33,227 bases of DNA from a virus (IMGVR_UViG_3300048930_000236:1-33227), one strand, 5' to 3'; shown: positions 1-33,227, numbered from the stretch's first letter. The notes: a model not told the origin generated them from the sequence alone. A program made the numbers and translations.

Positions 1-330
1 CACCTCGCCGCTCTGGAAAGCGCGAACCGCATCCGATTCGCTCGAGCTGCGCTGAAGCGTCGTGTGCGCGATGGCGAGCTCACGGTCGCCGAGGTCCTCA
101 CCGATCACCGCGAGGCTTGCGGAAGGATGTCGATCGCCGAACTGCTGCTCGCTCAGACGCGGTGGGGAATCAAGCGATCGAGTCGGCTGCTCAACAGCGT
201 GGATATCTCATCGGCCAAGCGCATCAACACGCTGACCGAACGGCAGGTCGGGGTCCTGGTCAAGGCGCTGGCCAGATCTCAGGGGGGGGGGCAACCTCAC
301 GCTGCCCCGATTGCGGGGAGTGGCCGATGA
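1..330 (+). CDS. mIHF-like DNA-binding protein, 5' end cut by window edge
   Basis: The reading frame is open from base 1 and ends at TGA 328-330. It resembles the actinobacterial integration host factor family: an N-terminal helix of the ANxIRxARAxLKR type (bases 25-63), then MSIAELLLAQTRWG, then a helix-two-turn-helix ending SAKRINTLTERQVGVLVKAL. In that family this fold binds DNA and bends it, acting in nucleoid structure and phage integration. The codons after residue 93 run into ten Gs (282-291), and the 13 residues after that look unlike any family tail. A -1 shift in the G run gives a more plausible zinc-binding end (separate entry). The true N-terminus lies outside the window. Confidence 0.8.
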   Translation, partial: HLAALESANRIRFARAALKRRVRDGELTVAEVLTDHREACGRMSIAELLLAQTRWGIKRSSRLLNSVDISSAKRINTLTERQVGVLVKALARSQGGGQPHAAPIAGSGR

Positions 331-380
331 GGGGTAACCCGCACAAGTGCCTGAGGCTGCCGATTGGAGACGCGACATGA
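282..380 (+). CDS. Possible -1 frameshift extension of the mIHF-like protein carrying a zinc-knuckle tail
   Basis: Ten Gs at 282-291 sit in the upstream frame as CAG GGG GGG GGG, a perfect X XXY YYZ slip site. One step back (or an extra G in the template) continues the mIHF-like protein into a 30-residue tail containing CPDCGEW and, nine residues after the second Cys, HKC, a C-x2-C...H-x-C metal-binding pattern. This frame ends at TGA 378-380, overlapping the next ATG (377) in the ATGA manner seen between most neighbouring genes, whereas the unshifted stop at 330 leaves a gap. No separate start codon for this frame is convincing. It could be programmed or transcriptional slippage, phase variation, or a homopolymer error in the sequence. 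Confidence 0.5.
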   Translation, partial: GGGATSRCPDCGEWPMRGNPHKCLRLPIGDAT

Positions 381-544
381 CCGCACAGCAGATCCGCCTC
401 TACGCCGCCGTCCGCATCAAGGTCCCACCGAACGAGCGGGTCCGGATCGACCACACCCACTACGACCTCGGGCGCAACCTCTACCTGGTCGAATGCGGGG
501 TCGGTGCGCTGATCTCGGTCCCGACCCGGGAGGTTCTGCGATGA
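377..544 (+). CDS. Small hypothetical protein, 55 aa
   Basis: I do not recognise a family. ATG 377 is chosen over ATG 347 because GGAG at 365-368 is well spaced and because the ATG overlaps the stop of the zinc-tail frame. The product is a compact, probably beta-rich chain with the sequence VRIDHTHYDLGRNLYLVE, lacking cysteine pairs and membrane segments. It overlaps the following gene by an ATGA junction, so translation of the two is probably coupled within the small-gene train. Confidence 0.6.
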   Translation: MTAQQIRLYAAVRIKVPPNERVRIDHTHYDLGRNLYLVECGVGALISVPTREVLR

Positions 545-897
545 GCGAGCCGGAGAACATCCGCACACTCCTGCGCGAGATGGAATCGATCGTCGATGTG
601 GACCAGTTCCGTGAAAAGGCAGCCGAGGTCATCGCGACCGTTGACGCAGCCAGCGCTCGATCGACCAATGTGGAGAAGGCGCTGGCGATGTGCGTCTCTG
701 CCTTCCTGCCGGGCGATCCTCCGCGGGTGCTCTCCGAGACCGACGCGGTCCAGCAGCTGGTTGACGAGGGGCTGCTGCTGGCCGAGCAGGTGGCCGGCGG
801 TGAGGTCCTCTACGACCTGACCGTGCCGGGGATCAACCTGGTGCGGCAGGCGTTGACTGAGGTCTACACGGCGAACCGAGTGGAAGTGGTGCGTTGA
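541..897 (+). CDS. Hypothetical acidic helical protein, 118 aa
   Basis: ATG 541 follows a good ribosome site (GGGAGG around 527-532) and overlaps the upstream stop. The product is largely helical and acidic, with no transmembrane segment or recognisable catalytic motif. The last third (DLTVPGINLVRQALTEVY) may form a small winged or helical domain, but I cannot assign a fold. Codon use is typical of the window (G/C third positions), supporting real coding. It ends in a TTGA overlap with the next gene. Confidence 0.65.
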   Translation: MSEPENIRTLLREMESIVDVDQFREKAAEVIATVDAASARSTNVEKALAMCVSAFLPGDPPRVLSETDAVQQLVDEGLLLAEQVAGGEVLYDLTVPGINLVRQALTEVYTANRVEVVR

Positions 898-1094
898 CGG
901 GCGGCGTAACCACGGACCCGAGCGCGGACATCAGCCACCTGTCTCGACAGGAGCAGGAGGCCGTTCGGAAGATGTGGGCGGAACTGGAGCAGCGTCGCCT
1001 TCAAGACTTCGTACAGACCGTGATGGCGATGTCGCCGCAGGAACTCATGGCTGGACTCAGCACCTCACCCGCCACGCGAAGGCTTCAACTTTGA
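894..1094 (+). CDS. Small hypothetical protein, 66 aa, TTG start
   Basis: The start is assigned to TTG 894, which overlaps the upstream TGA (895-897). No later ATG gives a sensible N-terminus. The product is a predicted helical protein (SRQEQEAVRKMWAELEQRR) with no recognised domain. Its own stop (1092-1094) overlaps another TTG start, so two successive junctions use the same TTGA arrangement. Function unknown. Confidence 0.5.
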   Translation: MTGGVTTDPSADISHLSRQEQEAVRKMWAELEQRRLQDFVQTVMAMSPQELMAGLSTSPATRRLQL

Positions 1095-1294
1095 GGTTGC
1101 GACGTCAGAAGCCGAACCCGCAGGTCCCGATCGAGCACGAGCCCACCGTGACCGTCGAGGGCGCAACCGAGGCGATCCGCGGGACCGAGTCCGACGAGAT
1201 CACCTACCAGCACTGCGCGGGATTCGAAGAAGGAAAGACCAAAGCAATCGATGCCGTGGTTGAAGCGGCCCGAGAGGAGGCGGACCGTGGGTAA
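1091..1294 (+). CDS. Small hypothetical protein, 67 aa, TTG start
   Basis: TTG 1091 overlaps the upstream stop as TTGA; TTG 1097 is an alternative. The product begins with a basic stretch (RLRRQKPNPQ), then becomes acidic, ending EGKTKAIDAVVEAAREEAD, a likely helix. No family recognised. The 3' end contains the AGGAGG ribosome site of the following zinc protein, which starts 8 bases before this stop. Confidence 0.5.
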   Translation: MRLRRQKPNPQVPIEHEPTVTVEGATEAIRGTESDEITYQHCAGFEEGKTKAIDAVVEAAREEADRG

Positions 1295-1559
1295 GAAGGA
1301 CCGAAAGATCAAGAGCCTGAAGCGGAAGGTCCGCAAGCAGGAGAAGCAGTTGGAAGGCCTGGATGTCATGGTCAACCACCAGCGGTGGGTGATCCGCGAG
1401 CTTCGACAGGTCGGGTCCCGATGGGCGTGCGCGAACTGCGGGCGCATGGTGGCGAAGTGGACCGTGATCAGGCCTGACGGCCACCACGGACACCGCGGCT
1501 GGTGCTCTAAGTGCGGCCATGGTCCCGTCGCCAAGCGCGGGATGGAGAAGGCGCAGTGA
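1287..1559 (+). CDS. Basic coiled-coil plus zinc-ribbon protein, 90 aa
   Basis: GTG 1287 is placed by the strong AGGAGG at about 1275-1280. The first 40 residues are very basic and heptad-like (KKDRKIKSLKRKVRKQEKQ), probably a coiled coil or nucleic-acid-binding helix. The second half carries two cysteine pairs, CANCG and CSKCGH, about 30 residues apart, as in a zinc ribbon. It is the first of four consecutive small cysteine-rich products (1287-2200). Such proteins may be transcription or host-takeover factors, but the specific role is unknown. It ends in a GTGA overlap. Confidence 0.7.
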   Translation: MGKKDRKIKSLKRKVRKQEKQLEGLDVMVNHQRWVIRELRQVGSRWACANCGRMVAKWTVIRPDGHHGHRGWCSKCGHGPVAKRGMEKAQ

Positions 1560-1777
1560 GCAGCTGCGCGGCCTGTGGGGCTCAGATCATCTGGCGCGAA
1601 ACGCCGGCCGGGAAGACGATGCCGGTCGACGCGAACCCGGCGCCTGAAGGAAACGTCCTGATCGAGGGGAGCAAATGTCTGGTGCTCGGCCCACTCGAAG
1701 TCCAGGCGCGGGAGTCCGGCGATCTCCACCTGAGCCACTTCGCAACGTGTCCGCAGGCGGCGAGGTTTCGAAAATGA
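1556..1777 (+). CDS. Small zinc-binding protein of a type common in actinophages, 73 aa
   Basis: GTG 1556 overlaps the upstream TGA and follows GGAGAAGG. The protein starts with CAACGAQIIW, then KTMPVDANP and a closing SHFATCPQA. The pairing of an N-terminal C-x2-C with a C-terminal H-x4-C around a small beta domain is a pattern I recall from hypothetical proteins in actinobacterial phages. The order of motifs is complete, so it looks intact. No function is established to my knowledge. It forms an ATGA overlap with the next gene. Confidence 0.7.
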   Translation: MSSCAACGAQIIWRETPAGKTMPVDANPAPEGNVLIEGSKCLVLGPLEVQARESGDLHLSHFATCPQAARFRK

Positions 1778-1995
1778 GCCGACTTCTCAGCCTCTCGCGA
1801 CGGTTGACGCGAAACACGGGGGTGATCGGCAAGCTCATTGGTCCTCGAGTCGATCCCGAACCGCAATCTCTGACAGAGCGCTCCCTGCGGTGCGAGAACT
1901 CGATGACGATCGGCTCAACCGTGATCCGGTGCCCGAACTGGACCACGCCGGAAGAGCCGCTTTGCCCGAGCTGCGAGGAGCGGACGGATGCCTGA
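1774..1995 (+). CDS. Small cysteine-rich hypothetical protein, 73 aa
   Basis: ATG 1774 overlaps the upstream stop. The N-terminal 35 residues are basic and probably helical (SRLLSLSRRLTRNTG). The C-terminal half has four cysteines, the last two as CPSCEE, consistent with binding one zinc ion. No family is recognised. The gene overlaps the following zinc protein by 8 bases, whose AGGAG ribosome site lies inside this coding region. Confidence 0.6.
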   Translation: MSRLLSLSRRLTRNTGVIGKLIGPRVDPEPQSLTERSLRCENSMTIGSTVIRCPNWTTPEEPLCPSCEERTDA

Positions 1996-2200
1996 CTGCC
2001 AGAGCGGGAAGTCGTGGTACCCGTCCGAGTCCTCGGCACGGAAGGCGCTGGCAGGCATCCGCAAGCGCAGCCGGCGAAAGGGCTCGGTCGGTCGAAAGCC
2101 GTCGCGGGTCTATCGGTGCCATCTCTGCAACGGCTGGCATCTGACGAGCGTCGAGCGAAAAGACCGCAATCAGTGGAAGGGCCGACCCCGAAAGGTTTGA
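1988..2200 (+). CDS. Basic zinc-finger protein of a type common in actinophages, 70 aa
   Basis: ATG 1988 has GAGGAG just upstream. The product is strongly basic (RKRSRRKGSVGRKPSR) and contains YRCHLCNGWHLTS, a C-x2-C...W-H-x-T signature that I recall from small phage proteins of actinobacteria; an earlier DCQSGK cysteine may complete the site. A nucleic-acid-binding role is likely from charge and zinc site, but no activity is known. It ends overlapping the next ATG by one base (TGATG). Confidence 0.7.
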   Translation: MPDCQSGKSWYPSESSARKALAGIRKRSRRKGSVGRKPSRVYRCHLCNGWHLTSVERKDRNQWKGRPRKV

Positions 2201-2526
2201 TGAATGACTCCGTGACCGAAATGTTCGAAAAGCGAAATCTGATCCGCGACGACCTGGCCGCGAGTCGTCGGCACATCTACGCGGTGATGCGGAACCCGGC
2301 CCGCGAAGTAGCCGCTGTCCCGATCGGTGACGCGCTCTGCTGGTGCGAAGGGCTCAGCGAGGCCGCCGTCTCGCGAATCCTCGCTGCGGTCGGTGTTCCG
2401 TGGGGGAAACGCATCAGCCTGATCTCCGAACTCGACCAGAAGCGCATCCTCTGGCAAATCAAGTCGCGGATGCCTGAGGTGTGGGAAAAGTGGCGGGTCT
2501 CGGCGATGACCGGGCGGGCAGCGTAA
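2200..2526 (+). CDS. Second mIHF/H2TH-like DNA-binding protein, 108 aa
   Basis: ATG 2200 overlaps the upstream stop. The C-terminal half matches the helix-two-turn-helix layout of the mIHF family: a short helix ending DALCWCEGLSEAAVSRIL, a hairpin AAVGVPWGKRISLIS, then ELDQKRILWQIKSR, corresponding to the family's 'AKRxxxLTxRQxxxL' segment. The N-terminal half (EKRNLIRDDLAASRRHIY) fits the family's leading helix. It is divergent from the copy at the left edge, so the cluster is bracketed by two members of one family. DNA binding or bending is likely. A role in late gene activation is possible because it lies just before the late region, but that is inference. Confidence 0.65.
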   Translation: MNDSVTEMFEKRNLIRDDLAASRRHIYAVMRNPAREVAAVPIGDALCWCEGLSEAAVSRILAAVGVPWGKRISLISELDQKRILWQIKSRMPEVWEKWRVSAMTGRAA

Positions 2527-2555
2527 CGGTCTGTTGATGCTGATACTTTTCGCCT

Positions 2556-2807
2556 ATGGACGAGATCAGAGAAGCGCAGCGCAGGGCGATAATTCTCTTC
2601 GAGGAGATCGCCGAACTGGGCGTCGCGGTGGAGCTTCAATTGGTCCACACGCAGGTGAGCCAGAATCACATTCGGCGTACCTCCGTCCTCTACGCGACGT
2701 GCGAAGGCCAGAACTTGCTCGACGTGGTCAGGGTTGTGACGCCACATCGCAACTGCAGGATCGAGGGTGTCGATCGAGGTCTGAAGATCACGGTGGACGC
2801 CGACTAG
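2556..2807 (+). CDS. Hypothetical protein, 83 aa
   Basis: ATG 2556 starts a protein with an N-terminal helix (DEIREAQRRAIILFEEIAEL) and a beta-rich remainder with single cysteines (ATCEGQN, HRNCRIE). No family is recognised. There is no clear ribosome site. Instead TACTTT (2544-2549) lies 6 bases before the ATG, as in the leaderless late genes, but without the GTCAAC element at the usual distance. It is followed directly by the small-terminase promoter. Confidence 0.6.
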   Translation: MDEIREAQRRAIILFEEIAELGVAVELQLVHTQVSQNHIRRTSVLYATCEGQNLLDVVRVVTPHRNCRIEGVDRGLKITVDAD

Positions 2808-2830
2808 TCAACGCCGCGCACTCGTAGCCT
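2807..2830 (+). promoter_or_regulatory. Late-type leaderless promoter before small terminase
   Basis: GTCAAC 2807-2812, 12-base spacer, TAGCCT 2825-2830, then 6 bases to ATG 2837. No ribosome site fits between, so the transcript probably begins at or next to the A of ATG. Confidence 0.65.
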
Positions 2831-2836
2831 CGGTGT

Positions 2837-3349
2837 ATGGCCAAGTTTCGGAAGAACAGTAAGGGGCACTACTCGAAGAGGGCGCGGGAGACTGCGTTGA
2901 AGATTTACGTCGAGGACGGTCCTGCTGTGGCTGCGAAGGAGACGGGGATCAGTGCGACGACGATCCGGCAGTGGGCCAAACGCTCCGGTGTCACTGACGA
3001 TCGGCAAAAACGTACGCAGGCCATGATCGAGGCAGCGTCGAGGGACGCCGCCGAGAAGCGCGAGACGATCAAGCTCCAGTGCCGCCGTCGTGCTCTCGAC
3101 CTGCTCGAACGCTTCGACACCCGGCACGAATACTTCGTGGGCAAGGACGGCGACCGGGCTGCACTGGACAACCCGACCGCTGGTGACATCAAGGACTACT
3201 CGATCGCCATCGGTGTCCTGATCGACAAGGCCGAGCTGCTCGACGGCCGCGCGACCGACCGGACCGAACACCGCAGCACCGACCAGCTGGACCGGGAGAT
3301 CGAGAAGCTGCTCGAGAGCGCTGATCGTGGCAGCCGCAGCCCCGCCTGA
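2837..3349 (+). CDS. terS: Terminase small subunit
   Basis: A 170-residue protein immediately upstream of the large terminase. Residues about 18-52 form a helix-turn-helix of the type found in small terminases (ALKIYVEDGPAVAAKETGIS then TTIRQWAKRSGV), which recognises the packaging site on phage DNA. The rest is helical and would form the oligomerisation core that contacts the large subunit. The C-terminal coding region overlaps the large subunit by 23 bases. Expression appears to come from its own leaderless promoter at 2807-2830. Confidence 0.85.
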   Translation: MAKFRKNSKGHYSKRARETALKIYVEDGPAVAAKETGISATTIRQWAKRSGVTDDRQKRTQAMIEAASRDAAEKRETIKLQCRRRALDLLERFDTRHEYFVGKDGDRAALDNPTAGDIKDYSIAIGVLIDKAELLDGRATDRTEHRSTDQLDREIEKLLESADRGSRSPA

Positions 3350-4700
3350 CGGCTGGAAGGGCTGGGAGCTTGAGGAGAAGAAGCGCCTTCTTCTGAGACT
3401 CCGGGAGGCAAAGCTCGGCACCTGGCGCGACACCGCCCGAGACGATCAGCTACCGCCGGCCGACTGGGAGACGCTACTTCTGATGGGCGGCCGTGGTTCA
3501 GGCAAGACCTGGTCGGGCGCCCGCATCCTGAAGGAGGAAATCGACGCCGACCCGGTCTTCGCCACCGAGGGTCCCGGAGTGTGGGCCGCCGTGGCTCCGA
3601 CCTTCGCCGACGCCCGCAATAAGTGCATCGAGGGCGAAAGCGGCCTGCTCGCCGCTTTCCACACCACGCGCTCGGAAGTCGAGAAGGGGATCTCACCGAC
3701 GGTCAAGACCTGGAACCGCTCGATCGGAGAGATGGTGCTGCTGAACGGGCAGAAGATCCTGATCGACGGAGCCGACAACGGCGCGGCGAGGATCCAAGGC
3801 GAGAACCTGCGCGGGGTATGGTGCGACGAGCTCGGCCTGTGGAAGCTCTGGGAGATGGCCTTCGACGAGGCGATCGCCTACGCGCTGCGAAAGGGCCAGT
3901 CGCGGATCATCGCCACGGGTACGCCGAAGCGCGATCGCCCGGCCCGGGCGCTGATCAAACGCCTGATGGCCGACGAGCACGTCGTTACCCGTCGCCTTCT
4001 GACCCGCGACAACTGGGACTACCTCTCAGAGCCGTTCCGTCGGCGGGTGCTGCGGACGGCGAACACCTCGCTCGGGCAGCAGGAACTCGAAGGCATCATG
4101 CTCGATGAAGCCGAGGGTGCGCTGTGGAGACGGGAGTGGATCGACATGGGCCGCGTGCTTCAGGGACCCGAGATCTACAAGCGCCGCGTCCTGGCGCTCG
4201 ATCCATCTGACGGCCTGGACCAGTCCGACGAGCAGGCGTGGTGCCTGGCCGGGATCGGCGAGGACCGCCACATCTACGTTGCGCAGTCCGAGGGGATGCG
4301 AACCACGCCGCTCGACTGGCTGACGAAGGCGGTCACCTTGGCGCACTCGGTCAACGCGACGATCGTGGTCGAGAAGAACCACGGCGGGAAGTTCCTGAGC
4401 GACCTACTCGAGCAGGCGATGAAGGAGTCAGGCATCCGCGTGCCGTTCAAGGAAGTCACGGCCTCCGATGGCAAGCGGACCCGAGCCGAGCCGAGCGCGA
4501 TGCTCTACGAGCAAGGATCCAACACAAAGGACCCGGTCGTCCACCACATCGGGAACTTGCCAGAGCTTGAGGACCAGATGGTCAACTGGACTGGTGAGCC
4601 GGGGATCGCATCGCCTGACCGCATGGACGCTGCGGTGTGGGCGCTCTCGGAGCTGATGGACTACTCGGAGCGACCGGCGGTGAAGACGTTGGTCGTCTGA
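3327..4700 (+). CDS. terL: Terminase large subunit (packaging ATPase and nuclease)
   Basis: A 457-residue packaging motor. Walker A is GGRGSGKT (residues 54-61), Walker B is VWCDELG (164-170, D167/E168), and the coupling motif is IIATGTP (194-200). The RNase-H-fold nuclease follows with acidic residues at LALDPSDG (D292), IVVEKNHGG (E349) and DRMDAAVWAL (D434). All motor and nuclease motifs are present, so it looks functional. It drives DNA into the prohead through the portal and cuts the concatemer. GTG 3327 is used; the frame overlaps the small subunit and has no better in-frame start before the Walker A motif. Confidence 0.95.
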   Translation: MAAAAPPDGWKGWELEEKKRLLLRLREAKLGTWRDTARDDQLPPADWETLLLMGGRGSGKTWSGARILKEEIDADPVFATEGPGVWAAVAPTFADARNKCIEGESGLLAAFHTTRSEVEKGISPTVKTWNRSIGEMVLLNGQKILIDGADNGAARIQGENLRGVWCDELGLWKLWEMAFDEAIAYALRKGQSRIIATGTPKRDRPARALIKRLMADEHVVTRRLLTRDNWDYLSEPFRRRVLRTANTSLGQQELEGIMLDEAEGALWRREWIDMGRVLQGPEIYKRRVLALDPSDGLDQSDEQAWCLAGIGEDRHIYVAQSEGMRTTPLDWLTKAVTLAHSVNATIVVEKNHGGKFLSDLLEQAMKESGIRVPFKEVTASDGKRTRAEPSAMLYEQGSNTKDPVVHHIGNLPELEDQMVNWTGEPGIASPDRMDAAVWALSELMDYSERPAVKTLVV

Positions 4701-4702
4701 GG

Positions 4703-4726
4703 GTCAACCCGCTATCTCGGCAGCAT
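4703..4726 (+). promoter_or_regulatory. Late-type promoter before portal gene
   Basis: GTCAAC 4703-4708, 12-base spacer, CAGCAT 4721-4726 (first base departs from TANNNT), 8 bases to GTG 4735. A stop codon in the portal frame at 4732-4734 rules out an earlier start. Confidence 0.55.
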
Positions 4727-4734
4727 GACTGTAA

Positions 4735-6252
4735 GTGGACTCTCTAGAGAAGCATGTCGAGCAGGAGATCGCAAAGGTCATCCGAATCAGCGCCGCGACG
4801 TTGCCCGAAGGCAAGTCCGAGCAGCCGGAGGAAGATGACAATCGGTGGACGCCAAACGATGCGATCGAGCCGCCTGAGAACCTCGACCGCCTGGCGCAGC
4901 TGACCCAGATCTCGCCGGTCCGCCGGTCCTGCATCAAGGCGATCACCCTCAACAGCATCGGCCTCGGTGTGTCGATCGTGCCGAGGGCTGGGATGGAGGA
5001 CGAGACCGAAGACGGCGAACCGCAGAAGGCGCTCGATCTACTCAACGACTGCGCGCGCCGCGACATCCGCTCCGGGTCACCGACCTTCAGCAAACTGATT
5101 CAGCGGGTGAAGTGGGACGAACAGGAGGTCGGCAACGGCTACCTTGAGGTCTCTCGCAACCGCGTCACCGGCCAGATCGACGGGCTGTTCCATGCGCCGG
5201 GCAAGCGGGTCCGCCGCCTGCGCGATCGCTCCGGCTGGGTCGTCGGCACCCGAAGCTCCTCGATCGCCGACCGCATCCGCTTCGACAACTTTGGCGACAA
5301 GGTCCAGTACGGCGGCGACGGCGTGCCGCTGGGCGTGCTTCAGTCCGGCAGCGGCAAGCGGTGGAACCGAAACGAACTGATCGCCTTTCAGCTCTACACC
5401 TCCGAGAGTCGCGACTACGGCCTGCCGCCCGATGTTCAGCTCGCCTGGGACTTCCTCGGCGACAAGAACGCCGCTGAGACGAACCTCGGCTTCTTCGACG
5501 GGCAGGGTGTGCCGCCAACGACCTTCTTCATCAGCGTCGAGCCGACCGACAAGGAAGGCAATCGACAGGTGGTCGACATCAGCCCGAAGACCGTGAAGGC
5601 GATCGCCGACACGATGCGCTCTTCCGACAACAAGAACAAGCGGGTGGCCATCGTGCCGATCCCGTCTGGCGCGAAGGTCCAGCGCGAGGACATGACCCGC
5701 GTCTCTGACCGCGACGTGGGCTTCGTCGCCTTCCGCGCCGACAACCGCCGGCGCACTCTCGGTGCCTGGCGAATCTCCCCGATCTTCGTCTCCGACATCG
5801 AGGACGCGGGCAAGTACACCGCCGACGTGGAGCGGGCGATTACGAAGGAACAGGTCTTTGACCCCGAGCAGGAAGCTTGGGAAGAGCAGCTCTCGGACAC
5901 ACTGCTCCGTGACCTCGGCTTCCCGCACCTGCGGTTCAGCTTCAAGGACATCGAGATCGAGACTGACACCACGCGCCGCCAAGCTGCCAACGACGCGGCC
6001 AGCTACAACGTGATCACCCGCGGCGAGTTCCGTGAGCGCCAGGGCTTCCCGCCGATGCCCGAAGCCAACGAGGGCGAAGATCCCGAGCCCGGGCAGGTGC
6101 CCTACGGCTGGAACGCCGAACTGATCGACTCCAGCTCGAGCAGCACTCCCGATGCTCTCGGCATCCAGCGTGGCGCCGAGGCTGCCGCGTCGCTCCTGGC
6201 CGAGGCGCAAGCCGCGGGTGGCCTGGCTCCCGGCTCGATAGGCGTCGAGTGA
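4735..6252 (+). CDS. Portal protein, PBSX family
   Basis: A 505-residue protein in the standard place after the large terminase. The order of segments (an acidic N-terminus, LTQISPVRRSCIKAITLNSI, a FGDKVQYGG...LIAFQLYTSESRDYGLP core, and a C-terminal DAASYNVITRGEFRERQGFP) follows the PBSX/XkdE-like portal family. Twelve copies form the vertex ring through which DNA enters and to which the tail attaches. The start must be GTG 4735 because TAA precedes it in frame, and there is no ribosome site, supporting leaderless expression. Confidence 0.9.
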   Translation: MDSLEKHVEQEIAKVIRISAATLPEGKSEQPEEDDNRWTPNDAIEPPENLDRLAQLTQISPVRRSCIKAITLNSIGLGVSIVPRAGMEDETEDGEPQKALDLLNDCARRDIRSGSPTFSKLIQRVKWDEQEVGNGYLEVSRNRVTGQIDGLFHAPGKRVRRLRDRSGWVVGTRSSSIADRIRFDNFGDKVQYGGDGVPLGVLQSGSGKRWNRNELIAFQLYTSESRDYGLPPDVQLAWDFLGDKNAAETNLGFFDGQGVPPTTFFISVEPTDKEGNRQVVDISPKTVKAIADTMRSSDNKNKRVAIVPIPSGAKVQREDMTRVSDRDVGFVAFRADNRRRTLGAWRISPIFVSDIEDAGKYTADVERAITKEQVFDPEQEAWEEQLSDTLLRDLGFPHLRFSFKDIEIETDTTRRQAANDAASYNVITRGEFRERQGFPPMPEANEGEDPEPGQVPYGWNAELIDSSSSSTPDALGIQRGAEAAASLLAEAQAAGGLAPGSIGVE

Positions 6253-6259
6253 GGACCAG

Positions 6260-6871
6260 GTGGCGACCGATGAGGGCCAGCGCGAAGATCAGCCAGACGA
6301 ACAGCCCGACGAGGCTCAAAGGCAGGCCGCGATCGTGGCGATCACGTTTCTTCTCGTTGCGGGCCTCACTCAGGCAGCTCTTGTCCAGGGCCTGATCTCG
6401 ATTCTGGCTCCGCTCGGGGTGCCGGTGGCCGTGGTGGTCCGGCTGGTATCGATCGTGAGCTTCCCGGGTCTCAGCTTCACGCCTCCACCGCCAACGGCGG
6501 GACCGGCGCAGACGACGATGTTGCGGGGTGTGGTCGCCAGACGGGCGATGTACTTCGTCACCGCTTCGCGGCGGATGGCCGCCGGTGGTTCACCGCAGGC
6601 CGAGACGCGCCTGTTCGGGGCGCACCTGGCTGCGGAGAGGCGACGTGAGAAGGCTGCCGAGCAGATCGACACCGCATCCGCTCAGTTCGGCGACATCCTC
6701 GGATGGAAGGCGATCCTCGACGACCGCACGACGCCGCTATGTCGAGCAGCGCACGGTCGGAACTTCTCAGCGTCCAGGCCGCCGGAGATCGGATGGCCGG
6801 GGATCGCCCACGGCGGCAACTGTCGCTGCCGACCGCGGGCACCCTGGCCTAATGGGTCGTTGTTGCCTTAG
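6260..6871 (+). CDS. MuF/SPP1 gp7-like minor head protein
   Basis: A 203-residue protein. The C-terminal part has the MuF-type signature: GWKAILDDRTTPLCRAAHGR, then AHGGNCRCRP, the Cys/His pattern seen in phage head morphogenesis proteins of the SPP1 gp7/Mu F group. The N-terminal half is hydrophobic (AIVAITFLLVAGLTQAALVQ and VAVVVRLVSIVSF), unusual for the family, and may be membrane-active or buried in the head. Members are packaged in small number with DNA and assist assembly or ejection. GTG 6260 follows the portal stop by 7 bases. The stop overlaps the convergent small gene by a few bases. Confidence 0.8.
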   Translation: MATDEGQREDQPDEQPDEAQRQAAIVAITFLLVAGLTQAALVQGLISILAPLGVPVAVVVRLVSIVSFPGLSFTPPPPTAGPAQTTMLRGVVARRAMYFVTASRRMAAGGSPQAETRLFGAHLAAERRREKAAEQIDTASAQFGDILGWKAILDDRTTPLCRAAHGRNFSASRPPEIGWPGIAHGGNCRCRPRAPWPNGSLLP

Positions 6872-7059
6872 TCCTGGAGTTCGACGATCGAGAGAACTTC
6901 GAACCGGTCGACCGCTACGTCGGCCCCGCCGTCCGTTCCGGGCAGCAGGATCATCTTGGGATCTGATCTCGCTGCCTCCGTGATCTTCTTGTGTGCCTCG
7001 GCAACAGTGCAGTAGGCATCGATGACGTTTCCATTTTTCAGCGTGATGAGTAGCGACAA
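6868..7059 (-). CDS. Reverse-strand small protein inserted in head module, 63 aa
   Basis: A short gene facing against all its neighbours. The TTG start at 7059 is preceded by a GAGGGAG ribosome site on the reverse strand, so it is not leaderless. The sequence begins SLLITLKNGNVIDAYCTVAE and ends VAVDRFEVLSIVELQ, suggesting a small alpha/beta fold; no family is recognised. Upstream on its strand lie TTGACT and, 17 bases on, TTGAAT, a possible promoter whose -35 overlaps the GTCAAC element of the tRNA promoter. Gene plus own promoter in a structural operon is the layout of a moron, an added cargo gene expressed independently. Confidence 0.65.
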   Translation of the reverse strand: MSLLITLKNGNVIDAYCTVAEAHKKITEAARSDPKMILLPGTDGGADVAVDRFEVLSIVELQD

Positions 7060-7117
7060 CCTGAACTCCCTCTTTTCGTTGACTGGACCCCCGATTCAAC
7101 TGACTCGACCGCCGAGA

Positions 7118-7141
7118 GTCAACGCCGCCCCTGAATAGGTT
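7118..7141 (+). promoter_or_regulatory. Late-type promoter for the tRNA gene
   Basis: GTCAAC 7118-7123, 12-base spacer, TAGGTT 7136-7141. A start site 6-7 bases later would fall at 7147-7148, the first base of the folded tRNA, so little or no 5' trimming would be needed. Confidence 0.65.
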
Positions 7142-7146
7142 CGAGT

Positions 7147-7219
7147 TGCGGGATGGACCAACCAGGTAGGTCGCTGGCCTCATCAGCCGGAAGTTCGGGT
7201 TCGAATCCCGGTCCCGCTA
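7147..7219 (+). tRNA. tRNA-Met(CAT), initiator-like
   Basis: A full cloverleaf can be drawn: acceptor 7147-7153 with 7212-7218, D stem GACC/GGTC (7156-7159, 7169-7172), D loop with A14, G18G19 and A21, anticodon stem CTGGC/GCCGG, loop CTCATCA (anticodon 7181-7183), four-base variable loop, T arm TCGGG/CCCGG with loop TTCGAAT, discriminator A7219. Initiator hallmarks are an unpaired 1:72 (T-T), A11:U24, and three G/C pairs next to the anticodon loop (G29:C41, G30:C40, C31:G39). The arm layout parallels actinobacterial initiator tRNA. Oddities: C at position 37, where a purine is normal, and no encoded CCA. An alternative folding shifted by one base is possible but weakens the D and T stems. 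Confidence 0.8.
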
Positions 7220-7223
7220 TTGG

Positions 7224-7247
7224 GTCAACGGCGCAGATTCGTACCGT
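7224..7247 (+). promoter_or_regulatory. Late-type leaderless promoter before protease/scaffold gene
   Basis: GTCAAC 7224-7229, 12-base spacer, TACCGT 7242-7247, 6 bases to ATG 7254. It starts five bases after the tRNA ends. Confidence 0.7.
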
Positions 7248-7253
7248 GGAAGC

Positions 7254-9017
7254 ATGAAGCACAACGCCTTGAGCAACGTCGATGTGGTCGCGGTCTCCTT
7301 GGTCAACAAGGGTGCCAACCGAAAGCGGTTCTTCCTTCGGAAGTCAGCCGAAGGTGAGGACCTCGAAACCGACCTGATCGACCTGACCGCCGATTCGTCG
7401 CTGCTGATGAAGGCCGACGACTGGTCTGCCGTCTACTGCGTCGTCGCCGAACCGGGCGCGTTGGAGGACTCTGGCGTGGGCGGCACCGCTGTACCTGACC
7501 GCTGGGCCAGCGAGGACGAGATCCGCAAGGCGTGTCACCGCTTCGCGAAGAACGGCGCGCTGATCAACAAGATGCACGAGACCCTCGACCAGTACGGCGT
7601 GATGGTCGAAAACGCGATCGCGCTGTCTGACATCGACGTTGACGGCGAGACGATCCGCAAAGGCTCTTGGTACATCGCCATCGAGCCGAACGAGCATGGC
7701 CGCGACGCGATCGAAAGCGGCGCTTTCACCGGCGTCTCGATCGAGGGCACGGGGATGCGGACCTTGGTCGAGAAGTCCAGCGAAGAGGACGAGCTGCTGG
7801 CCAAGGTGGCCGAGGCACTCGACTGCTCGGTCCAAGAACTTGAGGACATGGAACCGGAGGCCATCCGAGAGGAGTTGGTCAAGGGCCGACGGGGCCGATA
7901 CGACGAGTCCAAGCATCGCCGTGCGCCTTCGGGTGCATCCGGCGGTGGTCGCTTCGCATCCAAGGGCGGTGCGCGAGCGCGGCCCGGTGCCGGCGGCAAG
8001 AACAAGGCGGGGCGCGGCGGCGGTGGATCCACTCTGGCCGAGACCATCAACGGCACGCCCGGGCGCATGGTCGGTGGCAACCTGAAGGGAAAGACCCCGA
8101 AGGGTTGGAAGGGCAAGAGTCCCCGCCTGTCGGTCAAGGCCTGGAACGACCAGCCGGACGGGCAGCGCTTGCAACGGATGAAGGCATTCCAGAGCCGCGG
8201 TGGTCTGCTCGGCCCGAACCGGATGTTCATGGAGGACGGCTCGATCATCAGCCGCAGCTCGCACCCCACCGCTTTCAAGTCGGCAGCCCAGATGACGCCG
8301 CGCCAGAGGCAGGCCGTTCGGGCCTCCCAGGCTGCGTCCAAGAAGAAAAGGAACTCCACCATGAAGAAGCTTTCCGAACTGCTGCTCGGCACCGACGAGG
8401 ATGCCGAAGACCTGGCAAAGGCCGCGACTTTCGGCGACCGCATGGCTGCCGACAAGCTCTCCGACGAGCTGCCCCGCGGTATGGATCTACTGCGAAGCGT
8501 GATCTTCAGCGCGGTCCACGGCGACGACGAAGACCCGATGTCGGTTATTCGCGCATCGACGAACGAGTTCTGCGCTTGGGCCGAAAGCCTGCTCGGATCG
8601 AGCGAGGGCATCGCCAAGCAGCAGGAGGTGATCGGCTCCGTTGAGTCAACGGAGGAAATAAGTAAAACGGATAGTGAGATGCTTACTCCAGAGGAACGCA
8701 CAGAACTGGTCGACGAGATCAAGAAGGGCGTCGCGGCAGACTTCGCGAAGTCCCTCGGAATCACCGTCGAGGAATCAGAGCCGACCATGGAGTCGATCTC
8801 CAAGGCCGTGTCCGACCTCAAGGGAGTCGAGGACGGCGAAGAGCTCGCCAACCGCGTCGGCGCCATCGAGGCCAGCATCGAAAAGCTCGCCGCGGGTGAC
8901 TCCGCTCAGAGCGACGACGAACCCGACCCCGCTGCCGGCGCTTCCGAGCGCAAGCAGCTGGCCAAGGCAGCCGCCGAGGCCGAGGGGATCAACCCCGCAC
9001 TCATGGAGATGATCTGA
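7254..9017 (+). CDS. XkdF-like prohead protease fused to scaffold-type domain, 587 aa
   Basis: Residues about 1-175 resemble the XkdF-type phage serine protease: VVAVSLVNKGAN at the start, NKMHET (H108), IRKGSWYIAIEP and AIESGAFTGVSIEG (S162), candidate catalytic His and Ser. A Gly/Arg/Lys-rich linker (about 212-275, with RYDESKHRR and GGGRFASKGG) follows. The second half is acidic and helical, ending EGINPALMEMI, like a scaffold removed during head maturation. In-frame Met370 (ATG 8361, with AAAAGGAAC before it) and Met476 (ATG 8679) could begin shorter scaffold-only products. Position between portal and capsid fits. The active-site assignment is by pattern, not proof. Confidence 0.8.
   Translation: MKHNALSNVDVVAVSLVNKGANRKRFFLRKSAEGEDLETDLIDLTADSSLLMKADDWSAVYCVVAEPGALEDSGVGGTAVPDRWASEDEIRKACHRFAKNGALINKMHETLDQYGVMVENAIALSDIDVDGETIRKGSWYIAIEPNEHGRDAIESGAFTGVSIEGTGMRTLVEKSSEEDELLAKVAEALDCSVQELEDMEPEAIREELVKGRRGRYDESKHRRAPSGASGGGRFASKGGARARPGAGGKNKAGRGGGGSTLAETINGTPGRMVGGNLKGKTPKGWKGKSPRLSVKAWNDQPDGQRLQRMKAFQSRGGLLGPNRMFMEDGSIISRSSHPTAFKSAAQMTPRQRQAVRASQAASKKKRNSTMKKLSELLLGTDEDAEDLAKAATFGDRMAADKLSDELPRGMDLLRSVIFSAVHGDDEDPMSVIRASTNEFCAWAESLLGSSEGIAKQQEVIGSVESTEEISKTDSEMLTPEERTELVDEIKKGVAADFAKSLGITVEESEPTMESISKAVSDLKGVEDGEELANRVGAIEASIEKLAAGDSAQSDDEPDPAAGASERKQLAKAAAEAEGINPALMEMI
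8636..8654. repeat. Perfect 19-bp palindrome inside protease/scaffold gene
   Basis: CTCCGTTGA at 8636-8644 is the exact reverse complement of TCAACGGAG at 8646-8654, with one central base. It includes the GTCAAC element of the internal promoter and a GGAGG ribosome-site-like stretch that would be hidden in a read-through mRNA hairpin. Confidence 0.7.
8645..8668 (+). promoter_or_regulatory. Internal late-type promoter candidate for a nested scaffold product
   Basis: GTCAAC 8645-8650, 12-base spacer, TAAAAC 8663-8668 (last base departs), then 10 bases to in-frame ATG 8679. The patch 8651-8685 is visibly A-rich compared with flanking coding sequence. A product from ATG 8679 would be 112 residues, MLTPEERTELVDEIKKG onward, all in the scaffold-like region. 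Confidence 0.4.
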
Positions 9018-9973
9018 TGAACCGCCGCGCCGCACTGGCCGAACTCCAGAAGGCCACGATCGACACGTCGGTCGGAGGGCTTCTGACCCCCGAACAGTCC
9101 AAGGCCTTCATCGAAGAGGCGACGGACATGTCGGTCTTCGGTTCGAAGATCCAGACCATCCGCAAGCGCGCCCCCGAGGGCGAGATCTCCAAGCTCGGAG
9201 TCGGCTCACGCCTGCTTCGCGGCAAGGCCGAGAACACCGACGACGGCTACCGCGCCGGTGCTGCGACCGACGATGTCGGCTACAGCGCCAAGAAGGTCTG
9301 GCTGCCGTTCGAGATCACCAATGACTGGGCGCACGAGAACATCGAGGGCGAGTCCGCGAAGGCCAAGGTCATCAAGGCCATGCAGAAGCAGATGGGCCTG
9401 GACCTCGACGACCTCGACATCAACGGGGACACCGCTTCCGGCGATGCCTTCGTGAAGATCGACGACGGCCTGCTGAAGCTGGCGGCCGGACTGGCTTCGG
9501 CCCAGCGGGTCGACACCGACGGCATCAACTCCGGTGCCTTCGGCAAGGAAGTCTTCAAGGCGATGATCGATGCGATGCCGGACAAGTACCTGGCGCAGCC
9601 GGGACTCAGCTGGATGGCCTCGCCGACCGTCGCCTTCGCCTGGACCGAGTACCTGTCCGAGCGCGACACCGCGGCCGGAGACGGTGCCCTGATGGGCAAG
9701 GGCTTCGGTCCTTACGGGATTCCGTGGTTCAACGGACAGGGCGACGGTGCCCGCCCGGGCATCCCGTTCTTCCCGGACAACCGGATCATCCTGGCCGACC
9801 CGCAGAACTTCGCTCGGGTCATCACCTGGGACGTGCGCAAGTACACGGTGACGCCGGAGACCGACTGGGAGCTGGCGACCCGCGACAAGGAAGGGCACGT
9901 CTACTTCCTCAAGCGCGACTTCATCATCCTCGAAGACGAGGCTGTCGTCGACGCCTACGACCTGACCATCTGA
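9017..9973 (+). CDS. Major capsid protein, XkdG/HK97-fold type
   Basis: A 318-residue protein directly after the protease/scaffold gene, sharing one base with its stop (TGATG). The sequence pattern fits HK97-fold capsid proteins of PBSX-like phages: an N-terminal arm, ISKLGVGSRLLRGKAE, SAKKVWLPFEITNDWAHENI (E-loop/P-domain border), DLDDLDINGDTASGD, and a C-terminal domain with FFPDNRIILADPQNFARVIT and a final FLKRDFIILEDEAVVDAYDL. It assembles the icosahedral shell around the scaffold. No long N-terminal delta domain is present, agreeing with a separate scaffold encoded upstream. Confidence 0.9.
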   Translation: MNRRAALAELQKATIDTSVGGLLTPEQSKAFIEEATDMSVFGSKIQTIRKRAPEGEISKLGVGSRLLRGKAENTDDGYRAGAATDDVGYSAKKVWLPFEITNDWAHENIEGESAKAKVIKAMQKQMGLDLDDLDINGDTASGDAFVKIDDGLLKLAAGLASAQRVDTDGINSGAFGKEVFKAMIDAMPDKYLAQPGLSWMASPTVAFAWTEYLSERDTAAGDGALMGKGFGPYGIPWFNGQGDGARPGIPFFPDNRIILADPQNFARVITWDVRKYTVTPETDWELATRDKEGHVYFLKRDFIILEDEAVVDAYDLTI

Positions 9974-9977
9974 TCGG

Positions 9978-10463
9978 ATGTCGGAAGAAACCGACAACAG
10001 GTCTGGAATCCACCTGACCGGCAGGGATTCGGGGTGGCCCGTAGCGGCTGCCGCCGAGCCCGGCCGGAACAAGGATGGGTCCGGTGCCGACCCGCACCCG
10101 AAGGCCGAGGCCTACGTGGACGGCGAGATCCAGGGTGCCGGGACCAACGAGATCCAGAGCGTCACGATCACCGGGTCTCCGACCGGCGGCAGCTTCACGC
10201 TGACCTACGCCGGACAGACCACGGCCGCGATTGCCCACAACGCAGCGGCTGCGACCGTCAAGGCGCGGCTGGAAGCGCTGTCGAACATCGGCGAAGGCGA
10301 CGTGAAGGTCACCGGCTCTGCCGGAGGCCCGTACTCGGTCACCTTCAAGGGCGATCTGTCCGATGCCAACGTGGCCGCCATGACCGCGACCTCAAGCCTC
10401 ACCGGTGGCACAACTCCCGGCGTCACCATCGCTACGCCGACTTCCGGCGCAGCACCCGCATAA
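9978..10463 (+). CDS. Capsid-decoration-like protein with Ig-like domain, 161 aa
   Basis: Starts 4 bases after the capsid stop. After a flexible, acidic/basic 40-residue lead, residues about 55-150 form one beta-sandwich-like unit beginning SVTITGSPTGGSFTLTYAGQ and including AAATVKARLEALSNIGEGDV. This repeat is widespread in phage surface and tail proteins and is often annotated as a decoration or head-fibre domain. The place just after the capsid gene suggests binding to the capsid exterior. Tail attachment is the alternative. No ribosome site is obvious, so translation may be coupled to the capsid gene. A hairpin terminator follows. Confidence 0.7.
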   Translation: MSEETDNRSGIHLTGRDSGWPVAAAAEPGRNKDGSGADPHPKAEAYVDGEIQGAGTNEIQSVTITGSPTGGSFTLTYAGQTTAAIAHNAAAATVKARLEALSNIGEGDVKVTGSAGGPYSVTFKGDLSDANVAAMTATSSLTGGTTPGVTIATPTSGAAPA

Positions 10464-10486
10464 CCCCATCGCTGGCTCGATCGACA

Positions 10487-10510
10487 AAGGACCCGTCCCG
10501 GCGGGTCCTT
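10487..10510 (+). terminator. Hairpin terminator after head operon
   Basis: AAGGACCCG (10487-10495) pairs perfectly with CGGGTCCTT (10502-10510) around a six-base loop. The downstream T run is weak (TTCGTCGTT), so termination may be partial. A new late promoter begins 10 bases later. Confidence 0.65.
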
Positions 10511-10519
10511 CGTCGTTGG

Positions 10520-10543
10520 GTCAACGGTCCGTCTATCTACGGT
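10520..10543 (+). promoter_or_regulatory. Late-type promoter before head-tail connector
   Basis: GTCAAC 10520-10525, 12-base spacer, TACGGT 10538-10543, 9 bases to ATG 10553. GTCAAC here lies in CGTTG-GGT-CAACG, a small inverted repeat. Confidence 0.65.
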
Positions 10544-10552
10544 GAGAAGTAG

Positions 10553-11239
10553 ATGTATCCCGCGACCGCAGACCTTGTCAATGCTTCGACCGTCACGGCG
10601 CTCTCTGATCTGACGAGCGCCCAGAAGGATGCCCTTCGAGCGGCAGCGATTGTCGCCGTTGAGAACTACTGCCAGCAGAGCTTCCGGGCCGAGGGCACGA
10701 CCGCCGCGCCAGTCTCGCGACAGCTTGATGGCTCCGGCTCAGACACGCTCTACCTGCCCGAGCGACTTTCGGAGCTTGTGGGTTTCGCGGTGACCGAGTC
10801 CGATGCGGGCTACGGCATTCAGCAGGCCGACGTGTCCCTCAGCGATGACGGCTCCCGGCTCTCAGTCGGCGCAACCGCCATCGGGAGCACCTGGGCCGAT
10901 CGGGCACTCGCCGACGTTCAGGGCGGCCGCAACCCGGTCTTTCCCTCCGGCGTGGACAACGTCGTGGTCACCGGCGTCTGGGGCTGGACGGATGCCGAGT
11001 ACGCCGCCGAACTCTCCGCCGTGACCACAGCGATTCGCTACGACATGGAAGACAAGGCGCTCGCCGGTGCCAATCACCTCGCTGAGACAGTGCGCTCGGC
11101 CCGCGCCCTGGGTCTGACCAGCGTTTCGCAGGGTCGACTCTCGATCAACCTCGGCGCGATGGAAGTCGAACTCTCGGTCCGCGCGCGGCGCATCCTCAAG
11201 GACCTCGTCTTCGAGCACGTCGGCGGCGTGTCCGTCTGA
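10553..11239 (+). CDS. Head-tail connector (adaptor) protein, 228 aa
   Basis: The first gene after the head operon. The N-terminal half is helical (SAQKDALRAAAIVAVENYCQ), the layout of gp6/gp15-type adaptor proteins that dock on the portal. The middle is a beta-rich insert (SRQLDGSGSDTLYLPERLS) and the end helical again. Synteny (portal, capsid, connector, stopper, gp10-like, tail terminator, tube) makes the assignment likely. ATG 10553 lies 9 bases after the -10-like hexamer with no ribosome site, so the message may be leaderless or have a tiny leader. Confidence 0.75.
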   Translation: MYPATADLVNASTVTALSDLTSAQKDALRAAAIVAVENYCQQSFRAEGTTAAPVSRQLDGSGSDTLYLPERLSELVGFAVTESDAGYGIQQADVSLSDDGSRLSVGATAIGSTWADRALADVQGGRNPVFPSGVDNVVVTGVWGWTDAEYAAELSAVTTAIRYDMEDKALAGANHLAETVRSARALGLTSVSQGRLSINLGAMEVELSVRARRILKDLVFEHVGGVSV

Positions 11240-11520
11240 TGCTCCCGTTCGACCGCCTGGCCGAGATCCAGGAGCAGGACGGGACGACGTTGGCTGAGGA
11301 CATCCCGGTCCAGTTGGACCAGGCTGGAGCCTCGGCGGTCGGTCGGGGAGTCGTCTACGACTGGACCGGGGAGGCGCACTCCGACGCGGCCCCGCACCTG
11401 ATCCGGCAGACGAACCGGCGCCTGGTCGTTGACGGCGTCACCTACAAGGTGGTCGAGGCGTTTCAAAACGAGTTCATCCCTCACGTCGAACTTCGACTGC
11501 TGGAGGTACGGGGTGGGTAA
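11239..11520 (+). CDS. Probable head-tail joining (stopper) protein, 93 aa
   Basis: ATG 11239 overlaps the connector stop by one base. The product is small and beta-rich (DRLAEIQEQDGTTLAED, RRLVVDGVTYKVVEAFQNE), resembling head completion/stopper proteins (gp16/FII type) that seal the portal channel and bind the tail. Assignment rests on size, beta content and gene order. No diagnostic motif is visible. The last 8 bases overlap the following gene. Confidence 0.6.
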   Translation: MLPFDRLAEIQEQDGTTLAEDIPVQLDQAGASAVGRGVVYDWTGEAHSDAAPHLIRQTNRRLVVDGVTYKVVEAFQNEFIPHVELRLLEVRGG

Positions 11521-11980
11521 GGCAACCTTCAAAGCCGATGTTCTGGGCGCCGGTCGTATCGGCAACCGGATGCTGCGCGGCTCCCGACAGATGAAGCCGA
11601 GAATGTTCGAGGAGCTTGATCGCCTGGCGGGGCGGACCACGCGCATCATGGCTTCGGTTGCGCCGATTGCGAGCGGACGCCTTGCCGCTGAGATTCACCC
11701 CGAGATCACCGGCGGCGGCTTTCAGCTCATTTCCGACGTGAAGTCCGAGGCCGGCTACTCCTACACCGGCGTCACCAGGTTCGGCCACCGGACGGCGTTC
11801 ATTTACCCGCGCCGGGCGCAGGCTCTCCGCTTTCAGATCGGCGGCAAGACGATCTTTGCCAAGCGAGTCCGCGGCTACCACCCGTCGCGTGACTGGGTCG
11901 AGTCCGGGATGCCGGCGGTTCAGACAGCCTCTCGGCAGTCCGCCGACCGCGTCGGCCAGCAGATCGCGGCGAGTCTATGA
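11513..11980 (+). CDS. HK97 gp10-like tail-completion protein, 155 aa
   Basis: GTG 11513 is used, preceded by TGGAGGTA, and overlaps the upstream gene by 8 bases. The protein has the usual outline of gp10-like minor tail proteins: a helical start (NRMLRGSRQMKPRMFEELDR), VAPIASGRLAAEI, then Y-T-G-V...GHRTAFIYPR and a basic C-terminus. These proteins help join tail to head. Family membership is inferred from layout and position rather than a strict motif. Confidence 0.6.
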   Translation: MGKATFKADVLGAGRIGNRMLRGSRQMKPRMFEELDRLAGRTTRIMASVAPIASGRLAAEIHPEITGGGFQLISDVKSEAGYSYTGVTRFGHRTAFIYPRRAQALRFQIGGKTIFAKRVRGYHPSRDWVESGMPAVQTASRQSADRVGQQIAASL

Positions 11981-12432
11981 ACGAGCAGGAAGTCGGCGAA
12001 GCGGTCAGCGCGTGGGTCCAGGCGACTTGTACGGATATCGCGACGGGCTACTCGTACCCGGTGTCGACGAAGCTCGGGGCACTGCCCGATGTGGTCGCCT
12101 TCGTCACCGGCAAGCGGCTCGGCCCGGATCACCCGGAGTTTCCGTTCGGCCAGCTGGACCAGTCGTGGATGAGGGTCTTCACGCTGGAGGTCTCGATCAT
12201 GGTCGAAGCCGACGGCGACGGCGAGGCCGCCCACAATCAGCTTCAAGGCTTCGGCGAGCAGCTCGAGCAGGCGATCGTCGCCGACGCCACCCTCGGCGAT
12301 CGGGTCGAGATGGCCTCACCTCAGATTCAGTTCGACTACTCGACCCCGTTTGTCGAGTACCAGGACGGGACCCGCGGCCGGGTGCTGTTCATCAACATGA
12401 CCGTCGGCGAGCTGACGGCGCAGCCCGAATGA
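11977..12432 (+). CDS. Tail terminator protein, 151 aa
   Basis: ATG 11977 overlaps the upstream stop (ATGA). It has the alternating helix/strand outline of gpU-like tail terminators (NEQEVGEAVSAWVQATCTD, RVFTLEVSIMVEAD, LEQAIVADATLGDRVEMA, RGRVLFINMTVGELTAQ), which cap the tail tube once it reaches the length set by the tape measure. It sits in the expected place just before the tube gene. The next gene has its own promoter right after this stop. Confidence 0.7.
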   Translation: MNEQEVGEAVSAWVQATCTDIATGYSYPVSTKLGALPDVVAFVTGKRLGPDHPEFPFGQLDQSWMRVFTLEVSIMVEADGDGEAAHNQLQGFGEQLEQAIVADATLGDRVEMASPQIQFDYSTPFVEYQDGTRGRVLFINMTVGELTAQPE

Positions 12433-12456
12433 GTCAAGAGGTCCGATCGGTAGCGT
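12433..12456 (+). promoter_or_regulatory. Late-type promoter before 79-aa tail-region gene
   Basis: GTCAAG 12433-12438 (last base differs), 12-base spacer, TAGCGT 12451-12456, 7 bases to GTG 12464. It starts at the end of the tail terminator gene. Confidence 0.55.
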
Positions 12457-12463
12457 CGAAGAC

Positions 12464-12703
12464 GTGAAGACGGTCACCTACCTCGGCCCCTCCGGCTACT
12501 TCGTCGCCCGTGACGGCGTGAAGAAGACCAGGTTGATGGCGGGCACTCCGGTCGAGGTCTCCGATGAGGTCGCTGACGCGCTCTCTCGGAACGAGGGCCA
12601 CGACTTCGAGTTCGACGGCGAAGTGCCGCTGGACCAGACGACAGCGCCCATTGACTATGGCGGCGATCCTGACGATTCTGACCCCTCAGGGTCAACGAAC
12701 TGA
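12464..12703 (+). CDS. Small tail-region protein, 79 aa
   Basis: GTG 12464 with no ribosome site but a -10-like box 7 bases earlier. The N-terminal half (TVTYLGPSGYFVARDGVKKT then GTPVEVSDEVADALSR) resembles a short beta domain found in small phage proteins near the tail tube; the C-terminal 25 residues are acidic and disordered (GGDPDDSDPSGS). The role is unknown. Having separate promoters before and after implies it is made at a level different from the neighbouring structural genes. Confidence 0.65.
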   Translation: MKTVTYLGPSGYFVARDGVKKTRLMAGTPVEVSDEVADALSRNEGHDFEFDGEVPLDQTTAPIDYGGDPDDSDPSGSTN

Positions 12704-12714
12704 CTGCGTAGGTT
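12691..12714 (+). promoter_or_regulatory. Late-type leaderless promoter before tail tube gene
   Basis: GTCAAC 12691-12696, 12-base spacer, TAGGTT 12709-12714, then TGAACT and ATG 12721. The -10 through ATG closely matches that of the tape measure gene. Confidence 0.7.
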
Positions 12715-12720
12715 TGAACT

Positions 12721-13383
12721 ATGGACATCATTGAAGCTGGCGCTGACATCACAGATCTCGTCTCCGGCGCAGTGCGCGTGCTGGCCGCTCCGATCACCGA
12801 GAGCGTGCCGGACGGAATCGAAGACGTGATGCTAATGGAGAGTCCGTACACCCTCCAGGGCGACTGGTTCGATCTTGGCGCGACCACCGGCCCGACCACC
12901 ACTTCCCGCGGCATTGAGTCGCAGGGCCTCAGCATCGAGCAGCGTCAGGGCAACGTGATCGAGGACGTGACCGATGTGTCCCGCGGCATAAGCCTCCCGC
13001 TCGCCGGAATCTCGCCTGAGAATCTGCAGATCTTCGAGAACGCATCAGCCATCGGCACCATCGCTGCCGCTTCGGGTGTATCGGCCCAGAAGGTCATCAA
13101 GTTCGGCTCTTTCAGTGAGGCAACTGAGTACCGGGTCATGCTGATCGGCAAGCGTCCGAAAAAGGCTGGTCTGGTGAACGAGTCCGGCTCCGAAGTTCGC
13201 GGCCGGCTGGTCGCTCGGGCGCTCTACCGGGTCTCGCTGACCGCGGATGAATCCTCACTGTCCTTCGGCAAGGGCAGCCTTGCCAGCGCCGACGTGTCCT
13301 TCAAGGCCTTCCCCGAGCCGGGCGAAGACGCCGATGAGGCGCACGGTGCTTGGTTCCTCGAAGACGCGGGCACGATCGCGTAA
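12721..13383 (+). CDS. Major tail tube protein, 220 aa
   Basis: Starts at ATG 12721, six bases after the -10 box. Gene order (after the tail terminator, before chaperones and tape measure), size and beta-rich sequence fit a siphoviral tail tube subunit: IEDVMLMESPYTLQGDWFDL, VIEDVTDVSRGISLPLAGIS, VIKFGSFSEATEYRVMLIG. Many copies stack to form the hollow tube. It ends in a one-base TAATG overlap with the chaperone gene. Confidence 0.8.
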   Translation: MDIIEAGADITDLVSGAVRVLAAPITESVPDGIEDVMLMESPYTLQGDWFDLGATTGPTTTSRGIESQGLSIEQRQGNVIEDVTDVSRGISLPLAGISPENLQIFENASAIGTIAAASGVSAQKVIKFGSFSEATEYRVMLIGKRPKKAGLVNESGSEVRGRLVARALYRVSLTADESSLSFGKGSLASADVSFKAFPEPGEDADEAHGAWFLEDAGTIA

Positions 13384-13925
13384 TGGGCCTCGAGGTCCAG
13401 TTCGGTAAGAAGACTTACGACGTCCAGCCTCAGCGAGTCGGACGCATCCGCCGGAAGCTCGGCGCGGCTCTTTCGCTGGTCCAGGATGCCGCCGGCGGCG
13501 ACACTCCTGACGGTGTCGGCTCACAACTCTACGAAGGCCTGCGGGTGTTCGTTCCCGACCTGGCCCCCGAGTGGGAGCTTGGTGGCTACATGTCGAAGGA
13601 TGACTTCGACAACCGCAACGAAGAGGACTGGGAAGAAGAGCCCTACGAGGCCGAGCGGGACGGCTCGCCGCTCACCACCGAGATCGAGGCGATGATGAAT
13701 GCCGTCTTCACGATCAACGGTGGAGATCGCCTGGTGCGACTCTTGGGAAAATTCATCGACGAAAGCACGGTGAAGCGCCAGATCCGAATTTGGCAGACGC
13801 AGGCGGTCCAGAAGAAGGTCTCGAATCCCTCGCCGAGCTCGCCGCCGCTGAATGGGGCATCGGCCCCGCCGAGTTCTTCGACGACTCAGTCGTCTCAAGC
13901 GACCGAGACGCCGACGCCAGCCTGA
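13383..13925 (+). CDS. Tail assembly chaperone, upstream (G) product, 180 aa
   Basis: ATG 13383 overlaps the tube stop. The protein has the position and acidic, helical character of the G-type tail chaperone (EVQFGKKTYDVQPQRVGRIR, then MSKDDFDNRNEEDWEEEP). It would bind the tape measure during assembly. The slippery heptamer GGGAAAA at 13745-13751 is read in phase as G GGA AAA at residues 122-123. Without slippage the chain ends in a low-complexity Ser/Pro/Thr tail (SPSSPPLNGASAPPSSSTTQ), which looks like a by-product of overlap with the second frame. Confidence 0.8.
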   Translation: MGLEVQFGKKTYDVQPQRVGRIRRKLGAALSLVQDAAGGDTPDGVGSQLYEGLRVFVPDLAPEWELGGYMSKDDFDNRNEEDWEEEPYEAERDGSPLTTEIEAMMNAVFTINGGDRLVRLLGKFIDESTVKRQIRIWQTQAVQKKVSNPSPSSPPLNGASAPPSSSTTQSSQATETPTPA

Positions 13926-14128
13926 CCGTCCCACGCCTCCTGGCGTGGATCCAGTCGCGGTCTACCCGGCTTCACCAGGAGCGGCAATCGTTGGCCATGA
14001 CCTTGGCCCTGGCGATGAACGATCCGAAGAAGCTGATCGAGATCGACGAGAGGCGCGAAGACGATGCGATCGATCCCGACGCGCCGGGCATGAAGTGGTG
14101 GCCTTCCCCGGAGGGTCAAGGCGCGTAA
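13383..14128 (+). CDS. Tail assembly chaperone, -1 frameshift (GT) product, about 248 aa
   Basis: At GGGAAAA (13745-13751) a -1 slip moves translation into a frame open to TGA-free end TAA 14126-14128. The product joins residues 1-123 of the upstream chaperone to 125 new residues, containing ADAGGPEEGLESLAELAAAE and LAMNDPKKLIEIDERREDD, typical of the helical T domain. The shifted frame lacks a good start of its own at the right place. Conserved -1 frameshifting between tail tube and tape measure genes is the established pattern for siphoviruses, and this heptamer is one base from the lambda site. Confidence 0.8.
13745..13751 (+). promoter_or_regulatory. Programmed -1 ribosomal frameshift site GGGAAAA
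   Basis: A canonical X XXY YYZ heptamer with zero-frame codons GGA AAA, in the overlap of the two chaperone frames. Frame arithmetic requires exactly a -1 shift. Confidence 0.85.
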
Positions 14129-14138
14129 TCAGCAGGCT
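14115..14138 (+). promoter_or_regulatory. Late-type leaderless promoter before tape measure gene
   Basis: GTCAAG 14115-14120, 12-base spacer, CAGGCT 14133-14138, then TGAACT and ATG 14145. Two bases depart from consensus, but spacing is exact. Confidence 0.55.
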
Positions 14139-14144
14139 TGAACT

Positions 14145-16730
14145 ATGCCGAGTATCAACGAGATCCTGCTTCGTGTCCGAGGCGACACGGACGACGCCAG
14201 CAAGGATCTCGGCGAGCTTGCGGTCGAGCTGAATGCCTTCGACAAGCAAGAGGCCGAGGCCACGCTCGACCTTGAAGACGACAAGGTCAAACGGAAGCTG
14301 AAGCTGATCGAGCGAAGCCTCGCCGACTTCGCCCGCGAGACGGCTACGGCTGACACCGACGTTGACACCCGCGAAGCCCGCGGGAAGCTCCAGGTGCTCC
14401 AAGCGGCGCTCAACCGGATCGATGGCGAGAGCGTAGATGCGGACGTGAACGCCAACGTGGCCAAGGCGCTGCTTCAGCTCCAGATCCTTGACGCGAAGAT
14501 GGAGGACCTCGACGGCGAGAACGTCAACATCGACGTGAACGTACGGCGCGACGTGACGGGAAAGATCCTTGGGCTGTCGGGCGCGATGGGGAAGCTGGCT
14601 GGAGACAGTGCCGACGCCGGTTCTGCTCTCAGTGGCGCGTCGAAATCCGCGGACGGCTTCAGCGGGAGCGCCGGCGGCATGAACGGGCAGTTGATGATGA
14701 TCATTCGCCTGCTACCGATCCTTGTTCCGCTGATCGTCGCGCTTTCTGGCGCGATTGTGGCGTTGAGCGCGTCGTTGGTCAGCGCCCTCGGCGGCATCGT
14801 TGCTCTCGGCGTCGCGTTCGGCGCGACCCTGATTCCGGTCGTTGGCCTGGCGATCGGTGCGATATCCCGCTTCAAGGAAACGGCAGACACCGCCGGAACG
14901 GCCGCCAACACGCTCAAGGAGGCCGCTGGCGGCTTCGGTGACGCTTTCCTCAAGGTCACACAAAGCGGCGCTGACGCGCTGTTCAGGGGCCTCGGTGACG
15001 CGCTCAAGACGCTGACTCCGGTGGTCGAGGGTCTCGGACCGATGTTCACGAGTCTCGGCGAAGCCGGGGGAGACGCGGCGCGAATCCTTGCCGAGTCCTT
15101 CGCGTCGATGGAGATCGTGCGCCTGCTCAAGGAGGCAGGCGCGGCAGCCGCTGAACTCGCACCGATCTTCGCCGAAAGCTTCGGTTCGCTCGCAAAGATT
15201 CTCGCGAACATTGCGGTGGCGGCGCTGCCCTTCCTCGTCTCCGGGATGGAATCGGTTGCCGACGGTTTGGCCGCGGTCGCCGATTACACCTCTGACATCG
15301 GTGGCCTCAGGGGAATCATTGCTGGCATGGTCAACTCGCTCGGGGCGTGGCTGAGCCTGCTTGGCGGGATCGCCGACCTCATCGGGGGGATCGTGGTCGC
15401 ATTTGCTCCGTTGGGCGACGGGATGGTCCAGAGTCTCGCCGACGGCGCCCGATCGTTGGCCGACTGGCTGCGCTCGAGTGAGGGCCTTGAGAAGGTCCAG
15501 CAGTTCTTCGCCGATACAGCACCACTCGCCAGCGAAGTCGGCAAACTCATCTTGAACATCGGCTTGGCGCTGGCGCAGCTCGGTCAGTTCCTGGCCCCGG
15601 CACTCACTCCGATCGTGGCCGGTTTCAATCAGCTGTTCGAGGTACTGAATTCCGTTCTGAGTTCGCTAAATGACAAGGTCCCGGCGGGTGTTCGTGCGGT
15701 GATCGGAAGTCTCATCGGCCTGGTTTTCGGTTTCGGCAAGATCAGAGCCGGGGTAGGACTGCTAGCCGGTGCCATTCGGTTTCTGATCGGCGTTGCCGCA
15801 ACCATTGGCGGCGCCTTTGCTGGGGCGTTCTCAGCGGTGGGAGGGGCGGTCCGAGCCGTCGCAAAAACTGTCAGCAACATCACGAGTGCGATCGTCGAAA
15901 CCGCGCGAGCACGGTGGACCCGGCTGCGCGAGGCAACCCGCAACATCTGGCAGGGAATCCGCGACGCGGTCAGGAACAGCCTTCAGGCTGCTCGCGAGGT
16001 GGTCGGCAATGTGACGGGTGCGATTCGCGATCGTGCCCGTTCTGCTTGGCAGACGATCAGGGAGTTCACGCGAAAGCTCTGGCAAGGCGTTCGCGACGGT
16101 ATTCGCGATTCGATTCAGGCCGCGCGCGAGGTCGTTCGAAACGTTTCGGGTGCGATTCGCGACGTAGCCCGCACCGCATGGTCGACCATCCGAGGGTTCA
16201 CCCGCGACATATGGTCTGGAGTCCGCGAAGCGATCGGCAATGCGATGCAGGGTGCCCGCAGCGTGGTGTCGTCGGCCGGCGGCGCGATCCGCGAGCTGGC
16301 GCGCGGCACCTGGTCAGCGGTTAAAGAGTCGGCGGCGGCCGTGCTCGGTGGACTGAAGACTGTCGTCGGCAACGCCTTCAATGCCGTAAAGGGGGCGATC
16401 ACCGCTGCAAAGGGCGCTTTGGTCAGCGCTGCCAAGGGCGTCTGGGATGCCATCAAATCTGCGGTGTCCAGTCTGATCCCGATCAATTTCAAGGTCAACC
16501 TGCCGGACATTCCGAATCCGGCAGATCTGCTGAGCGCCGCGGTAAGTTCGAGCGGACCGTCGGTCAGGGATCTGGCCGGCGTCTCGGGGTCAATCACCGG
16601 TGGCGCGGTGGGCGGTGGCAATTCGACTTACAACGTGGCTGTCAACGCGCCAGCGGGCACGCAACCTGACGTCGAAACGACGCTTGCGTTGATCGACGCG
16701 AAGCTCCGAGTGCGAGGGGGATTCGCATGA
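14145..16730 (+). CDS. Tape measure protein, 861 aa
   Basis: The longest gene of the tail module, after the frameshifted chaperones. Residues 1-150 are acidic and coiled-coil-like with a repeated D-V-D/N-V motif; residues about 184-245 contain three hydrophobic segments (MMIIRLLPILVPLIVALSGA onward), as expected of tape measures that insert in the host membrane. Residues about 590-730 hold three 44-residue tandem repeats (see repeat entry). The chain sets tail length and passes out during DNA ejection; at about 0.15 nm per helical residue it predicts a tail of roughly 130 nm. No peptidase or lysozyme domain is recognisable. ATGA overlap with the next gene. Confidence 0.9.
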   Translation: MPSINEILLRVRGDTDDASKDLGELAVELNAFDKQEAEATLDLEDDKVKRKLKLIERSLADFARETATADTDVDTREARGKLQVLQAALNRIDGESVDADVNANVAKALLQLQILDAKMEDLDGENVNIDVNVRRDVTGKILGLSGAMGKLAGDSADAGSALSGASKSADGFSGSAGGMNGQLMMIIRLLPILVPLIVALSGAIVALSASLVSALGGIVALGVAFGATLIPVVGLAIGAISRFKETADTAGTAANTLKEAAGGFGDAFLKVTQSGADALFRGLGDALKTLTPVVEGLGPMFTSLGEAGGDAARILAESFASMEIVRLLKEAGAAAAELAPIFAESFGSLAKILANIAVAALPFLVSGMESVADGLAAVADYTSDIGGLRGIIAGMVNSLGAWLSLLGGIADLIGGIVVAFAPLGDGMVQSLADGARSLADWLRSSEGLEKVQQFFADTAPLASEVGKLILNIGLALAQLGQFLAPALTPIVAGFNQLFEVLNSVLSSLNDKVPAGVRAVIGSLIGLVFGFGKIRAGVGLLAGAIRFLIGVAATIGGAFAGAFSAVGGAVRAVAKTVSNITSAIVETARARWTRLREATRNIWQGIRDAVRNSLQAAREVVGNVTGAIRDRARSAWQTIREFTRKLWQGVRDGIRDSIQAAREVVRNVSGAIRDVARTAWSTIRGFTRDIWSGVREAIGNAMQGARSVVSSAGGAIRELARGTWSAVKESAAAVLGGLKTVVGNAFNAVKGAITAAKGALVSAAKGVWDAIKSAVSSLIPINFKVNLPDIPNPADLLSAAVSSSGPSVRDLAGVSGSITGGAVGGGNSTYNVAVNAPAGTQPDVETTLALIDAKLRVRGGFA
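15939..16334 (+). repeat. Three tandem 132-bp repeats in tape measure gene
   Basis: Units begin at 15939, 16071 and 16203, each encoding 44 residues of the form R-x-[IL]-W-x-G-[IV]-R...AAREVV...GAIRD-x-AR-x-W-x-x-I-R. Units 1 and 2 are most alike; unit 3 is diverged. A half unit (ETARARWTRLREAT) precedes unit 1. Confidence 0.75.
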
Positions 16731-17293
16731 TCGGCGGGATCGAAGCGCTCCACTTCTGGACGCCACCCGGTGCGCTCACCCCGGCGATCACTCTCGGCGC
16801 GGTGAAGGCACCGACCACGGGGGTCCTGATCTGGCCGCGCTACAAGCTGACCCGCGTTTCCGGCCTTCACAGCCTCGGCGATCCTCAGGACAACCGCGAT
16901 CTGCTGGTCGGTCGCATTGGCGAGATCTCCCGGCTCTCGAAGCGCCGAGGCAAGACGGTCGTCTACGAGGGAACCATCACGGCTCGGAACCTCCTGGAGC
17001 TTCGCACCGCTGAGCAAGATCTGCGGGCCGCGTTCTTCGACCTTGACTTTGAGGGCCGGATGGATGTGGCGTGGCACGAAGACAACGCCGAGTTCGCGGC
17101 GATCGCCCCGAAGTTCTACGAGGCCCGGCCGCTCGCCTGCGAGGTCATCGACGAGCAGGGCAGTGCGCACTTCAACCGACCGTTCGTTCTCAGCCTGCGC
17201 ATGAGCGATCCGCGCTACTTCGACGAGGAATCCGAATCCGACGTGGCCACGGTCACCAACACGAACACCATCTACGAAATCGAGGACGCATGA
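16727..17293 (+). CDS. Distal tail protein (Dit-like), 188 aa
   Basis: ATG 16727 overlaps the tape measure stop. The protein has the outline of distal tail proteins that cap the tube and hold the baseplate: a beta-rich start (GIEALHFWTPPGALTPAITL), a belt segment KTVVYEGTITARNLLELRTA (typical of Dit: a strand followed by a helix that measures the ring), and a later VIDEQGSAHFNRPFVLSLRM-SDPRYF. The SDPR motif near the C-terminus is common in siphoviral tail proteins at this position. ATGA overlap with the next gene suggests coupled translation. Confidence 0.75.
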   Translation: MIGGIEALHFWTPPGALTPAITLGAVKAPTTGVLIWPRYKLTRVSGLHSLGDPQDNRDLLVGRIGEISRLSKRRGKTVVYEGTITARNLLELRTAEQDLRAAFFDLDFEGRMDVAWHEDNAEFAAIAPKFYEARPLACEVIDEQGSAHFNRPFVLSLRMSDPRYFDEESESDVATVTNTNTIYEIEDA

Positions 17294-18288
17294 GCTTGAC
17301 GATCCCTACAAACTCGCGAGGACCGATTCTCAGGCTCACGCTGCCTCCTTCGACCCCCGCGCTCGACATCGTGGTCAGAAACGTCACGACGGGTAAGCAG
17401 CTGCGCCTGAAGCTGCCCGCCGCCTACGATGGCGACGATCTCAAGCTCGACTTCTTCCGCCGCACGATCAAGGACCAGGACGGCAACGATCGCTCAGGCC
17501 TGTTGTCGAGTGGTGACAACGAGCTCTGGATTCCGGAGCCGATCATTGCCGGTCCGAACGACTTGGAGGTCGAGGTTCAGGGAAGCACCGTCGTGGCCTC
17601 CGACAATTTCGACCAGACCGCAGGGAACTTGAATGGTAAAGCGCTGCCTGTCGGCGGTGTGTGGCAGGAGTCGGGCGACGCGCCGAACTTTGGGATCGAT
17701 GTCACTAACCATCGCGTCTTGCGCACCATCGCAACGGAACTGCAGATGCCGCGGTTTGCGCTCGCGTCGGTTCCTAGCCTTGCAGACGTTCGGGTGGAAG
17801 GGACGCTCCATCCCTCATTCACCGAGACTTTCGATCAGCTCACCGCGTCTCTCGTCGCCAGACATTCAGATTCGACCCACTACCTGCTGCTTTCGCGGAG
17901 CTACTCGGTTGAAGAAAGCGGACCCAAGACCAGGGTGGTCCTCACGCTGAAGAACGGTGCGTCGGCTACGAACTTGTTCGGTCCGGCGGATCTGATTCTT
18001 CCGGCCACTTACCCGTGGGACTTCGCCGTCGAAGCCCGAGCTTCGGGCGACTGGAGGATCTTCATCAAGGATCCCGCAGCGGCGGAATGGGGAGGCGCCC
18101 TCGCCCAAGGAAACAACGCGGCGCTGGCCACGGCCGGCGCCGTCGCCACCGGAAAGGTCGGGATCTTCTCGGACGGCTACAGCCCTGTGAGTGCTCAAGT
18201 CGCCTTCGACAAGTTTCGAGCGAGGAACCTGGCCCCGCAGGCTTACGCCGCCACGGCGAAGTTCTACTGGGAGAAGGGCTACAGCTGA
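17290..18288 (+). CDS. Minor tail protein with lectin-like domain, 332 aa
   Basis: ATG 17290 overlaps the Dit stop. Residues 1-95 look like the C-terminal stem of siphoviral tail proteins (RPILRLTLP-like start, RTIKDQDGNDRSG, SGDNELWIPEPIIAGPNDLE). Residues about 100-320 form a concanavalin/LamG-like beta-sandwich: DNFDQTAGNLNGK, SLADVRVEGTLHP, LLLSRSYSVEE, GDWRIFIKD, GKVGIFSDGYS, AQVAFDKFRARNL. This domain probably binds a cell-surface carbohydrate. It may be a split-off extension of Dit, giving the baseplate an adsorption module. Specific ligand unknown. Confidence 0.7.
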   Translation: MSLTIPTNSRGPILRLTLPPSTPALDIVVRNVTTGKQLRLKLPAAYDGDDLKLDFFRRTIKDQDGNDRSGLLSSGDNELWIPEPIIAGPNDLEVEVQGSTVVASDNFDQTAGNLNGKALPVGGVWQESGDAPNFGIDVTNHRVLRTIATELQMPRFALASVPSLADVRVEGTLHPSFTETFDQLTASLVARHSDSTHYLLLSRSYSVEESGPKTRVVLTLKNGASATNLFGPADLILPATYPWDFAVEARASGDWRIFIKDPAAAEWGGALAQGNNAALATAGAVATGKVGIFSDGYSPVSAQVAFDKFRARNLAPQAYAATAKFYWEKGYS

Positions 18289-19517
18289 TGCGCCTCGACT
18301 GGGAACTCTGCGGCCTTAATCAGAACGTCCTGACGCGGATTGACAACCGGCGAGCCGGAGCGAAGGTCGAGATCGGTCTGAACTCCTACCGTCGGGCGAG
18401 CTGCCCGATCAGCCTGGAGGATCCCGCGCGCGAGCTGGCCGAGTCGATGAGCACGGTTCTGCGGGCCACGCTGCGCGGTCCCGACGGCTTCAGTCGCGTG
18501 TTGGCGATCGCCCGAGTCACGATCCCCGAGCAAAGTGGGTCTTCTGAGACCGAAGGCGAGATCATCTACGCGACTGACTCACTGGCAGAGTGCGATGCGT
18601 CGCTGGTTGGCCACTCGATTCCACCTGCCTACACCTACGTGCCGGGATCCACCTCGGTCTACCTGCCGAGATGGTTTTACGACGTCGAACAGTCTCAGAT
18701 CATGTGGACTGCGATCGACGAAGCCGACGTGTCTACGGTCGTCAAGGGAACGGCGCAAGGGGCTGTCAACCGCGATCGAACCTATCCGGTGGGTAAGCCG
18801 GTGGGGGAGGTCCTGCTACAGATGTCAGAAGCAATCGACGGTCCCGACTTCGAATTCGAGCCGATAGTTCGAGACGATGGTGTTTTGAGCCGGTTCAACA
18901 CCTTCCACCCCAGGCAGGGGTTCGATCGATCCGCCGAGATCGTCTTCGCGTACGGCAAACCGCCCTTCACCGCGACCGAATTCAACTATGCGCCCGGCGG
19001 GCTTGTCAACAGGGCGATGGTGGCGGGAGCGCCCATCCAAGACGCATTCGCGGGCGACTCGCTGCTCATGCATCCGGGCTACGTGGCAGAGCACGCGGCG
19101 TCGATTGCGGAGTTCGGCGTCTTCGAAGAGTTCGTTTCGCTCGAGGACGTGAACGAAACGGCGACTCTGGAGGCCCACGCGAAGGGCATTGTTGCTGCCG
19201 GGGCTTACCCGACGCCCTTTTTCACGTTCGCTACGGCCTACGAACAAGTTGACGAGGAGGTGGGCGCAGGGGTTCCTCCGGCTTTTGGCCGCGACTACTG
19301 GATCGGCGACACGATCGGCCTGACCGTGAGGACGCCGGACTGGTCCGACGGTGACGACGACCTTGAGCTGACCGGCCGCATCACTGACGCTGAGGTGACC
19401 GAACTGGACTCGGGCCAGCTCGCCGTGCGTCTGACCTGTTCGCCCGAGATCTCCGATGCCGATGTCACCGGCGAGGTAGTCACCGTTCTGCAACCCGGAC
19501 TGGAGGAGATCTCATGA
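18288..19517 (+). CDS. Tail hub / tail-associated protein, 409 aa
   Basis: ATG 18288 shares a base with the upstream stop. The N-terminal half is a beta-rich structural domain (RLDWELCGLNQNVLTRIDNR, PISLEDPARELAESM) resembling gp27-like hub proteins; the centre (VGEVLLQMSEAIDGPDFEFE) and the YWIGDTIGLTVRTP strand near the end also fit hub proteins. It would close the tube at the baseplate and contact the tape measure. No lytic motif is visible, so cell-wall cleavage must come from elsewhere. It ends in an ATGA overlap with the fibre gene. Confidence 0.75.
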   Translation: MRLDWELCGLNQNVLTRIDNRRAGAKVEIGLNSYRRASCPISLEDPARELAESMSTVLRATLRGPDGFSRVLAIARVTIPEQSGSSETEGEIIYATDSLAECDASLVGHSIPPAYTYVPGSTSVYLPRWFYDVEQSQIMWTAIDEADVSTVVKGTAQGAVNRDRTYPVGKPVGEVLLQMSEAIDGPDFEFEPIVRDDGVLSRFNTFHPRQGFDRSAEIVFAYGKPPFTATEFNYAPGGLVNRAMVAGAPIQDAFAGDSLLMHPGYVAEHAASIAEFGVFEEFVSLEDVNETATLEAHAKGIVAAGAYPTPFFTFATAYEQVDEEVGAGVPPAFGRDYWIGDTIGLTVRTPDWSDGDDDLELTGRITDAEVTELDSGQLAVRLTCSPEISDADVTGEVVTVLQPGLEEIS

Positions 19518-21376
19518 AGGTTCCGCGCAAACGCGACCTGATCGCCGAACTCACGAAGCCTCGGAGTCCGAAGGTTCTTTTCGTTCCCAGCTCGGCGACC
19601 TCATCCGGACCGACGGGACCAGCCGGGGGAGATCTCGGCGGCAGCTACCCCGACCCGACCGTGCCCGGACTGGCGACGAAACAGCCACTCAACTCGGGTC
19701 TCACAGCCATAGCCGCGCTTTCCACCGATCCATACGGGCGCGGCCTGCTGGCCCTCAACAGCATCGCCGCGGCACTCACCTATCTCGGGGCAGTCGGCAC
19801 CGGCGACTCCCGGCTCACAGATTCTCGTAATCCGACCGGCGTAGCGTCGGGCGATCTGACTGGCAGCTACCCGAACCCGACGGTCGGCAACGGCAAGATC
19901 ACCGATCCGAAGGTAGCGGCAGCTAACAAGGACGGCACCGCAGCAACCCCGTCGATGCGAACGCTCGGCACCGGGGCATTACAGGCAGCAGCAGGCAACG
20001 ATTCCCGCCTATCAGATGCCCGGACCCCGACCGCCCACACCCACGTGATCGCAGACGTAATCAACCTGGTCGCCGCACTCGCAGCAAAGGCCGACCTGAT
20101 CTCCCCGGCCCTCACCGGCAACCCGACCGCACCAACGCAGAGTCCGGGCAACAATTCGACCCGCCTTGCTACCACCGCCTACGCCGACGCTATCGCCGCG
20201 CTGAAAGCGAACCTGGCATCACCGACCTTCACAGGCGATCCGAAGGCGCCGACCCCGACCGCTGGCGACAATGACACCTCCATAGCCACCACCGCATTCG
20301 TGACCGGCGGTATCAGCACCGCATCAACGGGCGACCGGGCCAGAGCCAACCACACCGGGACGCAGCTCGCCGCGACGGTTAGCGACTTTGACACGGCTGT
20401 GCGGGCAAACCGGCTCGACCAGCTCGCGGCACCGACCGCTGACGTATTGCTGAACTCCAAGAAGATCACCAGCCTGGCCGATGGGTCAGCATCAAACGAT
20501 GCTGTCAATGTTTCGCAGCTTGAGGCAGCGGCAGACGCGGCAGCTTTGGGCTACAAGTTCAAGGGGCCGGTGAAGTGGATATTCAGCAACACGGCCGGGG
20601 GATGGCCAGCTATTTCGAGCTACACCGCGACGACTATCACGGGCGATTCGTCGTATGCCTTCCCCGGCTGGTCGCTCAATGACCGGGTGCTGGTAGCGAA
20701 TCAGGGAATCCGAAACGGCATCTACAAGGTGACAACCGTGGGCGTTTTGTTCTCGACTCCGTGGGTCCTGACGCGGACGGACGATGCGCTCAACGGCGGC
20801 CTGTCAAACGGCACCTACGTAACTGGGCTGATTACTGACGTTTTTGATCTGAGCCCGGCCAATGCCTACTTCCTCGCCACCGCCGACCCGATCACAGTCG
20901 GCACGACCTCGCAGGACTGGCAGCCTGTCCCGAGTAGCAATTCAAGGGCGGCAGGCGTATTCCGAGCCTACGCATCGTCTCACGGCTCAATAGCCACCGG
21001 CACCGACACTCGATTCGCCGCCAACGCGGAAGACTTCGACTCGGACGGTTGGCTCGATACCACCAGCGGCAACAAGGCTCGCTACACCCCGCAGAGGGCC
21101 GGGTACTACCGATTCAGCGGCGGAATCAATTTCTCGACCACGTTGGCAGCGGCCCGGTTCGGATTGATGTACCTCGCCAAGAACGGTTCGCGGGCATCCC
21201 TGATCGGGCAGACCCCGCCTGCCGTCGCAGGGACCATGACCGGATCGGACGTTCTCTACATGAACGGCACCACCGACTACGCGGAGCTGTTGATCCGGCA
21301 CAACCACACCGCAGCGGCAAGCCTGGTCACGGGATCGACCGGGTGCTACTTCTCTGGCGAGTTCATCGGTTCCTAG
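19514..21376 (+). CDS. Tail fibre protein with C1q-like head, 620 aa
   Basis: The N-terminus is basic and short. A small collagen-like GPTGPAG leads into repeats of the form GDL-x-GSYP-[DN]-PTV (two copies) and SPxxTGxPxAPT...TTA (two copies), typical of trimeric fibre shafts. The C-terminal 140 residues (RYTPQRAGYYRFSGGINFST, ARFGLMYLAKNGSRASLI, AELLIRHNHTAAASLVT) have a C1q/TNF-like jelly-roll signature, the likely receptor-binding head. Several shaft codons end in A/T more often than in neighbouring genes, perhaps reflecting exchange. No separate fibre chaperone gene follows. Confidence 0.8.
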   Translation: MKVPRKRDLIAELTKPRSPKVLFVPSSATSSGPTGPAGGDLGGSYPDPTVPGLATKQPLNSGLTAIAALSTDPYGRGLLALNSIAAALTYLGAVGTGDSRLTDSRNPTGVASGDLTGSYPNPTVGNGKITDPKVAAANKDGTAATPSMRTLGTGALQAAAGNDSRLSDARTPTAHTHVIADVINLVAALAAKADLISPALTGNPTAPTQSPGNNSTRLATTAYADAIAALKANLASPTFTGDPKAPTPTAGDNDTSIATTAFVTGGISTASTGDRARANHTGTQLAATVSDFDTAVRANRLDQLAAPTADVLLNSKKITSLADGSASNDAVNVSQLEAAADAAALGYKFKGPVKWIFSNTAGGWPAISSYTATTITGDSSYAFPGWSLNDRVLVANQGIRNGIYKVTTVGVLFSTPWVLTRTDDALNGGLSNGTYVTGLITDVFDLSPANAYFLATADPITVGTTSQDWQPVPSSNSRAAGVFRAYASSHGSIATGTDTRFAANAEDFDSDGWLDTTSGNKARYTPQRAGYYRFSGGINFSTTLAAARFGLMYLAKNGSRASLIGQTPPAVAGTMTGSDVLYMNGTTDYAELLIRHNHTAAASLVTGSTGCYFSGEFIGS

Positions 21377-21387
21377 CGGGACCGGTG

Positions 21388-21729
21388 TCAGGCCAGCGCC
21401 ATTAGTGAATCGAGACGCTTCTCGGACCGCGCTGACGCTCGCTCGAACTCGCTGACGGAAACGTCTCGGTCTTCGTAAGCCGCCTGAAACCACGGCTTCA
21501 CCTCGCGAATCAGCGAGCGTTCGATCTCCATCGTGGCCCGAAGGCTCGGTCCGCAGGTGCGGGGAGGGGAGAACGAGCGCATCGCGTTGAGCCACGCCTG
21601 CTCCCACGGCATCCCGGCCTTCTTGGCTTCCATCAGCACCAGGCAGACTTTGTGCGACGGGTCGGCGTCGTTGTCGAGAACCGCGGCGTCGAGGCCAACC
21701 AGAATGGCGTCAAATCCTGATCTCTCCAT
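21388..21729 (-). CDS. Reverse-strand small protein between fibre and endolysin, 113 aa
   Basis: A single gene facing the tail fibre gene, with ATG at 21729. The product is helical, with EAKKAGMPWEQAWLNAMRSF and WFQAAYEDRDV, a W...W...AAYE pattern I recall in small actinobacterial proteins of unknown role. No membrane segment, no zinc site. No ribosome site is obvious upstream. The region ahead of it is the endolysin promoter, whose GTCAAC reads as GTTGAC on this strand. Its isolation suggests an independently expressed cargo (moron) gene. Confidence 0.65.
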   Translation of the reverse strand: MERSGFDAILVGLDAAVLDNDADPSHKVCLVLMEAKKAGMPWEQAWLNAMRSFSPPRTCGPSLRATMEIERSLIREVKPWFQAAYEDRDVSVSEFERASARSEKRLDSLMALA

Positions 21730-21747
21730 CGGCTACATGGTCGCAGG

Positions 21748-21771
21748 GTCAACGGACGAAAACGGAACCAT
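21748..21771 (+). promoter_or_regulatory. Late-type leaderless promoter before endolysin
   Basis: GTCAAC 21748-21753, 12-base spacer, AACCAT 21766-21771 (first base departs from TANNNT), 6 bases to ATG 21778. Confidence 0.6.
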
Positions 21772-21777
21772 GGATGT

Positions 21778-22632
21778 ATGGCCGCTCCCAAAAAGTCTAC
21801 GCCCAGCCGACAGGTTCATCGGGGCCTCTCTCTTACCAGCCCCCTGACCGAAGGTGCCGACGTCAAGGCGCTTCAAGGTCAGATCAACGAGCAGTTCGAC
21901 CATTTCGCGGTCGACCGGCACATCGCCCAGGACGGCGAGTTTGGTCCCGCCACTCTGAGCGCCTGCCGACAGGTCGCCATCATGCTCGGCGTCGGAGGCA
22001 AGGCCTACCGGAAACTGAAGGCCGGACATGTGTCAATGGCAACCCAGAAGCTGATCCGGGGCCGGAAGAAGACACTTCGCGAACGGGCCGCCATGGCACG
22101 TCGCAGGGGTTACCGCCAGAAGCTTCGCCGGCGCTTTCATCGCTCCGGCGGCGTCCTGGCTCTGACATGGGCCAAGCAGCAGATCGGGATCACCGAGAGT
22201 CCTGCCGATTCGAACTGGGGTCCGCAGATCGGCGAGTGGATCAAGTACACCGGCTACACGTGGGCAACGGTCCACAATTCTGTGTTCTGGTGCGGCTGTT
22301 TCGTCTGCTACGCCGTGGTCAAGATTGCTGGAGCCAAAATCCCGACCCGAATCAGGCTTGGCTTCGACGGCTACATCGTGTCCGACGCGAACGCTCGCAC
22401 CAACGGGCTGACTGTCGTTGGATTCTCCGAAGCTCGAGCTGGCGACATCGTCACCTACACGTACCCGCACATCGAGCTGGTCGACCACGTCAGCGGCGAC
22501 AGCATCGTGACCGTTGGCGGAAACACAAGTGCGCAGAACTCTGGCGGCAGCGATTCGAATGGCGGCGGCGTCTTCCCCCGGACCCGGTCTCGCTCCGAGG
22601 TCGCCTGCATCGCCCGTCCTGAATACAACTGA
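21778..22632 (+). CDS. Endolysin: peptidoglycan-binding domain plus CHAP-like amidase/peptidase
   Basis: A 284-residue cell-wall hydrolase. Residues about 20-75 resemble a peptidoglycan-binding module (LTEGADVKALQGQINEQF, DGEFGPATLSACRQVA). After a very basic linker (RRRGYRQKLRRRFHR) comes a CHAP-type domain: ALTWAKQQIGITESPADSN, catalytic Cys in FWCGCFVCYAV, AGDIVTYTYPHIELVDHV with the probable catalytic His, and VTVGGNTS with the Asn. It degrades host peptidoglycan at lysis. No signal peptide is present, so access requires a holin, and small membrane proteins follow immediately. Confidence 0.88.
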   Translation: MAAPKKSTPSRQVHRGLSLTSPLTEGADVKALQGQINEQFDHFAVDRHIAQDGEFGPATLSACRQVAIMLGVGGKAYRKLKAGHVSMATQKLIRGRKKTLRERAAMARRRGYRQKLRRRFHRSGGVLALTWAKQQIGITESPADSNWGPQIGEWIKYTGYTWATVHNSVFWCGCFVCYAVVKIAGAKIPTRIRLGFDGYIVSDANARTNGLTVVGFSEARAGDIVTYTYPHIELVDHVSGDSIVTVGGNTSAQNSGGSDSNGGGVFPRTRSRSEVACIARPEYN

Positions 22633-22640
22633 GGAGAGCC

Positions 22641-23021
22641 ATGAACACACTCGTCAAGCAAAACACCACCGGCACACTCGCGATACTCGCCTTCGGCGCC
22701 GTCGCTCTGCTCAACCTCGTCGGAGTCGAGCTTCCGCTCGCGATCGTCACTGGGATCCTCGTCCTAGTGATTGCGGTCACCTCACTGCTCTACCCGCGGT
22801 GGGAGCAAGGCCGCTCGCTGCTGGCCGAACACCCGGCTGGCGTCGTTGGTGCCGCGGTGACGGTTCTAGTCTGGGGCGCCTCGCTTTTCGGAGCGAACAT
22901 CGACGCTACCGGGGCTGCCGCACTCATCGCCGGTTTCACCGCAGCGGTAAGTCTTTTCACGCCCCGCTCACAAGCACCTAACCCGGCGGCGGATCTGAAT
23001 CGTCCCGGTGTCGGCGAATAA
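22641..23021 (+). CDS. Probable holin, three to four membrane segments, 126 aa
   Basis: ATG 22641 has an AGGAGAG ribosome site 8 bases after the endolysin stop. Hydrophobic stretches at about 10-28 (GTLAILAFGAVALLNLVGVE), 33-50, 65-85 (VVGAAVTVLVWGASLF) and 92-105 alternate with short loops, and the tail is polar. Size, membrane topology and position after the endolysin make it the main holin candidate. Holins form the membrane lesion that releases endolysin. No family motif is visible. Confidence 0.7.
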   Translation: MNTLVKQNTTGTLAILAFGAVALLNLVGVELPLAIVTGILVLVIAVTSLLYPRWEQGRSLLAEHPAGVVGAAVTVLVWGASLFGANIDATGAAALIAGFTAAVSLFTPRSQAPNPAADLNRPGVGE

Positions 23022-23060
23022 ACCCGGCCCTGCGCCGAGTTTGCCGAGGCGGAGCCGTGA

Positions 23061-23273
23061 GTGACCGCAAACGAACCCGAGAAACCCCCTTTTCAGTGGT
23101 GGCCTCCCAACCGCTTGCTGATGGAGGGCGCGCGCGACGTGTGTCTATTCATCATCGGCACCGCCGGACTGTTCCACGAAACGGCGATCGCTCCGTCCTC
23201 CGACGCCCAGCTGCTCGCCATCTTCGCCGCGTGTCTCGGCCTACCGTTCATCATCAGAAAGAACGGGTCGTGA
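23061..23273 (+). CDS. Small membrane protein of lysis cassette, 70 aa
   Basis: GTG 23061 with GGAG at 23050-23053. The product has a proline/tryptophan-rich start (EKPPFQWWPPNRLL), then two hydrophobic segments (VCLFIIGTAGLFHE and AQLLAIFAACLGLPFII) and ends RKNGS. This two-segment layout is common in actinophage lysis regions and may be a second holin or a holin regulator. It overlaps the next tiny gene by GTGA. Confidence 0.65.
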   Translation: MTANEPEKPPFQWWPPNRLLMEGARDVCLFIIGTAGLFHETAIAPSSDAQLLAIFAACLGLPFIIRKNGS

Positions 23274-23359
23274 GTTGGGTCCGGCGAAACGATTGGATCC
23301 TCGGCTACCTGCTTCTGGTGGCCTTGGCGGTGATCGGACTGGGTCAATGGCCTTCTTGA
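23270..23359 (+). CDS. Tiny single-pass membrane peptide, 29 aa
   Basis: GTG 23270 overlaps the upstream TGA; the frame ends at 23359, 13 bases inside the next gene. The peptide starts SWVRRNDW and continues with one hydrophobic segment (ILGYLLLVALAVIGLG). Such micro-proteins in lysis cassettes may tune the holin. The alternative, a 100-residue reading of the same frame from 23057, would overlap the whole previous gene and has a sequence typical of an unused frame. Confidence 0.5.
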   Translation: MSWVRRNDWILGYLLLVALAVIGLGQWPS

Positions 23360-23643
23360 AAAAGCACGGGCACTGGGTGGCGTACCTGATCATCGCCTTC
23401 GGCTTTTCGGCCGCGCTGTTCGCGCTCCAGGAGCAGACCGCCGACAAGCTTTACGAGAACTCTCTGAGAGCCTGCGAACGCGGCAACGTGATTCGTGAGG
23501 TCGTCTACTCCAATACGAAGGATGCCTTGGCACAGAACCCCGGTGCCGGCTTCGCCGGGCAGCTCGCGCTTCTGCGGAGTGTGCCAAACGTTGACATGTT
23601 CAACGGCACGATTGACTGTTCTGCTTCCATCTCGCGACCGTAG
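23347..23643 (+). CDS. Membrane-anchored lysis-region protein, 98 aa
   Basis: ATG 23347 gives a short basic start, a single membrane segment (VAYLIIAFGFSAALFALQ) and an extracytoplasmic domain with two cysteines (LRACERGNVIRE and TIDCSASI), possibly a disulfide. I recall similar proteins with an 'ACERGN' motif next to holins in actinophages. In mycolate-bearing or double-barrier hosts they may act like spanins, but the function is unproven. Last gene of the rightward late block. Confidence 0.65.
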   Translation: MAFLKKHGHWVAYLIIAFGFSAALFALQEQTADKLYENSLRACERGNVIREVVYSNTKDALAQNPGAGFAGQLALLRSVPNVDMFNGTIDCSASISRP

Positions 23644-23651
23644 GTACCTCG

Positions 23652-23987
23652 CTACACGTCGCCGGGTTTGCGAGCCGGTAAGTCTCTCGGGTGGGGCAGA
23701 CGAAGTAGCTCAAGGATCTCACCTTCGGTAAGCCCCGCGACAACTGCTCGCGCCGACCACTCGGCTGTCGCTCTCTCAATGTGGTCCATCTGTCGGCGGT
23801 GCTCGGCCCCTTGGCCCCGTAGATCGGCTCGTACCTTGCGGGTACTTTTCAGGAACGTCGCCTCGGCGTCGGCCAGGCGCTGCTCGGCCTTCTCCAGCAG
23901 CCTGCTGTGTTCCTCGAGCACCTCACCGTGGAATGCTCCCAGGTCGACCAACTGTTCGCGAATCTCAGCTTTGGTCCAGCGGATCAA
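23652..23987 (-). CDS. Coiled-coil hypothetical protein, 111 aa
   Basis: The most distal gene of the reverse-strand block, ending 8 bases from the convergent lysis cassette. The only in-frame start is TTG 23987, since a stop lies at 24006-24008. The chain is nearly all helical, with a long heptad-like centre (EEHSRLLEKAEQRLADAEAT) and ends LTEGEILELLRLPHP. No family recognised. It may be expressed from the repressor in lysogens together with the next genes, as all four lie on the same strand. Confidence 0.55.
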   Translation of the reverse strand: MIRWTKAEIREQLVDLGAFHGEVLEEHSRLLEKAEQRLADAEATFLKSTRKVRADLRGQGAEHRRQMDHIERATAEWSARAVVAGLTEGEILELLRLPHPRDLPARKPGDV

Positions 23988-24147
23988 GTCTGAAAACTCA
24001 TTCCGTCAGATAGTCAGCTGCAGATGGGATGCGAGAAGCGAACACCGGGCACACGTTGGAGTCCCGCGCCGCGGGGACGCTCGCCGTAGGCCTGACCAAT
24101 GGCGACGTTCACCGGCCCCGATTTGGCCCCGAGCCTTGACGGCCTCC
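23988..24147. other. Intergenic stretch without a gene, 160 bases
   Basis: I see no supported gene, promoter or tRNA here. A GC-rich inverted repeat (CCCGCGCCGCGGGG near 24062) could form a small hairpin, possibly stopping transcription from the DUF4145 gene, but no T run follows. Confidence 0.4.
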
Positions 24148-24735
24148 TCACTCGGGAGATTCTTCTGGGTCTTCGGCCGCGCCCGGGAACTCGTAGACCA
24201 CTGTGAGTAGTCCCTCCGTGAACTGAAGGACCCGTGCCGCGTCTTTCGCCGATATGTGGGGAATCTCGTGGTTGGCCTCGTTCCCCACTCCCCGAATGCG
24301 ATCGACCCACTTCCGACCTTGCGGCGGGATGTGTCCCGAATCGACGAGCCAGTCAACGTAGGCGAGGAAGCTCTGGTTCTCGTCGGCGCCCAGATTGACC
24401 GCTACGTTCATCAGGATTTTTCGGGACACCATGACCGTGGCGTTCGGTGCGTTGGCGCCGAAGCATTGTCTAGCCTCTTGGTAAAGCTCGTTGATTTGAT
24501 CCGGCACGTGCGCGATCTCGCGACCCGGTTTGGGAGCGGGAATCTGCTCATCGCGACGGCTGAAATACGAGGGCGAGTGGCAGAAGCTGCATATGTAGAT
24601 GAAGACCCGTTGGGACTCGCCACCGAAGTACCATTCGCCAGTGAACCCAGCATTGGGGCCGGTATGCCGACCACAGAACGCGCAGACGTACGATTTAGGT
24701 CCCAGATCCGAGGGGTTTTGCCATCTGATCGCCAT
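24148..24735 (-). CDS. DUF4145-type protein with N-terminal zinc ribbon, 195 aa
   Basis: Residues 17-55 carry two cysteine pairs (CAFCGRH and CSFCHSP), a probable zinc ribbon. Residues about 78-170 match the DUF4145 outline: DQINELYQEARQCFGANAPN, a helix with VMVSRKILMNVAV, YVDWLVDSGHIPP and IRGVGNEANHEIPHIS, whose N-x-x-N-H-E segment resembles HEPN-like helices. DUF4145 proteins occur beside restriction and defence genes in bacteria; a defence or host-fitness role in the lysogen is an inference. The ATG at 24735 shares one base with the upstream (reverse-strand) DUF2510 gene stop, so the two are co-translated. Confidence 0.7.
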   Translation of the reverse strand: MAIRWQNPSDLGPKSYVCAFCGRHTGPNAGFTGEWYFGGESQRVFIYICSFCHSPSYFSRRDEQIPAPKPGREIAHVPDQINELYQEARQCFGANAPNATVMVSRKILMNVAVNLGADENQSFLAYVDWLVDSGHIPPQGRKWVDRIRGVGNEANHEIPHISAKDAARVLQFTEGLLTVVYEFPGAAEDPEESPE

Positions 24736-25337
24736 CAGAAATCGTTCTTCGAAGTCAGCTTTCCCTCGTCGAAGCAGAGTTGGTAGGTGTCGAGGAATTC
24801 GCCTCCGGCCTGGTTGTAATAGATGCAGCTCGAGCTGGACGGTTCATCATTCAGGAAGCCCTCAGACTCAAACGTCTGACGATCGGCCGGTGCCTTACCC
24901 GTGCTGGCGCGAACCTCCGCTTGGGTCATGCCGATTTTGAGAGCCCGGAACTGGGCGCGGGTAATGGCGCTCGCCTCCTGTTCCTCATCGATCTGGTTGG
25001 CCACCTCGTTGGCACCACCGGCGATCAGGACTGCACAGCCGACGATCAGCACGAGCCCCGCGGCCGTGATGGCGGCAAAGATTTTCAGCCCGGTTCGCTT
25101 CTTGTAGCCCTTGCCGCAGCTTGGACACTTGGAAGCGGGCGTCTGCGCCACCGCTCCGCAGTGCGGACAGACCTTCTGCGGTCCAGAGGCGGCGACTGCC
25201 GGTGCCTGTCGTTGCGACCCGACTCGCTCCGTCCAGGCGCTCCCATCCCAGTACCTCAGCTCACTGGCTCCGGTCGGATCGGCCTTCCATCCCTCGGTCG
25301 TATCGGCTGGCTTGGCTGCGTTTTCGTAATCACTCAT
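24735..25337 (-). CDS. DUF2510 / zinc ribbon / single-pass membrane protein, 200 aa
   Basis: ATG 25337 is preceded by AAGGAAGGA, a strong ribosome site; an earlier start 27 bases upstream is less likely. Domains in order: DUF2510 (about 17-42: GWKADPTGASELRYWDGSAW), zinc ribbon (CPHCG and CPSCG, about 58-75), a membrane segment (IFAAITAAGLVLIVGCAVLI), and an outer domain beginning ITRAQFRALKIGMTQAEVRA, which resembles SmpA/OmlA-like folds with two cysteines. DUF2510 is characteristic of actinobacterial membrane proteins. Surface expression in a lysogen could alter phage adsorption or stress response; this is inference. Confidence 0.75.
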   Translation of the reverse strand: MSDYENAAKPADTTEGWKADPTGASELRYWDGSAWTERVGSQRQAPAVAASGPQKVCPHCGAVAQTPASKCPSCGKGYKKRTGLKIFAAITAAGLVLIVGCAVLIAGGANEVANQIDEEQEASAITRAQFRALKIGMTQAEVRASTGKAPADRQTFESEGFLNDEPSSSSCIYYNQAGGEFLDTYQLCFDEGKLTSKNDF

Positions 25338-25508
25338 GGAGTCCTTCCTTGGGCGCACGAACATGCGTTCCCGGTCGTTTTGCTCGATTTGCAGGGCTTT
25401 TACATTCCGCCGGACTCAACCGTATATTGATCGACAGGTGGCGTCTTTAGACGGGCGTGATCGGGGAAGCGGGCGGTTATCCGCGACCGCTGCCCAGAAG
25501 GGAGATTC
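25338..25508. other. Control region between cargo genes and antisense ORF
   Basis: About 170 bases containing, on the + strand, a promoter-like TTTACA (25399-25404), 18-base spacer, TATATT (25423-25428), followed by a leader that can fold into a hairpin (about 25464-25495, arms AGCGG/CCGCT and GCGG/CCGC) before an AAGGGAG ribosome site. On the reverse strand I see no convincing promoter for the DUF2510 gene. Confidence 0.45.
25399..25428 (+). promoter_or_regulatory. Host-like promoter candidate facing the repressor gene
   Basis: TTTACA 25399-25404, 18 bases, TATATT 25423-25428. Transcription would run rightward through 25509-25787 and antisense into the repressor gene. Confidence 0.5.
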
Positions 25509-25787
25509 ATGGAAGATTCCGTAGTCGAGAGGGACGAGAAAACTGACTTGGCCTTCGCAAAGGTGGCGGTCGAGCGGCTCATTGGATCGAGCCTCCTGCC
25601 TGGTCACTCGACGCAGGCGGCGGTAGCTGCCTTCGCAGAGCTTCTAGCTCTGCATGCACCTGAGCGAGCTTTGACAGTAGTTCGGAGTGACGGGCGGCTG
25701 TCTCAATGTCAAGCTCGTCTATTCGAGCCTGAACGCCCAGGACAAGCGCCGCTTCTTCGGGTGCTTCCTGCTCCAGAGTCTCCGTAG
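25509..25787 (+). CDS. Possible small gene antisense to the repressor 3' end, 92 aa
   Basis: ATG 25509 has a strong AAGGGAG ribosome site 7 bases upstream and a promoter candidate at 25399-25428. The first 45 residues (EDSVVERDEKTDLAFAKVAV, then HSTQAAVAAFAELL) look like a genuine acidic helical protein. From about 25579 it runs opposite the repressor gene, and third-position G/C bias drops, so the rest may be only a passive open frame. It could be a short regulator, or the promoter may serve mainly to make antisense RNA over the repressor. No family recognised. Confidence 0.4.
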   Translation: MEDSVVERDEKTDLAFAKVAVERLIGSSLLPGHSTQAAVAAFAELLALHAPERALTVVRSDGRLSQCQARLFEPERPGQAPLLRVLPAPESP

Positions 25788-26052
25788 CCCACCCCGGTAG
25801 AGCGCCATCGTCGGCCCAGATCCAATTCGGGTCGGCCCCGAAGGTCAACGCGATATGGAGACACGCGCTCTGGGTCAGCGTTAGCTTCTCGGTCTCCCAT
25901 TGCTGGACTGCCCCTTCGCTGCGGTCGAGGCGGGCGGCGAACTTAGCCTGACTGAGCCCCTGCCTCTCACGCACAGTTCTGATCCTTTTACCGATTCCGG
26001 GAGCTGGTGAATCTGCCAAGTCGGGCAGGGCTTCGGAGTCGGAACGGTTCAT
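25579..26052 (-). CDS. XRE-family repressor (immunity repressor candidate), 157 aa
   Basis: ATG 26052 is chosen because the helix-turn-helix begins soon after and a TAATCT box (26066-26061) lies 8 bases upstream on the reverse strand, suggesting a leaderless message. Residues about 19-75 form an XRE helix-turn-helix: IGKRIRTVRERQGLSQAKFA, ARLDRSEGAVQQWETEK, then a LTFGADPNWIWADDG extension. The C-terminal 60 residues are a coiled coil (LLSKLAQVHAELEALRRQL), probably for dimerisation. Divergent placement next to an early ribbon-helix-helix gene is the classical layout of a lysogeny switch. No peptidase motif for RecA-stimulated cleavage is visible. Confidence 0.75.
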   Translation of the reverse strand: MNRSDSEALPDLADSPAPGIGKRIRTVRERQGLSQAKFAARLDRSEGAVQQWETEKLTLTQSACLHIALTFGADPNWIWADDGALPGWATETLEQEAPEEAALVLGVQARIDELDIETAARHSELLSKLAQVHAELEALRRQLPPPASSDQAGGSIQ

Positions 26053-26060
26053 ACCGGAGC

Positions 26061-26066
26061 AGATTA
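26061..26066 (-). promoter_or_regulatory. -10-like box for repressor gene
   Basis: TAATCT on the reverse strand, 8 bases before ATG 26052; no convincing -35 hexamer at the usual distance. Confidence 0.4.
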
Positions 26067-26111
26067 GCCGCCCCGCAACCGGCATGGGAGGCGGGTTTGC
26101 GAGACTTTGGT

Positions 26112-26124
26112 TCAACTTAGTTGA
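26112..26124. promoter_or_regulatory. Palindromic operator candidate TCAACTTAGTTGA
   Basis: Six-base arms around one central base, overlapping the -35 (26121-26126) of the rightward early promoter. A dimeric helix-turn-helix repressor bound here would block that promoter. Confidence 0.55.
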
Positions 26125-26150
26125 CACAATGGTTTTACTGTGGTTATACT
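26121..26150 (+). promoter_or_regulatory. Strong host-type early promoter
   Basis: TTGACA 26121-26126, 18-base spacer, TATACT 26145-26150, then 7 bases to ATG 26158. The best sigma-70-like promoter in the window, and leaderless. Confidence 0.75.
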
Positions 26151-26151
26151 G
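26131..26151. repeat. Direct repeat GGTTnTACTG x2, operator candidate
   Basis: GGTTTTACTG (26131-26140) and GGTTATACTG (26142-26151) are 11 bases apart start to start, one helical turn, and cover the -10 of the early promoter. Direct repeats on one DNA face suit ribbon-helix-helix dimers, so the downstream gene may repress itself here. Confidence 0.55.
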
Positions 26152-26157
26152 CGGCGC

Positions 26158-26340
26158 ATGGCAAAGCAAAACCCAAGTGAACCCAGCCTAGATCCGATCA
26201 CGGCCTTTCGGATGCCGCCCGAGTTACGAGTGGCCATCAAGCGCGTGGCGCGAGAGAACGATCGGGACATGTCGGCTGAGATCCGTCAGGCAATCAGATC
26301 GCACGTTGAGTCGCACATCGGCGAGAGGGCATCGGCGTGA
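26158..26340 (+). CDS. Ribbon-helix-helix (Arc/CopG-like) regulator, 60 aa
   Basis: The first rightward early gene. ITAFRMPPELRVAIKRVARE is the DNA-contacting beta strand and first helix, and NDRDMSAEIRQAIRSHVESH the second helix, matching the Arc/CopG fold end to end. In phages such proteins are operator-binding repressors, often of early or antirepressor genes. Transcribed from the TTGACA/TATACT promoter, with ATG 7 bases from the -10. Two operator-like elements overlap that promoter. A terminator-like hairpin follows, so it may normally be expressed alone. Confidence 0.8.
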   Translation: MAKQNPSEPSLDPITAFRMPPELRVAIKRVARENDRDMSAEIRQAIRSHVESHIGERASA

Positions 26341-26376
26341 TGGTCATTCATGCCGCAGAACCTACGACCCGCCGGC

Positions 26377-26409
26377 ATCCGCAAAGCCCTGTTGCGGGTT
26401 TTCTCTTTT
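26377..26409 (+). terminator. Intrinsic terminator or attenuator after the ribbon-helix-helix gene
   Basis: ATCCGCAA (26377-26384) pairs with TTGCGGGT (26392-26399) around a seven-base loop, followed by a T-rich run to 26409. It separates the regulator from the rest of the early genes. Confidence 0.7.
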
Positions 26410-26447
26410 CGCCAGCCGCCATCCGCGAATCGTTCCTCGATCCTTCG

Positions 26448-26930
26448 ATGGAAGCCACGGCCCACAACCTCGACCAGTTCAACGCGAGCCCCGAGGTCGA
26501 CTCGATCCTGGAGTTCCAAGAGCAGGCGCTTCAGCAGTTGATCGCCGAACTTGACCAGGGCAGCAAGGCGCATCGGCTCGCTCAGCGCGTCCGGAGCTTC
26601 ACCCACGCCGCGATCGAGTCGAATCACCGAGAGGGAAGCGAAAACTTGTTCATCAGTGGACGGGCAGACCTCGCCGCTCGGACAGCACAAGACCAGGAAG
26701 CCAACGGCACCCGAAGGTGCCCCGGTGCCGTCCGCCTGTCGAAGCAGTTGCGCGAGCCACTAAAGGTGCTGGCTTCCCCGGGTGAGCATGACGTGGCTGC
26801 GGTGATTGACGCTCGCAACGTCTGGCGCGACATCAAAGGCTCGGTACCGCTCGAAGCTTTCCGCAACCCGACACTTCATCGGCAACTCGGCGTGAAGCTG
26901 ACCGCCGTTCTCGAAGGTCTAACGTCGTGA
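26448..26930 (+). CDS. Hypothetical early protein, 160 aa
   Basis: Two starts are possible. ATG 26448 lies after the terminator hairpin; GTG 26337 overlaps the previous stop in the GTGA manner used elsewhere but would place the hairpin in the coding sequence, giving 197 residues. I prefer ATG 26448 because the extra N-terminus (TRRHPQSPVAGFLFS) is just the translated hairpin. The protein is mainly helical (DSILEFQEQALQQLIAELDQ) with DARNVWRDIKGSVPLEAF later. No family recognised. No clear promoter lies between hairpin and ATG, so expression may need read-through. Confidence 0.6.
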   Translation: MEATAHNLDQFNASPEVDSILEFQEQALQQLIAELDQGSKAHRLAQRVRSFTHAAIESNHREGSENLFISGRADLAARTAQDQEANGTRRCPGAVRLSKQLREPLKVLASPGEHDVAAVIDARNVWRDIKGSVPLEAFRNPTLHRQLGVKLTAVLEGLTS

Positions 26931-27250
26931 TTGCGCTTGCCGAGCGCCAAGGCTCGATTGACTGGTGGATCATCGCTGCGGTCCTGCTGGTTTGGGCAAT
27001 CGCCGCGACGATCCGCGCCTTCCACCGGGTGCCCGCCCAACGCCGCGCCTACACCGGCCCGGTCCGGCCGGACGCCGAGGCCTGGTACACGCCGGTCCTT
27101 CCCTACTTCGGTCAGCGCCGCGACTCCGCAGAGCGAGTCGCCAGAGCCGTTGACCACGCCGTTTACCCCGACCCAAAAAAAGGAGCCGCGCCAGTACGAG
27201 TGGCCGGCTCCGTGAACACCAGGAGGACACCTGATGTCAAGCACCAGTAA
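26927..27250 (+). CDS. Small membrane protein of the early region, 107 aa
   Basis: GTG 26927 overlaps the upstream stop. One hydrophobic segment (WWIIAAVLLVWAIAATI, about 13-30) is followed by a soluble, proline- and arginine-rich part (YTGPVRPDAEAWYTPVLPYF). A run of seven A's (27175-27181) in phase as A AAA AAA, followed by a hairpin, could cause a -1 slip ending at TGA 27232-27234, exactly overlapping the next ATG; unshifted, the frame continues 17 bases into the next gene. Function unknown. Confidence 0.55.
   Translation: MIALAERQGSIDWWIIAAVLLVWAIAATIRAFHRVPAQRRAYTGPVRPDAEAWYTPVLPYFGQRRDSAERVARAVDHAVYPDPKKGAAPVRVAGSVNTRRTPDVKHQ
27175..27214. promoter_or_regulatory. A7 run plus hairpin: frameshift signal or reverse-strand terminator
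   Basis: Seven A's at 27175-27181 precede GGAGCCG...CGGCTCC (arms about 27182-27188 and 27205-27211 region). Read on the reverse strand this is a GC hairpin followed by seven T's, an intrinsic terminator for antisense transcripts; on the + strand it resembles a slippery site with a stem, though with almost no spacer. Confidence 0.45.
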
Positions 27251-27470
27251 AGCAGCCCCTGTGGCTGACCACCCGGCGCGCCGCGCGCGACGACTTATTC
27301 GTCGTGACGCGGCCGTTGAGTCCGCCCGGGCCGTGCGGTTCGCCCGAAAGACCGTGATGTTCGCGGCCAAGCGGCTCTACCTCGCAGGCGACAGCACCGG
27401 TAACCACCTCGCCCTGACCGCCGCCACCGCGATCGACGATCTGCTGCGGCACCTGGAAGGCCCGCGATGA
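27234..27470 (+). CDS. Small basic hypothetical protein, 78 aa
   Basis: ATG 27234 follows AGGAGGACACC, the strongest ribosome site in the early region. The product is very basic and helical (RRARRLIRRDAAVESARAVR then KTVMFAAKRLYLAGD), ending TAIDDLLRHLEGPR. Its charge suggests nucleic-acid contact, but no domain is recognised. It overlaps the RecT-like gene by an ATGA junction, so it may be a partner or regulator of the recombination genes. Confidence 0.6.
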   Translation: MSSTSKAAPVADHPARRARRLIRRDAAVESARAVRFARKTVMFAAKRLYLAGDSTGNHLALTAATAIDDLLRHLEGPR

Positions 27471-28336
27471 GCGGCGAACTGACAACCCAGAACGGAGCGG
27501 CTATCCAGGCTGCGCCACTAACCAACGCGATCTCGCCGCTTAAGGCAACCGAGGCGATGGTCAGGTCCGGCTACTTCAAGGACGTTCAGTCGATGGCTCA
27601 GGGCTACGTGAAGGTGCTCGCTGGCGAAGAGCTCGGCCTGACGCCGTTTGCGTCCATGACCGGCCTGACGATCATCGAGGGCAAGCTCGGCATGACCTCG
27701 AACCTGATGGCAACGCTGCTTCAAGAGCACCCGGACTACGACTACAAGGTCATCGAGTGGACCAACGAGAACGCGGTCCTCGAGTTCTACCGCGGTGAGG
27801 AGTTGCTCGGCACGTCCGAGTTCACGATCGCCGACGCCGAACGCGCCGGACTCGTCAAGCCGTCGTCGAACTGGGCGAAGTGGCCGAAGGCGATGTGCTT
27901 CGCCCGTGCGCTTACCCAGGGAATCCGGACCTACTGCCCGCTCGTCACGAAGGGGTCTCCGGCCTACACGGTGGAGGAACTCGGGGTCGAGGTCAACGAA
28001 TCCGGTGAGGCAGTCAACCCGCCTGTGACCGCGCCCAACGAGGAGGGTTTCGAGGAAGCGACGGTCGCGGTGTCCCAGAGCTTGGACCCAGACAAGGTCG
28101 ACTACCTCAGTAAAGGCGTGGCCGCGCTCGGGATGTCGCTGGATGAGTTCAACATGCTGCTCGGATCAAAGGGCATCGACGCAGTCGACCCCGTCGAAGG
28201 ACCGGCGAAGCACTTCGCGAGGTTCAGCGAGGAGCAGTTCAAGATCGTCAGTGCCGAGCTGGACACTCTGGCCAACCACGACGCCGAGGCGACAGCCGAC
28301 GCGGAAGAGGTCACGGACGCAGAGGTGGTTGCATGA
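27467..28336 (+). CDS. RecT-like single-strand annealing protein, 289 aa
   Basis: Residues about 20-175 follow the actinophage RecT-like outline: EAMVRSGYFKDVQSMAQGYV, KVLAGEELGLTPFASMTGLT, IIEGKLGMTSNLMATLLQEH, YDYKVIEW, and NWAKWPKAMCFARALTQGIR. This family anneals complementary single strands in phage recombination, working with an exonuclease such as the product of the next gene. The C-terminal 100 residues are acidic and variable (EEGFEEATVAVSQ, ADAEEVTDAEVVA), a usual interaction tail. ATGA overlaps with both neighbours indicate a tight operon. Confidence 0.8.
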   Translation: MSGELTTQNGAAIQAAPLTNAISPLKATEAMVRSGYFKDVQSMAQGYVKVLAGEELGLTPFASMTGLTIIEGKLGMTSNLMATLLQEHPDYDYKVIEWTNENAVLEFYRGEELLGTSEFTIADAERAGLVKPSSNWAKWPKAMCFARALTQGIRTYCPLVTKGSPAYTVEELGVEVNESGEAVNPPVTAPNEEGFEEATVAVSQSLDPDKVDYLSKGVAALGMSLDEFNMLLGSKGIDAVDPVEGPAKHFARFSEEQFKIVSAELDTLANHDAEATADAEEVTDAEVVA

Positions 28337-29217
28337 TCGGCTCAGTCGAGATGATCGGGCGTTTCGAAGTTCACTCTCTGCCTGATGGCAGCGTTGTCTA
28401 CTACGACCCCGACCCGGCCCACGCCTACTACGGCGAGATCAACCCGTCGAATTCGGCGAAGGGCGGCTACTCCGGGAAGCAGGCCTCTCGCCTGACCGGC
28501 GCGTCGACCATCGCCAAGTTCCTCGACGCCAACGTGGACCCGCTCCTCTGGTGGGCCGTTGGACTCGACCAGGTCGGCATCGCCGAGTTGGCCGAGGAAG
28601 ACATGCGGGCCGACCGTGACGTGACCTGGCTGACCAGCCACGAGCTGATCAGAGATCGCCTGAAAGAGGAGGGGCGCCGCTGGTCGGATGTTCGAGACCG
28701 CGCCGCCGAGACCGGGACCAACGTCCATGAGCAGGTCTTCCACGCTCTGGCCCGAGGGGAGACCCCGAACTTGGCCGACCGGACCGAGGCCGAACGTGGT
28801 TTCGCGCAGGGTGCGATCGCCTGGTGGATGGACAATCGGCCCGAGGTGATCGCCGCCGAGCAGGTGACGGTCAACTACGCCACCGGCTTCGCCGGCCGCT
28901 TCGATCTGCTCTGCGAGATCGACGGCGAGCGCGTCCTGGTTGATGCCAAGACCCGGGGGAAGGGCGTCGACCGGAAATCCGATCACGTTCAGTTGCCCGG
29001 TTACGAGGAGGCCAACATCGCCTGCGGCATCGGCCCGAGCGATCGCCAGATCGTCCTGGTCTTGAAGCCGGACGGCACCTACAACGCCGTGCCGAGTGTC
29101 GGCACCCGTGAGGACTTTCAGGCCGCGCTGATCGCGTGTAGGGCCGGGAAGAGCCTGGACAAACGACTCCGCGATGCCGCGAGGGCTCGCAAGGAAGAAA
29201 TGGAGCTGGTCGCATGA
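28333..29217 (+). CDS. PD-(D/E)XK exonuclease, RecB/Cas4-like, 294 aa
   Basis: Motifs in order: GTNVHE (H132), E176 in AEQVTVNY, GRFDLL (D191), VLVDAKT (D204-x-K206), and QLPGYEEA (Q220, Y224), the complete PD-(D/E)XK set of RecB-type phage nucleases. The N-terminus (YYDPDPAHAYYGEI, SRLTGASTIAKFLD) is the family's typical lead-in. No C-terminal iron-sulphur cysteine cluster is seen, unlike Cas4. It would resect DNA ends to give single strands for the RecT-like protein. Overlaps both neighbours (ATGA). Confidence 0.85.
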   Translation: MIGSVEMIGRFEVHSLPDGSVVYYDPDPAHAYYGEINPSNSAKGGYSGKQASRLTGASTIAKFLDANVDPLLWWAVGLDQVGIAELAEEDMRADRDVTWLTSHELIRDRLKEEGRRWSDVRDRAAETGTNVHEQVFHALARGETPNLADRTEAERGFAQGAIAWWMDNRPEVIAAEQVTVNYATGFAGRFDLLCEIDGERVLVDAKTRGKGVDRKSDHVQLPGYEEANIACGIGPSDRQIVLVLKPDGTYNAVPSVGTREDFQAALIACRAGKSLDKRLRDAARARKEEMELVA

Positions 29218-30065
29218 ACCCGCCAATCCTCGAAGCAGAGGCCGTCGAAGAGGCCGAAGGCCAGATCATCCTTCCGGCCGCGGTCAAGCGCGAGCAGGAA
29301 GAGCTCGACAAGGTCGGAGCCGCAGTCAGTGACGCCGTGCGACGTGCCTCAATGGTCGAGGTCCGCACTCCGGAAGAGGCCAACGCCGCCGCCGGGATCC
29401 TCAGAAACCTCAAGGAGCAGACCAAAAACGCCGAGGCCACCCGGAAGTTCCTCGTCGGGCCGCTAAACGCCCACGTCAAACGGATCAACTCCAAGGCCAA
29501 GGAGGCCACTGCGCCGCTCGATGCCGCGGTGAACGTGCTGAAGGACAAGATCGAGACCTACCAGGCCGAACTCGAGCGGCAGCGCCGGGAGGAAGAAGAG
29601 CGGCTCCGCAGGGAGGCGGCAGAGCGCGAGGCTAAGATGAAGGCCGAGCGCGAGCGAGCCGAGGCCGAGGCCCGGGCCAAGCGTGAGGAGGCCGAGCGCG
29701 TCCAACGTGAAGCCGAGGACAAGGCCCGACTGGCAGCCGAGCGCGACGCCGAGTCGCAGGCGGCGAAGGAAGCGGCACGGTTGGCCGAAGAGGCCGCCCA
29801 GCAGGCTGACCAGTCCAAGCTCGAAGAAATGACCCTGGACGCCCTGCCCGACCTACCGGCCCCGGTGCCGGTGGTGGCCGAGGCTCCGAAGGTCGAGGGC
29901 GTCCAGACCCGCAAGGTCTGGAAGGCGACCGTGACCCAGGAGGCCCTTCTGCCTCGTGAGTACATGGTCGTCGATCAGAAGAAGATCAACCAGGCGGTCC
30001 GCGACGGCGTTCGCGAGATCCCGGGTGTCGTCATTCAGCAGGTGTCTCAGGTGGCAGTTCGATGA
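29214..30065 (+). CDS. Long coiled-coil recombination-associated protein, 283 aa
   Basis: Residues about 25-115 are helical (REQEELDKVGAAVSDAVRRA, KFLVGPLNAHVKRINSKAKE), followed by about 90 residues of almost pure E/R/A/K heptads and, after a proline-rich hinge (LPDLPAPVPVVAE), a small C-terminal domain with RKVWKATVTQEALLPREYMV and GVREIPGVVIQQ. The same arrangement occurs next to RecT-like genes in other actinophages. A role with host nucleases or recombination is inferred from neighbourhood only. ATGA overlap with the next gene. Confidence 0.7.
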   Translation: MNPPILEAEAVEEAEGQIILPAAVKREQEELDKVGAAVSDAVRRASMVEVRTPEEANAAAGILRNLKEQTKNAEATRKFLVGPLNAHVKRINSKAKEATAPLDAAVNVLKDKIETYQAELERQRREEEERLRREAAEREAKMKAERERAEAEARAKREEAERVQREAEDKARLAAERDAESQAAKEAARLAEEAAQQADQSKLEEMTLDALPDLPAPVPVVAEAPKVEGVQTRKVWKATVTQEALLPREYMVVDQKKINQAVRDGVREIPGVVIQQVSQVAVR

Positions 30066-30265
30066 TCGATCAAGACGCTCACCTCGAATACAAGCGCGAA
30101 GCTGAGGAGGAAGCCGAACGCCACCGCCACGGCTACGAGGTGACCCTGATCTGCGGCGGTTGCGAGTCCACGGACGAGGTCCTCTACGACGAGCGAACGG
30201 ACGACCCGTGGTCGGACCTCGAAGCCTGCGAAGTCTGCGGAGCAAGGAATTGGCTTGATGGCTGA
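30062..30265 (+). CDS. Small zinc-ribbon protein, 67 aa
   Basis: ATG 30062 overlaps the upstream stop. A helical, charged start (LEYKREAEEEAERHRHGYEV) is followed by two cysteine pairs, ICGGCES and CEVCGAR, about 28 residues apart, a zinc-ribbon spacing. Function unknown; possibly DNA or protein binding within the recombination operon. It overlaps the next gene by 8 bases. Confidence 0.65.
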   Translation: MIDQDAHLEYKREAEEEAERHRHGYEVTLICGGCESTDEVLYDERTDDPWSDLEACEVCGARNWLDG

Positions 30266-30665
30266 GTACCGCCTCGACACCGTCCAGGGGTGCATGCGAC
30301 GTCTGACTGACATCGACGCTGAGATCGAGACGTTCCGCGTCCAGGCCTACCAGGACGCCGGCGCTCTCGCTGGCGCCCGTGAGGAATGGAAGGACCGCTA
30401 CGAGGTCGCCATGGCCGCAGTCAGTGGATCCAACGCCGACGAGCGCAAGGCGATCTGCCGTCGCGCCGTGAAGGAAACCGCACCGGACCTGGTTGATCGC
30501 ATCGTGAGCCTGACCGAAGCCGTCGCCGCGCACGATCGCCACTACGACCACCTCGACACTCAGCGCTCGATTGTCCAGTCCTGCCTGAAGACTCATCGCG
30601 AGCTGGCCTCACCTGCCGAGCAGCCGAACAGCCGCTACGGGCGTCCGATTGGAGCGGTGGCCTGA
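30258..30665 (+). CDS. Hypothetical helical protein, 135 aa
   Basis: ATG 30258 is chosen over TTG 30255. The product is helical throughout, with RDTV-like start (YRLDTVQGCMRRLTDIDAEI), a conserved-looking YEVAMAAVSGSNADERKAIC and DRHYDHLDTQRSIVQSCLKT. No domain recognised, though the order RecT-like, nuclease, coiled coil, this protein suggests a recombination accessory factor. Shares one base with the next start. Confidence 0.65.
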   Translation: MAEYRLDTVQGCMRRLTDIDAEIETFRVQAYQDAGALAGAREEWKDRYEVAMAAVSGSNADERKAICRRAVKETAPDLVDRIVSLTEAVAAHDRHYDHLDTQRSIVQSCLKTHRELASPAEQPNSRYGRPIGAVA

Positions 30666-31582
30666 TGGACTATTCGCGAGTCAAAGGAAAGTGCCCGGCC
30701 TGCGGCTGGTCGTCACTGTTCGTAGGTGACGGCGGATACCTCACCTGCGCGATCGCGGAATGCCCGAACCCGAGCGCCGTGCACAAGTTGCTGACTTCTG
30801 TCGAGGGTGCGAGTAGCGGTAACGCCTCGGGTCGCATCGGTGAATCGCAAGAGCGGAGCGTAACCTCCGAACTGTCCGACCCTCCCGACGAGATTGTCAC
30901 ACCCTCGTCAGAGATCCACACCTGCCACGCCGCTTGCGCCTGCCAACACGGAGGCGATCCGACCCCGGACTTTTTGGGTGTTCGACCCGTCCTGGACAAC
31001 CTGATGGAAGCCGGGAGGCAAGTAGTAGATGCCCGGACTGAGCCTTGCTTGGCTTGTGGCGGAACCGGCCGCGGTTGGTTGGAACGCCGTAACTGCGGCA
31101 CCTGTTTCGGCACCGGTAAAGCTCCTGAAACCGAACCAACCGACCCTTCCCATGACCGGGTAGAGGACGTAGCTCAGGCGCTTAGCAACAAGCAGTCAGC
31201 GCAGGTAGGGGAGCCGCCTATGGCACTTTCCGACCTGTGCGAAGGGGACCGCCGCGAACTCAGGCAACAGGCCCGAGCCGCCATAGCCGCTTTACAACCC
31301 GGTCTCGATGGAAACGGACCCCTCGACGCGATCCTTTACGAACGCGAGCGCCATGAGCAAGCGAAGCGCGACGGCAAGTTCTCGAAGACTTGCGCCGACG
31401 ATATGACCGACCGCGAGCGCCTGCCGGTGCTGATGGAGGAAGTAGGCGAGGTGGCCCGAGCGATGCTGGAAGGCGACGGCCCGAATCTCCGGGAGGAATT
31501 GGCGCAAGTCGGAGCGGTCGCGCTGGCGTGGATCGAAGGGCTGGACGCTGCGGCCCTAACCGAGAAGGAGAACGACCGATGA
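30665..31582 (+). CDS. Zinc-finger / DnaJ-type cysteine / MazG-like fusion protein, 305 aa
   Basis: Three parts. Residues 1-40 hold a zinc ribbon (CPACGWS, CAIAECPN). Residues about 128-150 carry two DnaJ-type CxxCxGxG motifs (CLACGGTG and CGTCFGTG), enough for one zinc site. Residues about 253-293 (LPVLMEEVGEVARAMLEG and NLREELAQVGAVALAWIEGL) resemble the MazG-like all-alpha NTP pyrophosphohydrolase core with its EExGE and later E...Q residues. Between them are low-complexity linkers. It may cleanse or adjust nucleotide pools; the zinc parts are unexplained. An ATGA junction follows. Confidence 0.7.
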   Translation: MDYSRVKGKCPACGWSSLFVGDGGYLTCAIAECPNPSAVHKLLTSVEGASSGNASGRIGESQERSVTSELSDPPDEIVTPSSEIHTCHAACACQHGGDPTPDFLGVRPVLDNLMEAGRQVVDARTEPCLACGGTGRGWLERRNCGTCFGTGKAPETEPTDPSHDRVEDVAQALSNKQSAQVGEPPMALSDLCEGDRRELRQQARAAIAALQPGLDGNGPLDAILYERERHEQAKRDGKFSKTCADDMTDRERLPVLMEEVGEVARAMLEGDGPNLREELAQVGAVALAWIEGLDAAALTEKENDR

Positions 31583-31980
31583 GCGACAACCAGCGCATCG
31601 CCGCCTACCTCCAGGAGCACGGCTCGATCACCAGCTACGAGATCCGCACCATGGAACTCTCGGGGAACCCTGCCCAACGGATAACCGAGCTGATCGACCA
31701 GGGCTACGAGATCCAGATCGATCACTTCCATCGCATCGTGCGGGGCAAGAAGCGCCCCTGCTGCCGCTACACCCTGATCGCTTCACCCGAGGCCGAGAGG
31801 CCCGGAGCTGTCCGCAGCGCGCCGGAGTCGGCTGCTGCTGAGAGTTCGGGGCATCTCCAACCCCCGGAAGAGGCGGACGCGGCCGGAGGGCAACTCCAAG
31901 ACGCACCTCCGGTCGCTCCGCTTCAGTTGTTCCCGGAGTCGACCGGGGGTCGGGGCCACTATGAAAGTGAGGCAGCGTGA
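31579..31980 (+). CDS. Helix-turn-helix domain protein, 133 aa
   Basis: ATG 31579 overlaps the upstream stop and follows AAGGAG. Residues about 5-60 (RIAAYLQEHGSITSYEIRTM, AQRITELIDQGYEIQI, ending HRIVRGKKRPCCRYTL) match the winged helix-turn-helix common in small phage proteins (the type called helix-turn-helix domain PF14090). The remaining 65 residues are low-complexity, acidic and proline-rich. It probably binds DNA; target unknown. The next gene begins at its stop. Confidence 0.7.
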   Translation: MSDNQRIAAYLQEHGSITSYEIRTMELSGNPAQRITELIDQGYEIQIDHFHRIVRGKKRPCCRYTLIASPEAERPGAVRSAPESAAAESSGHLQPPEEADAAGGQLQDAPPVAPLQLFPESTGGRGHYESEAA

Positions 31981-32507
31981 TGAGTGTTTGCGAATGTGGC
32001 TGCGGCAGCAAGACCACGATCGCGGCCCGCAATGACGCATCGAAGGGCTGGGTCAAAGGCCGACCGCTCCGATTCATCAATGGGCACCACCGCCGCAAGT
32101 CCCCGGTCGATTTCATCTTGGATTCGGACACAGGTTGCTGGATGTGGCAGTTGACTCTCGATGCCAATGGCTACGGCCGAGTGCGTCGAGGATCGCGAAG
32201 ACTCCAACTAGCCCATCGCTACATGTATGAGCGGCACATCGGGCCGATCGAACCAGGCCTTGACCTCGACCATCTCTGTAGAACGCCGAGATGTGTCAAC
32301 CCGGCTCACCTTGAACCCGTTAGCCGCGCTGAAAACACACGACGGGGTAGCCGAACGAAACTCACCGCCGAAGCAGTACGCGAGATTCGTGAATCACCCG
32401 AAGACGGACCAACCTTGGCGCGTCAGTTCGGAGTTCGTAAACAGACGATTTACGCGATCCGCTCCCGACGCTCTTGGGCCGATCTAGTGGACCAGAGGGC
32501 GGCATAG
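31980..32507 (+). CDS. HNH endonuclease with C-terminal helix-turn-helix, 175 aa
   Basis: ATG 31980 (TGATG overlap) or GTG 31977. An N-terminal CECGCGSK may bind zinc. The HNH core is LDLDHLCRTPRCVNPAHLEP, preceded by QLAHRYMYERHIG, with the paired His/Asn and CxxxxC knuckle of HNH_3-type nucleases. The C-terminal AVREIRESPEDGPTLARQFG then VRKQTIYAIRSRRSW is a helix-turn-helix typical of homing enzymes. Position in the early operon, far from terminase, argues for a homing (self-spreading) endonuclease rather than a packaging partner. Confidence 0.8.
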   Translation: MSVCECGCGSKTTIAARNDASKGWVKGRPLRFINGHHRRKSPVDFILDSDTGCWMWQLTLDANGYGRVRRGSRRLQLAHRYMYERHIGPIEPGLDLDHLCRTPRCVNPAHLEPVSRAENTRRGSRTKLTAEAVREIRESPEDGPTLARQFGVRKQTIYAIRSRRSWADLVDQRAA

Positions 32508-32852
32508 GTGGGCTGGGCGAAGTTCGATGACAGTTTCTACGACCACCCCAAGATCATGAAGGTGCTCGACGAGTGCCCGATGGGGATGGTGCTTCACGTG
32601 CGGGCGGTGACTTACTGCGCCCGACACGCAACTGATGGACAGATCCGGAAGAACGTAGTTGATGGACTGGTGCCGCTCCAACGAGACCGCGAGCAACAGG
32701 TAGCAGTCCTCATCGACTCCGGCATGTGGTACGACCACGATGGTTCCTACTGGCTGCACGATTACCTCGATTACAACCCCTCGAAGAAGCAGATCCTTGA
32801 GAGGCAGGAGAAGGATCGTGTCCGGAAGGGAAAGGGTAAGGATGATGGCTGA
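32508..32852 (+). CDS. Replication-type winged-helix protein, 114 aa
   Basis: GTG 32508 starts directly after the HNH stop. The sequence matches the N-terminal domain of phage replication initiators/replisome organisers: WAKFDDSFYDHPKIMKVLDE, a helix with AVTYCARHATDGQIRKN, MWYDHDGSYWLHDYLDYNPS and a basic end (ERQEKDRVRKGKGKD). In related phage proteins I know, the chain goes on through a linker of the NPxxIP type. Here a stop intervenes and that linker-like sequence lies in the overlapping next frame (+1), so this may be a split version. Confidence 0.7.
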   Translation: MGWAKFDDSFYDHPKIMKVLDECPMGMVLHVRAVTYCARHATDGQIRKNVVDGLVPLQRDREQQVAVLIDSGMWYDHDGSYWLHDYLDYNPSKKQILERQEKDRVRKGKGKDDG

Positions 32853-33227
32853 GCCCAGGTTGTCATCACCGGGCAAGAACATGCCTGGGTTCCAGAAGGA
32901 ATCCCCCCGGAATCCGAATGAAATCCCAGACAGAGGGTTTCCGTCCGGAAACCGGGTCGGGTCGGGAAGGGGTTGGGAGTCTTCGAAGAACCAACAGCTT
33001 CAGGAGCAATCCCGGCAGCGGTTCCTCACCGATCTGGGCTGGGCCGAGCAGCACCTTCCGAAAGAGCACGGGCCGCTCGCTGCAGTCGCTCTCAGCGCCG
33101 AGCGCAGACGCCGTCGCCGGGAACCGACCGCCGAAGAGGTCCTCGACCGCCTCAAAGCCACAGGCCGCGACCGCGATGCCCTGAACGCCCAGGCCCGCCG
33201 CTTCGGCCAGCCGGAGCCTCTTCGATG
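32842..33227 (+). CDS. Partial gene at right edge; possible second half of the replication protein
   Basis: The frame opens at ATG 32842 (or ATG 32845), after an AAGGGTAAGG ribosome site, overlaps the previous gene by 11 bases and stays open to the last base, so its 3' end is missing. The first 50 residues are a disordered linker (KESPRNPNEIPDRGFPSG), the rest helical (LTDLGWAEQHLPKEHGPLAA, then EPTAEEVLDRLKATGRDRDA). The linker resembles the one that joins the two halves of single-chain phage replication organisers. A helicase-loader-like role is possible but unsupported by motifs. Confidence 0.6.
   Translation, partial: MMAEPRLSSPGKNMPGFQKESPRNPNEIPDRGFPSGNRVGSGRGWESSKNQQLQEQSRQRFLTDLGWAEQHLPKEHGPLAAVALSAERRRRRREPTAEEVLDRLKATGRDRDALNAQARRFGQPEPLR

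Follow-up and report, generated by a model that had tools for sequence, protein, structure and literature searches.

In the middle promoters of phage T4, the −35 element is replaced by a MotA box placed 12+/−1 bp from a sigma70 −10, and this phage box serves dozens of phage promoters (PMC2988021, PMC6755090). Among the staphylococcal phages with Ltr/RinA late regulators, Phi13 has a single late promoter, with repeats lying upstream of the TATA box. Actinomycetota have leaderless sigmaA promoters in which a −10 TANNNT is found near the ATG or GTG start codon, and in mycobacteria an RTG at +1 is necessary and sufficient (PMC4633059). Start-associated sequences of Cluster K mycobacteriophages, for their part, are short conserved sequences ahead of many start codons (PMC3203893). 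Phage late promoters with dedicated activators are known already; what would be new in the locus described here is the box, its placement, the probable activator and a mostly leaderless design.

The window analysed is the whole of a virus record of 33,227 bases (IMGVR_UViG_3300048930_000236:1-33227, hereafter phage W). Its late sites resemble T4 middle promoters, as a box situated 12 (three times 13 in the whole phage group) bp upstream of the −10 replaces the −35, but the box is GGGTCAACG where T4 has (a/t)(a/t)(a/t)TGCTTtA, homologues of MotA and AsiA are not found, the genes are late ones, and most starts are predicted to be leaderless. Where Phi13 has a single promoter, W has about ten dispersed ones, whose box spans −32 to −24 and whose candidate regulator is an H2TH-like protein. 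Unlike the late sites, the leaderless promoters of Actinomycetota work without a phage box at −30, and the element differs from Cluster K start-associated sequences in being locked to a −10 hexamer and in preceding a tRNA as well. Our preferred reading, to which we give a probability of about 0.7 on the basis of sequence analysis, is that these sites are late promoters of temperate phages used by the host RNA polymerase, in which the box replaces the −35, from which mostly leaderless mRNAs and a nested scaffold protein would be made, and for which a protein of putative H2TH fold is the best activator candidate.

The original prediction listed ten sites of the window at which GTCAAC or GTCAAG is followed by a hexamer resembling TANNNT, and all ten were retrieved, with the hexamer exactly 12 bases on (Table 1). 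A search for GTCAAS-N12-NANNNT gave 11 matches in W, against 1.06+/−0.96 in dinucleotide shuffles, and none of 100 shuffles reached 11. This roughly ten fold excess bears mostly on the plus (late) strand, which carries 9 of the 11 matches; the internal site at 8645 misses this strict pattern because its hexamer is TAAAAC. It had also been claimed that other GTCAAC copies lack the hexamer, which agrees with our count of 7 copies out of 24 on the plus strand having one at 12 bases. The two minus-strand matches look incidental. One of them, at 26102, is the reverse complement of the TTGAC of the early promoter: this GTCAAC-N12-AAGTCT (26102-26125, minus strand) overlaps the early −35, is followed 16 nt on by an in-frame ATG belonging to the XRE repressor gene, and is probably fortuitous.

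Table 1. Predicted late promoters of phage W and associated features (B, C, D, F and H are relatives of W; distances in nt run from the −10 to the start codon).
Feature	Position	Strand	Remarks
Small terminase (terS) late promoter	2805..2830	+	gene 2837-3349, ATG 6 nt past −10; kept in B, C; 13 bp spacing in D; same arrangement in F
Portal late promoter	4701..4726	+	gene 4735-6252, −10 CAGCAT, GTG at 8 nt; kept in B, C, D, F, H
tRNA-Met late promoter	7116..7141	+	predicted start is the tRNA 5′ end; D has the tRNA with box at 13 bp spacing
tRNA (CAU), initiator-like	7147..7219	+	Rfam tRNA 50.3 bits; ARAGORN
Head maturation protease/scaffold late promoter	7222..7247	+	gene 7254-9017, ATG at 6 nt; equivalents F 6734, H 3157
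Internal late promoter in protease gene	8643..8668	+	GTCAAC-N12-TAAAAC, 10 nt before in-frame ATG 8679
Nested frame, predicted separate 112-aa capsid scaffold	8679..9017	+	in frame with 7254-9017
Late promoter of gene 10553-11239	10518..10543	+	ATG at 9 nt; kept in B, C, D, F, H
Late promoter of gene 12464-12703	12431..12456	+	GTCAAG variant, GTG at 7 nt; kept in B, C
Late promoter of gene 12721-13383	12689..12714	+	ATG at 6 nt; kept in B, C, D, F, H
Tape measure late promoter	14113..14138	+	gene 14145-16730, GTCAAG, −10 CAGGCT, ATG at 6 nt; kept in B, C
Endolysin late promoter	21746..21771	+	gene 21778-22632, −10 AACCAT, ATG at 6 nt; kept in B, D
Early rightward promoter (contrast)	26121..26150	+	TTGACA-18-TATACT, ATG 26158 at 7 nt
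Candidate late activator, 107 aa, putative H2TH fold (sIHF/mIHF-like)	2203..2526	+	two genes upstream of terS

The motif search was extended to related phages. Two of these were reached through their large terminase: B (IMGVR_UViG_3300048597_000264, also labelled G001), whose TerL is 94% identical to that of W, and C (3300005689_000100, 67%). In addition, 2.9 million viral contigs were scanned for GGGTCAACG-N11-TANNNT-N6-ATG, using no protein information. Phage D (3300044837_000268, also G009/L056) surfaced from this first scan, and F (3300005337_000511) and H (3300012960_000002) from a second motif scan; other contigs from the two scans were treated as chance when they had few sites or sites on both strands. 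D, F and H have 12-13 sites each on one strand and none on the other, and only afterwards did they prove homologous to W in virion genes, with ∼30-70% protein identity. This recovery from the motif only is a successful blind prediction. Arrays of 7-13 copies therefore recur in the five relatives, making six phages in total, and the late-strand/other-strand matches are 9/2 for W, 9/0 for B, 7/0 for C, 13/0 for D, 12/0 for F and 13/0 for H, where Markov means are 0.3-0.7. The shuffle and Markov counts rule out chance occurrence of the motif.

Phage E (3300045243_000033, G015) has a TerL 60% identical to that of W and yet 0 sites in 48 kb, and F has the motif and no detectable homologue of the W terminase. 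No comparable array was seen in 77 major-capsid relatives outside the group, six of them at 43-45% identity; two AT-richer capsid relatives had 4 (L114) and 3 sites (L126). The actinophages mu1/6, AWGoat and Marcie, which have related terminases, had 0 sites, and the 126 kb Streptomyces phage Circinus had 23 matches scattered over both strands (14/9), with no one-strand array. A genome scan for the terminase returned a distant Anaerolineae match only, and the contig of H ends inside its terminase gene. GC content and the mIHF family suggest that the hosts probably belong to the Actinomycetota. Integrases are present in B and D, hence our description of the phages as temperate, and D is an integrated prophage, with tRNA-Asn and a bacterial dnaG in its left flank (1-1773) and the integrase at its right end (coordinates for B, for E and, under G009, for D are given with the late strand forward). 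When B (36697-38350 and 1-2000) was compared with W 1-900, an integrase and a tRNA-Pro were seen to separate the mIHF gene from the left-end genes in B. W has neither there, and may belong to an integrase-less lineage or have its integrase beyond the contig.

Alignment of 49 non-redundant sites refined the element to GGGTCAACG, a −10 [T/C]ASSNT 12 bp (rarely 13) after GTCAAC, and then an ATG or GTG usually 6-9 nt on. Position by position, G-G-G-T-C-A-A-C-G stands at −32 to −24 with a weak C at −23, followed by a spacer nearly without preference, often a G at −13, T/C-A-S-S-N-T at −12 to −7, S at −6 and a purine at −5 in 49/49 sites, it being understood that GTCAA, the A at −11 and the T at −7 were set by the search pattern and that the flanking letters were free. 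The GTCAAC-N12 core of the original prediction thus stood, but the box is really the nine-letter GGGTCAACG at −32 to −24 and not an element at about −30 to −25; in its TANNNT hexamer, C or A is also possible at −12 (G in relatives). Three further sites have a spacing of 13 bp: in D these are the promoters of terS and of the tRNA, and in F it is the first late promoter, which corresponds to that of terS. Either 12 or 13 bp is thus tolerated. When strict TANNNT was sought at all spacings from 5 to 25 over four phages, 21 sites were found at spacing 12, and 0-3 at each other spacing, both strands together.

Conservation is selective. Between W and B, orthologous sites show 0/81 changes in the box, compared to 14/90 in the spacer and 19/90 upstream; between W and C the hexamer has 2/36 changes and the spacer 30/60, and between W and D the figures are 0/24 and 30/40. 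Picking these orthologous sets by pattern match favours the fixed letters, but in each case listed the matches fall at corresponding gene positions. Beyond the correspondences of Table 1, the tape measure genes of F, H and D are preceded by sites (F 16034, H 12307, D 16823), and in F and H a site precedes the gene that occupies the region of the W endolysin.

None of the late sites scored as a −35/−10 promoter, and no hexamer is conserved at −42 to −33. Together with the spacing scan, this rules out an ordinary −35/−10 promoter with a different spacing. The early promoter at 26121, announced as different, is indeed of the ordinary type, which means both that host sigma reads ordinary −35/−10 signals in this phage and that in the late class the −35 gives way to the box, which spans −32 to −24.

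We then weighed whether the element acts on DNA or on RNA. An RNA or translation element, comparable to start-associated sequences and acting in read-through mRNA, would account for a box preceding the start codons of many genes. However, a tRNA gene is preceded by a site in W, B and D, which points to a promoter element and not to a translation signal. Box and −10 are a constant distance apart, whereas anything from 6 to 19 nt separates the −10 from the start codon, which makes the unit a promoter; the −10 positions are also nearly unchanged across orthologues. A translation element is on these grounds very improbable. We infer that the promoter class is almost certainly real. Sites are found only at starts of late genes and on one strand (in the five relatives, all are on the late strand). 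The phage-wide late promoter class initially proposed was in this way upheld by its recurrence in six phages, its strand exclusivity, its fixed spacing, its selective conservation and its use before the tRNA.

The start codon was said to come 6-9 bases past the hexamer with no ribosome site. This placement was found at 8/8 of the protein-gene sites at gene starts in W, and at 29/36 over four phages, against 7% for background hexamers (p∼1e-27). Shine-Dalgarno pairing is also weaker at these genes, −3.2 kcal/mol compared to −5.9 for others (p = 0.011). At some sites of D, F and H no start codon lies at 6-9 nt, and leaders would be 10-19 nt long, meaning that leaderless placement is usual and not universal. 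For most sites, the claim of leaderless mRNAs is supported by position and lack of a Shine-Dalgarno sequence; some sites of the distant relatives would have short leaders. For most W sites, their position makes leaderless starts very likely. Most transcripts would have the start codon's A or G as their first base.

The tRNA(CAU) placed under a late promoter (W 7147-7219, B 7798-7870, D 9386-9459) has no Watson-Crick pair at 1:72 in any of the three phages, and in W and B it also has A11:U24. As both features mark initiator tRNA, we call it initiator-like. Leaderless late mRNAs could make use of such a tRNA supplied by the phage.

The site at 8645, described as internal, does lie inside the protease gene and is conserved in relatives. 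In B and C, the same box, spacing, TANAAC and in-frame ATG are present (in C, GTCAAC-N12-TACAAC with the ATG 10 nt on). In each of D, F and H, the protease gene contains two boxes with in-frame starts after them, the last of which yields 107-110 aa. At 8645, the TCA-ACG codons are preserved although TCA represents 9% of serine codons. The simplest reading of these sequences is a late promoter within the protease gene, from which a separate capsid scaffold protein would be made.

How would such promoters be read? In the preferred scheme, host RNA polymerase with its main sigma factor would recognise an ordinary −10 ([T/C]ASSNT, −12 to −7), and the directional box at −32 to −24 would take over the role of the missing −35. 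A single-subunit phage polymerase was considered and rejected, as no reading frame of that size was present in the listed regulatory and early regions of B and D. No convincing phage sigma factor was found: matches to Sigma70_r4 were all sub-threshold, one of them falling in the helix-turn-helix of terS. AsiA (PF09010) and the MotA C-terminal domain (PF09158) gave no match in the six phages either. The original prediction implied a phage-encoded factor, and this is still the best inference, given a box off the −35 position, a canonical early promoter in the same phage, and no sigma, AsiA or MotA above cut-off. Some phage factor is probably involved.

The alternative that a host sigma factor of another class, or a host activator, recognises GGGTCAACG and is borrowed by the phage, no phage activator being needed, would fit the lack of a phage sigma gene, and the −10 and purine discriminator do resemble a cellular sigmaA promoter. 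Yet the early promoter of the phage is canonical, E has no site despite its closeness to W in TerL, and every site of the five relatives is on the late strand; moreover, we know of no sigma class with an upstream element 12-13 bp from the −10. This makes a borrowed host promoter type rather improbable. Slightly better placed, by analogy, is an appropriation of sigma as in T4, where one phage protein would remodel sigma region 4 and a second would bind the box. The geometry is the same, with the MotA box 12+/−1 bp from the −10 and the −35 replaced (PMC2988021, PMC6755090), but the box sequence differs and AsiA and the MotA C-terminal domain are missing from the six phages, though an unrelated protein could do the same; we consider it unlikely. 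With neither these proteins nor a convincing sigma, the likeness to T4 is one of design and not of descent.

We also considered the box as a repressor operator or stoperator that would silence late promoters in the lysogen, an idea suggested by the temperate nature of the phages. Stoperators of the L5 type are short and directional too. The one-to-one fixed spacing to a −10, the presence of the box only at late starts, and the lack of any −35 left for unaided transcription argue against it, and we regard silencing as improbable, much more so than either sigma-based alternative. In motif-less E, the gene starts at 11982 and 14192 share TGTCCTCGTNGGGNCG directly before TAGTNT, with the ATG at 7 nt; promoters of this type may there use TGTCCTCGTNGGGNCG as their box.

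Returning to the host polymerase scheme, the best candidate activator is the protein of putative H2TH fold encoded at 2203-2526. Its gene is present in 5/5 motif phages retaining the region upstream of terS (W, B, C, D and F) and in 0/9 other genomes, eight of these having ≤2 motif matches and the ninth being Circinus with its scattered matches. No other non-virion gene is found in every motif phage retaining that region. F keeps both the H2TH gene and the motif while lacking the W terminase, and E has neither. As the five phages are related, this co-occurrence is in part phylogeny. The location of the gene just ahead of the late promoter is that of staphylococcal late regulators (PMC13123087).

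An AlphaFold model of the protein built from four aligned sequences was moderate (pLDDT 75, pTM 0.64), and a model without alignment was poor. Best Foldseek neighbours were Streptomyces sIHF bound to DNA (6bek, 4itq) and phage MIHF proteins, at TM 0.56-0.64 and E 0.006-0.1, these E-values being weak (0.03 in PDB, 0.006 in BFVD). The closest fold would be that of sIHF/mIHF (H2TH_5), but the protein has no sequence-profile match, including to PF22525 (which in W matches 64-330 only), and PDB sequence searches with it gave nothing useful. Since sIHF/mIHF proteins are thought to bind DNA with little sequence preference, it would be unusual for this fold to serve as a sequence-specific activator. 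The earlier suggestion of an IHF-like factor nevertheless gained support from the co-occurrence with the motif and from the model. On balance, we put the predicted role of the 2203-2526 protein as the activator at even odds. A broader scenario is more speculative, and we hold it as tentative: an H2TH (IHF/S13-like) protein would act as sequence-specific activator on GGGTCAACG at −30, a T4-like strategy arisen independently, and would redirect host sigmaA polymerase to about ten mostly leaderless late promoters, with the initiator-like tRNA aiding leaderless translation.

No description of the motif turned up when the text of 5.39 million open-access papers was searched, in line with the first impression that it was new. 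Some ten near-identical start signals for virion and lysis genes appear to form an undescribed system of phage gene control. If so, this would be a second, unrelated case in which the −35 yields to a phage box at about −30, and also a late programme resting largely on leaderless mRNAs. Late control is known for few of the phages that were never cultivated, and the element allows late promoters, along with their transcription starts and start codons, to be predicted from sequence; one exactly spaced element common to six phages exposes a predicted nested scaffold gene and points to one small protein.

Counting against the choice of the 2203-2526 protein, two other genes are also widely shared, namely that of an HTH_39 protein (31579-31980) and a minus-strand gene (21388-21729). 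The latter encodes a 113-aa protein of no known family, between tail and lysis genes, and is present in B, D, F, H and the motif-less G003. The H2TH protein of D (L056 2066-2584, minus strand) has a Cys-rich, zinc-finger-like N-terminal extension. Finally, W 64-330 encodes a second H2TH protein, a true member of the mIHF family (PF22525 above cut-off). As its homologue in B adjoins the integrase, it may be an integration host factor.
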